From the NCBI RefSeq assembly GCF_030064675.1, contig NZ_CP116413.1, forward strand, positions 5,426,001-5,490,000: 64,000 nt of DNA, written 5' to 3'. Shown here piece by piece: positions 1 to 64,000 of the stretch. The notes under the pieces were generated by a model. It saw only the letters and a program-made list of their open reading frames with translations, was not told the origin of the DNA and searched no databases. Positions within the stretch are counted from its first letter, which is position 1. Each line of letters opens with the position of its first letter. The position numbers were made by a program, and so were the translations under genes. This stretch comes from Crossiella sp. CA-258035 (GTDB lineage: Bacteria > Actinomycetota > Actinomycetes > Mycobacteriales > Pseudonocardiaceae).

Positions 1-388
1 CGCGGGTCCTGGACTGCTCCAGCGGGCCGATCTCCTTGCTGGAGACCGCGAGCCGGGTCAGGTCGGCCTGCCGGGCGGCGTCGATGCGCTGCCCGACCAG
101 GTAGTCAACCGGCAGCGCGACCGCCTGGCCGAGCCGTCCGGCCAGGATGATCACGCCGAGGGCGATCAGCGGGAAGGTGGTCGACCGGCCACCGAGCAGC
201 GCGCCGACCAGTTCGTTGATCACCAGCGCGGTCAGCGCGGGCACGAAGCTGACCACCAGCAGCACCGCGACCAGGCCACCGACCGCGACCGGACCGGCAT
301 GGCGCAACTCGCTCAGCAGCATCAACCGATCACGCAGGATCGACACGATCTTCACCGGTTGTTGGTCCTTATCTGAACGAGTGGCCAT
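1..388 (-). CDS. ABC exporter, N-terminal membrane part (runs off left edge)
   Basis: Only the first 129 or so codons are present. After a basic lead (MATRSDKDQQ) come two hydrophobic stretches, about residues 31-58 and 72-97, then QRIDAARQADLTRL. This layout resembles the first helix pair and cytosolic loop of MsbA/MdlB-type exporter membrane domains. No Walker A, signature or Walker B motif lies inside the window, so the fused ATPase is assumed, not seen. The ATG at 388 has only a weak ribosome site. The gene diverges from the HPr-kinase-like gene at 550 across 161 bp. Its place at the edge of the cluster suggests product export. Confidence 0.6.
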   Translation of the reverse strand, partial: MATRSDKDQQPVKIVSILRDRLMLLSELRHAGPVAVGGLVAVLLVVSFVPALTALVINELVGALLGGRSTTFPLIALGVIILAGRLGQAVALPVDYLVGQRIDAARQADLTRLAVSSKEIGPLEQSRTR

Positions 389-549
389 CGCGCACCATGC
401 TAGATGACCGGAGTCGAACGGCGAACAGCGCTGATTGTTTCCCAGAACGCCCGTCGTTATGGTTCGGACCGACCCGGAAACACATTTGCCCGGTCCATTT
501 CTTGCTCATTCTTCACGGCATTCGACTGAAATACAGGAGGTGGTCGCAC

Positions 550-1575
550 GTGACCGCGGAATTGACCGGTGCGATTGGTCGGTACACCGTCCGCTCACGT
601 TTCGCGCGCACCGGACTGACGTGTCCGGCCCCCGTCGCCGAGCAGCTGCACCGCCTGGCCGCGCCCTACCTGGTCATCGAGCAGGGCGAGGCCGCGCCCG
701 GCGAGTGGCAGATGATCGCCGGTCAGGAACCCTCGGCGGAGGCGGTGCCGGAGTCGGTGACCGCGCAGGGCGAGGTGGCCGTGGAGTACGCGGTCGACCA
801 CCGGGCCAAGCAGCTGTTCCACCTCGCGCCGGTGAGCGAGGCGTGGGTGGTGCAGTCCCTGCTGCGGGCGAGCAGGGCGGTGCACCGCTCCGCGGCCAGC
901 CGGGCCGGTGTGCTGCTGCTGCACGCCGGACTGGTGCAGCTCAACGGGATCGGGGTGGCCCTGGTCGGCTCCAGCCGGGCGGGCAAGACCTCGCTGATCA
1001 TGGCCAGCGTGCTCAACGGCGCGGGCGTGATGGTGTGCAACGACGACGTGAGCCTGGTGGCCGAGCACGGCGAGGTGACCGGGGTGGGCTGGCCGCGGTC
1101 GATCTCGGTGCGGCTGGACAGCATGGACCTGCTCTTCGGCCGGGAGCGCTCGGTGGCCATCCAGTCCGAGCTGACCCACCCGGCCAACCAGACCCTGCTC
1201 AGCCTGCGCGAGTCCGGCGTCGAACCGCACGGCACCGCGCTGCTCTACCCCTGGGAGTACGCCGACCTGCTCGGCTCCAAGATCGGGCAGCACATGAAGG
1301 TCGACGCGCTGGTGCACCTGAGCCTGGCCGACGACCCCGCGGAGGCGGAGTTCCGGCCGATGGCCCAGGCCGAGAGCGGCGAGCTGCTGGCGAACCGGCT
1401 GCTGGACCTGCCCAACAAGCACCTCAACATCTTCGGCCACCAGCCCGCCCCCGGCAGCGCCGAGCGCACCCTGGAGGCGGTGAACTCGCTGCCGTCCTTC
1501 CGGTTCCGCTACGACTTCGCCGATGTGCGCAGGCAGGCGGACCGGCTCGGGGAAGAGCTCGCCAGCAGGCTCTGA
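550..1575 (+). CDS. HPr-kinase-like P-loop protein (kinase 1)
   Basis: A 341-residue protein with the C-terminal HPr kinase/phosphorylase fold. The P-loop is GSSRAGKTSL, followed about 25 residues later by VCNDDVSLV, matching the HprK element that carries the catalytic Asp pair. No N-terminal HprK regulatory domain is recognisable. Relatives occur in secondary-metabolite loci, for example lasso-peptide kinases that phosphorylate a peptide, so the substrate here is more likely a small molecule or carrier than HPr; that is inference. GTG 550 is preferred because GGAGG lies 9 nt upstream; the frame is open further up but without a ribosome site. A strong hairpin separates it from the convergent phosphatase gene. 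Confidence 0.72.
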   Translation: MTAELTGAIGRYTVRSRFARTGLTCPAPVAEQLHRLAAPYLVIEQGEAAPGEWQMIAGQEPSAEAVPESVTAQGEVAVEYAVDHRAKQLFHLAPVSEAWVVQSLLRASRAVHRSAASRAGVLLLHAGLVQLNGIGVALVGSSRAGKTSLIMASVLNGAGVMVCNDDVSLVAEHGEVTGVGWPRSISVRLDSMDLLFGRERSVAIQSELTHPANQTLLSLRESGVEPHGTALLYPWEYADLLGSKIGQHMKVDALVHLSLADDPAEAEFRPMAQAESGELLANRLLDLPNKHLNIFGHQPAPGSAERTLEAVNSLPSFRFRYDFADVRRQADRLGEELASRL

Positions 1576-1581
1576 ACCCCG

Positions 1582-1627
1582 CACCGCCCGCCTCGCCCGC
1601 GCTGGTCAGCCCGCGAGGTGGGCGGTG
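1582..1627. terminator. Convergent hairpin between kinase 1 and phosphatase
   Basis: Fourteen-base arms at 1582-1595 (CACCGCCCGCCTCG) and 1614-1627 (CGAGGTGGGCGGTG) pair with one G-T type mismatch. The right arm overlaps the end of the phosphatase gene. There is no T-run, as is common for actinomycete terminators. It lies between two converging genes and could serve both strands. Confidence 0.5.
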
Positions 1628-2235
1628 TCGCCCAGCACCCGCACCTGGCGGTTGTGGAAGTAGTCGTCCTGGCGCAGCACGGTGATGCTGCCCGACGGAC
1701 CGTTGAAGTTGGCGTAACCGGCCGACTCCAGCGGGAACTTGATCCAGTTGGCCACCACGAAGGTCAGCGCGCCGCCGTGGGTGACGATGATCTGGTGCTC
1801 GGCCGGGCGGGCCAGGATCTCGTCCATGACCTCGTAGATCCGCACCGCCATGTCGCCCTTGGTCTCCGCGCCGGGGATGTTCTCGTCGTGGAACATCCGC
1901 TCCCCCTCCGCGGGCGGCGGCACGAACCGCTCCCGCAGCCAGGGGTCCGGCCTGCCCTCGGCCTCGCCGTAGGACTTCTCCCGCAACCGCTTGTCCTGCA
2001 CCGGTTCCAGGCCGAACCGCGCGCCGATCGCCTGCGCGGTCTGCGCGGTGCGCTTGAGGTCGGAGGTGTACAGCTCCACCTCGGCGTCCGCCGGGATCTG
2101 GGCCCGCAGCGACTCCGCGATGGCCGCGGCCGCCGCCCTGCCCTTCTCGGTCAGCTCCGAGTCGTGCCAGCCACCCACCAGGTCCTGCACGTGGTGGGTG
2201 GCCTCGGGGTGGGCGACCACGTAGACGGTGCGCAC
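1606..2235 (-). CDS. Histidine-phosphatase-superfamily protein with altered RHG motif
   Basis: A 209-residue phosphoglycerate-mutase/histidine-phosphatase fold protein. YTSDLKRTAQTAQAIG supplies the internal phosphate-binding Arg and VTHGGALTFV the second active-site His. The usual N-terminal RHG(E/x)T reads AHPEATHH: the nucleophilic His is kept, but the first Arg and the Gly are lost. Such a change could alter phosphate binding or specificity. GTG 2235 has GGAG 8 nt upstream, 17 nt after the nucleotidyltransferase gene, so it is the last gene of the 4535->1606 operon. In context it may remove a phosphate added by the HprK-like kinases; this is inference. Confidence 0.75.
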   Translation of the reverse strand: MRTVYVVAHPEATHHVQDLVGGWHDSELTEKGRAAAAAIAESLRAQIPADAEVELYTSDLKRTAQTAQAIGARFGLEPVQDKRLREKSYGEAEGRPDPWLRERFVPPPAEGERMFHDENIPGAETKGDMAVRIYEVMDEILARPAEHQIIVTHGGALTFVVANWIKFPLESAGYANFNGPSGSITVLRQDDYFHNRQVRVLGDTAHLAG

Positions 2236-2251
2236 TGAAAGGTCTCCGTTC

Positions 2252-3358
2252 TCAGGTGTTCGACTTGTTGTTCTCGCCCGCGGGCGCGGACTGGCCGCTG
2301 GCCCACTCGCGCAACGGCAGGTGGTGTTCGGTCGAGCCCCGCCGCTCCATCGCGGTGAGCAGCTCGCGCAGCGGGGGCAGGCCGTCCTCGGCCTCGCGGG
2401 CGCGGAAACAGTACTCGTTGTCGATCTCGGCGTTCCAGCTCATCGTCTCGTGCAGCTCGCCCCTGAGCAGCTCCAGGAACCGCGCGCGGCTGGGGAAGTC
2501 GGCGACCTGGTCGCGCCGGAGGCGGATCTCGGCGTAGGCGGCGTCGATGAGGTCCAGCCAGGTCAGGATGGCCTCCGGTGCGTCCGCGGGATCGCCGATG
2601 CCGTAGGCGTTGAGCTGCCGGAACCGCTGGGACAGCTCCGACAGCGAGTCCGGCAGCCTGGTCAGGAAGCGGCTGAGGTACTTCGGGTTGCGGTTGGTGT
2701 TGCCGTAGGCGTGGGTCAGACCGCGGAAGGTGTCCACGCCGAGCTTGCGCGCGGCGACCAGCGCGGTCTCGTAGTCCTGCTGGGCCCACATGCCTGCCAG
2801 GTCGCGGAAGTCCGGGTAGCTGCCGACCGCGGTGCGGTAGGCGGTGAAGGCGAGCTGGTCACGGTGGATGCCGGCGCGGATCCGCTCGAACTCCTCGGCA
2901 TTCTGCAGCGCCACCCCGTAGCTCAGCCGGGACATCAGCCGGAAGTCCACCGAGGCGGCGGCGAAGCTGGAGGACTTGCGCGCCCGGTTGACCATGTGGT
3001 CGTAGAGCTTGTCGTGCGAGTCGAGCATGTGCTCGATCTGCGCCACGGTCCAGTACTCGACGTCCACCCCGAGCAGGCTCTCCGGCAGGTAGTCGAAGCT
3101 GGCCTTGACCCGGTCCCCGCTGGTGTAGAAGCGCATGTGCGCCTCCTTGGGGAAGGTGTCCCGGTGGAACCGGCCGTCGGCCTCGCGCGCGATCACGCAG
3201 AAGTCGAAGTCCGAGGACGGGGTGCCGGAGCCGTCCACCAGGGACCCGCCCAGCACCAGGATGTCGCTGTCCACCAGGTGGATCTTCTCGCTGATGGCCT
3301 GTTCGTCGAACTCGTCCATGCCGGGCACGACCGAGACGTGCTTGCGGAAAGAGTGCAC
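2252..3358 (-). CDS. Nucleotidyltransferase-fold protein
   Basis: About 368 residues. The N-terminal third carries a polymerase-beta-type nucleotidyltransferase signature: LVLGGSLVDGSG followed by SDFDFCVI, that is GGS and, ten residues later, Asp-x-Asp. A third acidic position may lie in LLGVDVEYW. The rest is mostly helical and matches no domain I recognise. The fold is shared by aminoglycoside nucleotidyltransferases and tRNA nucleotidyltransferases; the acceptor here is unknown. The start is ambiguous: GTG 3358 has AGAGAGG at 8 nt, while GTG 3367 is also in frame. It lies between the kinase 2 and phosphatase genes in one operon, which suggests a shared phosphorylated substrate. Confidence 0.62.
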   Translation of the reverse strand: MHSFRKHVSVVPGMDEFDEQAISEKIHLVDSDILVLGGSLVDGSGTPSSDFDFCVIAREADGRFHRDTFPKEAHMRFYTSGDRVKASFDYLPESLLGVDVEYWTVAQIEHMLDSHDKLYDHMVNRARKSSSFAAASVDFRLMSRLSYGVALQNAEEFERIRAGIHRDQLAFTAYRTAVGSYPDFRDLAGMWAQQDYETALVAARKLGVDTFRGLTHAYGNTNRNPKYLSRFLTRLPDSLSELSQRFRQLNAYGIGDPADAPEAILTWLDLIDAAYAEIRLRRDQVADFPSRARFLELLRGELHETMSWNAEIDNEYCFRAREAEDGLPPLRELLTAMERRGSTEHHLPLREWASGQSAPAGENNKSNT

Positions 3359-3386
3359 TCCTACCACCTCTCTTGACTTCGGCGCT

Positions 3387-4535
3387 TCAGCGTTCGGCGG
3401 TCACGGCACGGCGGAAGTCCGCGGCCAGCCTGGTCACGTCGGCGGCGTTGCCCACCGAGGAGCGCAGCAGCGGCAGCTTGGCGATGTCGGCCAGGAACGC
3501 CTCCAGCGTGGGCGGCGCGACCGGGTCGGAGCCGGTGACCCCGAGCCAGTCCTCGCCCTGCAGGTTGTCGTCCACGGAGAAGCAGTTGCGGCTGAGCACG
3601 TCCGCGGCGTGCTCCAGGCTGGCCTCGCCGAAGGCGTACGGCGCGCTGGGGTCGACCCGCGGGAAGAGCACCCCGGCCAGCGGGGCCTCCGGCACGATCG
3701 GCACCTCCAGGTAGCGCTCGACCTCCCTGGTGCTCATCTTGAGCTTGTCCTCGCCCATGAACCGGTCCCAGTCCGATCCGGCCGCCGGGAACCCGGCGTG
3801 CAGCGTCCAGCCCTGGAAGTCGGTGACGCCCATGACGTCCAGCGAGCCCTTGTTGATCGCCAGCGGCAGCGGGCAGGCGGTGGCCCGGTACTGCGCGCCC
3901 TCGCGGTCCAGGTGCATCCGGTCGTTGCCCATCCAGCCCGCGGGCGAGAGCAGCCGGGCCAGCGCGATCGCGGTGGTGGACTTGCCCGCGCCGGAGTCGC
4001 CGATCACCAGGTAGGCGCCGCCGTCGTGGGTGAAGGCCGAGGAGTGCAGCACCAGGGAGCCGCTGGCCTTGGCGAAGCGGGTGGCCAGGTCGCGCACGAT
4101 GCGGGTCAGCCACCGGTGCCCCAGCGGGGTCTCCGGCCGCACGATGGTCACCCGGTCCTGGGTGCGCAGCAGGGCGGCGGACTCGGTGTGGTTGACATCC
4201 CGCAACACGAACAGGGTGCCCTCGGCGGTGTCGAACCGGGGCAGCCGGTAGTTCCTGGTCAGCTCGTAGTCGCCCTCCCTGCCGGTGGCCGAGACCGAGC
4301 GGATCAGCTCGTCCACCTCGGCCTGCGGGCGGGCGTGGTCGACGATGGTCAGCTCCGCCGCCGGGCCGTCCGGGGCCTCGCGGACCTGGAACATCCCGGC
4401 CGGGTAGAACGTGTCGGCCAGCAGGTCCGCCGCCTCCGGCCGGTTCGTGGCCACCGCGAGCACGTGGCCCCACACGTCCAGGCGCCGGGTCGTGGCACCG
4501 GCCGGGATATTCGTGGTGAGCTGCCTGAGTTCCAC
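3387..4535 (-). CDS. HPr-kinase-like P-loop protein (kinase 2)
   Basis: A 382-residue protein and first gene of the kinase-nucleotidyltransferase-phosphatase operon. The P-loop VIGDSGAGKSTTAIAL is a full Walker A, preceded by LVLHSSAF as in HprK-related proteins. The following motif reads GNDRMHL, one acidic residue instead of the Asp-Asp of HprK and of kinase 1, so the two are not simple duplicates. The first 150 residues form a separate domain without recognised similarity. GTG 4535 follows AGGAG by 7 nt. The promoter upstream carries a perfect StrR-type box, making this the clearest predicted target of the cluster regulator. ATP-dependent phosphorylation of a cluster intermediate is the likely role; the substrate is unknown. 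Confidence 0.7.
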   Translation of the reverse strand: MELRQLTTNIPAGATTRRLDVWGHVLAVATNRPEAADLLADTFYPAGMFQVREAPDGPAAELTIVDHARPQAEVDELIRSVSATGREGDYELTRNYRLPRFDTAEGTLFVLRDVNHTESAALLRTQDRVTIVRPETPLGHRWLTRIVRDLATRFAKASGSLVLHSSAFTHDGGAYLVIGDSGAGKSTTAIALARLLSPAGWMGNDRMHLDREGAQYRATACPLPLAINKGSLDVMGVTDFQGWTLHAGFPAAGSDWDRFMGEDKLKMSTREVERYLEVPIVPEAPLAGVLFPRVDPSAPYAFGEASLEHAADVLSRNCFSVDDNLQGEDWLGVTGSDPVAPPTLEAFLADIAKLPLLRSSVGNAADVTRLAADFRRAVTAER

Positions 4536-4632
4536 CGAAGCGCTCCTATTGTGGGTTCAGTGTGGGTTTCGCGGCCCACATACACGAGAAATCAGAAATG
4601 TGCGACCGGCGCACTTGTGCTCACCGGCGGGA

Positions 4633-4661
4633 AGCCTAGCGCGCACCGTGTTCGACCGCGG
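4633..4661 (-). promoter_or_regulatory. Putative promoter of the kinase 2 operon
   Basis: On the minus strand a TAGGCT -10 element (plus positions 4633-4638) lies about 100 bp before the GTG at 4535. The -35 region, near 4656-4661, has no good consensus and falls inside the StrR-type box. That arrangement is typical of a promoter that needs an activator. Confidence 0.4.
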
Positions 4662-4678
4662 AACTTCCGCGGTCGAAC
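4650..4678. promoter_or_regulatory. Perfect StrR-type operator
   Basis: A perfect 29-bp palindrome with half-sites GTTCGACCG and CGGTCGAAC separated by 11 bp. The S. griseus StrR consensus is GTTCGActG-N11-CagTcGAAC, so spacing, length and the core GTTCGAC/GTCGAAC arms match. It sits over the -35 region of the kinase 2 promoter. The cluster's own StrR-like protein (16536-17549) is the obvious binder. Confidence 0.82.
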
Positions 4679-4762
4679 GCCGGCCGGGCCGCGCGAATCC
4701 CGGTATAGCCGAGTGGTCCGGCTTTCCGGATCGGTGAGTTCGCATCATATCGATCCGTCAGC

Positions 4763-5530
4763 TCAGGCAGCGTGCGCCGACAACAGCCGGGCCAGCCCCC
4801 GGGGCATGACCCGGATCATCGCGGCCAGTGCCCCGTACCGCTTGCTGGGCACCACCAGCGGGCGGTTGCGGCGCAGCCCGCGCAGGCTGTCGGCGACGAT
4901 CTTCTCGCTGGGAGTCCAGAAGAACTCCGGCACGTCGTCGACCCCCTCGGTCATCTCGGTGTGCACGTAGCCGGGGCACACCGCGGTGATCCGCACCCCG
5001 AGCGGGCGGGCCCGCACGGCCAGGCCCTCGCTGAAGGAGAGCAGGAACGCCTTGCTCGCGCCGTAGGTCACGCTGGGCGGGAAGCCCGGCAGCAGCCCGG
5101 CCAGGGAGGCCACGTTGACGATGCCGCCGGCCTTGCGCTCGATCATCCCGGGCAGGGCGGCGTTGATCAGGCGCAGCGGCGCGACCGCGTTGGTGGCGAC
5201 CACGTCCTCCTCACCTGCGGGCGCCCCCTCCCCCAGCACGGTGTCGCCGCCGGGGATGCCGGCGTTGTTGATCAGCAGGTCGACCGGCCGGTTGGTGTCG
5301 GCCAGGCGCTTCTCGATCTGGCGCAGGTCGCCGTCGTCGGTGAGGTCGGCGGGCATGGTCTCCACGGTCACCTGGTACCGCTCGCGCAGCTCGGTGGCCA
5401 GCAGCTCGAGGCGTTCCGCCCGGCGGGCGACGATGACCAGGTCGCAGCCCCGCGCGGCGAGCACCCGCGCGTAGGCCTGCCCGATCCCGCTGGAGGCCCC
5501 GGTGACCAGCGCGGTGCGGTACTCGGTCAC
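4763..5530 (-). CDS. Short-chain dehydrogenase/reductase (SDR)
   Basis: A 255-residue classical SDR with all key motifs: TGASSGIG for NAD(P) binding, NNAG, and YGASK carrying the catalytic Tyr and Lys. GTG 5530 overlaps the stop of the adenylation-condensation gene (GTGA), so the two are translationally coupled. NAD(P)H-dependent reduction or oxidation of a carbonyl/alcohol in the cluster product, or reductive release from the neighbouring assembly protein, are both possible. Sequence alone does not choose. About 230 bp follow before the next gene. Confidence 0.85.
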   Translation of the reverse strand: MTEYRTALVTGASSGIGQAYARVLAARGCDLVIVARRAERLELLATELRERYQVTVETMPADLTDDGDLRQIEKRLADTNRPVDLLINNAGIPGGDTVLGEGAPAGEEDVVATNAVAPLRLINAALPGMIERKAGGIVNVASLAGLLPGFPPSVTYGASKAFLLSFSEGLAVRARPLGVRITAVCPGYVHTEMTEGVDDVPEFFWTPSEKIVADSLRGLRRNRPLVVPSKRYGALAAMIRVMPRGLARLLSAHAA

Positions 5531-8500
5531 GACCGCTCCTCCACCGGGCCGGTGTCCTGGCCCAGCCGGAACGCGATGTGCCGCAAGGACAACGGCGACA
5601 TCAGGTCGGCCGCGGAGATCCCGGTGCAGCCGTTCTTGGCCAGCCGCCCCAGCACCGCGGGGATGTCCAGGAACCGGCCGCCCGCACCGGCGTAGCAGTC
5701 CGCGAGGTCGATCCGGGCTTCCGGGTAGGTGGCGGCCAGCGCCTCGGCCAGCGCCTCCTCGGCCGGGGTCTGCGCGGTGCCGTCGCCGTGCCGCCCATCT
5801 CCTTGGCGCACAACGGGTTGGTCCGCCCAGTCCGCCCCCTCAGGTGGTGCCTCGGCGTAGCAGCGGTACCAGCCGGGGGCCATGATCAACGGGTTCAGGT
5901 AGAGCTGTTCCAGCAGGAAGTCGCGCAACTCGGGCGGTCCCAGGTCGGGGTCCTCGGTCACCACGTGCGCCAGCAGCCGGTCGCCGTCCGCGCCGGGTTC
6001 GACCAGGACCTCGGCCTGGGTGACGCCGGGGCAGGACTCCAGGGTCTCCTTGGTCAGCTCCAGGCTCACCCAGTCCTGGCCGACCTTGGCCCAGCCCGGG
6101 TTCAGGGTCGCGGTGGCCGTGCCGGTCAGCCGGGCGGCGAGGGCCTCGCGTTCCCGCAGCACCCCTTCCAGCCCGGCGAGCAGCTCCTTCGACTCCTCCA
6201 GGCTCAGCAGGTGGTCCCCGGCGCGCAGGCCCACCTCCATCACGTCATCGGCCGGGTTGACGTGCACGTAGAGCGTGTCGCACAGCCCGTCCCAGGTCTC
6301 GGCCACCACCTCGTCCGGCGGGAACGTCGCGGGGTCCTCGGTGACCGCCGCCGAGTTGTGCGGCCGGTAGTTCAGGTGCAGCGCCGCGTTGGGCCGCAGG
6401 CCGCGCCGGGCCACCTCGCGGGCCTCCACCTCCAGCAGCACGGCCGGCTCGAAGTGCCCGTACCGGAACGCCCGCAGGCCCGCCGACCAGGTGCGGCGCA
6501 GCAGCGTGCGCAGGTCGGGGCCGCCGGAGGTGTCCACGATGATCTGGCCCATCAGCGCGTAGCAGCCCACGCTGGCCGCCTGCGCCTCGTCGAACCGGTT
6601 GGAGATCACCGTCTCGATGGCGATCCGCTCGCTGCCGGAGCGCTGCGCCACCAGCACCGCGAACGCGGCGGTGACCACGGTGAACGGGCTCAGCTCGTAC
6701 TCCGCGCAGACCTTCTGCAGCTCCGCCAGCAGCGAGCGCGACCGGTGGATGACGTAGTGGGTGCGCAGCTGCGGCAGGTCGCCGCAGTAGGGCGCGAGCA
6801 GGTTCGCCGAGGCGGCCGCCTCCGGCTTCGCCCAGTGCGCGCGGGCCCGCTGCGCGATGGCCTGGTACTCCTCGGTGGCCTCCATCGCCGCCTGGTCCAG
6901 CGGGTGCCAGCGCGGCTCGCCGAGCTCGGCCGACCGCCGCTGCGCCGTGGCCGCCATCAGCTCGCCCAGCTCCTCGGCCACGATGTCGGCGCCGCGGGCG
7001 TCCACCGAGATGTGGTGCACGAAGGCCACCAGCACCACCGGCTTCGCCTCGCGGGTGAACACCACGGCGCGGTAAGGCCATTCGCGGTCCAGGTCGAACT
7101 CATCGCCGATGAGCTCGACGGCCAGCTCGATCGCGGCCTCCGGCTCGACCTCCTCCTCCGGCAGCTCCCGCACCACGATCACCGGCGCTTCGGCCGCGCA
7201 CACCGACTGCACGGGTTCCGTTGTGGAGTAACGGGTTCGCAGCGCCTCGTGCCGGTCGACCAGGGTGGCCAGCGCGGCCTCGACGTCAGCGAGGGCCAGC
7301 CCCTCCGGCACCGGGCAGGCGCGCTTCATGGTCAGCGACATGGACAGGAACCGCTCCTCGGGATCGAGTTGCTGTTCGAGCCAATGCCATTGCTGGGCCC
7401 AGTTCAGCGGTCCAGATCGAACGACGGTGACAGACACAAGCCCTCCTCGGGACTGACTGATCCTTCTTCGCCCCGCGCGAGCACCGGGCAGGTGTTCGGA
7501 GGCCACTGTGGACAGCGGCAACGGCTCCGCGATCCGTTGTCCGCCATGGGTGAGGTAGTTCGCGGGCAGTCCGCGCCCGCCGGAGGGCCAGTTGCCGTCC
7601 CTGGTTCCCAGCGGGGTGCCGTTCCGGTCCTCGCCGTAGATCATGGCGGTCGGCGCCCGTTCGGTGAACAGCGGTTCGGACGGGTCCGCGCGCACCCGTT
7701 CGGCCTCGGCGGCGAGCAGGTCGCGCAGCAGCCGGGTGCCCTCGCGCGGGTCGAGCGGGCCGTGCTCGGGCAGCTGGTCCACCACCAGCAGCTGGTTGGG
7801 TTGTTCGTACGGAGCCAGGTGCGGTTCGATCCGCGCCCGCCAGTACCTGGCCTCGTGCCCGCCGCGGTCGGCGACCAGGAACACCAGCTGGCAGCCCCGG
7901 CGCTCGTCCTCGATCGGCACCACCGACACCGGCCGCCCGCACCGCCGCGCCTTGCGGGCCAGCGCCTCCGGGTAGAGGGTGTGGCCGAGGCGGTGCACCG
8001 CGGCGCGCCTGCCGAGCACGTGCAGGTTGCCCGCGCCGTCCCGGAAGCCGAGGTCGCCGGTGCGGTAGACCTCCTGCCCGAACGGCGCTACCGTGCCGTC
8101 CTCGGCGAGGTAGCCCGCCATCAAACCGGTGGTGCGCACGCAGATCTCGCCGGTCTGCCCGGCCGCTGCCTCGCGCTCGCCCGCGCGGATCTCCACCCGC
8201 ACGCCCTCCAGCGGCCGCCCGCAGCCCACCGGGTTGTCCACGCAGGACAGCGCGATGTTGCCGGCCTCGGTGCTGCCGTAGCCGTCCAGCAGCGGCGCGC
8301 CCAGCAGCCGCCGGAACCGCTGCGCCACCGAGGGCGCCAGCGGCGCGCCGCCGACGCACCACATTCGCACCGCGGCAATACCGGCGCGCAGTTCTTCCCG
8401 GCGTTCGAGCACATTGAGCAAACTGTGGTAAGTGGCCGGGGTGGCGTCCACCACGGTGGCCATGACTTCACCGGTCAGGCCGTGGTCGACGCGGTTCAAC

Positions 8501-9132
8501 GGGGTCACTTTGAGCGAACAGCCGACCGCCCACCAGAGCAGCACCAGCGAAAGTCCGTACTGTTGCGAAAAAGGCAGCAGCGGCAGTAGCACATCATCAG
8601 GCCGGTATCCCATCCGCCGCCGGGTGGCCTCGATATTGCGCCGGATCGACTCCCCCGACCGAACGATTCCCCTAGGTTCGCCACTAGGGCCGGAGGACCA
8701 GCAGACAAGACCGTCGCCGCGCCTGTACCAGTTCGCGAAGGAAAGTCCACCGGAAACGTTCCCGGCCCCGGTCAGGTCACCGATGCGCAGGCAGGTGGTG
8801 CCCGGCGCGTGGCCAGGGGGCAGGAAGTCATCGGCCGAGTCGTGCAGCGCGAAACGGGCCCTGGCCATACCGGCCGACCGCGCGCGTTCTGCCTGGTGGC
8901 GGCGGGGATCGAGCAGCACGACCGAGGCGTCCAGGTGCAGCAGGGCGAACAGCGCCACCGGGAAGTCGGCCGAGTTGTCCGCGCTGAGCAGGACCCGGTC
9001 GCCACGGCTGAGCCCGGCCGCGCTGAGCCGGGCGGCCAGGCCGAGTGCGGCGCTTTCCACCTCGGGCAGCGACCGGTGTGAATCCGCGGTGACGATCCCC
9101 GCGAAGACCTGCCCCCGCGCACCCTCAGCCAT
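5527..9132 (-). CDS. NRPS-like adenylation-condensation protein with degenerate carrier domain
   Basis: A 1201-residue protein. Residues 1-490 are an AMP-binding enzyme: WSSGPSGEPRG (144-155, core A3), DGYGSTEAG (A5) and YRTGDLG (A7). The A10 position reads LPEHGPLDPREG and lacks the catalytic Lys. Residues 490-565 are linker. From about 566 comes a condensation domain with HHISVDA at 706-712 (usual HHxxxDG). The C-terminus resembles an adenylation C-subdomain and a carrier domain, but the GGxSL site reads GGRFLDI, so no phosphopantetheine can attach. It may catalyse amide formation with the stand-alone carrier as donor. ATG 9132 has GGAG at 6 nt. An in-frame GTG at 7437 with its own GAGGAGG could give a separate 636-residue condensation protein. 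Confidence 0.78.
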   Translation of the reverse strand: MAEGARGQVFAGIVTADSHRSLPEVESAALGLAARLSAAGLSRGDRVLLSADNSADFPVALFALLHLDASVVLLDPRRHQAERARSAGMARARFALHDSADDFLPPGHAPGTTCLRIGDLTGAGNVSGGLSFANWYRRGDGLVCWSSGPSGEPRGIVRSGESIRRNIEATRRRMGYRPDDVLLPLLPFSQQYGLSLVLLWWAVGCSLKVTPLNRVDHGLTGEVMATVVDATPATYHSLLNVLERREELRAGIAAVRMWCVGGAPLAPSVAQRFRRLLGAPLLDGYGSTEAGNIALSCVDNPVGCGRPLEGVRVEIRAGEREAAAGQTGEICVRTTGLMAGYLAEDGTVAPFGQEVYRTGDLGFRDGAGNLHVLGRRAAVHRLGHTLYPEALARKARRCGRPVSVVPIEDERRGCQLVFLVADRGGHEARYWRARIEPHLAPYEQPNQLLVVDQLPEHGPLDPREGTRLLRDLLAAEAERVRADPSEPLFTERAPTAMIYGEDRNGTPLGTRDGNWPSGGRGLPANYLTHGGQRIAEPLPLSTVASEHLPGARAGRRRISQSRGGLVSVTVVRSGPLNWAQQWHWLEQQLDPEERFLSMSLTMKRACPVPEGLALADVEAALATLVDRHEALRTRYSTTEPVQSVCAAEAPVIVVRELPEEEVEPEAAIELAVELIGDEFDLDREWPYRAVVFTREAKPVVLVAFVHHISVDARGADIVAEELGELMAATAQRRSAELGEPRWHPLDQAAMEATEEYQAIAQRARAHWAKPEAAASANLLAPYCGDLPQLRTHYVIHRSRSLLAELQKVCAEYELSPFTVVTAAFAVLVAQRSGSERIAIETVISNRFDEAQAASVGCYALMGQIIVDTSGGPDLRTLLRRTWSAGLRAFRYGHFEPAVLLEVEAREVARRGLRPNAALHLNYRPHNSAAVTEDPATFPPDEVVAETWDGLCDTLYVHVNPADDVMEVGLRAGDHLLSLEESKELLAGLEGVLREREALAARLTGTATATLNPGWAKVGQDWVSLELTKETLESCPGVTQAEVLVEPGADGDRLLAHVVTEDPDLGPPELRDFLLEQLYLNPLIMAPGWYRCYAEAPPEGADWADQPVVRQGDGRHGDGTAQTPAEEALAEALAATYPEARIDLADCYAGAGGRFLDIPAVLGRLAKNGCTGISAADLMSPLSLRHIAFRLGQDTGPVEERS

Positions 9133-9372
9133 GTCACACTCCGTGGTTGTATTTCGACGCGGGCGAACACCGGAGCGTCTGTCAATACCGTTCGGGTTCC
9201 TCCTCGAACAAACCCTTAATGCCGAATAAGCAATCAGATCGAGGAAGAACAGTCAAGCGCGCCTGCCCGCACTGGACGCGGTCAAACAGCGGCAGTAGGT
9301 TCTCGCCGGAGCCGATTGGAATGCATCCTCTACAGCGGCACGCGCGGCGTGAAAAAGAACGGACCAACGCTG
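9133..9372. promoter_or_regulatory. Divergent promoter region between the two assembly operons
   Basis: These 240 bp are more AT-rich than their flanks and separate the adenylation-condensation gene (minus) from the AMP-ligase operon (plus). A short inverted repeat GTTCG-N10-CGAAC starts at 9189. It has the outer five bases of a StrR half-site but the wrong spacing, so I do not call it a StrR box. No clear -35/-10 pair stands out. Confidence 0.4.
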
Positions 9373-10941
9373 ATGACTGAATGCGCGACCAGCACGTCGA
9401 TTGACACGAGCCGATGGCCGGAACACTTGGTCGTCGGCGACCCGAGCCGCGTCCCGGTGCTGTCCGTGCCGGTGCACCTGGCCCTGGAGGCCGCGGGCCG
9501 GCGCGCGCCCGGCGCGCCCGCCGCGACCGACCACCGGTGTGCCCTCGACTACGCCGCGCTGGCCGAGCTGAGCAGGCGGTTCAGCGGCTGGCTGTGGGAG
9601 CGCGGCCTGCGCCCCGGCGACCGGGTGGTGGCCCGCGCCGAGTCCTCGGTGGACTTCCTCGCGCTGCTGCACGGCGCGCTCCGGCTCGGCGTCACGCTGG
9701 TCCCGGTGCACGTGCAGACCCGGCCCTACCAGCTGCTGCCGCTGATCGCCGACGCCGACCCGGCGCTGGTGCTGGCCTTCGACGCCGAGATCCCCGACCT
9801 CGCCGGGTCCGGGGCCAAGGTCGTCGGCATCAACCAGGCCTGGGGCGAGGCGGCGCACACCCCCGCCCGCGCCGAGACCGACGAGACGGTTCCAGCTGCC
9901 CCGGCCTTCCTGCTCTACACCTCCGGCAGCTCCAGCCAGCCCAAGGCCGTGGTGTGCAGCCACCGGCAGGTGAACACCGCGCTGGCCGCGGTGGCCGAGC
10001 AGCTGCGCTACCGCGCCGACGACGTGGTCTTCGGCAGGCTGCCGCTGGCCTTCGACTACGGCCTGTACCAGATCCTGTTGTGCGCCAACGCCGGCGCGCA
10101 CCTGGTGCTGGCCGACCACGCCACCAACGCCGAGCTGCTGCCGATGATGCGCGACGCCGGCGCCACCGTGCTGCCGGTGGTGCCCACCCTCGGCCGGATG
10201 GCGGTGGCCCTGGCCCGCCGGGGCACCCAGGTGAACACGCTGCGGCTGATCACCAACACCGGCGAGGCGCTGACCCGCGCCGACCAGGTCGGCCTGCGCA
10301 CTGCCTTCCCCAACGCCGAGCTGGCCCCCATGTACGGCCTGACCGAGTGCAAGCGGGTCTCCATCCGGCCGCCGACCGCGGTGGACCTGCCCACCGACTC
10401 GGTCGGCCCGCCGCTGCCCGGCACCCAGGTCGCCATCCTGGACGAGCACGGCGATCCGTTGCCCCGCAACCAGACCGGGCAGATCGTGGTGCTCGGCCCG
10501 CACGTGGCCGACGGCTACTGGCGCGCCCCCGAACCCACCCGCGAACGCTTCGCCACCTGCGTGGCCACCGGGCGGCGGGTGCTGTTCACCGGCGACCACG
10601 GCCACCTGGACGAGCACGGTGAACTGGTGATCGGCGGACGGCTGGACGACGTGTTCAAGAACTCCGGCGTCCGGGTCAGCGGCAGCGAGATCGAGGCCGC
10701 CGCCGCGGACATCCCGGGCGTGCGCGCCGCGGCGCTGGTCCGCCCGCCGGGCAAGGCAGGACCGCTGCTGTGGGCAGAGGGCGAGATCGAACCGGCCGAG
10801 GTGCTGCGCGAGCTGCGGCTGCGGCTGGAACCGGCCAAGGTGCCCGCCCGTTGCCAGGTGCTGCCCAGCCTGCCCACCACCGCCAACGGCAAGCTCGACC
10901 GCAAGCAGCTGCTGGCCAGGGCCAGCGAGGAGTCGGCATGA
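9373..10941 (+). CDS. AMP-dependent amino-acid/acyl ligase (stand-alone adenylation enzyme)
   Basis: A 522-residue ANL-superfamily enzyme with intact core motifs: YTSGSSSQPK (about 182-191), MYGLTECKRV and TTANGKLDRK with the A10 Lys near 507. It should activate a carboxylic or amino acid as the adenylate and load it on the carrier protein three genes downstream. FDYGLYQ at the A4 position resembles ligases found beside type III PLP decarboxylases, as in exosortase-associated loci and the VinN/VinO type systems. The substrate is not readable. ATG 9373 is chosen from domain length; the ribosome site is weak, and the frame is open to 9316. Its stop overlaps the next start (ATGA). Confidence 0.82.
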   Translation: MTECATSTSIDTSRWPEHLVVGDPSRVPVLSVPVHLALEAAGRRAPGAPAATDHRCALDYAALAELSRRFSGWLWERGLRPGDRVVARAESSVDFLALLHGALRLGVTLVPVHVQTRPYQLLPLIADADPALVLAFDAEIPDLAGSGAKVVGINQAWGEAAHTPARAETDETVPAAPAFLLYTSGSSSQPKAVVCSHRQVNTALAAVAEQLRYRADDVVFGRLPLAFDYGLYQILLCANAGAHLVLADHATNAELLPMMRDAGATVLPVVPTLGRMAVALARRGTQVNTLRLITNTGEALTRADQVGLRTAFPNAELAPMYGLTECKRVSIRPPTAVDLPTDSVGPPLPGTQVAILDEHGDPLPRNQTGQIVVLGPHVADGYWRAPEPTRERFATCVATGRRVLFTGDHGHLDEHGELVIGGRLDDVFKNSGVRVSGSEIEAAAADIPGVRAAALVRPPGKAGPLLWAEGEIEPAEVLRELRLRLEPAKVPARCQVLPSLPTTANGKLDRKQLLARASEESA

Positions 10942-12200
10942 GCGACCCGGCCGCACTCGCCCGGCGCTACGGCACCCCCGCCTACCTCTACGACCTCGCG
11001 CAGGTGCGGGCCGCGCACGCGCAGCTCTCCGCCGCGCTGCCGCGGCCCAGCACCCTGCACTACTCGCTCAAGGCCAACCCGCACCCGGAGCTGGTGCGGC
11101 AGCTGGCTGAGCTCGGCTGCCACGCGGAGGTCTCCTCCACCGGCGAGCTGGACACCGCGGTGCTGGCCGGGGTGCCCGCGCCGGACATCCTGCACACCGG
11201 CCCCGGCAAGACCCCTGCCGAGCTGCGGCACGCGCTCAGCCTCGGCGTCCGCCGGTTCTCCGTGGAGTCCGCCGCCCAGCTGCGCCTGCTCGACGAGATC
11301 GCCGGGCAGAGCCAGGTCCGGGTGTCCTGCCTGCTGCGGGTGAACGCCGGGCGCGGCGCGGGCGGGAAGCTGCGGATGGGCGGGGTCTCCCAGTTCGGCA
11401 TCGAGCTGGACCAGCTGCTGGCCGAGCCGGACGCCTTCCGCGGCACCGATTTCGCCGTGGTGAACGGGTTGCACCTGTTCCCGGTGTCCGGAGTGGACGA
11501 TCCGGCCGCGCTGCTGGAGACCTTCGCGATCAGCGCGCGGGCCGCCCGGCAGGTCGCCGAGGCCGGCTTCGAGCTGGCCGAGGTGGACCTGGGCGGCGGG
11601 TTCGCCACGCCCTACCTCCGCCCTGGCGACCCGGTCGACTACCGGGTGCTGCGCGGCGAGCTGGAGTCCCTGCTGGACGCCGAGCTGCCCGGCTGGCGCG
11701 AGCAGCGACCCCGGATCTCCTTCGAGTCCGGCCGCTACCTGGTCGGCTCCTGCGGCACCTACGTGTGCGCGGTGACCGACGTGAAGGCCAACGGCGAGCG
11801 CACCTTCGTGGTGCTCGACGGCGGCATCAACCACCTCGGCGGGCTCTCCGGCATCGGCCGGATGCTGCCCACCAGGGCGGCGGCCGAGATCCTGACTTCG
11901 CGCGCAGAATCCAGCCCGAAGGTTCCGGTGGACCTGGTCGGCCCGTTGTGCACCCCGGCCGACGTGCTGGCCAGGAACCTCGAACTCCCCGAGGTGCGCG
12001 CCGGGGACCTGATCGCGATCCGCAACGCGGGCGCCTACGGGCTCAGCGCGAGCCTGCTCGGCTTCCTCAGCCACCCGGCGCCGGTGGAGCTCGTGCTGGA
12101 CGGCGGGACCGTCCGCTCGGCGAGCGCGATCGCGACCGTGCGCACCGAAGTCCATGCCGCACAAGACCGAGCAGGAGCGATGAGTGGTGACCCGAACTAA
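10938..12200 (+). CDS. Fold-type III PLP-dependent amino-acid decarboxylase
   Basis: A 420-residue enzyme of the diaminopimelate/ornithine decarboxylase family. HYSLKANPHP near residue 45 holds the PLP-binding Lys, and GPLCTPADV near the C-terminus has the conserved Cys-x-x-x-Asp from the partner subunit. Glycine-rich LADVDLGGGF-like sequence (ELAEVDLGGGF) precedes the phosphate site. Family members BtrK and VinO decarboxylate an amino acid while it is bound to a carrier protein. Its position between an AMP ligase and a carrier supports that mode here. The ATG overlaps the ligase stop, with GAGGAG 5 nt upstream. It overlaps the next gene by 17 bp. Confidence 0.85.
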   Translation: MSDPAALARRYGTPAYLYDLAQVRAAHAQLSAALPRPSTLHYSLKANPHPELVRQLAELGCHAEVSSTGELDTAVLAGVPAPDILHTGPGKTPAELRHALSLGVRRFSVESAAQLRLLDEIAGQSQVRVSCLLRVNAGRGAGGKLRMGGVSQFGIELDQLLAEPDAFRGTDFAVVNGLHLFPVSGVDDPAALLETFAISARAARQVAEAGFELAEVDLGGGFATPYLRPGDPVDYRVLRGELESLLDAELPGWREQRPRISFESGRYLVGSCGTYVCAVTDVKANGERTFVVLDGGINHLGGLSGIGRMLPTRAAAEILTSRAESSPKVPVDLVGPLCTPADVLARNLELPEVRAGDLIAIRNAGAYGLSASLLGFLSHPAPVELVLDGGTVRSASAIATVRTEVHAAQDRAGAMSGDPN

Positions 12201-13380
12201 GTCCTTGCCCACCGGAGAACGCAGCGGCCACGACCTTGCCAACGTGGTGGCCGTGGCCGCCGAGCACGCCGCCGAGGTGGACAGCGGCGGCCGGTTCCCG
12301 GTGGAGGCGCTGGCCGCGCTGCGCGCCAGCGGCCTGATGGGCCTGCTGGTGCCGGTCGAGCACGGCGGCCTGGGCGGCGGCCTCACCGACCTGGTCGAGG
12401 TGGCCGGTGAGCTGGGCGGCGCCTGCCTGTCCACCTCGCTGATCTGGACCATGCACTGCCAGCAGGTCGACGTGCTGGTCCGGCACGCCCAGCCGGAGCT
12501 GCGCGAGCGGCTGCTCCCCCGGATCGCCGCCGGCGAGGTCTACCTCGGCTCGGTGACCACCGAGTCCACCGTCGGCGGGCACCTGCTCACCAGCGAGAGC
12601 CCGCTGCACGCCGAGCAGGGCCACTACCGGCTGACCAGGCGCGCGCCGATCGTCACCGGCGCCGCGCACGCCGACGGCTTCCTGATCAAGATGCTGGCCT
12701 CACCCGAGGCGGCCGCGCAGGAGGTCAGCATGGTCTACCTGGACCGCGCCGACCTGGACATCGAGGTGCGCGGGGCCTGGGACACCCTGGGCATGCGCGG
12801 GGTGGAGAACCTCGAGCTGACGCTGACCGGCCAGGTCACCGATGAGCGGCTGATCGGCGGCCGCGGCAAGTTCCGCGAGATCGCGGTGGAGTGCATGGGG
12901 CCGATCGCGCACCTGAGCTGGTCCGCCTCCTGGCTCGGCGCGACCAGGAAGGTCTGGTCCGCGCTGCTGGCGCACCTGCGGCGGCCTGCCAGCAAGATCG
13001 ACCTGCGGGACTCGCTGACCGCGGTCCGGGTGGCCCGGGTGCGGGCCAAGCTGGAGGCGGTCAGCGCCTACCTGCACACGGTGCGCGCCGAGGTCGAGCG
13101 GCACCGGGCGCAGGGCACTTCACTGGGCTCCTCCGCCACCCAGATCCACCTGAACACGCTCAAGGTGCTGGCCGCGGAGGAGTGCCTGGCCGCGGCCACC
13201 GCGATGATCCAGCTCGCCGGGCTGGACACCGGCTACCGGCGTGACTCCCCCGTGCCGTTGGAGCGGCTGCTGCGCGACCTGACCGCGGCCAGCCTGACCT
13301 ACTCCGACACCCGGCTGCTCACCGCGAACGGCGCGCTGAGTGTGCTCGACCCCGCCGTGACTCTGGCCGGCGCCAACTGA
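12184..13380 (+). CDS. Acyl-CoA-dehydrogenase-like flavoenzyme
   Basis: A 398-residue protein with the usual three-part acyl-CoA dehydrogenase layout: helical N-terminus with GLLVPVEHGGLGG, a beta domain with GSVTTESTVGG, and a C-terminal helical domain. In this setting it probably oxidises an aminoacyl or acyl group on the neighbouring carrier protein, as PltE/RedW-type enzymes do for prolyl carriers. The decarboxylase next door argues against simple pyrrole formation. GTG 12184 lies inside the end of the decarboxylase gene with GGAG 6 nt upstream; GTG 12187 is an alternative. The stop overlaps the first possible start of the carrier gene. Confidence 0.82.
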   Translation: MVTRTKSLPTGERSGHDLANVVAVAAEHAAEVDSGGRFPVEALAALRASGLMGLLVPVEHGGLGGGLTDLVEVAGELGGACLSTSLIWTMHCQQVDVLVRHAQPELRERLLPRIAAGEVYLGSVTTESTVGGHLLTSESPLHAEQGHYRLTRRAPIVTGAAHADGFLIKMLASPEAAAQEVSMVYLDRADLDIEVRGAWDTLGMRGVENLELTLTGQVTDERLIGGRGKFREIAVECMGPIAHLSWSASWLGATRKVWSALLAHLRRPASKIDLRDSLTAVRVARVRAKLEAVSAYLHTVRAEVERHRAQGTSLGSSATQIHLNTLKVLAAEECLAAATAMIQLAGLDTGYRRDSPVPLERLLRDLTAASLTYSDTRLLTANGALSVLDPAVTLAGAN

Positions 13381-13394
13381 TGGAAGGACTGGAC

Positions 13395-13643
13395 ATGGAA
13401 TGGGAACCCGGCTTCGAGAAGATCCTCCGGCAGCACCTGCCCGCACTGGGCGCGGAGGCGGAGCTGCCTGAGGCGGCCGGCCTGGCGGACCTCGGCCTGG
13501 ACTCGCTGCAGACGGTGGACCTGCTGCTGGAGCTGGAGGAGCACTACGGCATCAGCTTCCCGGACGAGGAGCTCTCCGCGGAGACCTTCGCGACCGCGGG
13601 CGCGCTGTGGAAGGTGATCTCCGGACTCGCGGATCGCTCCTGA
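13395..13643 (+). CDS. Stand-alone acyl/peptidyl carrier protein
   Basis: An 82-residue carrier protein. DLGLDSLQTVDLLLEL contains the phosphopantetheine-accepting Ser (about residue 37) in a standard context. It is probably loaded by the AMP ligase and serves the decarboxylase and dehydrogenase of the same operon, then the condensation protein. It is the only carrier in the cluster with an intact Ser. ATG 13395 follows AAGGA by 6 nt; ATG 13380, overlapping the previous stop as TGATG, would add five residues. It is the last gene before a strong terminator. Confidence 0.9.
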   Translation: MEWEPGFEKILRQHLPALGAEAELPEAAGLADLGLDSLQTVDLLLELEEHYGISFPDEELSAETFATAGALWKVISGLADRS

Positions 13644-13656
13644 ACCACCGCACGGC

Positions 13657-13704
13657 AAAAGCGCCTGTGCACTCCCGCCTCCCGGGGGTGCACAGGCGCT
13701 TTTT
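13657..13704. terminator. Bidirectional intrinsic terminator
   Basis: Sixteen-base perfect arms at 13657-13672 (AAAAGCGCCTGTGCAC) and 13688-13703, with a 15-nt loop, followed by a T-run on the plus strand and flanked by an A-run that acts as a T-run on the minus strand. It ends the ligase-carrier operon and the convergent inositol operon. Such a U-tract terminator is rare in DNA this rich in GC. Confidence 0.9.
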
Positions 13705-13788
13705 GTTGTCCTGCTGGGAAATTCCGCGCATGGCAATGCGGCCGGTGTCGCTGGGACACCGACCGCACTGGTTCGAGAGTCGCCAGGC

Positions 13789-14892
13789 TCAGCTGGCCTG
13801 GACGGCGCCCTCGATGAACCCGGTGAACTTCTCCAGGCCGACCGACTCCGGCGCGCCGAAACGCGGGCGCTTGAACAGGAACGGGCACACCTCGTCGAGC
13901 ACACCGGCGTGCTTGCGGTCCAGCGCCACCTTGGCGACCCTGGCCGCGTTGGCCAGCACACCGGCGGCGTTCGGGCTGTCCTCGACCTCCATCCGGATCT
14001 CGATGTTGAGCTGGGAGTCCAGCACCGAGGTGGCCTCGATCCGCAGGAAGCAGGTCTTGGTGTCGCCGAGGAACTCGACGTAACCGTTGGGACCGGCCAT
14101 CACCTTGGTGGCGTCGATGCCCGCCGCCTTCAGCGCGCTGCCCTTGGAACGGATCTTGCCGGCCGCCCGGACCGGGTCGGACAGGTTGAGGAAGTCGGTG
14201 TTGCCACCGATGTTGAGCTGGTAGGTGTTGGTGATCGCCAGGTTCCTGGACTGCAACAGCTCCAGCAGCGCGGTGTGCAGCGTGGTCGCGCCCAGGTGGC
14301 TGCGCAGGTCATCACCCAGCAGCGGCACCGAGTTCGCCTCGAACAGCGCCACCAGCTCGGGGTCGTGCGCCACCGGCTCCGGCGTCGCGTTGACGAAGGC
14401 CACCCCGGCCAGCGCCGCGGCGCGGGCGTAGGCCTGCACCGCCGCGGTGGCACCGGTGGGCAGCACGCACAGCAGCACCTCGGCCCGCACCTCGCGCAGG
14501 CGCTGGGTGACGTGCTCGACGGTGATGTTCGCGCAGTCCGGGTGCGGGTCGATGGCCGCGGCCAGCTTGCCCTCGATGCCGTCCAGCAGCGGCCCGGCCT
14601 CCACGGTCAGGCCCTTGGGCTCGACGTGCACGTGCGCCACCGCCGCGGTGGGCGCGGTGACGATCGCCTTGGCGAAGTCCAGGCCGACCTTGCGCTTGTC
14701 GACCTCGAAGGCTGCCACGAAGTTCACATCGGAAAGGCGGTAGCCGCCGATTTCCTGGTACATGATGCCGTGCAGCTGTTCGGAACTGCGGCCGGCCAGC
14801 TCGACGGTTTGCGCGATGCTGGAAGCACAGCCGCCGACTCCGGCCAGGGCGACTCGCACCTCAGCGGAACCGGTGGGTTTGGCGTCAGTCAT
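13789..14892 (-). CDS. myo-Inositol-1-phosphate synthase
   Basis: A 367-residue protein of the actinobacterial inositol-1-phosphate synthase size class. VALAGVGGCASS is the NAD-binding loop, QLNIGGNTDFLNL the family signature, and KVMAGPNGYVEFLGDTK the active-site region. It converts glucose 6-phosphate to inositol 1-phosphate with internal NAD redox. ATG 14892 has AAAGGA at 8 nt, 30 nt after the PHP phosphatase gene, so it is the last gene of the regulator-led operon. A second, cluster-borne copy of this enzyme marks inositol-derived antibiotics such as hygromycin A; here that is an analogy. Confidence 0.88.
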   Translation of the reverse strand: MTDAKPTGSAEVRVALAGVGGCASSIAQTVELAGRSSEQLHGIMYQEIGGYRLSDVNFVAAFEVDKRKVGLDFAKAIVTAPTAAVAHVHVEPKGLTVEAGPLLDGIEGKLAAAIDPHPDCANITVEHVTQRLREVRAEVLLCVLPTGATAAVQAYARAAALAGVAFVNATPEPVAHDPELVALFEANSVPLLGDDLRSHLGATTLHTALLELLQSRNLAITNTYQLNIGGNTDFLNLSDPVRAAGKIRSKGSALKAAGIDATKVMAGPNGYVEFLGDTKTCFLRIEATSVLDSQLNIEIRMEVEDSPNAAGVLANAARVAKVALDRKHAGVLDEVCPFLFKRPRFGAPESVGLEKFTGFIEGAVQAS

Positions 14893-14922
14893 ATTGCGAT
14901 TCCTTTGTCCTGATGGCAGCTG

Positions 14923-15732
14923 CTACAGCGGCAGACGGATCCGACGTCGTTGTTCGAAGACGTACCACTCCCGGAAGCCCATTTCCTTCAACTGCTTCCG
15001 GACCAGCTCGTGCTCTTCCCCTACTCGTTCCGGGTCGTGCGCATCCGAGCCGAAGGTCATCTTGACCCCTCGACGCCGGGCGCGTTCCAGCAGGTCATCG
15101 GCTGGATACCAACCACCGCAGTCCTTGGTCTTGCCTGAGGTGTTCACCTCGACGACCACATCGGCCGCCACGATCGCGTCAAGCATTGTGTCGACCGCCG
15201 GCGTGTCGATTTCCGCGATTTCCGGACAGACCGCCTTGATCACGTCGATGTGGCCAAGGATATCGAACATTCCGGCACTGGCCGAACGCGCGACCAGGTC
15301 GCAGTAATCTTCCTTGGCCTTCCGCAGGTCAGCCTTGCTCGCTCCTTGCCAGCGCTCCCTGCGGAACAGGTCGACACCGTCGAGCACGTGCACCGAACCG
15401 ATCACATAATCCAATGGATACCGGGCGTAGATGCTCGCGTAAAGCTCCGCGTGCTCCGGGAAGTAGTCGGACTCGACCCCGACCAGGACTTTGATCCGAT
15501 CGCGGTATTCCGCGCGCAGCCGGATGGCCTCGTCCAGGTAGGCCGGGAACTCCGACTTCGCCATCGCCACCCCCGGCAGCGGCTGCTCGGCCGGGTCGGC
15601 GAAGAACGGCGAATGGTCCGACACCCCGATGATGTCCAGGCCGTGGCTGATCGCCGCCTCGATGTAGCTGCGCAGCTCGCCCCGCGCGTGCCCGCACCGG
15701 GAATGGTGGGTGTGCAGGTCGAAGGTGGTCAT
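14923..15732 (-). CDS. PHP-domain phosphatase (histinol-phosphatase-like)
   Basis: A 269-residue PHP metallophosphatase with the full set of metal ligand motifs: DLHTHHSRCGH, GVSDHSPF, GVESDYFPEH, GSVHVLDG, LGHIDV, EVNTSG and FGSDAHDPERVG. The closest functional family is the HisK-type histidinol phosphatase. Because it is sandwiched between a dehydrogenase and inositol-1-phosphate synthase, it probably dephosphorylates a cyclitol phosphate instead of histidinol phosphate. ATG 15732 overlaps the stop of the dehydrogenase gene (ATGA). No inositol-monophosphatase-family gene is present, so it would fill that gap. Confidence 0.82.
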   Translation of the reverse strand: MTTFDLHTHHSRCGHARGELRSYIEAAISHGLDIIGVSDHSPFFADPAEQPLPGVAMAKSEFPAYLDEAIRLRAEYRDRIKVLVGVESDYFPEHAELYASIYARYPLDYVIGSVHVLDGVDLFRRERWQGASKADLRKAKEDYCDLVARSASAGMFDILGHIDVIKAVCPEIAEIDTPAVDTMLDAIVAADVVVEVNTSGKTKDCGGWYPADDLLERARRRGVKMTFGSDAHDPERVGEEHELVRKQLKEMGFREWYVFEQRRRIRLPL

Positions 15733-16502
15733 AGCGCGGTGTAGCCCCCGTCGACCATCAGGTTCTCCCCGGTCACGTAGCTGGCCTCGGCGGAGAGCAG
15801 GAACGCGATGGTGGAGGCGATTTCCGAGGGGTCGGCGGTGCGCTTGAGGATGTGCTTGCCGCCGATGTCCGGGTGCTGGTCCGCCTGTGCCCTGGTCAGG
15901 CCGAGCTCCTCGCGGTGGTAGCGCTCGTTGTTGGCGTTCCAGACCGTGCCCGGGTTCACCGCGTTGACCCTGATCCCGGAATCGGCCAGGTCCAGCGCCA
16001 TGCACCGGGTCATGTTGGCCACCGCCGCCTTGGTGGCGTTGTAGGTGAGGTATCCGGGCTGGGCGATGTGGCCGGAAATGGAGGCGATGTTGACGATCGA
16101 GCCGCCACCGGCCCGGGCCATGTGCGGCGCCGCGTGCTTCACGCACAGCGCCTGCCCCATGATGTTGACGTCCATGATGCGACGCCATTCGTCCACGGTC
16201 GCCTCGAGGCCGCGCATGATGAACACCGCGGCGCAGTTCACCAGGAAGTCGACCCGGCCGAACTGCTCGGCGGTCCCGGTGACCGCGGCGATGACCGACT
16301 CCTCGTCGGCGACATCGGTGTGGGCGTACCAGACCCGCCCACCGGCCTCGGTCAGTTCCGCTTCGGCGGCCTTGCCGTAATCGTCGCTGACATCCGCGAT
16401 GGTGACCGCGACCCCCTCGGCCACCAGCCGGTCCACGGTCGCGCGGCCAATTCCCTGGGCGCCACCGGTGACGATCGCCACCTTGCCGTCAAGCCCCTGC
16501 AT
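15729..16502 (-). CDS. Short-chain dehydrogenase, probable cyclitol/sugar dehydrogenase
   Basis: A 257-residue classical SDR: TGGAQGIG, NCAAVF and YNATK with catalytic Tyr and Lys. It ends in a typical YVTGENLMVDGGYTAL tail. Best resemblance is to polyol and 3-oxoacyl-carrier reductases that use NAD(P). In the inositol operon the natural guess is oxidation of inositol to an inosose, normally done by a GFO/IDH enzyme, so this would be an unrelated replacement. ATG 16502 has GGAAGG upstream and is preferred over GTG 16517. The gene starts 34 nt after the regulator and overlaps the PHP gene by 4 nt. Confidence 0.82.
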   Translation of the reverse strand: MQGLDGKVAIVTGGAQGIGRATVDRLVAEGVAVTIADVSDDYGKAAEAELTEAGGRVWYAHTDVADEESVIAAVTGTAEQFGRVDFLVNCAAVFIMRGLEATVDEWRRIMDVNIMGQALCVKHAAPHMARAGGGSIVNIASISGHIAQPGYLTYNATKAAVANMTRCMALDLADSGIRVNAVNPGTVWNANNERYHREELGLTRAQADQHPDIGGKHILKRTADPSEIASTIAFLLSAEASYVTGENLMVDGGYTAL

Positions 16503-16535
16503 TCTCTCGCCTTCCACTGCCGGTGTAGTGCGCGG

Positions 16536-17549
16536 TCACTCTTTTTCCAGCCGGTTCGCCAATTCGTTCCACGTTTCCGCGTTGACCCGCGCCAGCTTCG
16601 CGATGATTCCCGAGCAGTGCTCCGGGAAGTCGTTGACCAACTGGTCCACCTGCGACAGGTCGACGGTGTGGAAGTTGAGCCAGCGCAGCAGCTGGCGGCC
16701 CTTTTCCTTCGAACGGATCGAAGGGTCCTTCTGCAGGATGTCCATGATCTGGCCCCGGTCCGGCGCCTCCCGCCGCGGCGGGGTGGCGACCTCGGCCCTC
16801 GGCTGCTTCTTCGGCTGGGTGAGACCGCGGTGCCTGGCCGGCACCGGATCCTCGCCCTGCCGCAGGCGCTCGCGGACGTCCCACACGGTCGACGGGGACA
16901 CCCCGGCGGCCCTGGCGATCTCCCGGACCGAGGCCTCGGGGTTGCCCCGCATCAGCTCGCTGGCCAGCTGACGACCGGCGGAGGCGTTGAGCGGGCGCAC
17001 CCGGCCGTCCCGGCTCACCCTGGCGTTCGACTGCGGACTTTCCTCGCTCGAACGCCGCCGGATCGCGGCCACGGTCTTGGCCGAGAGCCCGGACAGGGTG
17101 GCGATCATGCGGTCGGACCACTGCGGCCGGATACCGATGATGCGGGTGGCCGCGGCCGTGCGGTCGTTCAGCGACAGCGGCAGGCCGTGCGTGACATTGG
17201 CCTCCACCGCGAAGACGAAGGCGTCCTGCTCGCCGCCCTCGAAGAATCGCACCTCGATCTCGTCCCAGCCGCGGAGAACGGCCGCGCTGAGCCGGTGCAT
17301 GCCATCGATGACCCGCATGGTGGAGCGGTGCACGATGATCGGCGGCAAAGGTGCCTCGGATTCGGCGAGGACTTTGACGTGCTCCTTGTTCTCACCACTC
17401 AGCCGGGGCGAGTCAGACGGCCGCAGCGAGCTGATCGGAATGATCTCGGTTGGACTTCGCTCCAGCTGACGAATGCGCCACGAGTTCGGCGCGACTTCTT
17501 CCAGGCCGGAGCCAGACCCCAAAGGTTGAACAGGGTCAGAAATACTCAT
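16536..17549 (-). CDS. StrR-type ParB-like pathway activator
   Basis: A 337-residue protein of the StrR family. The N-terminal ParB/sulfiredoxin-like domain (about 20-110) contains PISSLRPSDSPRLSGEN and PPIIVHRSTMRVIDGMHRL, hallmark sequences of StrR/KasT-type activators of aminoglycoside genes. A helix-turn-helix, SVREIARAAGVSPSTVWDV, lies in the second half. It should bind GTTCGACtG-N11-type boxes; one perfect box is at 4650-4678 and one good one is inside this gene at 17025-17053. It is the first gene of the operon with SDR, PHP phosphatase and inositol-phosphate synthase. ATG 17549 follows GGGGA by 4 nt. Confidence 0.88.
   Translation of the reverse strand: MSISDPVQPLGSGSGLEEVAPNSWRIRQLERSPTEIIPISSLRPSDSPRLSGENKEHVKVLAESEAPLPPIIVHRSTMRVIDGMHRLSAAVLRGWDEIEVRFFEGGEQDAFVFAVEANVTHGLPLSLNDRTAAATRIIGIRPQWSDRMIATLSGLSAKTVAAIRRRSSEESPQSNARVSRDGRVRPLNASAGRQLASELMRGNPEASVREIARAAGVSPSTVWDVRERLRQGEDPVPARHRGLTQPKKQPRAEVATPPRREAPDRGQIMDILQKDPSIRSKEKGRQLLRWLNFHTVDLSQVDQLVNDFPEHCSGIIAKLARVNAETWNELANRLEKE
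17025..17053. promoter_or_regulatory. Intragenic StrR-type box
   Basis: Left half GTTCGACTG matches the StrR consensus exactly; right half CGCTCGAAC matches 7 of 9; spacing is exactly 11 bp. The palindrome extends two more bases each side (GC...GC). It lies about 500 bp into the coding region of the regulator itself, so it may give autoregulation or be a decoy. Confidence 0.6.
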
Positions 17550-18123
17550 GAATTCCCCAAAGGCTCATGTGTGACGCACAAGTACGAGTCAATCCGGCAC
17601 CGCGGATCAGCTCCGCGAAACTGGTCTGTTACTTCGCACCCGCGCCACCTGCCCCGGCGGCAACCTGTCGTACCTCATCATTGACCAACCCCAGTTCGTG
17701 CGCGCGAAATGGGTGACGTGGTCGCACTCAGGAATCACCGGACCACCGCGCCCATTATCACACGATAGTTGTCCAGACAACCCAGTTGCACGAATTCACC
17801 CCGATGGCTGCAACCATAATCGAGCGATGATCGAGTTGACCAGAAGTGCACCATTGACGAAATTTTCGAAAACTTCCGGGACTTCCGCCCCCGAACCCGG
17901 TAGAGTGCCCACCTTCAACATGTACAGCGTTTACCGGCACCTTGCGCACGGACCTGGTAACGCTCCGCGATCTTGATGCGAGCAGCAGGCGCGCCGCGGA
18001 CCAGTGACAAGTGACCAATCGCACTGCCGCGCGCGGGACAAGACGGACGCGTCGGGGCAGCGCGAGCACGCTCGGTATTGAGAAGCGAATACTCAGTACT
18101 GCGAAACCCGGGCCGACGTCCTG
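17550..18123. other. Long AT-rich intergenic region upstream of the StrR-like gene
   Basis: These 574 bp contain no open frame I can support and are clearly richer in A+T than the flanking genes. They end the LacI gene on the right and must hold the promoter of the regulator operon on the left. I see an inverted repeat at 17768-17781 and several stretches such as GAAATTTTCGAAAA, but no StrR box and no clear -35/-10 pair. A leader RNA is possible but no structure stands out. Confidence 0.6.
17768..17781. promoter_or_regulatory. Inverted repeat, candidate operator of the StrR-like gene
   Basis: GTTGTC-CA-GACAAC, perfect six-base arms, about 220 bp upstream of the StrR-like gene. Short arms make chance occurrence possible. 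It could bind a higher-level regulator of the cluster. Confidence 0.3.
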
Positions 18124-19170
18124 CTAATGGCCCTTGACCGCCGGCCTTCCCGTACTCGACCGCGTCACCAGTTTGGCGGGGACCTCGAGGTGCCGCGCGG
18201 GTCCGCCGGGATTGGCCATGCGTTCCACCAGCAGTTCCACGCAGTGCCGTCCGATCTCGGCGAAGTCCTGGCGCACCGTGGTCAGCGGCACCGGCAGGTA
18301 GGCCGCCTCCGGGATGTCGTCGAAGCCCACCACGCTGACCTCCCCCGGCACCGACCGGCCGGCCTCGTGCAGCGCGCGCAGCAGCCCCAGCGCCATCTGG
18401 TCGTTGGCCGCGAACACCGCCCGCACCTCGGGATCGGCCGCCAGCGCCTTGCCCCGCTCGTACCCCGAGGCCGGTGACCAGTCCCCGCGCACCGGTTCGG
18501 GCACCGGGGCCCCGGCCGCGCGCAGGGTGTCCCGCCAGGCGTGTTCGCGGCGGTGGGCGGCGTGCGAGTCGCAGGGGCCGGAGAGGTGCCAGACCGTGTC
18601 ATGGCCAAGGGAGAGCAAGTGGTTGACGGCTTGGCGGGCGCCGTCGGCCTGGTCGATGTCCACGCCGGGGTAGCCGTGCGCGCGGTCGCCGTCGGCGACC
18701 ACCACCGGCAGTGCGGAGGGCAGGGTCAGCGCGGGCGTGTCGAGGATGCGGGACTCGATCAGCACGATGCCGTCCACCGACTGCACGGCCAGCCGGTCCA
18801 CCGCCTCGGAGACGGCCTGTTCGGTCCGCGCGCGCACGCCCATGAAGTTGACCGAGAACCCGGCCTCGCCCGCGGCGGCGGTGATGGCGCCGAAGGTGCG
18901 GGCGTTGCCGAGGTCGCCGATGTCGAAACTGACCACGCCGATCATGCCGAAGCGGCCGGTGACCAGCGCGCGGGCCGCGGTGTTGGGCCGGTAGCCCAGT
19001 TCGGACATGGCCGCGCGCACCCGTTCCCTGGTGGCCGGGTCCACGTTGGGGTGCTCGTTGGCCACCCTGGACACCGTCTGCGCGGACACCCCGGCCAGCC
19101 GGGCCACATCGCCCTGGGACGGGCGGCGCACCGAGTTGACCCGGTCCCTTCTGACCATGCCGGACATCAT
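18124..19170 (-). CDS. LacI-family repressor of the galactoside operon
   Basis: A 348-residue LacI/GalR regulator. QGDVARLAGVSAQTVSRVAN is the helix-turn-helix with hinge; YRPNTAARALVTGR follows. The rest is a periplasmic-binding-like sensor with FDDIPEA and the C-terminal TTVRQDFAEIG typical of the family. ATG 19170 has GAGGG 6 nt upstream. It is transcribed away from the importer/beta-galactosidase operon, and the perfect palindrome at 19226-19241 lies between them. It most likely represses that operon and releases DNA on binding a galactoside or galactose; the effector is inferred from the GH35 gene. Confidence 0.88.
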   Translation of the reverse strand: MMSGMVRRDRVNSVRRPSQGDVARLAGVSAQTVSRVANEHPNVDPATRERVRAAMSELGYRPNTAARALVTGRFGMIGVVSFDIGDLGNARTFGAITAAAGEAGFSVNFMGVRARTEQAVSEAVDRLAVQSVDGIVLIESRILDTPALTLPSALPVVVADGDRAHGYPGVDIDQADGARQAVNHLLSLGHDTVWHLSGPCDSHAAHRREHAWRDTLRAAGAPVPEPVRGDWSPASGYERGKALAADPEVRAVFAANDQMALGLLRALHEAGRSVPGEVSVVGFDDIPEAAYLPVPLTTVRQDFAEIGRHCVELLVERMANPGGPARHLEVPAKLVTRSSTGRPAVKGH

Positions 19171-19181
19171 TCCAGTCCCTC

Positions 19182-19210
19182 TTGACACCGCGCGGCGGCA
19201 CTCCCAGACT
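19182..19210 (+). promoter_or_regulatory. Putative promoter of the galactoside operon
   Basis: TTGACA at 19182-19187 and CAGACT at 19205-19210, separated by 17 bp, placing the start of transcription near 19217. The LacI-type operator follows directly, a good position for repression. Confidence 0.5.
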
Positions 19211-19225
19211 GTCCGCACCAGATCG

Positions 19226-19241
19226 ATGTTTACGTAAACAT
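19226..19241. promoter_or_regulatory. LacI-family operator
   Basis: ATGTTTACGTAAACAT is a perfect 16-bp palindrome with a central CG, the hallmark of LacI/GalR operators. It is the most AT-rich word in the region and lies just after the predicted promoter and 22 bp before the permease start. Confidence 0.85.
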
Positions 19242-19262
19242 AACCCTGCGAGGCGGACCATC

Positions 19263-20147
19263 GTGAGTTCTCAGCGCAGGCGCACCGCACTCACCGGGTA
19301 CGCGTTCTTCGCCCCCTTCCTGCTGGTGTTCCTGGCCACCGTGGTGCTGCCCCTGGGTTACGCGGGCTACCTCAGCCTCTTCCACGAGCGACTGGTCGGC
19401 GGGCGGGTGTTCGTCGGCCTGGACAACTACCTCAAGGCGCTCAGCGACCCGGTCTTCGGCGCGGGCCTGCTGCGGGTGACCGGTTTCCTCGTGGTGCAGG
19501 TGCCGTTGATGCTCGGCCTCGCGGTGGTCGCGGCGCTGGCCATCGACAGCGGCAGGCTGTGGCGGCCAGGACTGTTCCGCGCCGGGGTGTTCGTGCCCTA
19601 CGCGGTGCCCGCGGTGGTGGCCGCGCTGATGTGGGGCTACCTCTACGGCACCGACTTCGGCCTGGCCGGACAGCTCGGCAAGCTGCTCGGCCTGTCACTG
19701 CCGGACTTCCTCGGCGGATCCTGGCTGCTCGCCGCCATCGGCAACATCGTCACCTGGGAGTTCGTCGGCTACAACATGCTCATCTGCTACGCCGCGCTGC
19801 GCGCGATCCCGCCCGAGCTCTACGAGGCGGCCGAGGTCGACGGCGCGGGCCCGCTGCGGGTGGCCTGGAGCGTGAAGCTGCCCGCGCTGCGCCCGGCGCT
19901 GCTGGTGGCCACGGTGTTCTCGGTGATCGGCAGCTTCCAGCTGTTCAACGAGCCCAGCATCCTGCAGAGCCTGGCCCCGGCCTCGATCACCACCGGCTAC
20001 ACGCCCAACCTCTACGCCTACAACCTGGCCTTCGACGGCCTGCGCTTCGACTACTCCGCCGCCATCGCCGTGTTGGTGGGCCTGGTCACCGTGGTGATCG
20101 CCTACGTCGTGCACACGGTCACCGAACGCCGGGAGCGCCAGGGATGA
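19263..20147 (+). CDS. ABC sugar importer permease 1
   Basis: A 294-residue carbohydrate-type (MalF/UgpA-like) permease with six predicted membrane helices. The ATPase-contacting loop reads ELYEAAEVDGAGPLRVAWSV, the expected EAA motif. GTG 19263 follows the purine-rich GAGGCGGACC. The ATG of the second permease overlaps its stop. No ATPase gene is in the operon, as usual for actinobacterial sugar importers that share an MsiK-type ATPase. The substrate is probably a beta-galactoside, judged from the last gene of the operon. Confidence 0.9.
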   Translation: MSSQRRRTALTGYAFFAPFLLVFLATVVLPLGYAGYLSLFHERLVGGRVFVGLDNYLKALSDPVFGAGLLRVTGFLVVQVPLMLGLAVVAALAIDSGRLWRPGLFRAGVFVPYAVPAVVAALMWGYLYGTDFGLAGQLGKLLGLSLPDFLGGSWLLAAIGNIVTWEFVGYNMLICYAALRAIPPELYEAAEVDGAGPLRVAWSVKLPALRPALLVATVFSVIGSFQLFNEPSILQSLAPASITTGYTPNLYAYNLAFDGLRFDYSAAIAVLVGLVTVVIAYVVHTVTERRERQG

Positions 20148-20998
20148 AACAGCGCCGTCCTTCACTCGCGCTCACCTTGCCCATGCTGCTGATGCTGGGC
20201 TACGCGCTGCTGCCGCTGGTGTGGCTGTTCGTCAGCGCGACCAAGTCCGACGCCGACCTGTTCAGCTCCTTCGGGCTGTGGTTCGGCGGCGAGTTCTCCT
20301 TGTGGGACAACATCAAGCGGGTGCTGGCCTACGACAACGGGATCTACCTGAGCTGGTTCGGCAACAGCCTGCTCTACGCGGTGGCCGGGGCCGGTGGCGC
20401 GGCGCTGATCGCCACCCTCGGCGGCTACGCGCTGGCCAAGTTCGACTTCCCCGGCAGGCGCTGGCTGTTCCTGCTGGTGCTGGGCGCGATCTCGGTGCCG
20501 GGCACCGCGCTGGCCCTGCCCACCTACCTGCTCTTCGCCGAAGCCGGCATCGTGGACAGCGCGTGGGCGGTCATCCTGCCCTCGCTGGCCAGCCCGTTCG
20601 GCCTGTACCTGATGCGCGCCTACGCCCTGGAGGCGGTGCCGGACTCGCTGCTGGAGGCGGCCAGGCTGGACGGCGCGGGTGAGCTGCGGATCTTCGGCAC
20701 CATCGCGCTGCGGCTGCTGGCCCCCGGCCTGGTCACCGTGCTGCTGTTCGCGCTGGTGGCCACCTGGAACAACTACTTCCTGCCGCTGACCATGCTGAGC
20801 ACGCCGGAGCGGTTCCCGCTCACCGTCGGGCTGCGGCAGTGGAACGCCCTGGCCAACGGCGGTTCCGGCGGCGGCGAGGCGATGTACCCGTTGCTGCTCA
20901 CCGGCAGCCTGCTGGCGATCGTGCCACTGGTGGTGGCTTTCCTGTTCCTGCAACGGTTCTGGCAGTCCGGACTGGCCACCGGCGCGGTGAAGGGATGA
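20144..20998 (+). CDS. ABC sugar importer permease 2
   Basis: A 284-residue MalG/UgpE-like permease, six predicted helices, with the EAA loop LLEAARLDGAGELRIFGTI. It starts at an ATG overlapping the first permease stop and ends within a few bases of the lipoprotein start, so all are translationally coupled. It should form the heterodimeric channel with permease 1. Confidence 0.9.
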   Translation: MKQRRPSLALTLPMLLMLGYALLPLVWLFVSATKSDADLFSSFGLWFGGEFSLWDNIKRVLAYDNGIYLSWFGNSLLYAVAGAGGAALIATLGGYALAKFDFPGRRWLFLLVLGAISVPGTALALPTYLLFAEAGIVDSAWAVILPSLASPFGLYLMRAYALEAVPDSLLEAARLDGAGELRIFGTIALRLLAPGLVTVLLFALVATWNNYFLPLTMLSTPERFPLTVGLRQWNALANGGSGGGEAMYPLLLTGSLLAIVPLVVAFLFLQRFWQSGLATGAVKG

Positions 20999-21000
20999 GG

Positions 21001-22266
21001 ATGCGCGCGCTGTTGCTGGCCGTCCTGCTGCTGACCGGCTGTGCCGCCCCGGTGCAGGACGGGGTGCGGCTGACCTTCTGGACCTGGGTGCCCGGCATGG
21101 ACGCGCTGGCCCGCAAGTTCGAGGCCACCCACCCCGGGATCCGGGTGAAGGTGGTCAACGCGGGGCAGACCAAGGACACCTACACCAAGCTGCAGATCGC
21201 GGTGCGCGCCGGGCGCGGCGCGCCGGACCTGGCGCAGATCGAGTACTCCGCACTGCCGCAGTTCGCGGTCACCAAGCAGATCGCCGACCTCTCCGCCCTC
21301 GGCGCGGACGCCCTGCGGGACCGGTTCACCGACTCGGCCTGGGCGCAGGTGAGCATCGGCGGCCGGGTCTACGGCGTGCCGCAGGACACCGGCCCGATGG
21401 TGATGTTCTACCGCAGGGACGTCTTCGACCGGCTCGGCCTCACCCCGCCGCGCACCTGGGCGGAGTACGTGGAGACCGGCCGCCGGATCAAGGCCGCCGA
21501 CCCACAGGTCCGCCTCGGCTTCCTGGACCCCGGCGACCCCGGCACCGTGGACGGGCTGCTGTGGCACGCGGGCGCGACGCCGTTCCGGTTGCGGGACAAC
21601 ACTTCGGTGACCCTGGACCTCACCGGGTCGCCGGGTGCGCGGGCGGTCGCGGACACCTGGTCCACGCTGCTGCGCGAGGAGCTGGTGGCGCCGGTGCCGA
21701 GCTGGACCGACGAGTGGTGGAAGGCCGCCTCGGCCGGCCGTTACGCCACCTGGCTGGCCGGGGCCTGGGCGCCGGCGAACCTGGCGCACGCGATCCCGGA
21801 GTCCAGCGGGAAGTGGGCGGTGGCCCCGATGCCGAAGGACAGCCCGGGCGAGGCGGAGAACGGCGGCTCCTCGGTCGCGGTGGTCGCGGGGAGCGAGCAG
21901 CAGGCCGCCGCGCTGACCTTCGCCACCTGGCTCAACGCCGAACCCGAGGGCGCGGGCCTGCTCAACCGCGAGCTGGGCCTGTTCCCGGCCACCCGCGCGC
22001 TGCTGCGCGATCCGGCCTTCCTGGACCAGGAGCTGCCCTTCTTCGGCGGCCAGCGGGCCAACCGGGTCTTCGCCGCGGCCTCGGACGGGGTGCGGCCCGG
22101 CTGGCACTACCTGCCGTACCAGCCCTACGCCAACACCCAGTTCAAGGACACCGTGGGCCAGGCCATCGTCAACCGCACCGCCCTGGGTCCCGCGCTGGCC
22201 GACTGGCAGCGCCGCATCGCCGACTACGGCCGCGAGCAGGGTTTCACCATCACCACCGGAGGATGA
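21001..22266 (+). CDS. Extracellular sugar-binding lipoprotein of the ABC importer
   Basis: A 421-residue solute-binding protein. The N-terminus MRALLLAVLLLTGCAAP is a lipoprotein signal with lipobox LLTGC, so the mature protein is anchored outside the membrane. The body has the family-1 fold sequence LTFWTWVPGMDALARKFEA and aromatic residues in late strands (WHYLPYQPYAN) that would stack on sugars. ATG 21001 has GAAGGG at 6 nt; ATG 20995 is a near alternative. Its stop overlaps the GH35 start. It should deliver a galactose-containing oligosaccharide to the two permeases. Confidence 0.9.
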   Translation: MRALLLAVLLLTGCAAPVQDGVRLTFWTWVPGMDALARKFEATHPGIRVKVVNAGQTKDTYTKLQIAVRAGRGAPDLAQIEYSALPQFAVTKQIADLSALGADALRDRFTDSAWAQVSIGGRVYGVPQDTGPMVMFYRRDVFDRLGLTPPRTWAEYVETGRRIKAADPQVRLGFLDPGDPGTVDGLLWHAGATPFRLRDNTSVTLDLTGSPGARAVADTWSTLLREELVAPVPSWTDEWWKAASAGRYATWLAGAWAPANLAHAIPESSGKWAVAPMPKDSPGEAENGGSSVAVVAGSEQQAAALTFATWLNAEPEGAGLLNRELGLFPATRALLRDPAFLDQELPFFGGQRANRVFAAASDGVRPGWHYLPYQPYANTQFKDTVGQAIVNRTALGPALADWQRRIADYGREQGFTITTGG

Positions 22267-24002
22267 GCACCGGCATGCTGGCTCTGACCGAAGACGGCTT
22301 CACCTTGCACGGCAAGCCTTTCCGGCTGATCTCGGGCGCGCTGCACTACTTCCGGGTGCACCCGGACCAGTGGGCCGACCGGCTGCGCAAGGCGCGGCTG
22401 ATGGGCCTGAACACCATCGACACCTACGTGCCGTGGAACCTGCACGAGCCGCGCCGCGGCGAGTGGCACTGGGACGGGATCGCCGACCTGCCCAGGTTCC
22501 TGGACCTGGCCGCGGCCGAGGGCCTGCACGTGCTGCTGCGCCCCGGCCCCTACATCTGCGCCGAGTGGGACGGCGGCGGACTGCCCGCCTGGCTGCTGGC
22601 CGAACCGGACATCCGTTTGCGCACAACCGATCCGCGTTTCCTGGCCGCGGTGGCGGACTACTTCGCCGAGCTGCTGCCGAAGGTGCGGCCACACCTGGGC
22701 GGGCCGGTGCTGGCGGTGCAGGTGGAGAACGAGTACGGCGCCTACGGCGAGGACACGGCCTACCTGGAGGCGGTCGCGGGGATGCTGCGCGCGGGCGGGG
22801 TGAACCTGCCGCTGTTCACCTGCGACCAGCCGGGCGACCTGGTCAAGGGCGCGCTGCCGGGGGTGCTGGCCACCGCGACCTTCGGCAGCCGGGCCACCGA
22901 GGCGCTGACCCGGCTGCGCGAGGTGCAGCCCAGCGGGCCGCTGGTGTGCGCGGAGTTCTGGGACGGCTGGTTCGACCGCTGGGGCGGCGTGCACCGGACG
23001 CGCACTGCCGGGGACGCGGCGTCCACTTTGGACGAACTGCTGGGCGCGGGCGCCTCGGTGAGCATCTACCTCTTCCACGGCGGCACCAACTTCGGCTTCA
23101 CCAACGGCGCCAACGACAAGGGCACCTACCGGCCGACGGTGACCTCCTACGACTACGACGCCCCGCTGGACGAGGCGGGCGACCCGGCGCCGAAGTACCA
23201 CGCCTTCCGCGAGGTCATCGCCCGCTACGCGCCGGTGCCCGACGAACCGGTCCCCGCTCCCGGCCGCAAGCTGTCCGTGCCGGAGATCCAGCTGACCGAG
23301 TCGGTGTCGCTGCTGGACTCGGTGGCCGCGCTCGGCGGCGGACGGCGGTTCCTGACCCCGCCGACGATGGAGGAACTGGGCCAGGCCAGCGGGTTCACCC
23401 TGTACGAGACGGTGCTGGCCCAGGACGGGCCGATCACCCTGGAGGTCAGCGAGTTCGGCGACCGGGTGCAGGCCTTCCTGGACGGCCAGCCGGTCGGCGT
23501 GCTGGAACGGGAGAACCACGAGCACACGCTGCGCTGCCGGGTCCGGCCGGGCGCGGTGCTGGCCCTGCTGGTGGAGAACCAGGGCCGGGTCAACTACGGG
23601 CCGGGCATCCACGACCGCAAGGGCCTGCTCGGCCCGGTCCGCGCCAACGGCACCGAGCTGCTGGGCTGGACCGCGCACCCGCTGGAGCTGACCGAGCTGT
23701 CCGGGCTCGACTTCACGGACGAGCCGCCGGGGCTGGGTCCGGTCTTCCACCGCGGCACGCTGGAACTGGCCGAGCCCGCCGACACGTTCTTGGCGCTGGC
23801 CGGCTGGACCAAGGGCAACGCCTGGGTCAACGGCTTCCCGCTGGGCCGCTACTGGTCCCGCGGCCCGCAGCGCACGCTCTACGTCCCGGCACCGGTGCTG
23901 CGGCCGGGACGGAACGAGATCGTCGTGCTGGAACTGCACGCGACCAGGGCCCCGGTGGTGGCCCTGCGCGAGCATCCTGATCTCGGTGAACTGGAGGAAT
24001 GA
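22263..24002 (+). CDS. GH35 beta-galactosidase
   Basis: A 579-residue glycoside hydrolase family 35 enzyme. ISGALHYFRVHPDQWADRL opens the TIM barrel; QVENEYGAYG carries the acid/base Glu and CAEFWDGWFDRWGG the nucleophile Glu; FHGGTNFGFTNGA is a family signature. C-terminal beta domains (about 390-579) include WVNGFPLGRYWSRGPQ. There is no signal peptide, so it acts in the cytoplasm on imported galactosides. ATG 22263 overlaps the lipoprotein stop; the GGAGG there is nearly adjacent, so ATG 22275 is possible. Confidence 0.92.
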   Translation: MSTGMLALTEDGFTLHGKPFRLISGALHYFRVHPDQWADRLRKARLMGLNTIDTYVPWNLHEPRRGEWHWDGIADLPRFLDLAAAEGLHVLLRPGPYICAEWDGGGLPAWLLAEPDIRLRTTDPRFLAAVADYFAELLPKVRPHLGGPVLAVQVENEYGAYGEDTAYLEAVAGMLRAGGVNLPLFTCDQPGDLVKGALPGVLATATFGSRATEALTRLREVQPSGPLVCAEFWDGWFDRWGGVHRTRTAGDAASTLDELLGAGASVSIYLFHGGTNFGFTNGANDKGTYRPTVTSYDYDAPLDEAGDPAPKYHAFREVIARYAPVPDEPVPAPGRKLSVPEIQLTESVSLLDSVAALGGGRRFLTPPTMEELGQASGFTLYETVLAQDGPITLEVSEFGDRVQAFLDGQPVGVLERENHEHTLRCRVRPGAVLALLVENQGRVNYGPGIHDRKGLLGPVRANGTELLGWTAHPLELTELSGLDFTDEPPGLGPVFHRGTLELAEPADTFLALAGWTKGNAWVNGFPLGRYWSRGPQRTLYVPAPVLRPGRNEIVVLELHATRAPVVALREHPDLGELEE

Positions 24003-24045
24003 CGTTTCGGCTGGTCATGAGGCCTGGGCCAACACCCGCTCTGTG

Positions 24046-24078
24046 TGTTACTTTTGGTTACAGTAACGACGAGTAACA
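24046..24078. promoter_or_regulatory. Nested palindromic operator of the di-iron oxygenase operon
   Basis: A symmetrical 33-bp array: TGTTAC, 5 bp, GTTAC-A-GTAAC, 5 bp, GTAACA, all centred on 24062. Both inner and outer arms are perfect. It ends 25 bp before the oxygenase ATG and probably overlaps its promoter. The form suggests two dimers of a TetR-like repressor; the only nearby TetR gene is at 28796, and no link to it is shown. Confidence 0.75.
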
Positions 24079-24103
24079 GGTACCCGGCTTCTAAGGAGTC
24101 TTC

Positions 24104-24979
24104 ATGACCAGCCAGGCCGTTGCGCAGAGGTTGCTGGACTCGTCGCAGGCGCTGTCCTACGACCCCACAACCGAGGTCGACTGGGAAACGCCGCTGGATG
24201 AGTCCCACCACGGCATGAGCCCGGAGTGGTGCAGCCTGTACGGCACCGCCTACTGGGCGGAGATGACCCCCGAGCAGCAGCGGGAGCTGACCCGCCAGGA
24301 GTCGGCCTCGGTGGCCAGCACCGGGATCTGGTTCGAGATGATCCTGCAGCAGATGGTGCTGCGCGACTTCTACGCCAAGGACCCCACCGACCCGGCCTTC
24401 CAGTGGGCGCTGACCGAGATCGCCGACGAGTGCCGCCACTCCATCATGTTCGCCCGCGGCGCGGCCAAGCTCGGCGCGCCCGCCTACCGGCCGAGCAGGC
24501 TGGTGGTGGAGCTGGGCCGGATCTTCAAGACGGTGGCCACCGGGGAGTCCGCCTACGCCTCGATCCTGGTCGCCGAGGAGGTCCTCGACGTCATGCAGCG
24601 GGACTGGATGCGGGACGAGCGGGTGGCCCCGTTCGTGCGCACCATCAACAACATCCACGTGGTCGAGGAGTCCCGGCACATGAAGTTCGCCAGGGAGGAG
24701 ACCAAGGAGCGGCTGCGCGGCGCGGGCTGGCTGCGCAGGCAGATCGACGCGCTGGTGGTCTCCATCGTGTCCTACTTCATCGTCACCAGCATGGTGAACC
24801 CGAAGGTCTACGCCAACGCCGGACTGGACACCAAGCGGGCGCTGCGCGAGGCCAAGGCCAACCAGCAGTACAAGTCCATGATGCGCTCCAGCTGCGCGGG
24901 CCTGATGGAGTTCCTCAACTCCGCCGGTCTGCTGACCAAGCCCGCCACCTGGTTCTACCAGCGCGCGAACCTGATCTGA
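24104..24979 (+). CDS. AurF-like di-iron oxygenase
   Basis: A 291-residue protein of the p-aminobenzoate N-oxygenase (AurF) family. Metal ligands appear as E66 in TRQESAS, E109/H112 in ADECRHSIMF, the Glu pair in VAEEVLDVM, and the His/Glu/His set in NNIHVVEESRHMKF. These support a ferritin-like four-helix di-iron site that activates O2. The substrate is unknown; family members oxidise amines or act on lipids. ATG 24104 has AAGGAG at 6 nt. The redox partner gene follows after 3 nt, so electrons probably come from that ferredoxin-reductase fusion. Confidence 0.82.
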   Translation: MTSQAVAQRLLDSSQALSYDPTTEVDWETPLDESHHGMSPEWCSLYGTAYWAEMTPEQQRELTRQESASVASTGIWFEMILQQMVLRDFYAKDPTDPAFQWALTEIADECRHSIMFARGAAKLGAPAYRPSRLVVELGRIFKTVATGESAYASILVAEEVLDVMQRDWMRDERVAPFVRTINNIHVVEESRHMKFAREETKERLRGAGWLRRQIDALVVSIVSYFIVTSMVNPKVYANAGLDTKRALREAKANQQYKSMMRSSCAGLMEFLNSAGLLTKPATWFYQRANLI

Positions 24980-24982
24980 CCG

Positions 24983-26491
24983 ATGGCCTTCGCGATCACC
25001 CAGACCTGCTGCAACGACGCGTCCTGCATCGCGGTCTGCCCGGTCAACTGCATCCACCCGACCCCGGGTGAGCCGGGCTTCGGCACCACCGAAATGCTCT
25101 ACGTGGATCCGAAGGCCTGCATCGACTGCGGCGCCTGCGCGGATGCCTGTCCGGTCGACGCGATCTTCCCGGTCGCCGACCTGCCAGGCCCGCTCAAGCC
25201 CTACGCCCGCATCAACGCCGACTACTACGCCGACCGGCCGCCCGCCCTGGCCAGCGCCGAGCACGCGCCGATGTTCCACGACTGGGACCCACCGGAGTTC
25301 GCCCGCGCCATCCCGGCCGACTTCCCGGCGCTGGACGTCGCGGTGGTGGGCACCGGCCCGGCCGGCATGTACGCGGTGGCGGACCTGTTGCTGCACACCA
25401 ACGCCAGGGTCACGCTGATCGACCGGCTGCCGGTGCCCGGCGGGCTGATCCGCTACGGCGTCGCGCCGGACCACCCGTCCACCAAGAAGATCGGCGAGAC
25501 CTTCGCCCGCTTCCACGACCACCCGAGGCTGCGGCTGCGCCTTGGCGTGCGGGTCGGCGCGGAGGTCACCGCGGCGGAGCTGGCCCAGCGGCACGACGCG
25601 GTGATCTACGCCGTCGGCGCCTCCTCGGCGCGCTCGCTGGAGATCCCCGGCGAGCAGCTGGCCGGCAGCCTGGCCGCCACCACCGTGGTCGCCTGGTACA
25701 ACGGCCATCCCGATGTGCCGGCGGACGCGGTGGACCCCTCGGCGGAGCGGGTGGTCGTGGTGGGCAACGGCAACGTGGCCCTGGACGTGGCCCGCATCCT
25801 GACCGCCGACCCGCGCACCCTCGAAGGCACCACCATCGCCCCGGAAGCGTTGGCGCGCCTGCACACCAGCAAGGTCCGCGAGGTCGTGCTGCTGGCCAGG
25901 CGCGGCCCCGAGGTGGCCGCGTACACCATCCCGGAACTGCTCGCGCTGATCCAGCGCACGGACGTGGACGTGGTGGTCGACGACGCCGACCCCCGCACCG
26001 CGCAGGCCATCGACGCCGCCGCCGCGCTGGACAAGGCCGGTCTGCTGCAAGGCCTCAAACGGGAACCCGTGGACCTGGCCGCCCCTCCCCCGCCGGGCCG
26101 CCGCCGCATCGTGCTGCGGTTCCACTCGGCGCCCCGGGAGGTCCTCGGCGACACCGAGGTGCGCGGCCTGCGGGTCACCGGCCCGGACGGTGAGGCCGAG
26201 ATCGCCACCGGCCAGGTGGTCCGGGCGGTCGGCTACCGCGGCATCCCGGTGCCGGGACTGCCCTTCGACGAGGACAGCGGCACCATCCCGCACCACGAGG
26301 GACGGGTGGCGGACCGGCCGGGGACCTACGTGGTCGGCTGGATCAAACGCGGGCCCAGCGGCGGCATCGGCGCGAACAAGGCATGTGCGGGTGAAACGAT
26401 CGGATCGCTGCTCGCGGACGCGGTCGCCGGCAAGCTGCGGCCACGGCGCAGGCGGCTCACCTCGCGCCTGCTGGGCCGGACGGCGAGCTGA
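24983..26491 (+). CDS. Ferredoxin fused to ferredoxin-NADP reductase (FprB-like)
   Basis: A 502-residue fusion. The N-terminal ferredoxin has CNDASCIAVCPVNC and CIDCGACADACPV, consistent with two iron-sulfur clusters. From about residue 110 comes an adrenodoxin-reductase-type flavoprotein: VVGTGPAGMYAVADLLL for FAD, VVGNGNVALDVARIL for NADP(H), and the C-terminal GWIKRGPSGGIGANK. This matches mycobacterial FprB. It starts 3 nt after the di-iron oxygenase with no visible ribosome site, so it depends on coupling. It likely passes NADPH electrons to the oxygenase. Confidence 0.9.
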   Translation: MAFAITQTCCNDASCIAVCPVNCIHPTPGEPGFGTTEMLYVDPKACIDCGACADACPVDAIFPVADLPGPLKPYARINADYYADRPPALASAEHAPMFHDWDPPEFARAIPADFPALDVAVVGTGPAGMYAVADLLLHTNARVTLIDRLPVPGGLIRYGVAPDHPSTKKIGETFARFHDHPRLRLRLGVRVGAEVTAAELAQRHDAVIYAVGASSARSLEIPGEQLAGSLAATTVVAWYNGHPDVPADAVDPSAERVVVVGNGNVALDVARILTADPRTLEGTTIAPEALARLHTSKVREVVLLARRGPEVAAYTIPELLALIQRTDVDVVVDDADPRTAQAIDAAAALDKAGLLQGLKREPVDLAAPPPPGRRRIVLRFHSAPREVLGDTEVRGLRVTGPDGEAEIATGQVVRAVGYRGIPVPGLPFDEDSGTIPHHEGRVADRPGTYVVGWIKRGPSGGIGANKACAGETIGSLLADAVAGKLRPRRRRLTSRLLGRTAS

Positions 26492-26497
26492 ACGCGA

Positions 26498-26531
26498 ACG
26501 GGGCGGGGTGGCCACAGCCGCCCCGCCCCGT
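26498..26531. terminator. Convergent hairpin after the oxygenase operon
   Basis: Perfect 11-base arms ACGGGGCGGGG (26498-26508) and CCCCGCCCCGT (26521-26531) with a 12-nt loop, no T-run. It lies between the reductase stop and the stop of the convergent MmpS-like gene. Confidence 0.6.
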
Positions 26532-26543
26532 CGTTCGCCTCGA

Positions 26544-27137
26544 TCAGCCGATGCAGGACACCACGCTGAGCGCGCCCTCGGCGGTCTTGGTCGCGACCAC
26601 CTTGCCGTCCACGGTGATCTTGCAGGTGAGCGTGCCGCCCTTGGCGCCGGAGGTGGCCATCAGCGAGCCACCCTTGATCAGGCCCTTGTTCTCCAGCTGC
26701 TTGGTCCAGGGCAGGCTGGTGGCCTTCTCCTGCTGGGACTTGCCCAGCTCGCCGTAGGTGATGTCCACCTCGGTGGCGGTGCCGGTGATCTCGTACTCGA
26801 CCTTGGCCACCCGCTCCATCTCATTGCTCACCTGGTTGACGGCGGCACCGAAGAACGCGGCCCAGGCGATGCAGACCAGCAGGCCGATCGCGGAGACCGC
26901 GATACCGGCGATCGCCATGCCCTTGTTGTTGGCGCGGCCCTTGTTGACCCGGATGAGTCCGATCACGGAGAAGATCAGGCCGAGGATGACCAGCGGCCAG
27001 GCGATGACCCCGATGAACGGGATCCAGGAGAGGAGCAGTCCCACCAGGCCCAGCACGAACCCGGTGATGCCCAGCCCGTTGCTGGGCTGCTCGACCTGGG
27101 TCTGCTGGTATGACTGGTAGGGGTTGGGATCGGACAC
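26544..27137 (-). CDS. Membrane protein, DUF4190-like N-terminus with MmpS-like C-terminal domain
   Basis: A 197-residue protein. The first 20 residues are rich in Gln, Pro and Tyr; two hydrophobic segments (about 22-62 and 72-98) follow the DUF4190 pattern with a central RVNKGRANNKG. The exported C-terminal half, VEYEITGTATEVDITYG to the final VVSCIG, resembles the MmpS fold, with two Cys that could pair. GTG 27137 has AAAGGA at 8 nt. Function unknown; MmpS proteins usually assist MmpL transporters, but no MmpL gene is nearby. Confidence 0.72.
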   Translation of the reverse strand: MSDPNPYQSYQQTQVEQPSNGLGITGFVLGLVGLLLSWIPFIGVIAWPLVILGLIFSVIGLIRVNKGRANNKGMAIAGIAVSAIGLLVCIAWAAFFGAAVNQVSNEMERVAKVEYEITGTATEVDITYGELGKSQQEKATSLPWTKQLENKGLIKGGSLMATSGAKGGTLTCKITVDGKVVATKTAEGALSVVSCIG

Positions 27138-27337
27138 TTACGAGTTCCTTTCGAAGCCCCACGGCGGCGCTGTGGGCGTTCTGACAAGAGCGACAATCTC
27201 GCAGAGCATGACCATCTCGTCGCTAACGCGTGGCTAATCGCGCCCGCTGTCACCCGGTTGGCGGTAGCTCGAGCGACACTTGAGCTTCGCCGGAGCAGGG
27301 CGGCGAGGGCGCGAGTTACTAGGCCGAATGCAGTCAC

Positions 27338-28297
27338 TTGGTGGTGCAGCCCGTTTACAACGTTGCCGAATCACCACCAGCGGCCGCGGCTCCGGACTGC
27401 ACCTGGCAGGTTTCCCAGGTCACCGCCCCGGACGGCTACGACCCGGCCTACATCCAGGTCACCGGCGTCGACGGCAAGGGCAACTACTCCGGCTACTACG
27501 CCAGCAGCTCCAGCCCGGTGCTGGTGCGCTGGCAGCAGGGCGTGCCGCACATCCAGGCGAAGCCGGCCGGCATGCGGTACGCGACCTCCGGTGACATGAA
27601 CGCCGCGGGCGTGCAGGTGGTCAACGGGCTGCGTCCGGGCTCGAACGTGAGCGTGCCCTTGACCCACTCCCCGGAGACCGGTTACCGCGAACTGCCGGTC
27701 CCGCCGGGCATGTCCGACGTGCGCGCGGTCGCCATCGCCGACAACGGGGACGTGGTGGGTGACGTCCGCCGCGAGGACAACCGGCGCAACGTAGCCGTGC
27801 ACTGGCCGGCCTCCGGCACCGCGCCCGTGGTCATCGACCCGCCGAGCCTGCTGCTCGCCTCGGCCTACGAGATCGAGGACGACGGCACGGTCCTGCTCGG
27901 CGGCGGCTACAACGCGGCGGTGTGGCGCGACGGGCAGCTGATCGCGCCTGCGGAGTTCAGCAACGGCGTGCTCAGCGCCGGTCTGGTCAACGGCAAGGTC
28001 TACGGCACCAGGTTGAGGGACAACCGGACCTGGGTGTGGGACGTGCGCACCGGGACCGTGACCTACCGGGAGGGCGCCAGCAGCATCAGCGCGGTGAACC
28101 GCCACGGGCTCATCGCCGGGCAGGTGGGCGACAGCTTCGGGCCGGTCGCGGTGTGGCAGGACACCAGGTTCCTCGGCGAACTGCCGCTGCCCGCGGGCGC
28201 GACCGAGGCCAGGGTGGCCAAGGTCGCCGACGACAACACGGTGTTCGGTCACAGCATCGGCGAGCGCCGCGGCGCGTTGCGCTGGCACTGCGCCTGA
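27338..28297 (+). CDS. Beta-propeller-like protein of unknown function, doubtful N-terminus
   Basis: Up to 319 residues built from repeated stretches such as VAIADNGDVVGDV, YEIEDDGTVLLGG, SAVNRHGLIAGQV and AKVADDNTVFGHS, that is repeats with (D/N)xxGxxxG, as in HAF-type or beta-propeller extracellular proteins. Such proteins are normally secreted, yet no signal peptide precedes the conserved part. The frame closes at a TAG at 27320, leaving only TTG 27338 or GTG 27341/27344 with no ribosome site. It may have lost its 5' end. A clear terminator follows. Confidence 0.5.
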   Translation: MVVQPVYNVAESPPAAAAPDCTWQVSQVTAPDGYDPAYIQVTGVDGKGNYSGYYASSSSPVLVRWQQGVPHIQAKPAGMRYATSGDMNAAGVQVVNGLRPGSNVSVPLTHSPETGYRELPVPPGMSDVRAVAIADNGDVVGDVRREDNRRNVAVHWPASGTAPVVIDPPSLLLASAYEIEDDGTVLLGGGYNAAVWRDGQLIAPAEFSNGVLSAGLVNGKVYGTRLRDNRTWVWDVRTGTVTYREGASSISAVNRHGLIAGQVGDSFGPVAVWQDTRFLGELPLPAGATEARVAKVADDNTVFGHSIGERRGALRWHCA

Positions 28298-28304
28298 GCA
28301 CAGC

Positions 28305-28334
28305 GGCACGGCCGGGGCTCCTTCCGGCCGTGCC
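28305..28334. terminator. Convergent hairpin between the propeller-like and DUF3040 genes
   Basis: Perfect 11-base arms GGCACGGCCGG and CCGGCCGTGCC with an 8-nt loop, no T-run, placed between converging genes. Confidence 0.65.
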
Positions 28335-28349
28335 CGGCCCGGTTGGGGA

Positions 28350-28631
28350 TCAGCGGCGCAGCCGCTGCCAGGTGAACGCGGCCAGCACCGCCGCGCTGAT
28401 CGCCGAGCCCAGCACCACCAGCGTGGTGAGCGAGGCGGAGATGCCGATCACCAGGACGGCCAGGCCGAGGGCGTAGGCGGCCAGCACGCCGAGCAGGGCC
28501 AGCGCCGCGTGCCGGGTGCGGGCGCTGGGTGCGGACAGGCCGAGGAACCGGGCCGCCAGGCGCGGATCCTCCTCGGCGAGCCGCCGTTCGATCTCGTCCA
28601 GAGCGCGCTGCTCGTGATCTCGTAGTGCCAT
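28350..28631 (-). CDS. DUF3040 small membrane protein
   Basis: A 93-residue protein starting MALRDHEQRALDEIERRLA, the DUF3040 signature, followed by EEDPRLAARF and two membrane helices (about 42-62 and 66-86), ending in basic WQRLRR. ATG 28631 is chosen because GGAGG lies 6 nt upstream; the frame is open further. Function unknown. It is common in actinobacteria as a single gene. Confidence 0.82.
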   Translation of the reverse strand: MALRDHEQRALDEIERRLAEEDPRLAARFLGLSAPSARTRHAALALLGVLAAYALGLAVLVIGISASLTTLVVLGSAISAAVLAAFTWQRLRR

Positions 28632-28795
28632 TCGCGGCCTCCGCCCGTGTTGCTCACGGGTACTACCTCGATCACCCGCCAGTATCCACCCGGAACCGGG
28701 GACACCGCTAGGCCGAGCTACGACGATCGGCGGCGGCGCGCCCACCGCCGAACAGCGCTCACAACCGAGAACACCGTTCTTGCTAGGGTCGGCCC

Positions 28796-29443
28796 ATGGT
28801 CACGCCACGGCAGTCGGCGCGTGAGCAGATGGTGCGGGACATCGTGCGGGTGGGCCGCGCGCACCTGGCCTCGGTGCGGCCCGCCGAGCTGTCCCTGCGG
28901 GCGGTGGCAAGGGATCTGGACGTGGTGCCTTCCGCGCTCTACCGCTACGTGCGCGACCGCGAGGCGCTGATCGCACTGCTGGTCGCCGACGCCGACCGCG
29001 AGCTTGGTGACACGGTGGACGCGGCGCTGGCCGCCGCCCCGCGCCGCTCACACCGGAACCGGCTGACGGCCGCGGTGCTCGCCGCACGCGCCTGGGCCGC
29101 CAGGGAGCCGTCCAGGTTCGCCCTGCTCCACGGCGGGCAGACCGGACGACCGGGCACCCGGCTGCTGCGCGCGGCCGCCATGTTGGCTGAGGACGCCTGG
29201 CGGGCGGGCAAGTTGACCGCGGTGACCGCCCCGCTGGACAAGACCGTCCGCGCCGACATGGAGAAGCTGCGCTTGGCCCACGGGCTGACCATGCCCGTGG
29301 GCAACGTGGCCAGGGTCTACGGCCTGTGGTCGGCGATCGTCGGCGCGATCCTGTTCGACACCTCCGGCCAGTACCCGGTCACCGACCCGGAAGCCTTCCT
29401 CCGCGCGCACATCACCGGACTCGCCGGGACCATCGGTCTCTAG
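28796..29443 (+). CDS. TetR-family regulator
   Basis: A 215-residue TetR regulator. The N-terminal helix-turn-helix is LSLRAVARDLDVVPSALYRYV, residues about 31-51; the C-terminal ligand domain is of the WHG/TetR_C_33-like kind. No adjacent divergent target gene marks its regulon: DUF3040 lies upstream in the opposite direction. Its stop shares the bases CTAG with the stop of the convergent LuxR gene. It is a candidate, unproven, for the nested operator at 24046-24078. Confidence 0.85.
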   Translation: MVTPRQSAREQMVRDIVRVGRAHLASVRPAELSLRAVARDLDVVPSALYRYVRDREALIALLVADADRELGDTVDAALAAAPRRSHRNRLTAAVLAARAWAAREPSRFALLHGGQTGRPGTRLLRAAAMLAEDAWRAGKLTAVTAPLDKTVRADMEKLRLAHGLTMPVGNVARVYGLWSAIVGAILFDTSGQYPVTDPEAFLRAHITGLAGTIGL

Positions 29444-32262
29444 CCGACGCTGCGGTGCAGGTGTGCGACCAGCGCCGAGCGGCGGGGCACGCCGAGCTTG
29501 CGGTAGACCCGGGCCAGGTGGGTCTCCACGGTGCGCTCGGACAGGAACAGCCGGGTGGCGATCGCCTTGTTGGTCAAGCCTTCCCCGGCCAGCGCGGCCA
29601 CCTCGGACTCCCGCCGGGTCAGCGCGCCCGGTGCGCTGTGCGCCGGTCCCGGGCCCGGTGGCGCGCAGCGGCGGCCCAGGCGGCGCTGGTGCCGGGTGGT
29701 CTCCTTCAGCAGCAGTTCCGCGCCGGAGCCGGTGAACAGCGCCGCGGCCCGGTCCAGCTCGGCCAGGGCCTGTTCGCGGTCGCCCGCGGCGTCCCAGCCG
29801 AGTCCAGCCAGCAGGCGCGCCCGGCCCGTCTGCACCACGTCGCCCGCGCTGTGGAAGCCGCGGGCGGCGGTGGTCGCGGTGCGCGCGGCCGCCGGTCCGT
29901 CGGCGGCGGCGAGCTGCATGCGGGCGCGGGCCAGGTGCGCGAAACCCCAGCCGCGCGGGCGGTTCCGGTCCGCGACCCGGCTGGCGCGCTCGGCCCACTC
30001 CCCCGCTTCGGTGCGCGCGCCGCGGGCCAGTGCGGCCTCGGTCAGGGTCTCGTAGTGCTCGGGCCGGTAGGCGTGCAACAGGCCGGGGAGCTCGGGGCCG
30101 CCGAGTGCCTCGACCTCGGCGCGGAAGTCCACCGGCTCGCCCAGTGCGAACCGGGCGGCGGTGCGGCTGAACAACACCCAGGCGCCGAGCTGGAAGTCGC
30201 TGTCGTAGGCGCCGGGGTGCACGTCCTCGGACTCGGCCAGCGCGGTCTCGATCTGGCCGCGCCAGCGTGCGGTGGTCAGCAGCGCGGTCAGCCCGATCAG
30301 GTAGGGCGGCAGCGCGCCGACCAGCCTGGCCGCCTCGATCGCATCCCGCGCGGTGGTCGCCGCCTCGGGCAGTTTTCCCAGCGCGGCAAGGGAAACCGCG
30401 CGCGGGGTGAGGAACTCCGAGAGCAGCAGGTGCTGGTGCCGCTGGCGGGCCAGGTGCAGGCCGCGGTCGAGGTGGCGCAGCGCGTCGGTGTGCCGGTCGT
30501 GGCTCTGCTCGGCCATGGCCACCCACATCAGCGTGTTCCACAGCGGCAGCACCTGCTCATCGGGCAGCTGGTCCAGCGCGGTGGCGGCCATGTCCAGGTT
30601 CGCGATCGCCTCGTCGCCGCCGTCGGGCGGGGCGAACAACACCGCCATCGCGCGCGCGGCGATCTGCAGCGAGGGATCCCGGCACCAGATCGCGGCGGCC
30701 CAGGCCAGCCGGGTGGCGGCCAGCGCGGACCGGTAGCCGCCGCGGCGGAACTCGATCAGGCCCCTGGTCAGCCACAGCACCGCGCCTGCCGGGGTGTCGG
30801 TCATCGGGGCCCGGTCCAGCTCGCGGCGCACCAGGGTGTCGGAGTCGGCGAGCTGGCCGCGCCAGCGGTGCAGCAGCGCGCAGCGGCCGACCGCGGTCTG
30901 CCGGAGGTCGTCGTCGCCGGGGGTGTGCGCGAGGATGTCGTGCAGCACGCTCAGCGCCTCCTCGACGTTGCCGGTCAGCGCGATGCTGGTGGCGTAGCCG
31001 AGCTGCAGGCGCAGCCGGTCCTCCCCGGCGTCAGCGGTGGTCAGCCGCAGCGCGGCCCGGTGCAGGCTGGCCGCGGCGGCCGGGGCGTGCAGCTGGAGGT
31101 TCTCCGCCGCGGTGGTGAGCACCTGGATCGCGGAGGTGTCGCCGACCTTGCCGCAGCGGGCCAGGTGCGGGGCCAGCTGGGTGGGCGGGGCGCCGCGGGC
31201 GCGCAGCAGCTCGGCCACCCTGCGGTGCGCGGTGGCCTGCCACAGCGGGCTGGCCGACTCGTACACCGCGGCCCGCAGCAGCGGATGCCGGAAGGTCACC
31301 GACCGGTCGGGTTCGTTGGCGCGCAACAGGTCCGCGGCCACCAGCTGCTGCGCGGCAGCCAGCGTCTCCGGTAAGCCGATGCCGGCCGCGGCGGCCACCA
31401 GCTCCGGTTCGATCGGCTCGCCGATCACCGCGGCCGCCTTGGCCACCAGCCGGACCTGCTCCGGCAACCGGGTGAACTCGGCCAGCAGTGCGGACTTCGC
31501 CGGCGCCGGGACCTGCTCGGCCAGCTGGTGCGGGTGCAGCGCGGACTCCGGCGCGCGGGCCAAAGCTTGCAGGTATAGGGGATTTCCGCCGCTGGCCTGG
31601 TGCAGCGCGGCCGCCCGCAGCCCGCCGACCCCCGGTCCCAGCAGCCGGGTGGCCTCGCCCAGGTCCAGCGGTCCCAGCTCGATCCGGCGGCTGCTGCCCG
31701 CCGGGACCGCGCGGGTGAGCACCGCGGCCACCGCGCTGGGCAGCTGCCGCGGCCGGTAGGCGCTGATCAGCAGGATCGGCCTGCGCGGGCGGTGCCGCAG
31801 CAGCTGGGCGAGCAGCTCGGCCGAGGCCGGGTCGCACCAGTGCACGTCGTCGAGCACCAGCACCAGCGGGCGGTGCTCGGCCAGCAGCTCCAGCGCCCTG
31901 ATCACCGCGCGGTGCAGCTGGAAGCGTTCGGCGTCCAGGCCCAGCCCGTCGGCCGCCCGCCCTGCGCAGGCCGGGAACACCGAGGCCAGCCGGGCGCGCA
32001 GCGCGGCGGGCAGCGGGTGGTCGGCCAGCAGCGGGTCCAGCGCCTCGACGAACATGCCGAAGGCGGGCCGCGGCTCGAACTCCACACCCCGGCCCCAGCC
32101 CAGCAGCACGCCGTCCGCGCGCTCGCGCAGCTCCTCCAGCAGCCTGGTCTTGCCCAGCCCAGGCTCGCCGACGACCTCCGCGACGCTCAGCCGTCCCCCC
32201 GGCAGATCGTCGAGCAGCCGGGTCAACTGCCGTAGCTGGCTGTCCCTGCCCACCAATGGCAT
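29440..32262 (-). CDS. Large ATP-binding LuxR-family (LAL) regulator
   Basis: A 940-residue LAL regulator. MPLVGRDSQLRQL begins the AAA-type domain; the Walker A is GEPGLGKTRL and the Walker B LVLVLDDVHW. A long helical, tetratricopeptide-like middle follows. The C-terminal helix-turn-helix, LTRRESEVAALAGEGLTNK to ERTVETHLARVYRKLGV, is LuxR type. ATG 32262 begins at the conserved motif. Family members control sugar use or antibiotic genes; its targets are not visible. It converges on the TetR gene with overlapping stops. Confidence 0.9.
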   Translation of the reverse strand: MPLVGRDSQLRQLTRLLDDLPGGRLSVAEVVGEPGLGKTRLLEELRERADGVLLGWGRGVEFEPRPAFGMFVEALDPLLADHPLPAALRARLASVFPACAGRAADGLGLDAERFQLHRAVIRALELLAEHRPLVLVLDDVHWCDPASAELLAQLLRHRPRRPILLISAYRPRQLPSAVAAVLTRAVPAGSSRRIELGPLDLGEATRLLGPGVGGLRAAALHQASGGNPLYLQALARAPESALHPHQLAEQVPAPAKSALLAEFTRLPEQVRLVAKAAAVIGEPIEPELVAAAAGIGLPETLAAAQQLVAADLLRANEPDRSVTFRHPLLRAAVYESASPLWQATAHRRVAELLRARGAPPTQLAPHLARCGKVGDTSAIQVLTTAAENLQLHAPAAAASLHRAALRLTTADAGEDRLRLQLGYATSIALTGNVEEALSVLHDILAHTPGDDDLRQTAVGRCALLHRWRGQLADSDTLVRRELDRAPMTDTPAGAVLWLTRGLIEFRRGGYRSALAATRLAWAAAIWCRDPSLQIAARAMAVLFAPPDGGDEAIANLDMAATALDQLPDEQVLPLWNTLMWVAMAEQSHDRHTDALRHLDRGLHLARQRHQHLLLSEFLTPRAVSLAALGKLPEAATTARDAIEAARLVGALPPYLIGLTALLTTARWRGQIETALAESEDVHPGAYDSDFQLGAWVLFSRTAARFALGEPVDFRAEVEALGGPELPGLLHAYRPEHYETLTEAALARGARTEAGEWAERASRVADRNRPRGWGFAHLARARMQLAAADGPAAARTATTAARGFHSAGDVVQTGRARLLAGLGWDAAGDREQALAELDRAAALFTGSGAELLLKETTRHQRRLGRRCAPPGPGPAHSAPGALTRRESEVAALAGEGLTNKAIATRLFLSERTVETHLARVYRKLGVPRRSALVAHLHRSVG

Positions 32263-32732
32263 CTCGTCCCCTTTTCCCCCGAGGACGGTTTACCAGAAGT
32301 GCGGTGAGGTCCAACGATCACCGGGACGATGCGCGCGCACGCAACAACGCCACCGCCACCGCCATCGGCGTTCCGGACCGGGCGCGCACCCCGAACCGGG
32401 CGGTGGCCGGGCCGATCGGGGTGACCACGATGGCCAGCTCCACCGGTCCGCCCGGGAGCGCCTGGGCTCAGGTCTCTTCGTCCTCCGCGTACAGCGGTTC
32501 GTCCCGGGTGCGCCGCCAGTGCACAACCCCACCGATGGCCAATGCCCACAACGGCACGCTGTACAGCCAGCCGAGCACCGGACCTCGCCTCCCCACGGTC
32601 GCCGGACCAGGGCAGAGTAGTGCCGGGCGCGGGCCACCGGACAGAGCACCATCGGGTGAAACCGAGGGGCCGCGAGGTGCGGAGGATGATGTTGTCTCGA
32701 GAACCGGGCCGAATGATCAGGGGGAACGCGCG
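32263..32732. other. Spacer between LuxR regulator and SGNH hydrolase
   Basis: This 470-bp divergent spacer holds one small minus-strand frame that looks translated (32468-32578). Otherwise I see only promoter-sized sequence; no repeat or RNA structure stands out. Confidence 0.5.
32468..32578 (-). CDS. Possible 36-residue membrane peptide
   Basis: A short frame beginning with a GTG whose product reads VLGWLYSVPLWALAIGG then a basic and acidic tail (HWRRTRDEPL, YAEDEET). It has one clear membrane helix with a charged C-terminus. GAGG lies 4 nt before the GTG and another GGGGAGG further up; an in-frame GTG at 32596 would add six residues. Such small single-helix proteins are often missed. Conservation is needed to confirm it. 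Confidence 0.4.
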   Translation of the reverse strand: MLGWLYSVPLWALAIGGVVHWRRTRDEPLYAEDEET

Positions 32733-33527
32733 ATGCGCTGGGACAGTTGGGTCGCCATCGGGGACAGCTTCACGGAGGGCATGTGCGATCCGGCCCCCGG
32801 CAGCAGGCCCTGCCAGCCCGGCCCGGACGCCCGGTACCGGGGCTGGGCGGACCGGCTGGCCGCGATGCTGGCCGAGGCCGAGCCGGGTGCCCGGTACGCC
32901 AACCTGGCGGTGCGCGGCAAGCTGATCGGCGAGATCCACGCCGAACAGGTGCCGGTGGCGGTGGCCGCGCGGCCCGCGCTGGTCACGGTCAACGGCGGCG
33001 GCAACGACCTGCTCCGCCCCGGCAGCGACCCCGACCAGGTGGCCGCGGCCTTCGAGGACGTGGTGGCCGACCTGCGCGCGGCCGGCAGCCAGGTGCTGGT
33101 GTTCACCGGCTACGACCCGCACCAGGGCTCCCTGCTGCGCCGGATCAGGGGCAAGATCGCCGTCTACACCGCGCACGTGCACGCCATCGCCGCCCGCCAC
33201 GACTGCCTGCTGGTGGACCTGTGGGCCTTCCGCGCCTGGACCACCGACTGGCGCTACTGGTGCCCGGACCGGGTGCACCTGGCCACCGAGGGGCACCGCA
33301 GGGTCGCGCTGCGCACCGCCGAGGTGCTCGGCCTGCCGGTGACCGAGGACTGGCGTGCGCCGCTGCCGGGGGTGCCGGGGCCCACCAGGGGCCAGCGGCT
33401 CTACGCCGACCTGCGCTGGGCCGGGTCGCACCTGGCGCCGTTCGTGTTCCGGCAGCTCCGCGGGATCTCGATGGGCGCGGGCGTGCCGCCGAAACGGCCG
33501 GTGCTGACCGAGTTCGCCGAACACTGA
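32733..33527 (+). CDS. SGNH/GDSL-family hydrolase
   Basis: A 264-residue SGNH hydrolase: AIGDSFTEG with the nucleophile Ser (block I), NGGGNDLLR (block III with Asn) and CPDRVHLATEG with the Asp-x-x-His pair (block V). No signal peptide is present, so it acts in the cytoplasm on an ester or lipid of unknown type. ATG 32733 has GGGGGA about 7 nt upstream. It converges on the trehalose gene. Confidence 0.87.
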   Translation: MRWDSWVAIGDSFTEGMCDPAPGSRPCQPGPDARYRGWADRLAAMLAEAEPGARYANLAVRGKLIGEIHAEQVPVAVAARPALVTVNGGGNDLLRPGSDPDQVAAAFEDVVADLRAAGSQVLVFTGYDPHQGSLLRRIRGKIAVYTAHVHAIAARHDCLLVDLWAFRAWTTDWRYWCPDRVHLATEGHRRVALRTAEVLGLPVTEDWRAPLPGVPGPTRGQRLYADLRWAGSHLAPFVFRQLRGISMGAGVPPKRPVLTEFAEH

Positions 33528-33558
33528 TCCCGCGCCCGCTCCGAGCGCGGTCGATCAG

Positions 33559-36180
33559 CTAGCCCAGCGTGTCCAGCAGCTGGGCGCAGCGGATCAGACC
33601 GAGGTGCGAGTACGCCTGCGGGTGGTTGCCCAGCGAGCGCTCGGCCACCGGGTCGTACTCCTCCGGCAGCAGCCCGGTCGGCCCGGCGCAGTCGACCATC
33701 TGCTGGAACAGCTCCTCGGCCTCGGTCCGGCGGCCGGTGAGCAGGTACGCCTCGATCATCCAGGCCGCGCACAGGTGCCAGCCGCCCTCCGAGCCCGGCA
33801 GGCCGTCGTCGCGGTGGTACCGGTAGACCGTCACGCCCGACCGGAGTTCCGCCTCGGTCGCGGTGACCGTGGCCTGGAACCGTTCGTCCGTTGGATCAAT
33901 CAGGCCCGAGAGTCCAATGTGGAGGGTCGCGGCGTCCAGGTCGGTGCCGTCGTAGGCGGTGGTGAAGGACTGGACCTCCTCGTTCCAGCCGTGTTCCAGC
34001 ACATCGGTGGCAATGGTGTGCCGCAACGGGATCCAGCTGGGGTCGAGGTCGCGGCCGTAGGTCTCCCCCAGCGTGATCGCGCGGTCCAGGGTGACCCAGC
34101 ACATGACCTTGGAGTAGACGCGGTGCCGCGGTGCGGCGCGCTCCTCCCAGATGCCGTGGTCGGGCTCGTGCCAGCGGCGGGTGACGGCTTCGGCCATGGC
34201 TTCGACCATGCGCCAGTCGTCGTCGGTGAGTTTGCCCCTGGCGTCGCTGAGCTTCCGCACCAGGTCCACGACCGGGCCGAAGACGTCGAGCTGGACCTGT
34301 TGGTTGGCCAGGTTTCCGACGCGGACGGGGCGGGAGCCCGCGTAGCCGGGCAGGGTGTCCAGCACCGCTTCCGGGCCGAGCGTGGTGCCGTGCAGGGTGT
34401 AGAGCGGGTGCAGCCGCTCCGGGCCGGTCAGGGTGGCCAGCACCCGGTGCACCCAGTTCAGGTAGGACTCGGCCTCGGTGAGAGATCCCAGTGATACCAA
34501 CGCTTGCGCGGACAGAGCGGCGTCGCGGACCCAGCAGTAGCGGTAGTCCCAGTTGCGCACGCCGCCGATCTCCTCCGGCAGCGAGGAGGTGGCCGCGGCC
34601 AGGAAAGCGCCGGTTTCGCCGTGCTGGAGGCCGCGCAGGGTGAGCGCGGAACGGGCCACCAGGTCGCGCTGGGTACGGGGCAGGTTCAGGGCGGCGAGCC
34701 ATTCGGTCCAGTAGGCGTCGGCGCGGGCCCGGCGTTCGGCTTCGGGAGCGGCGGCGGTCAGATCGCTGGTGCCGCAACGCAGTTCCAGCACCACCGGGGC
34801 ATCCGGGCGGACCGTGACCAGGGCCTGGGCGGTGTCGTGCTGGCCGTCGGAGACGATCTCCCAGTCGACGCCGGGGGAACGCAGCACGATCGGGTCGGTG
34901 GTGCCCAGCACGCGCAGGCCACCGGATTCGGCCACCAGGGACACCGGGACCTGGCCGAACTCCGGGCGCGGCGCGAAGGTCACCTGGGCGGTGGTGTTGC
35001 CGGAGATCACCCGGATCAGGTCGGTGCGCTGGGGTGGCGCGTAGTGGTCCAGGTAGTCGGTGACCAGCAGCTTGGACCAGCGCGTTTCCACCGTCATGGT
35101 GCCGGGGACATAGCGCTGGCCCAGCGGCAGGCCGTTGCGCTCGGGCTTGATGGAGAAGTGGCCTGCGGACGGCCCGCCCAACAGGTCGGCGAAGACCGCG
35201 GCCGAGTCGGGTTCCGGGTGGCACAGCCAGGTCAGCCGGGCATCGGGGGTGACCAGGGCGACCGAGCGTTCGTTGGCCAGCATGGTGAGGCGTTCGATGG
35301 GCACGGCCTGCTCGCCGTAGAGCCAGTTCCGCCGTTCCTCCAGCAGGAAGGCCAGCACCAGCGCGATTTCTGGAGTGTCCGGGAGGCGGTACTCCGCCGC
35401 GGTCTGCCCGTCGCCGACCTTGATGCCCAGGTCCGGCCCGGCCAGGGCCTGGAACGCCTTCTCGTCGGTGACGTCGTCGCCGATGAACAACGCGGCCGAG
35501 GCGGCCACCTGGTGCCGGAGCACGTCCAGGGCGTGGCCCTTGTCGGTGCGGATCACGGCCAGCTCGATGACCGCTTTTCCTTCGGTGACCTGGATTTCCG
35601 GCCAGGTGCACGGGCCTTGCCGGACGGCGGCGAAGACGCGCTCACCGACCTCGGGGTCGGCCCGGCGGATGTGCACGGCGACCGAGGCGGGCTTGAACTC
35701 CAGGTGCACGCCGGCGGTGTTCGCGGTCAGGGCTTCCAGCGCGCGCCGGACCCTGGTGAGGCGGTCCTTGGCCGCGGGGGCGAGCTGGTGCACGAAGCCC
35801 ACGTCGAACTCCGAGCCGTGCGAGCCCACCAGGTGCACCTCGGCGGGCAGCCGGGACAGCGTGGCCAGGTCACGCAGGGCCCGGCCGGAGATGACCGCGA
35901 CCGTGGTGGAGGGCAGCGCGGCCAGCGAGCGCAGCGCGTTCACCGACTCCGGCAATGGCCGGGCCCGCTCGGGATCGGCCACGATCGGGGCCAGGGTGCC
36001 GTCGTAGTCGCAGGCGATGAGCAGTCTTGGCGTGCGGGCCAGCTGCACGACCGCCCGGCGCAGCTCGGCGGGCAGCGCGGCGGCCGCGGTGCGCTCGGGC
36101 ACCACGGTCAGCTCGGCGGCCGGCGCCGCCACCGGAGGACTCGACGTGCGGACCACCCCGGCGTCGCTGAACTGACCCAC
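33559..36180 (-). CDS. Trehalose-6-phosphatase fused to GH15 hydrolase
   Basis: An 873-residue fusion. About residues 50-270 are an OtsB-type HAD phosphatase: IACDYDGTLAPIV (nucleophile and acid Asp), AVISGRALRDL and GDDVTDEKAF. From about 290 to the end is a GH15 domain of the bacterial glucoamylase/trehalase type, with GGVRNWDYRYCWVRDAALS, GIWEERAAPRH (acid Glu) and LLPEEYDP (base Glu). The pair could make trehalose from its phosphate and split it to glucose, or set trehalose turnover. GTG 36180 has AAGGAG at 5 nt; the frame is open further. Cytoplasmic, single gene. Confidence 0.85.
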   Translation of the reverse strand: MGQFSDAGVVRTSSPPVAAPAAELTVVPERTAAAALPAELRRAVVQLARTPRLLIACDYDGTLAPIVADPERARPLPESVNALRSLAALPSTTVAVISGRALRDLATLSRLPAEVHLVGSHGSEFDVGFVHQLAPAAKDRLTRVRRALEALTANTAGVHLEFKPASVAVHIRRADPEVGERVFAAVRQGPCTWPEIQVTEGKAVIELAVIRTDKGHALDVLRHQVAASAALFIGDDVTDEKAFQALAGPDLGIKVGDGQTAAEYRLPDTPEIALVLAFLLEERRNWLYGEQAVPIERLTMLANERSVALVTPDARLTWLCHPEPDSAAVFADLLGGPSAGHFSIKPERNGLPLGQRYVPGTMTVETRWSKLLVTDYLDHYAPPQRTDLIRVISGNTTAQVTFAPRPEFGQVPVSLVAESGGLRVLGTTDPIVLRSPGVDWEIVSDGQHDTAQALVTVRPDAPVVLELRCGTSDLTAAAPEAERRARADAYWTEWLAALNLPRTQRDLVARSALTLRGLQHGETGAFLAAATSSLPEEIGGVRNWDYRYCWVRDAALSAQALVSLGSLTEAESYLNWVHRVLATLTGPERLHPLYTLHGTTLGPEAVLDTLPGYAGSRPVRVGNLANQQVQLDVFGPVVDLVRKLSDARGKLTDDDWRMVEAMAEAVTRRWHEPDHGIWEERAAPRHRVYSKVMCWVTLDRAITLGETYGRDLDPSWIPLRHTIATDVLEHGWNEEVQSFTTAYDGTDLDAATLHIGLSGLIDPTDERFQATVTATEAELRSGVTVYRYHRDDGLPGSEGGWHLCAAWMIEAYLLTGRRTEAEELFQQMVDCAGPTGLLPEEYDPVAERSLGNHPQAYSHLGLIRCAQLLDTLG

Positions 36181-36351
36181 GGGAACTCCTTCACCACGGC
36201 CGCGACCCCGTGTCGCAGGCGGCGACACTAACGCGGGGCCGCACCGGATTCTGACTGGTTTCGAAGGCGTTCATGCGCCGCTGCCGCACTACTGCGGACA
36301 GGAGTTCCGGTTCGCTCTCCGGAACTGGGAAAGCCCGTTCCCACGACTGAG

Positions 36352-36376
36352 CCCGGCCGCGATTTCCGCGACCGGG
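36352..36376 (-). terminator. Possible terminator of argG
   Basis: CCCGGCCGCG and CGCGACCGGG pair with one mismatch across a 5-nt loop, just past the argG stop on the minus strand. A second hairpin with seven-base arms (GTTCCGG/CCGGAAC) follows at 36304-36325. Confidence 0.45.
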
Positions 36377-36397
36377 ACTCAAGTGTGGAACTGGTGG

Positions 36398-38349
<1,952 letters not shown>

Positions 38350-38584
38350 CCGGGCCAAGGTAGTCGGAGTTGCGCGGGGAGTCCTGCCAATTGCCGCGCG
38401 GCGGGACACCCCTGCACCCCGACCGGCTTCCAGCAGCCGGGAACTGGGACCCGGACGGCCGGTGGGCGGTCAGCCGCGGCGAAGAACAGCCCTTCCAGAG
38501 CCGGATGCTGGTGGTGGGGGCCGGACCGACGGGTCAGAGACGCTGGCCTGCGCGTTGCGCGCGGCCGGGGTGGCGTGCGGGTGG

Positions 38585-40930
38585 TCACGGCAGCAACAGG
38601 GTGATCCGGTCGGCGTGCCGCTCCACCGCGGCGCGGCTGTAGAGCAGCGGGAAGTACTCGCCGTCCCGCCACTTCCCGGCCAGGTCCCGGTAGTGCCGGT
38701 TCGCCTGCACACCGGACTGGCCGGGGGTGTTGATCGCGCGGGCGGCGTCCCAGTTGCCCACGTCCAGCACCATCCGGAACGAGGCGCCGCTGGTCTGCCG
38801 GAAGTCGGTGCGCCGGTAGGAGGACTGGTTCACCGTGTCCTTCGAACCGCCGCGCGGGAACGGGCCGACGTCGAAGCGGGCCCGCTCCGCCGGGGACAGC
38901 GCAGGGCTCAGCGGGTGCTGGAACAGCGTGTGCTGCAACCGGCCCCACCGCCAGGCCGCCGGGTCCGGGCCGAGCAGGTTCTCCAGCTCCCGCCAGGCCG
39001 CGGCCAGGGTGCTGGTGACCAGCTTGTCCCGCTTGGCCACCGGGTCCGCGCCGAACCACTTCTCCGGGCGGGCCATGGCTTCCAGGAGGTTGCGGGTGTC
39101 CGGGACGGGGATCAGCGGCGCGGCGGCGGGGGCCACGGCCTGGGTGAAGGCCGAGTTGAGGTGCCTGCTCAGCCACACCTCGAACAGCGCGGCCCGCGCG
39201 GACTCCGCCGCCAGCACCGCGTCCCAGCCGCGCAGCAGCGTCAATGCCTTGCCGGACAACGGATCCGCCGCGGGCACGGTGGCCAGCACCTTGGTCAGCT
39301 CGCGGGCCGGGATGGACAGCTGGTCGTTCTGCAGGCGCTGGGCGTCGGCCACGGTGAACCGCTTGTCCGCGTTGAGCACCTCGGTGATCCGGTCGTGCCG
39401 GTACGGCAGGCCCCACTCGAATCCGATCGGGTGCGGGAAGCCCGGCGGCAGGTTGTACTGGTTGGCCGTGGCCACGTAGCCCCGCTCCGGGTTGTAGGCG
39501 TGCGGCAGGTCGTCGCCGGTGTGGAAACCGGTCCACTCGAACCGGCCGTCGCCGGGCGCGGGCAGCAGGCCGTCGTAGCCGGAACGCTTGGGCGACAGCC
39601 CGCCCGGCACCCAGCCGATGTTGCCGCTGGTGTCGGCGTAGACCTGGTTCTCCGTCGGCGCGCCCCAGTTGCGCATGGCCGCCTTGAACCCGGCGAAGTC
39701 CTGCTCGTACATGTACCGCACGCTGCCGAAGTAGGGCGCCATGCCGGGTTCCAGCCAGGCCGAGCGGACCGCGAAGGCGTGCCCGTTCCCGCTGGCCAGC
39801 ACCGGTCCGTGCCGGGTGAACGGCAGCTCCACCTCCACCGGTTCCGCACCGGCCACCGCGATCTTCTCGCGCAGCACCTTGATCGGCTCCCAGCCGTCGC
39901 GGTACCGGTAGCGGCCGGGGTTGGCGGGATCCAACTGGTAGACGTACAAGTCCTCCTGGTCCATCCGGAAGATGGTCAGGCCGAAGGCGATCCGGCCGTT
40001 GTGCCCGATGGAGACGCCGGGCAGCGCGGGCTCGTTCGCGCCGATCACGTTGAGGCCGGGCGCGGACAGGTGGCTGAGGTAGCGCAGCGAGGGCGCGGCG
40101 TAGGCGCGGTGCGGGTCGTTGGCCAGCTGGGCGCGGCCGGTGCCGGTGCGGCTGGGCGCGATCGCCCAGTTGTTGCTGCCCTCGCTGACGTCCTCCTTCG
40201 GCGTCGCCACCACCGCGCCGCCGGTGAAGCTGACCTGCTGGGTGGCCAGGGTGAACACCTTCAGCACGTCGGCCGGGACCACGCACGGGTCGAGTCCGCC
40301 CGGCGACTGGATCGGGCGGTCGGGCTGCAACCGCTGCCGCAGCTTGTCGGTCTCCGCACCAGCGGCGCAGGCGATCCTGGCCCTGGTCACCTCGTCGGTG
40401 AGGTTGCCGGTCAGGCCGTGGCTGCGGATGCGCACCACGTCCTCCGGCGACCACCTGGCCGGCCGGTAGCCGAGGCGGCGGAACTCCTCCGGCAGCGCGG
40501 CCGGGGTGCGGGCCAGGTGGTCGAGGTAGGCGTTGATGCCCTGGGTGAACCGGGTGGCGATGCCGCGGGCCCGCTCGCCGTAAGCCGCCCACTCCCGGTC
40601 CAGGTCGCCGCGGTAGAGGAACAGCCGGGTGGCCCGGTCCTGTTCGACGTAGTCCGGGCCGAGCACCTCGGCGAGCTGCCCGAGACCGCGCCGCCGCCAC
40701 AGGTCGATCTGGAACAGCCGGTCCCTGGCCGCCAGGAAGCCCTGGGCCAGGAAAGCGTCATCCTGATGGGTGGCGAAGACGTGCGGCACGCCCCAGGTGT
40801 CGGTGACCACCCGCACCGGCCCCCTGACCCCGGGGATGCGGTGCACGTCGAGCGCGGGCGCGGCCGTCGCGGGCGTCAGACCAGCGCCGACGCTGACCAA
40901 CACGAGTGCCACCAGCAGGAACCGTCTCAT
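38585..40930 (-). CDS. Secreted penicillin-acylase-family hydrolase
   Basis: A 781-residue Ntn-hydrolase precursor. The signal peptide MRRFLLVALVLVSVGAGL ends near ATAAP. The alpha-chain region has RIPGVRGPVRVVTDTWGVPH and ARDRLFQIDLWRRRGLGQLAE. The beta chain should start at the Ser of EGSNNWAIAPSRTGTG, the autoproteolytic nucleophile. Members cleave amide bonds of acyl-amino compounds: penicillins, acyl-homoserine lactones or lipopeptides; substrate unknown. ATG 40930 has GGAAGG 4 nt upstream. Confidence 0.92.
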   Translation of the reverse strand: MRRFLLVALVLVSVGAGLTPATAAPALDVHRIPGVRGPVRVVTDTWGVPHVFATHQDDAFLAQGFLAARDRLFQIDLWRRRGLGQLAEVLGPDYVEQDRATRLFLYRGDLDREWAAYGERARGIATRFTQGINAYLDHLARTPAALPEEFRRLGYRPARWSPEDVVRIRSHGLTGNLTDEVTRARIACAAGAETDKLRQRLQPDRPIQSPGGLDPCVVPADVLKVFTLATQQVSFTGGAVVATPKEDVSEGSNNWAIAPSRTGTGRAQLANDPHRAYAAPSLRYLSHLSAPGLNVIGANEPALPGVSIGHNGRIAFGLTIFRMDQEDLYVYQLDPANPGRYRYRDGWEPIKVLREKIAVAGAEPVEVELPFTRHGPVLASGNGHAFAVRSAWLEPGMAPYFGSVRYMYEQDFAGFKAAMRNWGAPTENQVYADTSGNIGWVPGGLSPKRSGYDGLLPAPGDGRFEWTGFHTGDDLPHAYNPERGYVATANQYNLPPGFPHPIGFEWGLPYRHDRITEVLNADKRFTVADAQRLQNDQLSIPARELTKVLATVPAADPLSGKALTLLRGWDAVLAAESARAALFEVWLSRHLNSAFTQAVAPAAAPLIPVPDTRNLLEAMARPEKWFGADPVAKRDKLVTSTLAAAWRELENLLGPDPAAWRWGRLQHTLFQHPLSPALSPAERARFDVGPFPRGGSKDTVNQSSYRRTDFRQTSGASFRMVLDVGNWDAARAINTPGQSGVQANRHYRDLAGKWRDGEYFPLLYSRAAVERHADRITLLLP

Positions 40931-41021
40931 CGTCCGTCCCTTCCTCGCCACCGTCTCCAGACACCTTTCCGCATCCGGGGGGCGCGGTGTAATACCCGTT
41001 CGTCCCGGGAATCCGGCACCC

Positions 41022-41210
41022 ATGACCGAACCGCAGGCCTTCGCCGAGCTACCGCCGGAGCGGGAACCCGATCCCGACGATCCGCACGCCGCCGACTTCG
41101 AGGATCCGGAGGACTTCGCCGAGGCCGTCGGCCCCGACCCGACCCCGCAGCAGGTGGACGAGTACCAGCAGCAGTTCGGCAAGGGACCGACTCAGGAACC
41201 GCCGGACTGA
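41022..41210 (+). CDS. Small acidic protein of unknown function
   Basis: A 62-residue protein rich in Asp, Glu and Pro (MTEPQAFAELPPEREPDPDD onward), with no hydrophobic segment, ending in QQFGKGPTQEPPD. Codon use fits the neighbourhood. It diverges from the penicillin acylase and its end overlaps the FGGY kinase gene by 19 bp. The ribosome site is weak. I do not recognise it. Confidence 0.5.
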   Translation: MTEPQAFAELPPEREPDPDDPHAADFEDPEDFAEAVGPDPTPQQVDEYQQQFGKGPTQEPPD

Positions 41211-42682
41211 CGCTGCTGCCGCGCCAGGAAGTGCGCTGTGTCTACAGTGGACGGATACAGCGCGCGGTAGTGCCGGTGGCTGTCCGCGTAGACCTGAACC
41301 CGCGCCGGGTCGGGTGCCACCGTGGCGGCCACCGGGTTCCACCGCCGCGCGTCCACCCGCTCGCCGAGCGCTCCGGCGGCCAGCATCGCGTTGCCGAGGC
41401 AGGCCCCCATGGTGTGCCGGGGAACGTCCTGCGCGCGCCCGGTGACATCGCTGACGATCTGGGTCCACAGCGAGCCCTGCGCGCCGCCGCCCACCGCGAC
41501 CAGCCGGTCGGCCTGCCCGCCCGCGGCGGCCATGGCCTCCAGGTTGTGCCGGACGCCGTGCGCCACGCCTTCCAGGGCGGCCCGGTACAGCTCGGCGCGG
41601 CCGTGCCGCAGGGTGAGTCCGGCGATGATGCCGCGGGCGTCCGGGTCGAAGATCGGCGTGCGCTCCCCGGCGAAGTAGGGCAGCACGAGCAGGCCGTTGC
41701 TACCGGCTGGCACCCGCGCCGCCTCCTCCAGCAGGGTGCTGACCTCGCCGCCGAGCAGGCCGCGCAGCCAGTCGGTGATCGAGCCGGAGGTGGCCATCCC
41801 GGCGGCCAGGCTGTAGGTGCCGGGGAACACGCCCCTGGTGGTCCACAGCTCCGGCGCGGGCACGGGATCGGCGGGCACCTGGATCAGGAACATGGTGCTG
41901 CCGTACATGATCATGGTATCGCCGGGCGCGCTGACGCCGACGCTGGTCGCCTCGGCCCAGGCGTCCACCGTGCCCGCGGTGACCGGGATTCCCGGCGGCA
42001 GCCCGGTCTCCCGCGCCGCCTCCTCGGTGATCACACCCGCGATCTCGGTGGGCCACAACAGCTCCGGCAGCGGCAGGCCGGGCGCGACTCGCGCCGCCCA
42101 GTCCCGCGCCCAGTCCGCGGCGTGCAGGTCGTAGAGCGGATCGCACTGGCTGGCCGAGTGGTGGTCGAGCACGAACCGGCCGGTGAGCCGGTGCACCAGG
42201 TAGGAGCTGGCCATGAACCACAGCTCGGTCCGGCGGTGCACCTCGGGCTCCTGCTCGGCCACCCAGCGGATCTTGGGTCCGACCGCCTGGCTGGACAGCG
42301 CGGTGCCGCCGCGGGCCAGGATGTCCTGCTCACCCAGTTCGGCGGTAAGCGCGCTGATCTGCTCGGTCGCCCTGGTGTCCACGCCGTAGAGGATCGCCGG
42401 GCGCAGCGGCCTGCCCGCGCCGTCGGCAGGCAGGTAACAAGGGCCGATCCCGCTGACCGCGACCGCGGCCACCGGCCCGGCCTGGGCCAGTTCCCTGGCC
42501 AGCGCCCGGAAATCGGCCCACCACACCGCGTCCGCGTCGTGCTCGAACCAGCCCGGCCGCGGGGTCGAGGTCTGGTGCGCCCTGGTCGCGGTGGCCAGCA
42601 CGGTGCCGTCCCGCCGGGTCAGCACGCCTTTGCTGCTGGCGGTCCCGATGTCGATCCCGAGCAGCAGTCCCTGGTCGGCCAC
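41192..42682 (-). CDS. FGGY-family carbohydrate kinase (xylulokinase-like)
   Basis: A 496-residue FGGY kinase: LLLGIDIGTASSKGVL (phosphate 1), GTVDAWAEATSVG and GGGAQGSLWTQIVSDVTGR (adenosine motif). Size and sequence fit xylulokinase or a related pentulose kinase; the exact sugar cannot be read. GTG 42682 begins 8 nt after the small helical protein gene, making it the last of a four-gene operon starting with a FolP2-like gene. Confidence 0.85.
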   Translation of the reverse strand: MADQGLLLGIDIGTASSKGVLTRRDGTVLATATRAHQTSTPRPGWFEHDADAVWWADFRALARELAQAGPVAAVAVSGIGPCYLPADGAGRPLRPAILYGVDTRATEQISALTAELGEQDILARGGTALSSQAVGPKIRWVAEQEPEVHRRTELWFMASSYLVHRLTGRFVLDHHSASQCDPLYDLHAADWARDWAARVAPGLPLPELLWPTEIAGVITEEAARETGLPPGIPVTAGTVDAWAEATSVGVSAPGDTMIMYGSTMFLIQVPADPVPAPELWTTRGVFPGTYSLAAGMATSGSITDWLRGLLGGEVSTLLEEAARVPAGSNGLLVLPYFAGERTPIFDPDARGIIAGLTLRHGRAELYRAALEGVAHGVRHNLEAMAAAGGQADRLVAVGGGAQGSLWTQIVSDVTGRAQDVPRHTMGACLGNAMLAAGALGERVDARRWNPVAATVAPDPARVQVYADSHRHYRALYPSTVDTAHFLARQQRQSGGS

Positions 42683-42690
42683 CGCGCCGG

Positions 42691-42900
42691 TCAGGCGTCC
42701 TTGGTCAGGTCGACCCCGTGCTCACCGGCCAGCCGCTTGAGGTTGTTCAGGTCGGCTTCGTGCAGGTCGGCGCGGTGCTCGTCGCCCTCGGCACGGGCCG
42801 CGCGGACGGCCTCCTGGGCCTGCGCCACCCGCTGGTGGATGTTCGTCTCGAACTCACTTGCCACGTCTTGGTCCCCGAACTCTTGGAAGAAATCGCTCAC
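42691..42900 (-). CDS. Small helical protein of unknown function
   Basis: A 69-residue charged, probably all-helical protein (VSDFFQEFGDQDVASEFETN, then Ala/Arg/Glu-rich helices, ending VDLTKDA). The GTG overlaps the nitroreductase stop (GTGA), so translation is coupled. It may be a small partner of the enzymes beside it. No family recognised. Confidence 0.6.
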   Translation of the reverse strand: MSDFFQEFGDQDVASEFETNIHQRVAQAQEAVRAARAEGDEHRADLHEADLNNLKRLAGEHGVDLTKDA

Positions 42901-43541
42901 CAACGGTCGAAATGCAGCACGTCGGACAGCGGCTGGCGCGCCGCGCGCCGGAAGTCCGTGCCGACAGCGTAGGCGGTGGGTATCAGCGCCGCCTGACGGA
43001 CATCCGCGGGCAGTCCGAGCAGCCCGGCGATCTCGGTTTCGAACGCCAGGTGCAAGGTCGTCCACGCGGTGCCCAGGCCCCTGGCGCGGGCGGCCAGCAT
43101 GTAGCTCCAGGCCGCCGGCAGGATCGAGCCCCACAGCCCGGCCTGGTTGCCCGCCGGCAGTTTCGGCGCGCGCAGGCACGGGATGACCAGCACCGGCACC
43201 TCGCCCATCTTCTCGCCCAGGTAGGCCACGCTGCTGCCCACCTTGGACTGCACCTTGGCCCGCTCCGGGTCATCAGCGAACAGCTTGCCCGCCGCGCCAC
43301 TGGAGTCCAGGTACTCGGCCACCGCGCGCCGGTAGAACTCGCCGATCGCGGCCCGCTGGTCCCGGTCGGTGACCACCAGCCAGTGCCAGCTCTGCCGGTT
43401 GCTGCCCGAGGGCGCCTGCAACGCGATCTCCAGGCACTCCTCGATCAGCTCGCGCGGCACCGGGCGGTGCAGGTCGAGGCGTTTGCGGACCGAGCGGGTG
43501 GTGGTCAGCAGCTCGTCTGGGGTCAGGTCGAGGGTGGACAC
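42897..43541 (-). CDS. Nitroreductase-family flavoprotein 1
   Basis: A 214-residue FMN-dependent nitroreductase-fold enzyme: LTTTRSVRKRLDLHRP binds FMN phosphate, APSGSNRQSWHWLVV and GSILPAAWSYMLAARARGLGT are family segments. It is closely similar to the protein at 53043-53690. Physiological substrate unknown. GTG 43541 overlaps the FolP2-like gene by 19 bp; no ribosome site is visible, so coupling is expected. Confidence 0.85.
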   Translation of the reverse strand: MSTLDLTPDELLTTTRSVRKRLDLHRPVPRELIEECLEIALQAPSGSNRQSWHWLVVTDRDQRAAIGEFYRRAVAEYLDSSGAAGKLFADDPERAKVQSKVGSSVAYLGEKMGEVPVLVIPCLRAPKLPAGNQAGLWGSILPAAWSYMLAARARGLGTAWTTLHLAFETEIAGLLGLPADVRQAALIPTAYAVGTDFRRAARQPLSDVLHFDRW

Positions 43542-44368
43542 GCCAGCAGCGTAGCGACGGTGTCGAGCACCGTCCGGGTGCGGGCGACCTGGTGCGCCCG
43601 GAACACCGCGGCCCCGGCGTGCGCGGCGATCGCGGTGGCGGCCAGCGTGCCGTCCACCCGCTCGGCCAGTGGCACCCCGAGGGTCTCGCCGACGAAGTCC
43701 TTGTTGGACAGGGCCATCAGCACCGGCCACCCGGTGCCCACCAGCTCGTCCGCCCGGCGCAACAGCTCCAGCCCGTGCCAGGTGTTCTTGCCGAAGTCGT
43801 GGGTCGGGTCGATCAGGATGCCCGCCCTCGGCACGCCTTGGCGCACCAGGCTTTCCGCCCGCTGCGTGGTCTCGGCGACCACCTCGCCGACCAGGTCGGC
43901 GAAGCGCACCCGGAACGGGCGGTGCCGGGGCGTCAGCCCGCCGGTGTGCGAGCAGACGAACCCGGCGCCGAACTCCGCGGCCACCTCGATCAGCGCGGGG
44001 TCGGCCGCCGCCCAGGTGTCGTTGATCAGGTCCGCGCCCTCGGCGCAGGCCACCCTGGCCACCTCGGCCCGCCAGGTGTCGATGCTGATCACCACCTCGG
44101 GGAACCGGGCGCGCACCGCGACCACGAACGGCACCGTCCTGGCGATCTCCTCGGCCACCCCCACCTCGACCCCGGGCCCGGCCTTGACGCCGCCGATGTC
44201 GATGATGTCCGCGCCCTCGGCCACCGCCTTGGCCACCGAGGCCATCGCGGCCTCGTCGGCGAAGTTGGCGCCGCCGTCGTAGAAGGAGTCGGGGGTGCGG
44301 TTGATGATCGCCATGATCATGGCGCCGTTCCTGGCGACCCGGCGCCCGCGAAAGCTCAACTCCACCAC
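43523..44368 (-). CDS. FolP2-like dihydropteroate-synthase homologue
   Basis: A 281-residue TIM-barrel protein of the pterin-binding family: MIMAIINRTPDSFYDGGAN, ISIDTWRAEVARVACAEGA and LINDTWAA. The canonical GGxSTRPG substrate loop reads GGVKAGPGVEV, as in mycobacterial FolP2, a homologue reported to lack dihydropteroate synthase activity. The true role is therefore open. GTG 44368 is chosen over an upstream TTG. First gene of the operon FolP2-nitroreductase-small protein-FGGY kinase. Confidence 0.8.
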   Translation of the reverse strand: MVELSFRGRRVARNGAMIMAIINRTPDSFYDGGANFADEAAMASVAKAVAEGADIIDIGGVKAGPGVEVGVAEEIARTVPFVVAVRARFPEVVISIDTWRAEVARVACAEGADLINDTWAAADPALIEVAAEFGAGFVCSHTGGLTPRHRPFRVRFADLVGEVVAETTQRAESLVRQGVPRAGILIDPTHDFGKNTWHGLELLRRADELVGTGWPVLMALSNKDFVGETLGVPLAERVDGTLAATAIAAHAGAAVFRAHQVARTRTVLDTVATLLACPPST

Positions 44369-44554
44369 GTGCCCAGAACTACCACACGCACCTGACAACC
44401 AGCGCTGACGCGATCCTCACCCTGGCTATCACCCAGTCGAGTGATCACCCGGTTGAACGTGATTTCACCCGCTCACGCATGAACTCCTCGCCTACCGGAG
44501 CTGGTACAAACACCCCACCGAGTGCTGATCACCAAACGGAGGGCTGGCCCAGTC

Positions 44555-45541
44555 ATGACCGCGCCCGGTTCGAGCGCCGATCCCGTGGACCCGGCCTGCC
44601 AGTCCTGCGGCCACGCCGCCACCGACCGCCTGACCGGTCTGCTGGACCGCTGGGGCTGGGACGAGCGGGCCCCGGCCGAGCTCGCGCAGGCCGCCGCGCA
44701 GCAGGACTCGCTGGCGCTGCTGGTGATCGACATCGACCACTTCAAGCGGTTCAACGACCGGTTCGGGCACATCGCCGGGGACGCGGTGATCAAGGCGGTG
44801 GCCGACACCGTGCGCCGCTCCACCAGGGAGACCGACGTGCTCGGCCGCTACGGCGGGCACGGCGGCGACGAGTTCCTGGTGCTGCTGCGCCAGACCGACG
44901 CGGCCGAGGCGCTCTCGGTGGCGCACCGCATCCGCACCGGCGTGCGCGCGATCGCGGTGGACGCGCCCAGCACCGACGGCGGCATCATCCGGCTGGACAA
45001 GGTGACCACCTCGATCGGCGTGTGCGCCAGGGTGCCCGCTGCTGAGGAGGACCTGACCACGTTCGTGGTGGCCGCCGACGCCGCGCTCCAGGTGGCCAAG
45101 CAGGCGGGCCGGGACCGGATCCGGCTGGCCGAGGACTCCCGCACCCCGCTGCCGGTGCCGCTGGCCAGGCACCGCGCGGAACCGGTCACCCCGGTCCGGC
45201 GGTACGTGCCGGTGCTGGTCGGCCTGGGCTCCGCGCTGGCCGCCTTCGCCTACATCGTGGCCTTCGCGCCGCCGCCGGAGCGGGAGGAACCGGCGATGGC
45301 GGCCGCGCAGCTCGCCCCGGCCACCCCGCCCACGCCTTCGGTGGAGACCACTGTGGTCGTGGTGACCACGGTTCTCGCCCCGCCGCCGCCCGCCCCGCCG
45401 CCGCGCCCGGCGAGCAAGGCGGCCGCGGTGAAGAAGAAGCCCACCACCAGCAAGCCCGCGCCGGCCACCACGACCACCGAGCAGAAGCCGCTGGTCGACG
45501 TCTGCCTGATCATGCGGCAGATGATCGGCCGGGGCTGCTAG
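44555..45541 (+). CDS. Membrane-anchored GGDEF protein with altered signature
   Basis: A 328-residue protein. Residues about 20-180 are a GGDEF domain: TDRLTGLLDRWG, LLVIDIDHFKRFNDRFGHIAGD. The signature reads RYGGHGGDEFLVLL: the GGDEF is intact but preceded by an extra GGH, while the inhibitory-site RETD keeps its normal 5-residue distance to the first GG. After it come one membrane helix (YVPVLVGLGSALAAFAYIVA) and a Pro/Thr/Lys-rich outer tail ending with two Cys. It may make cyclic di-GMP, or be inactive because of the insertion. No other sensor domain. Confidence 0.8.
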   Translation: MTAPGSSADPVDPACQSCGHAATDRLTGLLDRWGWDERAPAELAQAAAQQDSLALLVIDIDHFKRFNDRFGHIAGDAVIKAVADTVRRSTRETDVLGRYGGHGGDEFLVLLRQTDAAEALSVAHRIRTGVRAIAVDAPSTDGGIIRLDKVTTSIGVCARVPAAEEDLTTFVVAADAALQVAKQAGRDRIRLAEDSRTPLPVPLARHRAEPVTPVRRYVPVLVGLGSALAAFAYIVAFAPPPEREEPAMAAAQLAPATPPTPSVETTVVVVTTVLAPPPPAPPPRPASKAAAVKKKPTTSKPAPATTTTEQKPLVDVCLIMRQMIGRGC

Positions 45542-46746
45542 CCGATCAGCAACCTGGCCGCGACAAGCGTGCCGTCCGTGCGCACCTGACCGGCCACCTC
45601 CTTCGCCCGCGCGGCCACCTCCGGCCGCAGCACCTGGGTGAGCGCCTCGACCAGGGAGTCCGCGGTCGGCACTCCCCTGGCGTGCGCGAAACCGACGCCC
45701 AGGGTCTGCACCCGTTCGGCGAAGTAGTGCTGGTCGTACATCTGCGGCACGATCACCTGCGGCGTGCCGGCCTGGGTCACCGCGGTGGTGGTGCCGGAGC
45801 CGCCGTGGTGCACCACCGCGGCCAGCCGGGGGAACAGCGCCTGGTAGTTGACCTCGTCCACGGTCAGGCAGTCCGGCTCGCCGGTCAGGGCCAGGTCGGC
45901 CCAGCCGCGGGAGATCACCGCCCGGCGGCCGAGCGCCCTGGCCGCCTTGAGCATGGCGTGGCCCAGGTCAGGCGGCGCGGCCATGCTGCCGAAGCCGAAG
46001 AACACCGGCGGCTCCCCCGCGGCCAGGAACTCCTCGATCTCGGCCGAGAGCGGGCGGTCGTCGGCCATGGTCCAGGCCCCGGTCTGCACCACCTTCAGCT
46101 CCGAGGGCTGCGGCCACGGTGCGAGCACGGGATCGGCGGCCAGCCAGGGCGAGTCGGTGAACATGTGGTCGCGGACCTCGGTGACCGGGGGCAGGCCGAG
46201 CCGGGCCCGGTGGGTGTTCAACGGCTCCCGCCAGAGCTGGTTGACGAATTCCGCATTCTCCGCCCACAGCGCCCGGAAATCCGCCCCTTCGGCCGGCGGG
46301 TGCTGACCGAGGCTGTCGAATGGCGCGGGACCGTGGTGCGGAGAAGGCAGCGTGGTCGGTCCGTAGGCGATGTAGACGTAGCGAATTCCCAGGTGTTCGG
46401 CCACCGAGCGGGCCGCGATCTGCAATGCCGACCAGGCCACGATGACATCGCAGCCCGCCGCCGCCCCGGGCAGCACGTCGAACTGGGTGGCCACCGTGGC
46501 CGCGATCATCTGCCGCCGCTGCTCAGCGGTCGGCGGCGCGGGCCTGACCTCGGGCTCGGCCTTGACGTGCGGCCGCAGTTCCGGGCCGACCGGGAAGAAC
46601 GGGAACCCGAGGGAGCCGATCCACTCGCGGTAGTCCGGCGGCGCGGCGATCCGCACCTCCTGGCCCAGTTCGCGCAGCCGCCCGGCCAGCGCCACCACCG
46701 GTTGGACATCGCCGCGCGACCCGATTGTGGACAGCAGCACACGCAT
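45538..46746 (-). CDS. GT1-family glycosyltransferase
   Basis: A 402-residue GT-B enzyme of the antibiotic/sterol glycosyltransferase type. MRVLLSTIGSRGDVQPVVAL is the acceptor-side start; VHHGGSGTTTAVTQAGTPQ and QMYDQHYFAERVQTLGVG form the nucleotide-sugar site. It resembles UDP-sugar macrolide-type transferases, some of which inactivate antibiotics. It is isolated, with no aglycone genes adjacent. ATG 46746 follows GGGGG at about 9 nt. Its stop shares CTAG with the GGDEF gene. Confidence 0.87.
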   Translation of the reverse strand: MRVLLSTIGSRGDVQPVVALAGRLRELGQEVRIAAPPDYREWIGSLGFPFFPVGPELRPHVKAEPEVRPAPPTAEQRRQMIAATVATQFDVLPGAAAGCDVIVAWSALQIAARSVAEHLGIRYVYIAYGPTTLPSPHHGPAPFDSLGQHPPAEGADFRALWAENAEFVNQLWREPLNTHRARLGLPPVTEVRDHMFTDSPWLAADPVLAPWPQPSELKVVQTGAWTMADDRPLSAEIEEFLAAGEPPVFFGFGSMAAPPDLGHAMLKAARALGRRAVISRGWADLALTGEPDCLTVDEVNYQALFPRLAAVVHHGGSGTTTAVTQAGTPQVIVPQMYDQHYFAERVQTLGVGFAHARGVPTADSLVEALTQVLRPEVAARAKEVAGQVRTDGTLVAARLLIG

Positions 46747-46872
46747 GACAAAACCCCCTGGGTAAAGGTGAATGCGCGCAGTGGCACGCACAGCGCGAAA
46801 TTGTGGACCAGTACCGGGGTCTTGCCACAAGTCCCCCCACCGCACTATAAGTTCCAATGGGGCGGAAATCCC

Positions 46873-47907
46873 CTAGTTCGTGAACTCCTTCCGGACGCGG
46901 GGCAGCACCTCGGTGCCGAGCAGCTCGATCGCCTTCATCACCTGGTGGTGCGGCACGCCGGACCAGTCCATCTGCATCGCGTACCGGTCCGCCCCGACCA
47001 GCTTGCCCACGCTGATCAGCCGGTCGGCCACCTCCTCCGGACTGCCGGTGAACAGCGCGTTCGCGTTGTCGGTGTAGCCGTCGTAGTCGGCCCTGGTCGG
47101 CACCGGCCAGCCGCGCGCCCGCGCCCCGTACTTCATGGTCTGCGACCAGTACGGGTAGAAGATCTCCTTGGCGTCCTGGGAACGCGGCGCGATGAACCCG
47201 ATCGCGCCCATGGTCACGTGCAGGTCCTCCGGCGCGTGCTCGCCCGCCTCTCCTGCCTGGCGGTAGAGGTCGACCAGCGGGGCGAAGCGTTCCGGCTGGC
47301 CGCCGATCACCGCGTACACCACGGGCAGGCCGAGCACCCCAGCGCGGATCGAGGACTCCGGGTGGCCGCCGGTGCCGATGGAGATGCGCAGCCGCCGCCG
47401 GTACGGCCGGGGCAGCACGCGCACGTTCGCCAGCGGCGCGCGGTACCTGCCGGACCAGGTCAGCGGGTCCTCGCGGTCGATGCGCAGCAGCAGCGCGAGC
47501 TTCTCCTCGAACAGGTCGTCGTAGTCGCCGAGGTCAGCGCCGAAGAGCGGGAAGGACTCGGTGAAGGAGCCGCGTCCGGCCAGCAGCTCGGCGCGGCCCT
47601 GGCTGAGCTGGTCCAGGGTGGTGAACTGCTGGTAGAGCCGGACCGGGTCCTCGGTGCTGAGCACGGTGACCGCGGAGCTGAGCGTGATGTGCTCGGTGAT
47701 GCTGGCCGCGGCGGCCAGCACGGTGGCCGGGTTGGAGACCGCGTACTGGTCCAGGTGGTGCTCGCCGAGGCCGTAGAAGGACAGGCCGAGCTCGTCGGCC
47801 AGCTTGATCCGCTCCAGCTGGTTGGCCAGTGAGCGCGCCACGGAGACCTGCTCGCCCGTCACCGGGTCGGGGCTGCGGTCGCCGAAGCTGTAGATACCGA
47901 GTTCCAT
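46873..47907 (-). CDS. Luciferase-like (LLM) flavin-dependent oxidoreductase
   Basis: A 344-residue bacterial-luciferase-fold monooxygenase. YGLGEHHLDQYAVSNPATVL and SAVTVLSTEDPVRLYQQFTTL are family segments; GRGSFTESFPLFGADLGDYD is typical. It uses reduced flavin supplied by a partner reductase. Substrate unknown. It is divergent, by 51 bp, from the FAD-dependent dehydrogenase at 47959. Confidence 0.88.
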   Translation of the reverse strand: MELGIYSFGDRSPDPVTGEQVSVARSLANQLERIKLADELGLSFYGLGEHHLDQYAVSNPATVLAAAASITEHITLSSAVTVLSTEDPVRLYQQFTTLDQLSQGRAELLAGRGSFTESFPLFGADLGDYDDLFEEKLALLLRIDREDPLTWSGRYRAPLANVRVLPRPYRRRLRISIGTGGHPESSIRAGVLGLPVVYAVIGGQPERFAPLVDLYRQAGEAGEHAPEDLHVTMGAIGFIAPRSQDAKEIFYPYWSQTMKYGARARGWPVPTRADYDGYTDNANALFTGSPEEVADRLISVGKLVGADRYAMQMDWSGVPHHQVMKAIELLGTEVLPRVRKEFTN

Positions 47908-47958
47908 GGCTCCTACAACGCGCCAGCGGGGTTAACCGATTCCAGGCAGGTGAGCGCC

Positions 47959-49539
47959 ATGATCGACCAGGCGGATGTGGTGGTGGCCGGTTCCGGCGCG
48001 GCCGGGCTGTCCGCGGCGCTGGCCGCGGCCGTGGGCGGGGCCTCGGTGCTGCTGCTGGAGGGCAGCGCGTGCTGGGGCGGCACCACCGCGGTCTCCGGCG
48101 GGCAGGCGTGGGTGCCGGACAACCACCGGATGGCCGAGCTGGGCGTGGCCGACGACCGGGCCGAGGCGCTGACCTACCTGCTGGGCCGCACCGCCGGGCG
48201 CGAGCCGGGGCTGGCCGCCGCGTTCGTGGACGGCGCGCCGCGGATGGCCCGGTTCGTGGAGGAGCACAGCCCGATCCGGTTCACCGCGATGAGCGTGCCG
48301 GACTCCTTCGCCGAGGCCCCCGGCGGCCGGGCGGCCGGGCGGAACATCGAGGTCGCGCCGGTGGCACTGGGTGAGCTGGGCCGGGCGGAGGAGCTGTTCT
48401 GGCCGCCGCCGTATCCGATGGTGCTGACCAACGAGGAGGTGACCGGGCTGGGCCTGGTCAGCGGCGGCGAGCTGCCCGAGGGGCTGATGGAGTACCGGCT
48501 GGCCAACGGGCAGGTCACCCTGGGGCAGGGCCTGGTCAGCGGGCTGCTGCACGGTTGCCGGGCGGCGGGTGTGCGGCTGCGGAAGGGCCAGCCGGTCACC
48601 GGGCTGCTGTGCTCCGAGCACGGGGTCACCGGCGTGCGCACCCCGTACGGCGAGGTCGGCGCGGGCGCGGTGGTGCTGGCCTGCGGCGGGTTCGAACACG
48701 ATGCGGACATGGCGGCCGGGCTGCTGCACGGGCCGTTCACGCACCCGGTGTCGCCGCCGGTCAACCGGGGCGCGGCGGTGCGGCTGGCGGCGCAGGCCGG
48801 GGCCGCGCTGGCGCACCTGGGCGAGGCGTGGAGCTGGCCGGTCAGCCAGGGCTCGGCCTGGCCGGACGGCACGCCGCGGCCGGAGCTGGTGATGGCCGAG
48901 CGGATGCTGCCGCACGTCATCTGGGTCAACCTGGCCGGGCGGCGGTTCGTCAACGAGTCCAGCCACAACGCCGCCCTCGCCTTCGCCGGCACCGACCCGG
49001 CCACCGGCCTGCCGGCCAACCAGCCCGCCTGGGCCATCGCGGATGCCGCCTACCGGGCCCGCTACCCCTTCGCCGGGGCCTACCCGGCGCAGCCGCTGCC
49101 CGACTACGTGACCCAGGCCGACACCCTGCCCGACCTCGCCGAGCAACTCGGCATCTCCCCCGGCGCGCTGGCTGCCACCGTCTCGGACTTCAACGCGCAC
49201 GCGGGCCAGGGCCGGGACCCGGAGTTCGGCCGCGGCGAGACCGCCTACGACCGCCACGGCGGCGACCCCGCGGCCGATCATCCCAACCTCGGCCCGCTCA
49301 CCGAACCGCCGTTCGTGGCCATGCCGGTGCTGCCCGGCCTGGTCGGCACCAAGGGCGGGGCCAGGGTCGACGCCCGCGGTCAGGTGCTGGACTGGGACAA
49401 CGCGCCGATCCCCGGCCTGTACGCCGCGGGCAACGCGATGGCCGCGGTGATCGGCCCCGGCACGGTGTCCGCGGGCGCGACCATCGGCTCCGCGCTCACC
49501 TGGGGCTGGCTGGCCGGTTCGGCTGTCGCGGGCCGCTGA
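47959..49539 (+). CDS. FAD-binding dehydrogenase (ketosteroid-dehydrogenase/fumarate-reductase type)
   Basis: A 526-residue flavoprotein. VVVAGSGAAGLSAALAAA is the FAD dinucleotide site; GGTTAVSGGQAWVPDN, LACGGFEHD and GLYAAGNAMAAVIGPGTVSAG match the 3-ketosteroid-delta1-dehydrogenase/FrdA superfamily. It probably removes hydrogens next to a carbonyl of a steroid-like or other cyclic substrate. ATG 47959 is preferred; GTG 47950 is in frame. No steroid gene cluster is near. Confidence 0.85.
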   Translation: MIDQADVVVAGSGAAGLSAALAAAVGGASVLLLEGSACWGGTTAVSGGQAWVPDNHRMAELGVADDRAEALTYLLGRTAGREPGLAAAFVDGAPRMARFVEEHSPIRFTAMSVPDSFAEAPGGRAAGRNIEVAPVALGELGRAEELFWPPPYPMVLTNEEVTGLGLVSGGELPEGLMEYRLANGQVTLGQGLVSGLLHGCRAAGVRLRKGQPVTGLLCSEHGVTGVRTPYGEVGAGAVVLACGGFEHDADMAAGLLHGPFTHPVSPPVNRGAAVRLAAQAGAALAHLGEAWSWPVSQGSAWPDGTPRPELVMAERMLPHVIWVNLAGRRFVNESSHNAALAFAGTDPATGLPANQPAWAIADAAYRARYPFAGAYPAQPLPDYVTQADTLPDLAEQLGISPGALAATVSDFNAHAGQGRDPEFGRGETAYDRHGGDPAADHPNLGPLTEPPFVAMPVLPGLVGTKGGARVDARGQVLDWDNAPIPGLYAAGNAMAAVIGPGTVSAGATIGSALTWGWLAGSAVAGR

Positions 49540-49745
49540 AGCGCCGGTGACCGTCTCATGTGGACCACCACCGGGCGCGCCCGGTCCGCCGCCGCCAACC
49601 GGGTGGCAGTCGCCGCCACATCCACCGCCACCGGCCGATGCCGACCGGCCCGGTGCAGGTCAGCGGCGTCGGCAGCCGGGCGGTCCGCGCGCACCACATC
49701 AGACATGCTGGCGTGCCCTCCACTCCGGTGGATGTTGCTGGCACC

Positions 49746-50234
49746 ATGGCGTTCGTGCCACGGCTGGTGAACGAACGCAGGTTGCGCCAGGAGTGTCGCC
49801 GGTTGCTGGAGGAGCTGGGCATCCGGCCACCACTGGACGTGCGGGAGCTGTGCCGCCTGGTCGGCCAGCGGCGCGGGCGGCCGATTCACCTGACGCCACA
49901 CCGGTTCCCGGCGCCCGGCCCGTTCGGCGCGTGGACCGCGGGCGCCGAGGCCGACCACATCTACTTCCAGGCGCAGACCTCCACGGCGCACCAGGACCAC
50001 ATCATCCTGCACGAGCTGAGCCACCTGCTGGCCGGGCACGAGCCGACCCCGGAGGAGGCGCTGTTCCGGCGCACCTGCTACGACACCGCGCAGGAGTACG
50101 AGGCCGAGGCGGTGGCCACCATCATCCTGGAGTGGTCCGCGGTGGCCGCGCGGATCAACGCGGGCGAGTCCAGCAGCCTGCCGGCCCAGCGGATCAGCCG
50201 CAGCCTCTCCGGTGAGCGGGTGGGCTGGTTGTGA
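49746..50234 (+). CDS. ImmA/IrrE-like metallopeptidase
   Basis: A 162-residue protein with the zinc motif HELSH in IILHELSHLLAGHE and a downstream acid-rich helix QEYEAEAVATIILEW giving the third ligand. ImmA/IrrE peptidases usually cleave a partner repressor; no Xre-type gene lies beside it, only about 200 bp without a supported gene. GTGA overlap couples it to the membrane protein downstream. This pair is frequent in actinomycetes. Confidence 0.82.
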   Translation: MAFVPRLVNERRLRQECRRLLEELGIRPPLDVRELCRLVGQRRGRPIHLTPHRFPAPGPFGAWTAGAEADHIYFQAQTSTAHQDHIILHELSHLLAGHEPTPEEALFRRTCYDTAQEYEAEAVATIILEWSAVAARINAGESSSLPAQRISRSLSGERVGWL

Positions 50235-51319
50235 GCGCGATCTACCCGGTCGCCACCTACCTCACGCTGGGCTGGGTGCTGTTCCTGCTGGCCCGCCGCC
50301 CGCACGACATCCGGCTGCGCGCGATCGTCGGTGTGGTCACCTGCTGGGCGGTGGCCTACCCGTTCCTCAAGCTGGCCAACGCGCACGCCACCTTCGCCGG
50401 GATCTCGCCGATGGGCTCCCGGTTCCTCCAGCACTCGCTGACCCTGGCCGCGGTGAACTGCCTGATCGTGTTCTTCCTGCACTCCGCGCTGGATGAGGAG
50501 GTGGCCAGGCGCCGGGCCCGCTGGTGCCTGGTGCCGCTGGGCATCGCGATCACGGTGCTGGGCGTGGCCGCCGCGCTGACCCCGCCCGAGGTGGACACCA
50601 ACGACCAGTCGGTGACCCCGGTCGCGGTGTTCTTCGTGATGTCGCTGGCCTACGTGATCTTCGGCTTCAGCGTGGCCTGCTTCTGGACCCTGCGCTACGC
50701 CCGCGGCGCGGAACCGCGGCTGGCCATGGGCCTGCGGCTGGCCGCGGTCGGGCTGGCCGGGATCGTGGCCGCGGACCTGGTGTTCCTGCCGACGGTGCTG
50801 CTCCGCTGGTCCGGAGCCAGCGTGCCGCGCTGGTTCGTCGACACCGGGATCACCCTGGTGCTGCTGGGCATCCTGCTGTTCCTGGCCGGGGTGTGCTACC
50901 CGGCAGCCGGTATGCGGCTGGCCGGGCTCGGCGTGTGGTGGCAGCACCTGCGGCTGTACCGGCGGCTCCATCCACTGTGGACGATCATGCACGAGCGGTT
51001 CCCGCAGGACACGCTGGACTCCCTGCCCGCCAACACCCTGCGCGAGCTGTACGGGCTGCGCGGGGTGCACCGCCGCTACTACCGGCGGGTGATCGAGTGC
51101 CGGGACGGGCTGGTGCGGATCAGCCCGTACCTCAGCGGCGTGCGGCGGCAGGGGGTGCCGCTGGCCGAGCAGTTGCTGGCCGCGCTGCGCGCGCACGCGG
51201 CGGGCATCCCGGCCGCCGAGCACGCGGTCCCGCTGGCCATCCCCAGTGCGGAGGGCCTGGAGGCGGACGTGCGGGAGTTGGTCGCGCTGTCGGACGCGCT
51301 GCGCACCGGAGGGCGCTAG
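50231..51319 (+). CDS. Polytopic membrane protein, MAB_1171c-like
   Basis: A 362-residue protein with about seven membrane helices in residues 1-235, followed by a cytosolic region with LRLYRRLHPLWTIMHERFP and RRYYRRVIECRDGLVRISPY, features of the MAB_1171c family. That family is named a putative transporter, but no function is established. The GTG overlaps the ImmA/IrrE-like stop. Together they may form a membrane-linked signalling or proteolysis unit; inference. Confidence 0.75.
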   Translation: MSAIYPVATYLTLGWVLFLLARRPHDIRLRAIVGVVTCWAVAYPFLKLANAHATFAGISPMGSRFLQHSLTLAAVNCLIVFFLHSALDEEVARRRARWCLVPLGIAITVLGVAAALTPPEVDTNDQSVTPVAVFFVMSLAYVIFGFSVACFWTLRYARGAEPRLAMGLRLAAVGLAGIVAADLVFLPTVLLRWSGASVPRWFVDTGITLVLLGILLFLAGVCYPAAGMRLAGLGVWWQHLRLYRRLHPLWTIMHERFPQDTLDSLPANTLRELYGLRGVHRRYYRRVIECRDGLVRISPYLSGVRRQGVPLAEQLLAALRAHAAGIPAAEHAVPLAIPSAEGLEADVRELVALSDALRTGGR

Positions 51320-51360
51320 CGTGGGGCGGTGACTGACTGACGTTGGCGCAGGGGGGCGCG

Positions 51361-52515
51361 ATGACCGAGGCGATCATCATCGGCGGCGGGATCGCCGGTC
51401 CAGTGGCGGCGATGGCGTTGCGGCGGGCCGGGATCGGCGCGACCGTCTACGAGGCATATCCCAGCGGCGCGGAGGACATCGGCGCGTTCATGTCCATCTT
51501 CCCCAACGGGGTGGACGCGCTGGCCGCGATCGGCGCCGGGCACGCGGTGCTGGACCACGCCTTCCCGGCCAGTGGCCTGGAGTTCTTCAACGGCAACGGA
51601 AAACGGCTCGCCACGCTGCCGCTGGTCCCCGGCCCGCAGACCATCACCCGCACCGCGCTCGTCCGCGCCCTGCACGCCGAGGCGGCCCGGCGGGACATCC
51701 GGATCGAGCACGGCGCGCGGCTGACCGGGGCGAGCATCGAGCCGGACGGCCGGGTCACCGCGCACTTCGCCGACGGCCGCAGCGCCACCGGCGACCTGCT
51801 GATCGGCGCGGACGGCGTGCACTCCAGGGTGCGCACCCTGATCGACCCCGCCGCGCCGTCGCCGCGGTTCCTCGGCCTGCGCACCATCTGCGGCTACGCG
51901 CCGGTGCCTGCCGAGCCGGGCGTGTACCGGATGACCTACGGCCGCAAGGCTTTCTTCGGCTGCACGGCCAGCCCGGAGGGCGAGACCTGGTGGTTCGCCA
52001 ACGTGCCCGGCCCCGAGCTCAGCCGCGCCGAGCTGCGGGAGAACTCCGCCGCGCACTGGCGGGACCACGCGGCCGGGTTCTACGCCCGCGACCGCGCCGG
52101 GGTCGCCGAGCTGATCAGGGCCACCACCGGCCGGATCACCCCGAGCAACTCCTACGACCTGGCCAGCCTGCCCCGCTGGTCGGCCGGCCCGATGATCGTC
52201 ATCGGCGACGCCGCGCACACCGCCGCGCCCAACGCCGGCCACGGCGCGTCCATGGCCATGGAGGACGCGGTGGTGCTGGCCCAGTGCCTGCGCGACCACC
52301 CGGTGCGGGCCGCCTTCGCCCGCTTCGAGGAGATCCGGCGGCCCAGGGTGGAACGCCTGGTGGCGACCAGCGCGCGGATGGGCGGCCGGGCCGCGCCGGG
52401 ACCGGTGAAACGCCTGCTCCGCGACCTGATGCTGCCCCGCCTGCTGGCCAAGCGCCCGCGCAACTCCTCGGCCTGGCTGACCGAGCACCACATCGAGTGG
52501 GCCGAAGTTCAGTAG
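51361..52515 (+). CDS. FAD-dependent monooxygenase
   Basis: A 384-residue group A flavin monooxygenase. EAIIIGGGIAGPVAAMALRR is the FAD site, LLIGADGVHSRVR the DG motif, and VIGDAAHTAAPNAGHGASMA the GD motif. It hydroxylates or epoxidises an aromatic or polyketide-like substrate with NAD(P)H and O2; substrate unknown. ATG 51361 has GGGGGG about 5 nt upstream. Single gene, converging on the 131-residue protein gene. Confidence 0.88.
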   Translation: MTEAIIIGGGIAGPVAAMALRRAGIGATVYEAYPSGAEDIGAFMSIFPNGVDALAAIGAGHAVLDHAFPASGLEFFNGNGKRLATLPLVPGPQTITRTALVRALHAEAARRDIRIEHGARLTGASIEPDGRVTAHFADGRSATGDLLIGADGVHSRVRTLIDPAAPSPRFLGLRTICGYAPVPAEPGVYRMTYGRKAFFGCTASPEGETWWFANVPGPELSRAELRENSAAHWRDHAAGFYARDRAGVAELIRATTGRITPSNSYDLASLPRWSAGPMIVIGDAAHTAAPNAGHGASMAMEDAVVLAQCLRDHPVRAAFARFEEIRRPRVERLVATSARMGGRAAPGPVKRLLRDLMLPRLLAKRPRNSSAWLTEHHIEWAEVQ

Positions 52516-52525
52516 TCGCCGGGGC

Positions 52526-52921
52526 TCAGTAGTCGTCGTCCTCGCCGGAGAACTGCTCCTCCAGTTCGTCCGCGGTGGCGGCCAGCAGGCTCAGCGGCTC
52601 GGTGAACTCGTTGAGGTCCAGGTTCTCCAGCGGGAGGGTGTGCCGCAGCACCACGTGCTCCCCCATGATCACCACGCCGCCGGCCACCGTGTTGTGCCCG
52701 ACCTCCACCAGCAGCGCCCGCAGGTCCACGTGTCCGACCCGGCCGCAGGGCGAGGCGATCTGCACCCACTCGTGCCGCTGGTCGAGCACCTCGCGGCCGA
52801 TCAGCACGGTCTGGCTGCGGTCGTCCTCGAACCGCACCAGCAGCCGCAGCTCGTCGGGCCGCTCCTCGACCACCTTGTAGGCCGACCGGACGTAGCTGAC
52901 CAGCTCGTCCCAGCTCGCCAC
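52526..52921 (-). CDS. Small YbjN/chaperone-like protein, function unknown
   Basis: A 131-residue soluble protein. The alternating pattern ELRLLVRFEDDRSQTVLIG, then WVQIASPCGRVGHVDLRALL, resembles the alpha-beta fold of YbjN and type III secretion chaperones. The C-terminus is very acidic (FSGEDDDY). No catalytic motif. GTG 52921 has GGAGGG at 5 nt. Divergent from nitroreductase 2. Confidence 0.6.
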   Translation of the reverse strand: MASWDELVSYVRSAYKVVEERPDELRLLVRFEDDRSQTVLIGREVLDQRHEWVQIASPCGRVGHVDLRALLVEVGHNTVAGGVVIMGEHVVLRHTLPLENLDLNEFTEPLSLLAATADELEEQFSGEDDDY

Positions 52922-53042
52922 GATGTCCCTCCCCTGCCCCGGAAACTGTTGATCCCGAGCCTAGTGCCCCATGATCTATTCCCGCCGTTCCACTCCCCGG
53001 GATCACGCTGCCGGGGCAACCGGCTCGCGGATACTGGGCCGC

Positions 53043-53690
53043 ATGACCGACCTCACCGCGCACGAGGTGCTCACCACCACCCGCACCGTCCGCCGCCGCC
53101 TCGACCTCGAACGCCCGGTAGACCTGGAGCTCGTCCGCCAGGCCCTGACCACGGCCGTGCAGGCGCCCAGCGGTTCGAACGCCCAGCGCTGGCACTTCCT
53201 GGTGATCACCGACGCCGACCAGCGAGCGGCCGTCGGTGAGTACTACCGGCGCGCGGCCGAGGCCTACTTCGCCACCCCGGAGTCCGCGGGCAACCAGCCG
53301 GACCCCGATCCGAACCGCCAGCGCACCCAGCAGCGGGTCCGCGCCAGCTCGGAGCACCTCGCGCAGAACATGGGCCGGGTGCCGGTGCTGGTCATCCCGG
53401 CCATCGAGACCCCGGACCGCACCGAACTGCCCGCGGGCAACCAGTCCGGCCTGTGGGGCTCGATCCTGCCCGCGGCCTGGAGCTACATGCTGGCCGCGCG
53501 CAGCCTCGGCCTGGCCACCGCCTGGACCACCCTGCACCTGAGGTACGAACGCGAGGTCGCCGACCTGCTCGGCCTGCCGCCCACCGTGCACCAGGCCGCG
53601 CTGATCCCCACCGCGCACTACACCGGCGAGGGCTTCAAACCCGCGCCGCGCCAGCCACTGGAGCAGGTGCTGCACCTCAACCGGTGGTGA
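53043..53690 (+). CDS. Nitroreductase-family flavoprotein 2
   Basis: A 215-residue paralogue of the enzyme at 42897-43541. TTTRTVRRRLDLERP, APSGSNAQRWHFLVI and GSILPAAWSYMLAARSLGL match it almost word for word. An FMN enzyme using NAD(P)H. The C-terminal QVLHLNRW versus DVLHFDRW shows common descent. ATG 53043 is the clear start. It precedes the cyclase gene by 24 bp in the same direction, so they may form a transcription unit. Confidence 0.85.
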   Translation: MTDLTAHEVLTTTRTVRRRLDLERPVDLELVRQALTTAVQAPSGSNAQRWHFLVITDADQRAAVGEYYRRAAEAYFATPESAGNQPDPDPNRQRTQQRVRASSEHLAQNMGRVPVLVIPAIETPDRTELPAGNQSGLWGSILPAAWSYMLAARSLGLATAWTTLHLRYEREVADLLGLPPTVHQAALIPTAHYTGEGFKPAPRQPLEQVLHLNRW

Positions 53691-53714
53691 CCACGGCTGG
53701 GCCATGATGTCGGC

Positions 53715-54497
53715 ATGCGCACCTTCGTCGACATCTCGGTCCCGCTGATGAGCGGCATCGCCTCCGACCCGCCCGGCTTCACCCCGGAGATCACCTACCT
53801 GGACCACCAGGAGACCGCGGCCGACGTCATCTCCTTCTTCCCCGGCGCGAGGAAGGAGGACCTGCCCGACGGCGAGGGCTGGGCGATCGAGTGGGTGCGG
53901 ATGACCACCCACTGCGGCACCCACCTGGACGCGCCCTACCACTTCGCGTCCACAATGGACGGTGGGCAGCGGGCGATCACCATCGACGAGGTGCCGCTGG
54001 AGTGGTGCCTGCAACCCGGGGTGAAACTGGACTTCCGGCACTTCCCGGACGGCTACGTGGTGACCCCGGCCGACATCGACGCCGAACTGGCCAGGATCGG
54101 CCACACGCTGAGCCCGCTGGAGATCGTGGTGGTCAACACCAGCGCGGGCACCCGCTACGGCCAGCCGGACTACGTCTCCACCGGCTGCGGCGTCGGCCGC
54201 GCCGCCACCCTGCACCTGCTGGAACAGGGCATCCGCCTCACCGGCACCGACGCCTGGAGCTGGGACGCCCCGTTCGTGCACACCGCCAAGCGCTACGCCG
54301 CCGAGGGCGACCCCTCGGTGATCTGGGAGGGCCACAAGGCGGGCCGCGACATCGGCTACTGCCACCTGGAGAAGCTGCACAACCTGGAAGCCCTGCCCGC
54401 CACCGGTTTCCAGATCTCCTGCTTCCCGCACAAGGTGCACCGCGCCTCAGCCGGCTGGACCCGCGCGGTGGCCATCATCGACACCCCGGACGCCTGA
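53715..54497 (+). CDS. Cyclase-family metal-dependent hydrolase
   Basis: A 260-residue protein of the kynurenine-formamidase/cyclase family. THCGTHLDAPYHF is the metal-binding signature (HxGTHxDxPxH), and DISVPLMSGIASDPP the conserved start. It probably hydrolyses an amide or ester. It follows nitroreductase 2 closely and overlaps the end of the convergent SDR by 51 bp. Confidence 0.86.
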   Translation: MRTFVDISVPLMSGIASDPPGFTPEITYLDHQETAADVISFFPGARKEDLPDGEGWAIEWVRMTTHCGTHLDAPYHFASTMDGGQRAITIDEVPLEWCLQPGVKLDFRHFPDGYVVTPADIDAELARIGHTLSPLEIVVVNTSAGTRYGQPDYVSTGCGVGRAATLHLLEQGIRLTGTDAWSWDAPFVHTAKRYAAEGDPSVIWEGHKAGRDIGYCHLEKLHNLEALPATGFQISCFPHKVHRASAGWTRAVAIIDTPDA

Positions 54498-55190
54498 CCC
54501 GGAGCTGGCGGCGACCAGGGCGCGGAACTCGTCGAGGTCCCCGATGACCTCTTCGGCCCGCTCCCGCCGCTGGTACGACTCGTAGTAGCGGGCGCCGATC
54601 CGGTCCGGGTCGGCGACCGGGTCGCCGGGGATGACCCCGGAGGCGATCGTCACCGTCGCCACGTGGATGCCCTCGGGCCGCAGCTCGGCGTGCAGGGCGT
54701 GCGCCCAGTTGCGCAGTCCGGCCATGGCCAGGCCCACGTTGGCCAGGAACGGGGCGGGGACCGTGGACGAGACCCCGGTGGTCAGCAGCAGCGTGCCCGC
54801 GCCGCGCGCCCGCATGTCCGGCAGCACCGCCGCCACCGCGGTCACCGCGCCGAGCACGTGCAGCTCGAACTGCTCGGCGGCGGAGGCGACCGTGGTCCGC
54901 ACCGCGCCGGTGATCTCACCGGTCGGACTGGGGCTGAACTCCAGCACGTCGACCGGCCCCAGCGCCCGCTTGACCTGGCCGAGCGCGTCGGTCAGCGCGG
55001 CCCGGTCCCGGATGTCGGCGGGAAAGCCCGCGGCGGTCACGCCGAGCCCGGCCAGCTCGCCAACCAGGCCGTCGAGCGTGCGGGTGTTCCTGGCGATCAG
55101 CCCGACCCGGAAACCGCGACGGCCGAACGCCCGCGCCACCCCCATGCCCAGCCCCGGACCCGCGCCGACCACAACCAGAGTTCTCGCCAC
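54447..55190 (-). CDS. SDR-fold protein lacking the catalytic Tyr and Lys
   Basis: A 247-residue Rossmann protein. VVVGAGPGLGMGVARAFG is a good nucleotide loop and LLTTGVSS the Ser strand, but where YxxxK is expected it reads NVGLAMAGLRNW. Tyr and Lys are absent, so normal SDR catalysis is unlikely; it may sense NAD(P)H or use another mechanism. Divergent from the HxlR regulator, which probably controls it. GTG 55190 start. Confidence 0.78.
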   Translation of the reverse strand: MARTLVVVGAGPGLGMGVARAFGRRGFRVGLIARNTRTLDGLVGELAGLGVTAAGFPADIRDRAALTDALGQVKRALGPVDVLEFSPSPTGEITGAVRTTVASAAEQFELHVLGAVTAVAAVLPDMRARGAGTLLLTTGVSSTVPAPFLANVGLAMAGLRNWAHALHAELRPEGIHVATVTIASGVIPGDPVADPDRIGARYYESYQRRERAEEVIGDLDEFRALVAASSGSGVRGVDDGHRAGPAG

Positions 55191-55304
55191 GCCAACACCT
55201 TCCCGCCACCACGGTTACTGTTCGTTCGCAAGCACATGCTTTGGCACCGGCGGTCCGGCGGCAAGACGGCACATTCCTGTCGGTGACGCACACGGAGGTA
55301 ACCA

Positions 55305-55700
55305 TTGGCGACTCGCGAACCCGCCACGACCGATGAGCAGGCCTGCCGTCAGGTGCTGCGAATCCTGGGTCTGGTCGGCGACAAGTGGACCCTCCCGGTC
55401 ATCGGGCAGCTCCGCGACCGGACGCTGCGCTTCAGCGACCTGCACCGCGCGGTCACCGGCATCTCACAGCGCATGCTCACCCTCACCCTGCGGCAGCTCG
55501 AACGCGACGGCCTACTGACCCGCACCGCGCACCCCAGCGTGCCGCCCCGCGTCGAGTACACCCTCACGCCACTGGGCCGCACCCTCCTGGACGCGGCCGC
55601 GGGCCTCGGCGAATGGGCCGACACGCACCGGCGCGAGATCGGCGACAACCAGCGCCGCTACGACGAAGTCCAGGCGCGGCAAGCACAGTCGCCGGTCTAG
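55305..55700 (+). CDS. HxlR-family winged-helix regulator
   Basis: A 131-residue MarR-like HxlR regulator: CRQVLRILGLVGDKWTLPVI, then LHRAVTGISQRMLTLTLRQL (recognition helix) and YTLTPLGRTLL. The N-terminal Cys could be a redox sensor as in HypR/YodB, unproven. The start is TTG 55305, chosen because GGAGGT lies 5-6 nt upstream. It faces the degenerate SDR across 114 bp. Confidence 0.88.
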   Translation: MATREPATTDEQACRQVLRILGLVGDKWTLPVIGQLRDRTLRFSDLHRAVTGISQRMLTLTLRQLERDGLLTRTAHPSVPPRVEYTLTPLGRTLLDAAAGLGEWADTHRREIGDNQRRYDEVQARQAQSPV

Positions 55701-57076
55701 CGGAGGGTGCGCAGCAGGGCTTGCAGGGTGCGGCGCCAGGTGTGCGGGGCGGGGGTGGCGAAGCCGAGCACCAGGGCGGCGGGCGGGGTGCCGGGCTGGT
55801 CGTGCCAGTAGCCGAAGGCGTGCATCCCTTGCAGCAGCAGGCCGTTGGCGCGAGCGGCCGCGACCAGCTCGGCTTCGCGTTCGGCGGACTCCAGTGGCAG
55901 CAGGGTTTGCAGACCGGCCGGGATTCCGTCCACTGTGGACTGGGTGGCGGCTTCCACCGCGGTGACCAGCTCGGTGCGGCGCCGACGGTAGGCCAGGCGG
56001 GCGCGGCGGATGTGGCGGTCGTAGTCGCCGTGTTCGATCAGGTCGGCCAGGGCCAGCTGGTCCACCGACGGGACGGCCGCGCCCAGCGCGAACAGTTGCT
56101 CACGGACGGGTTGGCGCAGCGCCGGTGGCAGCACCAGCCAGCCGATCCGCACACCGGGGGCCATGGTCTTGCTGGTGCTGCCCGCGAAGACCACCCGGTC
56201 CGGGGCCAGCGCCTGCAACGCGCCGACCGGGCGCTGGTCGTAGCGGAACTCGCCGTCGTAGTCGTCCTCGATCAGGTAGCCGTCGACCCGGCTCGCCCAG
56301 TCCACAAAGGACTGTCGGCGGGCCGGGGTGAGCACGCAGCCCTTGGGGAACTGGTGGTTCGGAGTGAGCAGCGCGGCGCGGGCCTCGCCCGGCAGGTCAG
56401 CGGGGTCGGCGCCGTAAGCGTCCACGGTGAGCGGGGCGGTGGCCAGACCGGCGGCGGTCAGCCACTGGCGGTGCCAGGGCAGGCTGGGGTTCTCGGTGGC
56501 GATGGTGCCGATGCCCAGCTCCCGCAACACCCTGGCCAGCACGGCAAGTCCGTGACTGAAGCCGCAGGTGACCACAACGGCGTCCGGGTCGGCGCGCACG
56601 CCGCGGGTGCGGGCCACGTAGTCGGCGAGGGCCGCGCGCAACCCGGGCAGGCCGCCGGGAGCGCCGTAGTCGAAGTCCATCCGGCCCGCGGTGCTCAGCG
56701 CACGCCGGATGCTGGCGGTCCACGCGCCGCGCGGGAAGGCGCTGATGTCCGGGCGGCCGGGCCGCAGGTCCAAAGTGGACGGTGCTGGGGCAGTGGGCGG
56801 GACGGCCGCGGCGTCCGCCCCAGGCGCTACGCGGGTGCTGGAGCCGCCGCTGCCCACCAGCCAGCCCTCGGCGATGAGCTGGGTGTATACCTGCACCACC
56901 GTGCCCCGGGCGAGCCCCAGGTCCGCGGCGAGCCTGCGGCTGCCGGGCAGGCGCGCGCCGGGGGCGAGGCGGCCGGAGCGGACCGCCTCGCGCAGCGCTT
57001 CCTCCAGTGAGCGGCCGACCCCGCCCTGGCTACGGCGGATGCCGCCCAGGTGCAGGTCCAGACCGGGATCACGCAT
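55697..57076 (-). CDS. MocR/PdxR-type regulator with aminotransferase domain
   Basis: A 459-residue GntR-MocR fusion. The N-terminal winged helix (LAADLGLARGTVVQVYTQL) is followed by a fold-type I aminotransferase domain with IEDDYDGEFRYDQRPV and AGSTSKTMAPGVRIGW, whose Lys binds PLP. These regulators sense PLP or its adducts. ATG 57076 overlaps the end of the AhpD-like gene, so the two are co-transcribed. Direct repeats of CTGTACC in the spacer before AhpD are likely binding sites. Confidence 0.88.
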   Translation of the reverse strand: MRDPGLDLHLGGIRRSQGGVGRSLEEALREAVRSGRLAPGARLPGSRRLAADLGLARGTVVQVYTQLIAEGWLVGSGGSSTRVAPGADAAAVPPTAPAPSTLDLRPGRPDISAFPRGAWTASIRRALSTAGRMDFDYGAPGGLPGLRAALADYVARTRGVRADPDAVVVTCGFSHGLAVLARVLRELGIGTIATENPSLPWHRQWLTAAGLATAPLTVDAYGADPADLPGEARAALLTPNHQFPKGCVLTPARRQSFVDWASRVDGYLIEDDYDGEFRYDQRPVGALQALAPDRVVFAGSTSKTMAPGVRIGWLVLPPALRQPVREQLFALGAAVPSVDQLALADLIEHGDYDRHIRRARLAYRRRRTELVTAVEAATQSTVDGIPAGLQTLLPLESAEREAELVAAARANGLLLQGMHAFGYWHDQPGTPPAALVLGFATPAPHTWRRTLQALLRTLR

Positions 57077-57527
57077 CCGGGAGCTTCCGGCCGCTGGGCA
57101 CCGCGAGCCGGTTGTAGGCGTTGATCACCACGATCATCCACATCACCGCCTGGTACTCCTGCTCGCTGAACACCGCGGTGGCGCGCCGGTACATCTCCTC
57201 GGGCACCTCCCTGGTCTCGGCCAGCCGGGTGACCTGCTCGGTCAGTTCCAGTGCGGCGCGCTCCTGCTCGGTGAACAGCTCGGTCTCCCGCCAGGCGTTG
57301 AGCAGGAAGATCCGGCGTTCGCTCTCCCCCAGCTTGAGCGCCTCCTTGGTGTGCAGGTCGATGCAGAAGGCACAGCCGTTGAGCTGCGAGGCGCGGATCT
57401 TGACCAGTTCCAGGACCTTGGCGTCCAGACCGGCCTCGCGGGCGGCCTTGGCGACGTGTCCGGCGGTTTCGAGCAGGGACTTGTAGGCGGCGGGGATTCC
57501 GGTGTTGAGCGCGATTCGTTCGGTCAC
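57069..57527 (-). CDS. AhpD-like carboxymuconolactone-decarboxylase-family protein
   Basis: A 152-residue protein with the redox motif CAFCIDLHTKEAL, the CxxC-x-x-x-H of AhpD-like peroxidase partners. It probably has thiol-based peroxidase or reductase activity. GTG 57527 is chosen; GTG 57536 adds three residues. It overlaps the MocR gene by 8 bp and diverges from the MFS exporter. Confidence 0.87.
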   Translation of the reverse strand: MTERIALNTGIPAAYKSLLETAGHVAKAAREAGLDAKVLELVKIRASQLNGCAFCIDLHTKEALKLGESERRIFLLNAWRETELFTEQERAALELTEQVTRLAETREVPEEMYRRATAVFSEQEYQAVMWMIVVINAYNRLAVPSGRKLPDA

Positions 57528-57560
57528 GAGCCCCACGCTAGGCCCGGTCAGCCCCGTCCG

Positions 57561-57591
57561 CTGTACCGGTTGACGACCGATTCCCTGTACC
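57561..57591. promoter_or_regulatory. Direct repeat CTGTACC, candidate MocR operator
   Basis: CTGTACC occurs at 57561-57567 and 57585-57591, 24 bp apart start to start, in the divergent spacer. MocR regulators typically bind direct repeats near the promoter of a divergent or own operon. Confidence 0.55.
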
Positions 57592-57610
57592 AGTCGGCTT
57601 GACTCCGCAA

Positions 57611-57636
57611 AGTGTGAGTGATTAATTACTCACACT
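57611..57636. promoter_or_regulatory. Near-perfect 26-bp palindrome before the MFS gene
   Basis: Arms AGTGTGAGT and ACTCACACT surround a central G-ATTAAT-T; only one base pair breaks the symmetry. It ends 15 bp before the ATG of the MFS exporter, over its leader. The form suggests a TetR or MarR repressor not encoded next to it. Confidence 0.75.
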
Positions 57637-57651
57637 CTCCCGGAGGTGGTC

Positions 57652-59142
57652 ATGCCCAGCAGAACCGGTCCCCTGGTCGTGCTCGCGACCGCGCAGTTCC
57701 TGGTCGTGCTGAGCACCTCGATCGTGAACGTGGCCCTGCCCGCGATCCGCACCGGACTGGGCCTGGACCCGGCCGGACTGTCCTGGGTGGTCAACGCCTA
57801 CGGCCTGGCCTTCGGCGCACTGCTGCTCCCCGGCGGCCGCCTCGCCGACCTGGCAGGCCGACGCCGCGTGCTGCGCGCCGGACTGGCCATCTTCACCGCA
57901 TCAGCGCTGGTCGCGGCCCTGGCCTGGTCGCCAGCGGTGCTGATCGGCGCACGAGCGGCCCAGGGCGTCGGCGCGGCCCTGCTGGCCCCGGCCGCACTGG
58001 CCCTGGTGCTCACCCACTACCCGCAACCGGCGGCGCGGGGGCGGGCGCTCGGCGTGTGGGGCGCGGTCTCCGGGGCGGGCGGCGCGGCCGGGGTGCTGCT
58101 CAGCGGAGTGCTGACCGAGCTGGGCGGCTGGCGGTCGATCTTCGTGCTGATCGGCGTGGCCGGGGTGGTGACGGTGCTGGCGGTGCCGAAGGTGGTGCCG
58201 GTGGACCAACCAGGCAACGGCGGGCGGCTGGACGTGCTCGGCACAGTCAGCGTGACCGGCGGGTTGGTGGCACTGACCTACGGTCTGGCTGCCTCGGGGG
58301 TGGCACGCTGGGTAGGACTGGCGGTGGGGGCAGGGTTGCTGGCGGTGTTCGTGCTGGCACAGCGCCGGGTGGCGGAACCGCTGGTCGCGCCCAGGGTGGT
58401 ACGGATCCGTTCGGTGCGGCTGGCGAACCTGGTGATGCTGGTGCTGGGCGGGTTGTGGGTGGGCCTGTTCTTCTTCCTGCCGCTGTACCAGCAGCAGGTG
58501 CTGGGGTACTCGGCGCTGGTGGCGGGGTTGACGCAGCTGCCGCTGGCGGGGGCGATCATCCTGGGCTCGGCGGTGGCCGGTTGGGTGGGGCGGGCCGGGC
58601 AGGCCAGAAGCGGCGAACCAGCGGCGCTGACCGGAAGCGACAGCCCGGCGACGCTGGCCAGGAGCGACCGCCCGGCGGCGCGGCTCGGACGCGGCGTAAG
58701 TGTGACGCTGGCCCGGATCGGCGGCGGCGGGGCGCGGGCCGGAAGCCGCAGCAGCGGGCCGCGGGCCGGGTTGCGCGCCTGGGCGGCACCGGCCCTCCTC
58801 CCGGCGGCGCTCGCCCTGGTCACCGTCGGACTGCTCTGGTTCGGCCGCGCCCCGGCGAACGGCGAGTTCCTCCCCGACCTGCTCGGCCCCTCCCTGCTCA
58901 CCGGCCTCGGCCTGGGCCTCGCCTTCGTCCAGCTCACCGCCGTGGCCAGCGCAAACGTCCCCGCCACGGATACCGGCCTGGCCAGCGGGCTGATCAACAC
59001 CACCCGCCAGGTCGGTGGCGCGCTCGGCCTGGCCGGGCTGACCGCGCTCGGCGAGGACTTCGGCCTGATCTTCACCGCCGCGGCCGGGATCGGCGCGCTC
59101 GCGCTCCTGCTCAGCCTTGTGCCCGCAGGAACCCGTCGATGA
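57652..59142 (+). CDS. MFS drug-type exporter (DHA2-like)
   Basis: A 496-residue membrane protein with about 13-14 hydrophobic helices. LVVLSTSIVNVALPAIRTGL and SWVVNAYGLAFGALLLPGGR are the DHA2/EmrB start; GRLADLAGRRRVLRAG is the loop motif. A long basic, repetitive central loop (about residues 320-375, many Gly/Arg/Ser) is unusual. ATG 57652 has GGAGG at 5 nt. It likely exports a toxic compound sensed through the palindrome in its leader. Confidence 0.88.
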   Translation: MPSRTGPLVVLATAQFLVVLSTSIVNVALPAIRTGLGLDPAGLSWVVNAYGLAFGALLLPGGRLADLAGRRRVLRAGLAIFTASALVAALAWSPAVLIGARAAQGVGAALLAPAALALVLTHYPQPAARGRALGVWGAVSGAGGAAGVLLSGVLTELGGWRSIFVLIGVAGVVTVLAVPKVVPVDQPGNGGRLDVLGTVSVTGGLVALTYGLAASGVARWVGLAVGAGLLAVFVLAQRRVAEPLVAPRVVRIRSVRLANLVMLVLGGLWVGLFFFLPLYQQQVLGYSALVAGLTQLPLAGAIILGSAVAGWVGRAGQARSGEPAALTGSDSPATLARSDRPAARLGRGVSVTLARIGGGGARAGSRSSGPRAGLRAWAAPALLPAALALVTVGLLWFGRAPANGEFLPDLLGPSLLTGLGLGLAFVQLTAVASANVPATDTGLASGLINTTRQVGGALGLAGLTALGEDFGLIFTAAAGIGALALLLSLVPAGTRR

Positions 59143-59926
59143 GCGTGTTCACCGTCTCCGGCACCTCCAGCGCGGCCAGGTGTGCGGCGTTGTCCAGCAC
59201 CACGAACCGCGCGCCGGGGATCGCGTCAGCCATGGCCCGGGTCTCGGCCACCGGGAAGGTCGGGTCCTCCACCCCCGCGACCACCAGCACCGGGGTGCGG
59301 ATCAGGCCGAACAGCCCCCGTTGATCCGGGCGGCGCGGTACCACGCTGGTCACCGCCCAGGTCACCGAGTTGACGTCTGCCCTGGTCAGGGCGGCGCGGA
59401 TGGCGGCGACGGCGTGGGGTCTGGTGCGGCGGGAGGTGGGGCCGAGGAAGGCGCCGATCACCGAGGGGACCAGGGGTGCGCGGATGCCGCCCATCAGTCT
59501 GGCGGTCCTGGTGAGCAGGGCGTACTCCAGTCGCTGGCGCAGGCCCGCTGGGGAGGCGGTGCAGTTCATCAGCACCGCGGCGCCGATGCGGTCCGGGTGC
59601 CGGGCGGCGAAGGTGCCGCCGATCATGCCGCCCCAGGAGTTGCCCACGAAGTCCGCCCGCGGCAGGCCCAGGTGGTCCAGGACCTGCACCACGCAGGTGG
59701 CGCACTCCTCGAAGGTGAACTCGCGGGTCAGTGGCTGGCTGGCGCCGTGGCCGGGCGGGTCGATCAGCACGACCTGGCGGGCGCCGGCGAAGTACCCCGC
59801 CTGGGCCGTCCACAGTGCACTGTCCATCAGCAGGCTGGGCCAGAACAGCATGGCCGGTCCGGCGCCTGCCTGGCGGATCCGCAGGCGGCCGAGCACGGTC
59901 GGCACGTACACGTCCACTAGTTCCAT
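59111..59926 (-). CDS. Alpha/beta-hydrolase
   Basis: A 271-residue alpha/beta-hydrolase: FVGNSWGGMIGGTFAARHP has the nucleophile Ser, VLVVAGVEDPTFPVAETRAM the acid Asp, and DNAAHLAALEVPE the His. No signal peptide. Close to 3-oxoadipate enol-lactonase/haloperoxidase-type esterases; substrate unknown. ATG 59926 has GGAGG at 5 nt. It overlaps the MFS gene end by 32 bp. Confidence 0.87.
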   Translation of the reverse strand: MELVDVYVPTVLGRLRIRQAGAGPAMLFWPSLLMDSALWTAQAGYFAGARQVVLIDPPGHGASQPLTREFTFEECATCVVQVLDHLGLPRADFVGNSWGGMIGGTFAARHPDRIGAAVLMNCTASPAGLRQRLEYALLTRTARLMGGIRAPLVPSVIGAFLGPTSRRTRPHAVAAIRAALTRADVNSVTWAVTSVVPRRPDQRGLFGLIRTPVLVVAGVEDPTFPVAETRAMADAIPGARFVVLDNAAHLAALEVPETVNTLIDGFLRAQG

Positions 59927-60040
59927 TGGAACCTCCTGCCACCGAGGTGGCGGCGAGACTACTGGCGTAGTTGGGCCATTGCCCACCTGCGACAGGCAGA
60001 ACCACCCCGCTGGCCCCGGTTCCCTGGCCAGAATCTGCCT

Positions 60041-60078
60041 TGCCGGACGGCCTAGCAAGGGGGCCGGGCCGTCCGGCA
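60041..60078 (+). promoter_or_regulatory. Strong hairpin in the leader of the serine hydrolase pair
   Basis: Perfect 12-base arms TGCCGGACGGCC (60041-60052) and GGCCGTCCGGCA (60067-60078) with a 14-nt loop, ending 26 nt before the ATG at 60105. It could be an attenuator, an RNA stabiliser or an operator. Confidence 0.5.
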
Positions 60079-60104
60079 CCGCTGACTACAGACAGGACAG
60101 GGAT

Positions 60105-61238
60105 ATGTCGAGGACGAAGCTGCGCCGGTTCGGTGTGGGGGTGGTCGTGCTGGCCGCGGTGGGCGGGCTGACCGCGCCGGCCGCGGTGGCCGCCGAGCCG
60201 CACGCGGCCACCCAGGCCGCGGTGGACCAGCACCGGCTGAGCCGGGCCGCGATCGGCGGCGGCGCGACCGTGCGCGATGGCGAGACCATGTGGAGCGTCA
60301 CCAGCGGCACCCGGATGCTGGGGCAGAACCTGCCGGTCGGCGCGGAGCACAAGGTGCGCACCGGCAGCCTGGCCAAGACCTTCACCGCCGCGATGATCTT
60401 GCAGCTGGTCGACGAGGGCAAGCTCAGCCTGGACGCCAAGGTGGAGCAGTACCTGCCGGGTGTGGTGCAGGGCAACGGTTACGACGGCAACACCATCAGC
60501 CTGCGCCAGCTGCTCAACCACACCAGCGGCATCTACGACTACGTCACGGTCGCGCTGACCAACCCGCAGCTCCAGCTGCGCCAGTTCACCCTGGCCCAGG
60601 TGGCCGCGCTCGGCCTGGCCAACCCGCCCTACTTCGCGCCGGGGCAGGGCTGGCGCTACTCCGGCACCAACTACATCCTGCTCGGCATGATCATCGAGGC
60701 GGTGACCAAGCGGACCTACCCCGAGGAGCTGGCCACCCGCATCGTCACCCCGCTCGGCCTGACCAACACCTTCGTCCCGGCGGGCACCAAGGCGCTGCCG
60801 CCAGGGCACGTGCGCGGCTACGTCGGCCGCGGCCTCTACGTCGACGTCACCCAGGTGTTCGAGCCGAGCCTCGGCGGGTCCAGCGGCGGCATCGTGACCA
60901 GCGGCGCGGACGCGACGAAGTTCTACCAGAGCCTGCTCGGCGGCAAGATCGTCTCGCCGGCCCGGCTGGCCGAGATGCTCACCCCGCACACCATCCCGAA
61001 CGCCCCCGAGTACGGCATGGGCATCATGCGCATCCCGCTGCCCTGCGGCGGCGAGGCCTGGGGCCACGACGGCGTCTGGCCGGGCTACCACTCCATGGCC
61101 GCGGCCAGCACCGGCGGCCGCGCCGCGTTCGTCACGGTCAACAACCTGGACCCGGCCGAGCTGGTCGGCGCCTCCGCCTCTGGCACCCCGGCCAGCCAGC
61201 TGGTCGAGGTCGTGAAGACCGCACTCTGCGACCGCTGA
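60105..61238 (+). CDS. Secreted beta-lactamase-fold serine hydrolase 1
   Basis: A 377-residue serine beta-lactamase/DD-peptidase-fold protein. Signal peptide RRFGVGVVVLAAVGGL is followed by cleavage near AVAAEP. SLAK (in TGSLAKTF) is the nucleophile motif; GHDG is the third motif. The second motif, usually YxN, reads YSGTNY, so the Asn is displaced compared with its neighbour. Likely a D-alanyl carboxypeptidase- or esterase-type enzyme. Tandem with a similar gene 29 bp downstream. Confidence 0.87.
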   Translation: MSRTKLRRFGVGVVVLAAVGGLTAPAAVAAEPHAATQAAVDQHRLSRAAIGGGATVRDGETMWSVTSGTRMLGQNLPVGAEHKVRTGSLAKTFTAAMILQLVDEGKLSLDAKVEQYLPGVVQGNGYDGNTISLRQLLNHTSGIYDYVTVALTNPQLQLRQFTLAQVAALGLANPPYFAPGQGWRYSGTNYILLGMIIEAVTKRTYPEELATRIVTPLGLTNTFVPAGTKALPPGHVRGYVGRGLYVDVTQVFEPSLGGSSGGIVTSGADATKFYQSLLGGKIVSPARLAEMLTPHTIPNAPEYGMGIMRIPLPCGGEAWGHDGVWPGYHSMAAASTGGRAAFVTVNNLDPAELVGASASGTPASQLVEVVKTALCDR

Positions 61239-61267
61239 ACCTCCCTGCGACAGAAGGAACACCGCAC

Positions 61268-62377
61268 ATGTCTCTCCCCACTCTGCTGCGGCGCGGCGCG
61301 GTCCTGCTGACCGTCGCGGTGGCCGCCACCACCACCGGCGCGGCCACCGCCGCGCCCACTTCGGCCAAGGACGTCGCGCAGGCCGCGGTCAACGCGCTGG
61401 TCGGCCAGCACCGCGCGATGGGCTCCTCGGCGTTCAAGCTCGGCGCCGGCGAACACTGGTCGGTGCACGCGGGCAAGGTCTCCGGGCAGGAGAACCGGCC
61501 GATCACCGAGCAGGACCACTTCCGCGTCGGCAGCCTGACCAAGATGTTCGTCTCCACCGTGGTCCTGCAGCTGGTCGCCGAGGGCAAGGTCGGGCTGGAC
61601 ACCGGTTTCGGCGCCTACCTGCCCGGTCTGGCCACCGGCACCACGCACGACGACACCAAGATCACCGTGCGGAACCTGTTGCAGCACACCAGCGGCATCG
61701 GCGAGTACCTGAACACCATCGTGGCGCTGCCGACGAACTGGTGGCGCACCTGGAACGTGCTCGACCACGCCAAGTCGGGACTGTCCCAGAACTCGCTGTT
61801 CCCGCCCGGCAGCAAGTACAGCTACTCCAACACCAACTACATCCTGCTCGGCCTGCTCATCGAGCGGGTCACCGGGCGCACGGTGAACCAGGAGATCGCC
61901 GAGCGCATCCTGGTCCCGCACGGGCTGGCCAACACCGGCCTGCAGACCGCGGGCCAGCAGCTGATGCCCGCGCCGTACGTGACCGGCTACGTGGCGGTGC
62001 CGCTGGTGCCGGTGCGCATCGACAGCCGTTCGCAGGACCCGACCCTGGCCTGGGCGGCCGGCGCGATGCACTCCACCGCGGTGGACGTGGCGAAGTTCCT
62101 GGACCTGCTGCTCAAGGGCAAGCTGCTGCCGCCTGCCCAGCTGGAGGAGATGAAGAAGCCGTTCCCCGGCGGGTTCTACGGGCTCGGCCTGGCCAAGATC
62201 GACCTGCCCTGCGGGGTCAGCGCCTACGGGCACAACGGCGCGATGGCCGGCTACACCACGTTCGGCTTCGCCACCGAGAACGGCAAGCAGTCGGTGGTGC
62301 TGAGCAGTGTGACCCCGATGAGCAACGGCGGTCTCAAGCTCAACGACGACACCATGGCCGCGACTCTGTGTGCCTGA
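61268..62377 (+). CDS. Secreted beta-lactamase-fold serine hydrolase 2
   Basis: A 369-residue paralogue of the preceding protein. Signal peptide LLRRGAVLLTVAVAATTTGA, SLTK in VGSLTKMFVSTVV, YSN in YSYSNTNYILLG and GHNG complete all three active-site motifs. ATG 61268 has AAGGA at about 9 nt. It probably acts on cell-wall peptides or esters outside the cell. The tandem arrangement points to duplication within this locus. Confidence 0.88.
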   Translation: MSLPTLLRRGAVLLTVAVAATTTGAATAAPTSAKDVAQAAVNALVGQHRAMGSSAFKLGAGEHWSVHAGKVSGQENRPITEQDHFRVGSLTKMFVSTVVLQLVAEGKVGLDTGFGAYLPGLATGTTHDDTKITVRNLLQHTSGIGEYLNTIVALPTNWWRTWNVLDHAKSGLSQNSLFPPGSKYSYSNTNYILLGLLIERVTGRTVNQEIAERILVPHGLANTGLQTAGQQLMPAPYVTGYVAVPLVPVRIDSRSQDPTLAWAAGAMHSTAVDVAKFLDLLLKGKLLPPAQLEEMKKPFPGGFYGLGLAKIDLPCGVSAYGHNGAMAGYTTFGFATENGKQSVVLSSVTPMSNGGLKLNDDTMAATLCA

Positions 62378-62453
62378 GCTACCCAGGTTGACCGTCGGCG
62401 TCCCCGGCTCCTATGGTCCGGTCCGGGGCTCGGGGACGCGACGGGGGTGGACG

Positions 62454-63416
62454 GTGTTGGAGGCGCTGGACCCCGCCACCGAACACGGGCAGGTCTACCG
62501 CGCGCTGGTCGCGCTGCCGCGCACCACGGTCGGCGCGCTGGCCGCCGAGACCGGCATCGAGGCCGAGCGGGTGCGCCAGGTGCTGCACGAGCTGGCCGGG
62601 CTGCGCATCGCGGTGGCGCTCAACCTGGAGGGCACCGCGTGGGAGGCCAACTCCCCCACCGAGATCACCGAGTCCTTCCTGCAGCGCGACGCGGTGCGCC
62701 GGGCCGAGCTGCGGCGCACCGGCACCGAGCTGGAGCGGCTGTTTCGCTTCGCCCGCAAGGAGAACGGCAGCTACGGCCCGCTGGAAGTGATCAGCGACAC
62801 CGACCAGATCCTGGCCACCATGCAGCAGCTGCAACGGGCCGCCCGGCGCGAGGTGCGGGTGGTCGACCGGCCGCCGTACTTCGCCCCGCCCTCCTACTAC
62901 GCCGCCCAGGAGAAGCTCCAGTACGAGCGGATGGCCGCCGGGGTCGCCTACCGCACGATCTACTACGAGGCGGCCTTCAGCGACACCACCGTGCCGGACA
63001 TCGCGGACATGGTGACCGCGGGTGAGCAGGCCCGCACGCTGGAGGACCTGCCGATGAAGCTGGTGATCGGCGACGACGAGCTGGCCGTGGTGACCCTGGA
63101 GGCGGACAGCGGTCCCGGTGTGGTCGCGCTGCTGGTGCGGACCTCCAGCCTGTTCACCGCGCTGTCCAACACCTTCGAGACGCTGTGGAAGCTGGCGGTC
63201 CCGGTCTCCGCGGCCGGGGTGGACGCCCCCGAGGATCCCCGGGACCGCCAGATCCTCACGCTGATGGCCATCGGCGCCACCGACGACGCGATCGCGCGCA
63301 GGCTGAACCTGTCCCGCCGCACGGTGGTCCGCCGGGTGGCCGTCCTGCAGGAACGGCTCGGCGCGACCACCCGGTTCCAGGCCGGGGTGCAGGCGGCGCG
63401 GCGCGGCTGGCTCTGA
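62454..63416 (+). CDS. TrmB/LuxR-type transcriptional regulator
   Basis: A 320-residue regulator with two helix-turn-helix regions. The N-terminal one (VGALAAETGIEAERVRQVLH) is TrmB-like; the C-terminal one (GATDDAIARRLNLSRRTVVR) is LuxR/NarL-like. The middle resembles a phospholipase-D-like sensor region of actinobacterial regulators. GTG 62454 has GGGGG upstream; the frame is open to 62370. It lies just after the serine hydrolase pair in the same direction and may regulate it. Confidence 0.82.
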   Translation: MLEALDPATEHGQVYRALVALPRTTVGALAAETGIEAERVRQVLHELAGLRIAVALNLEGTAWEANSPTEITESFLQRDAVRRAELRRTGTELERLFRFARKENGSYGPLEVISDTDQILATMQQLQRAARREVRVVDRPPYFAPPSYYAAQEKLQYERMAAGVAYRTIYYEAAFSDTTVPDIADMVTAGEQARTLEDLPMKLVIGDDELAVVTLEADSGPGVVALLVRTSSLFTALSNTFETLWKLAVPVSAAGVDAPEDPRDRQILTLMAIGATDDAIARRLNLSRRTVVRRVAVLQERLGATTRFQAGVQAARRGWL

Positions 63417-63421
63417 GGCGG

Positions 63422-64000
63422 CTACTTCGCCACCCGGTACTTCAGGTGAGTCACGCCGATGCCCTGCTCCACCGAGAACGGCCCGTCCACCGGTGTGGTG
63501 CCCAGCGACTGGAAGTACGGGGTGCCGCCGCCGAGCACCACCGGCACCAGGTCCACCCACAGCTCGTCCACCAGGCCCGCGGCCAGGGCCTGGCTGCCGA
63601 TGGTGCCCGCGGCCACGCCGACAATCTTGTCACCGGCAAGTTCACTGGCCCTGGCAACGGCCGCCTCGATGCCCTCGGTGACGAAGATGAAGTTCTTTCC
63701 TTCCCGCTCCCAGCCCTCGGGGACCTGGTGGGTGAGCACCACCACCGGGGAGCCCAGCGGGTGCAGGCCGCCCCAGCCGCCGGTGGTGTCGAACACGCCA
63801 CGGCCGACCACCAGCGCCGCGGTGTCCTCGATCTGACCGCGCACGTAGGCGGCGCTGGTCTCGGTGAGCCGGAAGGACAACTCGGGGTTGGTGGTGGTGA
63901 TTTCGATGTCACCGCTGTTGTACCACCGGAACAGCTGGTCGAAGCCGGAGTTCTCCGGCCCGGAGACGTAGCCGTCCAGGGACATGCTCGCGCCGACGAT
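63422..64000 (-). CDS. Dihydrofolate-reductase-family (RibD C-terminal-like) protein, 5' end outside window
   Basis: The open frame reaches the right edge. Within the window the sequence IVGASMSLDGYVSGPEN is the usual start region of this family, normally preceded by a few residues, so the true start lies just outside. Later, VVVGRGVFDTTGGW, VVVLTHQVP and VVLGGGTPYFQSL are RibD-C/YwjB-like motifs that bind NADPH. It probably reduces a small, perhaps pterin-like, molecule; not a true DHFR. The stop lies 5 bp from that of the convergent regulator. Confidence 0.85.
   Translation of the reverse strand: MVGASMSLDGYVSGPENSGFDQLFRWYNSGDIEITTTNPELSFRLTETSAAYVRGQIEDTAALVVGRGVFDTTGGWGGLHPLGSPVVVLTHQVPEGWEREGKNFIFVTEGIEAAVARASELAGDKIVGVAAGTIGSQALAAGLVDELWVDLVPVVLGGGTPYFQSLGTTPVDGPFSVEQGIGVTHLKYRVAK

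Follow-up and report, generated by a model that had tools for sequence, protein, structure and literature searches.

The gene cluster spans positions -14368 to 17549 (about 32 kb), counted from the first nucleotide of the window, the whole 64,000-nucleotide stretch of DNA that was analysed, and about 14.4 kb of it lies to the left of the window edge. The preliminary description had placed it at 1-17549; the genes are there, but this extent was incomplete. All gene families that it named were found as open frames, assigned by Pfam/NCBIfam profile matches and, for the two HprK-like proteins, by model and profile comparison (Table 1), and the designation as a cluster of biosynthetic type is supported. 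GC content at third positions is 0.87-0.98 for the genes picked by the gene caller, a set without the PHP gene. The part left of the window encodes a homologue of archaeal-type SAM synthetases (MAT*), an NDP-kinase homologue (NDK*), APH-like and AAA_18 kinases, an asparagine synthetase, a split transketolase, PhyH-like, HAD and NTP_transf_5 proteins, and a second ABC exporter gene upstream of that for subunit 1. Ino1*, SDR2, PHP, MAT* and NDK* are each present as a single copy in the locus.

Table 1. Features of the cluster within the window (window coordinates).
Feature	Coordinates	Strand	Evidence or remark
ABC exporter subunit 1 (621 aa)	1..388, continuing to -1477 outside window	-	PF00005
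HprKA, HPr-kinase/PEPCK-fold kinase (predicted)	550..1575	+	frame open from 397; AGGAGG before GTG at 550
HisP, histidine phosphatase, branch 1, alpha-ribazole phosphatase-like	1606..2235	-	PF00300, E 2e-37
NTf, ANT-like nucleotidyltransferase	2252..3367	-	NTP_transf_2
HprKB, second HprK-like kinase (predicted)	3387..4535	-	P-loop GDSGAGKST
SDR1, short-chain dehydrogenase	4763..5530	-	Pfam/NCBIfam
A-C protein, adenylation + condensation (HHISVD) domains	5527..9132	-	Pfam/NCBIfam and by eye
Lig, AMP-forming ligase, TIGR03098-like	9316..10941 (also given from 9373)	+	core motifs intact
Dec, PLP fold-III decarboxylase, TIGR03099/LysA-like	~10929..12200	+	Pfam/NCBIfam
ACAD, acyl-CoA-dehydrogenase-like enzyme	12184..13380	+	Pfam/NCBIfam
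CP, free carrier protein	13380..13643	+	LDSL serine intact
Ino1*, cyclitol-phosphate synthase homologue	13789..14892	-	outside inositol-phosphate-synthase and Ari2 groups
PHP phosphatase, HisJ family	14923..15732	-	Pfam/NCBIfam
SDR2, short-chain dehydrogenase	15729..16517	-	in 10/10 MAT* loci
Regulator with HTH and ParB-like N-terminus (by eye)	16536..17549	-	StrR-type, presumably, by family traits

MAT* is homologous over nearly its whole length to archaeal-type MAT (217 bits to PDB code 4l4q). The TkMAT report (PMC3853416) describes Asn64 as a ligand of the methionine carboxylate and assigns roles to a catalytic His, an adenine-stacking Tyr and a diol-binding Asp. The position of Asn64 is occupied by Trp in all ten MAT* sequences and in none of 57 distinct other archaeal-type MATs (58 rows, with G420 entered twice), 56 of which have Asn and one Gln. 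His33, His62, Asn161, Asp201, Tyr271 and Asp283 (TkMAT numbering) are retained in 10/10, and the sequence changes concentrate at the substrate pocket. The loss of the carboxylate-binding Asn argues against plain SAM supply; the residues holding adenine and ribose are kept, so MAT* may simply use ATP, with no need for a triphosphate made by the cluster. For NDK*, NDP kinases account for 37 of the 38 PDB profile matches, though these are weak (best E = 0.0044), and its Lys, Tyr, Asn, catalytic His (N-x-x-H-x-S), Ser and Glu are retained in all ten proteins. The MAT* and NDK* genes adjoin or overlap within 15 bases in all eight actinobacterial loci.

Extra copies of target enzymes are a known pattern in antibiotic clusters, and MAT* might be such a copy, insensitive to a product that inhibits SAM synthetase; the concentration of changes at the substrate pocket would suit this role. 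Housekeeping bacterial MetK, however, belongs to another family, a functional replacement would suffer from losing the methionine-carboxylate ligand, and MAT* stays with NDK*, its immediate neighbour in the actinobacterial loci, and with Ino1* across phyla. We regard a resistant target copy as very improbable.

Ten MAT* loci, window included, were compared, from Actinomycetota (eight loci), Bacillota and Pseudomonadota. Five were found through MAT (G347, G500, G586, Parageobacillus and Paraburkholderia); the other five comprise the window and loci located by searching with HprK or NTf, so that their HprK counts are by selection. Ino1*, SDR2 and NDK* lie beside MAT* in all ten loci, including 5/5 of the MAT-found ones. 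HprK-like genes occur in at least one copy in nine loci (4/5 of those found through MAT). The co-conservation of an HprK-like pair with the Ino1-like gene, anticipated in the preliminary description, holds in eight of the ten loci and in three of the five MAT-found ones, the second copies in SolW, G500 and G586 being weak matches (39-51 bits). APH is found in 9/10 loci (4/5 of the MAT-found) and PHP in 7/10, while HprK, APH and PHP were not seen in 25 kb of the Paraburkholderia locus. The presence of the core set in three bacterial phyla suggests that it may represent a new biosynthetic route and not a local oddity. A further locus, G642, is a remote repeat of the same logic, with an Archaeoglobus-like inositol-phosphate synthase, a MAT (33%) that has Gln, not Trp, at position 64, two APH, HprK, SDR and an aminotransferase; no NDK* was seen in this locus.

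Two sets of genes accompany the core. Type I loci also carry the nucleotidyltransferase and asparagine synthetase; in type II loci the additions are ligase, dehydrogenase, carrier and PhyH. Both sets are present in Crossiella. The type I set occurs without type II in Spyx, SH27, G347 and Umezawaea, and type II without type I in SolW and G500, and two separate pathways may thus coexist in Crossiella. They might even belong to distinct clusters, a left-hand one of type I and a right-hand one of type II, adjacent only by chance. The groupings of Crossiella MAT* with type I MAT* and of its Ino1* with those of SolW and Umezawaea are compatible with such an origin, but the sets interlock around the single-copy genes, and the order from regulator to transketolase N is the same in Crossiella sp. 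SN42, with proteins 93-100% identical; chance adjacency seems improbable to us. The preliminary description would have been refuted by left, middle and right parts that occur independently and never together; the outcome is intermediate, with left and right found without the middle in type I loci, and middle and right with diverged HprKs in type II loci.

Ino1* shares 39% identity with the inositol-phosphate synthase of M. tuberculosis (PDB code 1gr0), 39% with the Crossiella genome's own copy, and 41% with Ari2, a five-membered-cyclitol synthase and its second-best PDB match (6k96, 207 bits). The window protein has Lys at all four positions equivalent to K274, K278, K306 and K367 of A. fulgidus, which we take to be the catalytic lysines. 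Ten diagnostic residues, invariant in the clusters, are common only to the Ari type and nine only to inositol-phosphate synthases. In an unrooted tree with few references and no outgroup, the ten cluster proteins split from both the inositol and Ari types (support 0.976). By sequence, Ino1* is placed about equidistant from inositol-phosphate synthase and Ari2, and in neither group. The inositol supply proposed earlier is unproven, and an inositol or aminocyclitol label for the cluster is not established.

The regulator has a detected HTH and a ParB-like portion seen by eye, with no ParB Pfam match and no PDB match. The StrR-type assignment made earlier follows family traits; a single homologue (42%) occurs in the related locus G500, and a StrR-type gene was seen in two of the eight actinobacterial loci (Crossiella and G500). 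NTf matches NTP_transf_2 above the cut-off (23.4 versus 21 bits), and its poor model (pLDDT 65) resembles ANT 6un8 (Foldseek E = 6e-5) and VIA (Z ~9); identity across four type I loci is 68-71%, with a conserved GENNKS-like C-terminal tail. These genes suit a StrR-regulated aminocyclitol or inositol antibiotic, in which Ino1 would form myo-inositol-1-phosphate, PHP dephosphorylate it, SDR2 oxidise it and a carrier-made amino acid amidate the ring, with the kinases and NTf protecting the producer and MAT only supplying SAM. The lysine positions of Ino1*, the aminoglycoside-nucleotidyltransferase fold of the NTf model and aminotransferases elsewhere (DegT-type in SolW, a DegT-like frame recognised by eye in Parageobacillus, class III in G642) would agree with it. 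Among the Crossiella cluster genes scanned, however, aminotransferase, amidinotransferase and glycosyltransferase are absent, and the scarcity of StrR-type genes, the distance of Ino1* from the genome's own synthase and the altered MAT* pocket speak against such a product, which we consider unlikely.

The resemblance to Ari2 raises the alternative of a carbocyclic nucleoside related to aristeromycin, with Ino1* forming a five-membered cyclitol phosphate and AAA_18 and NDK* completing a carbocyclic nucleotide triphosphate. The ten Ari-type residues, the nucleotide-type kinases and the requirement of MAT chemistry for a primary CH2 on a five-membered ring (established for ATP) point this way. 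Against it stand the nine residues shared the other way and the equidistance of Ino1*, the absence of any phosphoribosyltransferase or purine gene from the Crossiella cluster genes scanned, and the two Ari2 orthologue loci (among 392 Streptomyces), in which MAT, NDK*, HprK and APH were not found within 32-35 kb. This product, too, appears distinctly unlikely.

Neither HprK-like protein has a Pfam match to HPr_kinase_C, and TIGR04352/TIGR04355 match them only weakly (E = 4e-4 and 7e-4). The predicted model of HprKA has the HPr kinase/PEPCK fold (Z = 14.9 to 1knx), and HprKB is tied to it by profile-profile comparison (hhalign: probability 97.6, E = 4e-12, 223 columns). On this model both are HprK/PEPCK-fold kinases with a P-loop, HprKB being assigned through HprKA alone.

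In the carrier branch, Lig, Dec and CP adjoin one another as a ligase-decarboxylase-carrier module, and with ACAD they form the real module that had been proposed: the set is complete in SolW, and in G500 the decarboxylase is missing while the dehydrogenase, the carrier and a less similar ligase (30%) are present. ACAD is 53% identical in both. By eye, the A10 lysine of the A-C protein is not recognisable, and its C-terminus is a degenerate carrier-like region missing the serine.

The explanation that we favour, at about an even chance, is a single cluster of ~32 kb in which kinases and NDK* phosphorylate a cyclitol, MAT* uses the triphosphate and the carrier branch joins the core. Ino1*, by its family and lysine positions, would form a cyclitol phosphate by cyclising a hexose phosphate, and SDR2 would oxidise or reduce the ring. 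The two HprK-type, APH and AAA_18 kinases and NDK*, whose families, motifs and conservation fit such a role, could then phosphorylate an acceptor up to the di- or triphosphate, giving a poly-phosphorylated intermediate that may be a cyclitol or nucleotide-like. In SAM synthetase the triphosphate of ATP is the leaving group, and the residues of MAT* suggest that it likewise takes triphosphate as leaving group but has a reaction partner that is not free methionine. The PHP, HisP and HAD phosphatases would trim intermediates. Judged by their families, Lig could load an amino acid on CP for decarboxylation by Dec and oxidation by ACAD; the PhyH-type enzyme may act as a hydroxylase, and the condensation domain of A-C could release the acyl group onto the core. 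NTf and HisP may act as a self-protection pair, one adenylylating and the other dephosphorylating, and the two ABC proteins would export the product. Self-protection by phosphate chemistry, as suggested in the preliminary description, leaves NDK* and MAT*, the most conserved partners and both outside the window, unexplained.

A more specific proposal, which we offer only tentatively, is that the Ino1*-SDR2-MAT*-NDK* core follows an undescribed logic: dedicated kinases and NDK* would make a cyclitol triphosphate, and a neofunctionalised SAM synthetase would displace the triphosphate with a non-methionine nucleophile, yielding SAM-like or cyclitol-sulfonium/amine cofactor mimics. The Crossiella genes include no recognised methyltransferase and no other evident user of a SAM analogue. 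Should MAT* prove not to be a SAM synthetase, it would represent a natural use of SAM-synthetase chemistry with a different partner, of value in biocatalysis and possibly leading to a new kind of antimetabolite. Sequence signatures define the core, with Trp at TkMAT position 64 close to an NDP-kinase homologue and a short homologue of MIPS, so that genomes can be mined for it directly across phyla. In Streptomyces, the locus G347 (8.8-Mb contig), whose type I set comprises 13 genes, suits heterologous expression.

We found no description of this cluster family in the literature searched, but its parts can be compared with known systems. HprK-like kinases are known from lasso-peptide clusters; these kinases, HPr kinase/phosphatase and the PEPCK fold share the P-loop and fold of HprKA and HprKB, and an NTP_transf_5 protein lies nearby. 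The differences are that no lasso maturation family was recognised and that the asparagine synthetase retains a glutaminase domain with N-terminal Cys; among the cluster genes scanned by family profiles, short ORFs aside, no protease-type family was found. The butirosin pathway has the trio BtrJ/K/I, likewise an AMP ligase, a PLP fold-III decarboxylase and a free carrier side by side; judged by gene content, the Crossiella module differs in its extra acyl-CoA-dehydrogenase-like enzyme. In the aristeromycin work (PMC11188666), Ari2 is a MIPS orthologue whose product is a five-membered cyclitol phosphate. It is, like Ino1*, a cluster-borne short MIPS homologue sharing the catalytic lysine positions, whereas its orthologue loci differ from the Crossiella cluster in the partner genes given above. 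NDK* follows the motif order of nucleoside diphosphate kinase (Lys, Tyr, Arg, Asn, His-x-Ser), but a large insertion brings it to ~335 aa against ~150 aa. TkMAT shares with MAT* the catalytic His, the adenine-stacking Tyr and the diol-binding Asp, while in all ten cluster enzymes Ser-Phe-Gly 164-166 is replaced by Asn-Leu/Ile-Leu/Cys and the flexible loop differs.

The gene cluster proposed at 1-17549 of the window is conserved, and its core recurs in three phyla. Every gene that the preliminary description listed for this region is present as an open frame, and the cluster is real; the boundaries, however, were drawn too small. The window corresponds to positions 5426001-5490000 of a single-contig genome of 9.17 Mb, and upstream DNA fetched from it, compared with related loci, shows conserved genes continuing left to -14368 (negative positions lie left of the window). 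To the right, matches to a related locus stop after the regulator at 17549; beyond it, 18124-24002 holds a LacI regulator, a sugar ABC permease and a GH35 beta-galactosidase, an ordinary sugar-use locus. The genes from the regulator to the N-terminal half of a transketolase are also found in Crossiella sp. SN42, with 93-100% protein identity.

Features of the cluster lying left of the window, in window coordinates
Feature	Position	Strand	Remark
SAM synthetase homologue (MAT)	-14368..-13178		related-locus comparison
NDP-kinase-like (NDK)	-13184..-12189		related-locus comparison
APH-like	-12192..-11158		Pfam APH found in Umezawaea homologue
AAA_18 kinase	-11281..-10670		
Asparagine synthetase	-10577..-8838		has glutaminase domain
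NTP_transf_5	-8774..-7653		
HAD protein	-7648..-6860		
Transketolase, C half	between HAD and -5895	minus	
Transketolase, N half	-5895..-5113		
PhyH-like gene	-5116..-4235		sole family match a weak ectoine-hydroxylase match
Short-chain dehydrogenase (SDR)	-4142..-3456		
ABC2	upstream part of cluster		

A lasso-peptide cluster is considered unlikely, given the glutaminase domain of the asparagine synthetase.

Relatives were sought with several cluster proteins. Among 249 genomes of the family, the ANT-like nucleotidyltransferase NTf matched in four, namely the window's genome, SN42, Umezawaea tangerina (70%) and one weakly, while the second of the two HprK-like kinases, HprKB, matched in 25, closely only in the three named. 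With the alignment of the other kinase, HprKA, as the pattern, a scan of 84,980 species genomes returned seven loci: Crossiella SN42, two Streptomyces (62-64%) and Umezawaea, together with three remote loci. Among the latter, SolW carries the core and the other two have an HprK-like gene only, accompanied in one by a homologue of the adenylation-condensation protein (A-C). MAT matches were obtained in 37 of 392 Streptomyces genomes, six of them at 61-85% identity, and in 25 of 396 genomes of a phylum sample, where only the window's genome reached the score of a cluster enzyme (735 bits; others at most 287). In PLSDB, 27 of 72,556 plasmid records had a MAT match, and two of the five plasmid neighbourhoods opened (one of the five reached through NTf) contain the core. 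That of Parageobacillus caldoxylosilyticus ER4B has the cyclitol-phosphate synthase homologue Ino1, MAT, DegT-like frames, the short-chain dehydrogenase SDR2, HprK, an AAA kinase, NDK and APH, with PqqD, HAD (annotated as a HAD-IIB hydrolase), SurE and NUDIX as extras; that of Paraburkholderia sp. PGU19 has Ino1, MAT, SDR2, SDRup3 and NDK. The DegT-like aminotransferase of the Parageobacillus locus (L124, 11597-12867) consists of two overlapping, unannotated frames, and an IS256 transposase lies inside this locus.

Ten loci carrying the cluster-type MAT were compared. Five had been found through HprKA or NTf, or are the window itself (Crossiella, S. pyxinae, H27-H5, Umezawaea, SolW), and five through MAT (G347, G500, G586, Parageobacillus, Paraburkholderia); the comparison excluded Crossiella SN42, which is near-identical, and G392 (85%), which sits at the end of a contig and whose neighbours were out of view. 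Ino1, SDR2 and NDK each occur in all ten loci, at least one HprK-like gene in nine and two in eight, with second copies in SolW, G500 and G586 scoring just 39-51 bits. APH is present in 9/10 and the PHP phosphatase in 7/10, NTf in five, plus a weak fragment in Parageobacillus, and asparagine synthetase in five. The acyl-CoA-dehydrogenase-like enzyme (ACAD), free carrier (CP), AMP ligase, PhyH-like protein and HAD were found in three (Crossiella, SolW and G500, the ligase of the last at only 30%), the PLP fold-III decarboxylase in two (Crossiella and SolW), and a StrR-type gene in two of the eight actinobacterial loci; the StrR-type HMM had no match in the two plasmid loci. For the five loci found through MAT, the counts are 5/5 for Ino1, SDR2 and NDK, 4/5 for HprK and for APH, and 3/5 for two HprK genes. 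In 8/8 actinobacterial loci the genes for MAT and NDK either overlap or adjoin to within 15 bases, and the two plasmid loci have intervening genes; in G586, about 14 kb separate the Ino1 part from the MAT part. HMM matches in G642, G586, SolW and G500 arise partly by construction, because the HMMs include members from these genomes; the tblastn matches there are independent of the HMMs, and loci L124 and L125 are not in them. As a control, the cluster-family HMMs were run on other sequence amounting to 104 kb (20-64 kb of the window, L059 with L060, and L067), where they gave three matches (SDR2, 28 and 77 bits; ACAD, 34 bits).

The cluster MAT can be read against the archaeal enzyme TkMAT, for which PMC3853416 gives His33 as catalytic, Tyr271 as stacking on the adenine, Asp201 and Asp283 as holding the ribose, and His62, Asn64 and Asn161 as holding the methionine carboxylate. 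Our alignment has 68 rows, 67 of them distinct (G420 appears twice): 3 archaeal, 10 cluster and 25 + 24 + 5 other bacterial enzymes. Of these residues, His33, His62, Asn161, Asp201, Tyr271 and Asp283 are retained throughout the ten cluster enzymes. At the position of Asn64, by contrast, all ten have Trp, a residue seen in none of the 57 others (56 Asn, 1 Gln), and they also share Asn-Leu/Ile-Leu/Cys in place of Ser-Phe-Gly at 164-166 and Val/Ile at 284. By this alignment, the predicted methionine pocket is altered at a ligand.

An archaeal-type MAT as such was rejected as a cluster marker, since in Streptomyces 23 of 392 genomes carry a MAT copy of 40-42% and three more one of 37-38%, and the six of this set that were inspected (G420, G573, G544, G523, G453, G398) had no HprK or Ino1 gene within 20 kb. 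Its aligned members keep Asn64. So do MATs adjoining HprK-like genes in G477, G381 and G536, some with Gfo/Idh and TIM-barrel isomerase genes. In Streptomyces (L117, L118, L119), a MAT family separate from that of the cluster stands beside an HprK-like gene and keeps Asn64; its neighbours, where annotated, are genes for Gfo/Idh dehydrogenase, TIM-barrel isomerase, an F420-ligase-like protein and shikimate dehydrogenase. A remote cluster relative in G642 (L109, 8504-16818) combines an Archaeoglobus-like inositol-phosphate synthase, two APH, HprK, SDR and a class III aminotransferase, and its MAT has Gln at position 64.

Pfam had no match for NDK of S. pyxinae and Umezawaea. A profile of eight NDK proteins matched 38 PDB entries, 37 of them named NDP kinase, with a best E-value of 0.0044; the putative assignment rests on the residue pattern and not on this value alone, Lys (of KPE), Tyr, Asn, His, Ser and Glu being present in 10/10 and two Arg in 9/10 each. 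Neither HprK-like protein has a Pfam HPr_kinase_C match, and their TIGR04352/TIGR04355 matches are weak. The AlphaFold model of HprKA (pLDDT 88.9) matches HPr kinase 1knx (Z = 14.9, r.m.s.d. = 2.1, 135 residues) and also PEPCK (about 280 residues, Z ~14). HprKB aligns with HprKA by profile (probability 97.6%, E = 4e-12); searched against the PDB, its own profile reached HprK only at E = 0.99 and ranked it behind ABC ATPases. Some HprK genes of loci with the ligase, ACAD, CP and PhyH were overlooked by the gene caller and recovered with tblastn or HMM. A third HprK-like gene, about 32% identical to HprKA, lies beside the Umezawaea cluster (L043, 10252-11514).

The ligase, decarboxylase, ACAD and CP genes are arranged head to tail on the same strand. 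The core motifs of the ligase are intact, as is the serine of CP; A-C has the condensation His motif and, by eye, lacks the A10-motif lysine and has a C-terminal carrier-like region without serine, which probably leaves CP as the sole functional carrier in the vicinity. SolW has condensation-like matches and a PhyH-like homologue. Two structure comparisons, made with a poor model of NTf (pLDDT 65), each lead to aminoglycoside nucleotidyltransferases; in one of them a HEPN domain ranks equally high. This would fit an enzyme that modifies a cyclitol or sugar, either for resistance or within the pathway. At its C-terminus NTf has a tail (about PAGENNKS; window 2252-2330) conserved in 5/5 loci.

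The term undescribed is used in a limited sense, as not found in literature searches made without MIBiG or antiSMASH comparison: no cluster with this core is named in the titles and abstract starts of the matches listed, in a search whose scope left out most subscription literature. We propose that a cyclitol phosphate would be converted into a polyphosphate, on which MAT would carry out a substitution, and that in Crossiella the core product would be coupled to a carrier-made acyl group. The inositol or aminocyclitol pathway favoured by the preliminary description is possible. Ino1 keeps the positions of A. fulgidus K274, K278, K306 and K367, which we take to be the catalytic lysines of inositol-phosphate synthase; two lysines at which it seemed to differ from that enzyme proved, in the A. 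fulgidus alignment, not to be among these positions. In the PDB it best matches inositol-phosphate synthase of M. tuberculosis (1gr0; 238 bits, 39% identity) and Ari2 of the aristeromycin pathway (6k96; 207 bits, 41%), whose reaction gives a five-membered cyclitol phosphate (PMC11188666). An HprK kinase in the aristeromycin cluster is not supported, none being found by HMM in the Ari2 orthologue loci of G565 and G322. By its sequence, Ino1 may make either ring size. An unrooted tree without outgroup splits the ten cluster proteins from the inositol and Ari types together (support 0.976), which does not prove a single clade, and of the cluster-invariant residues, with two references per type, 10 are common to the Ari type only, 9 to the inositol type only and 9 are unique.
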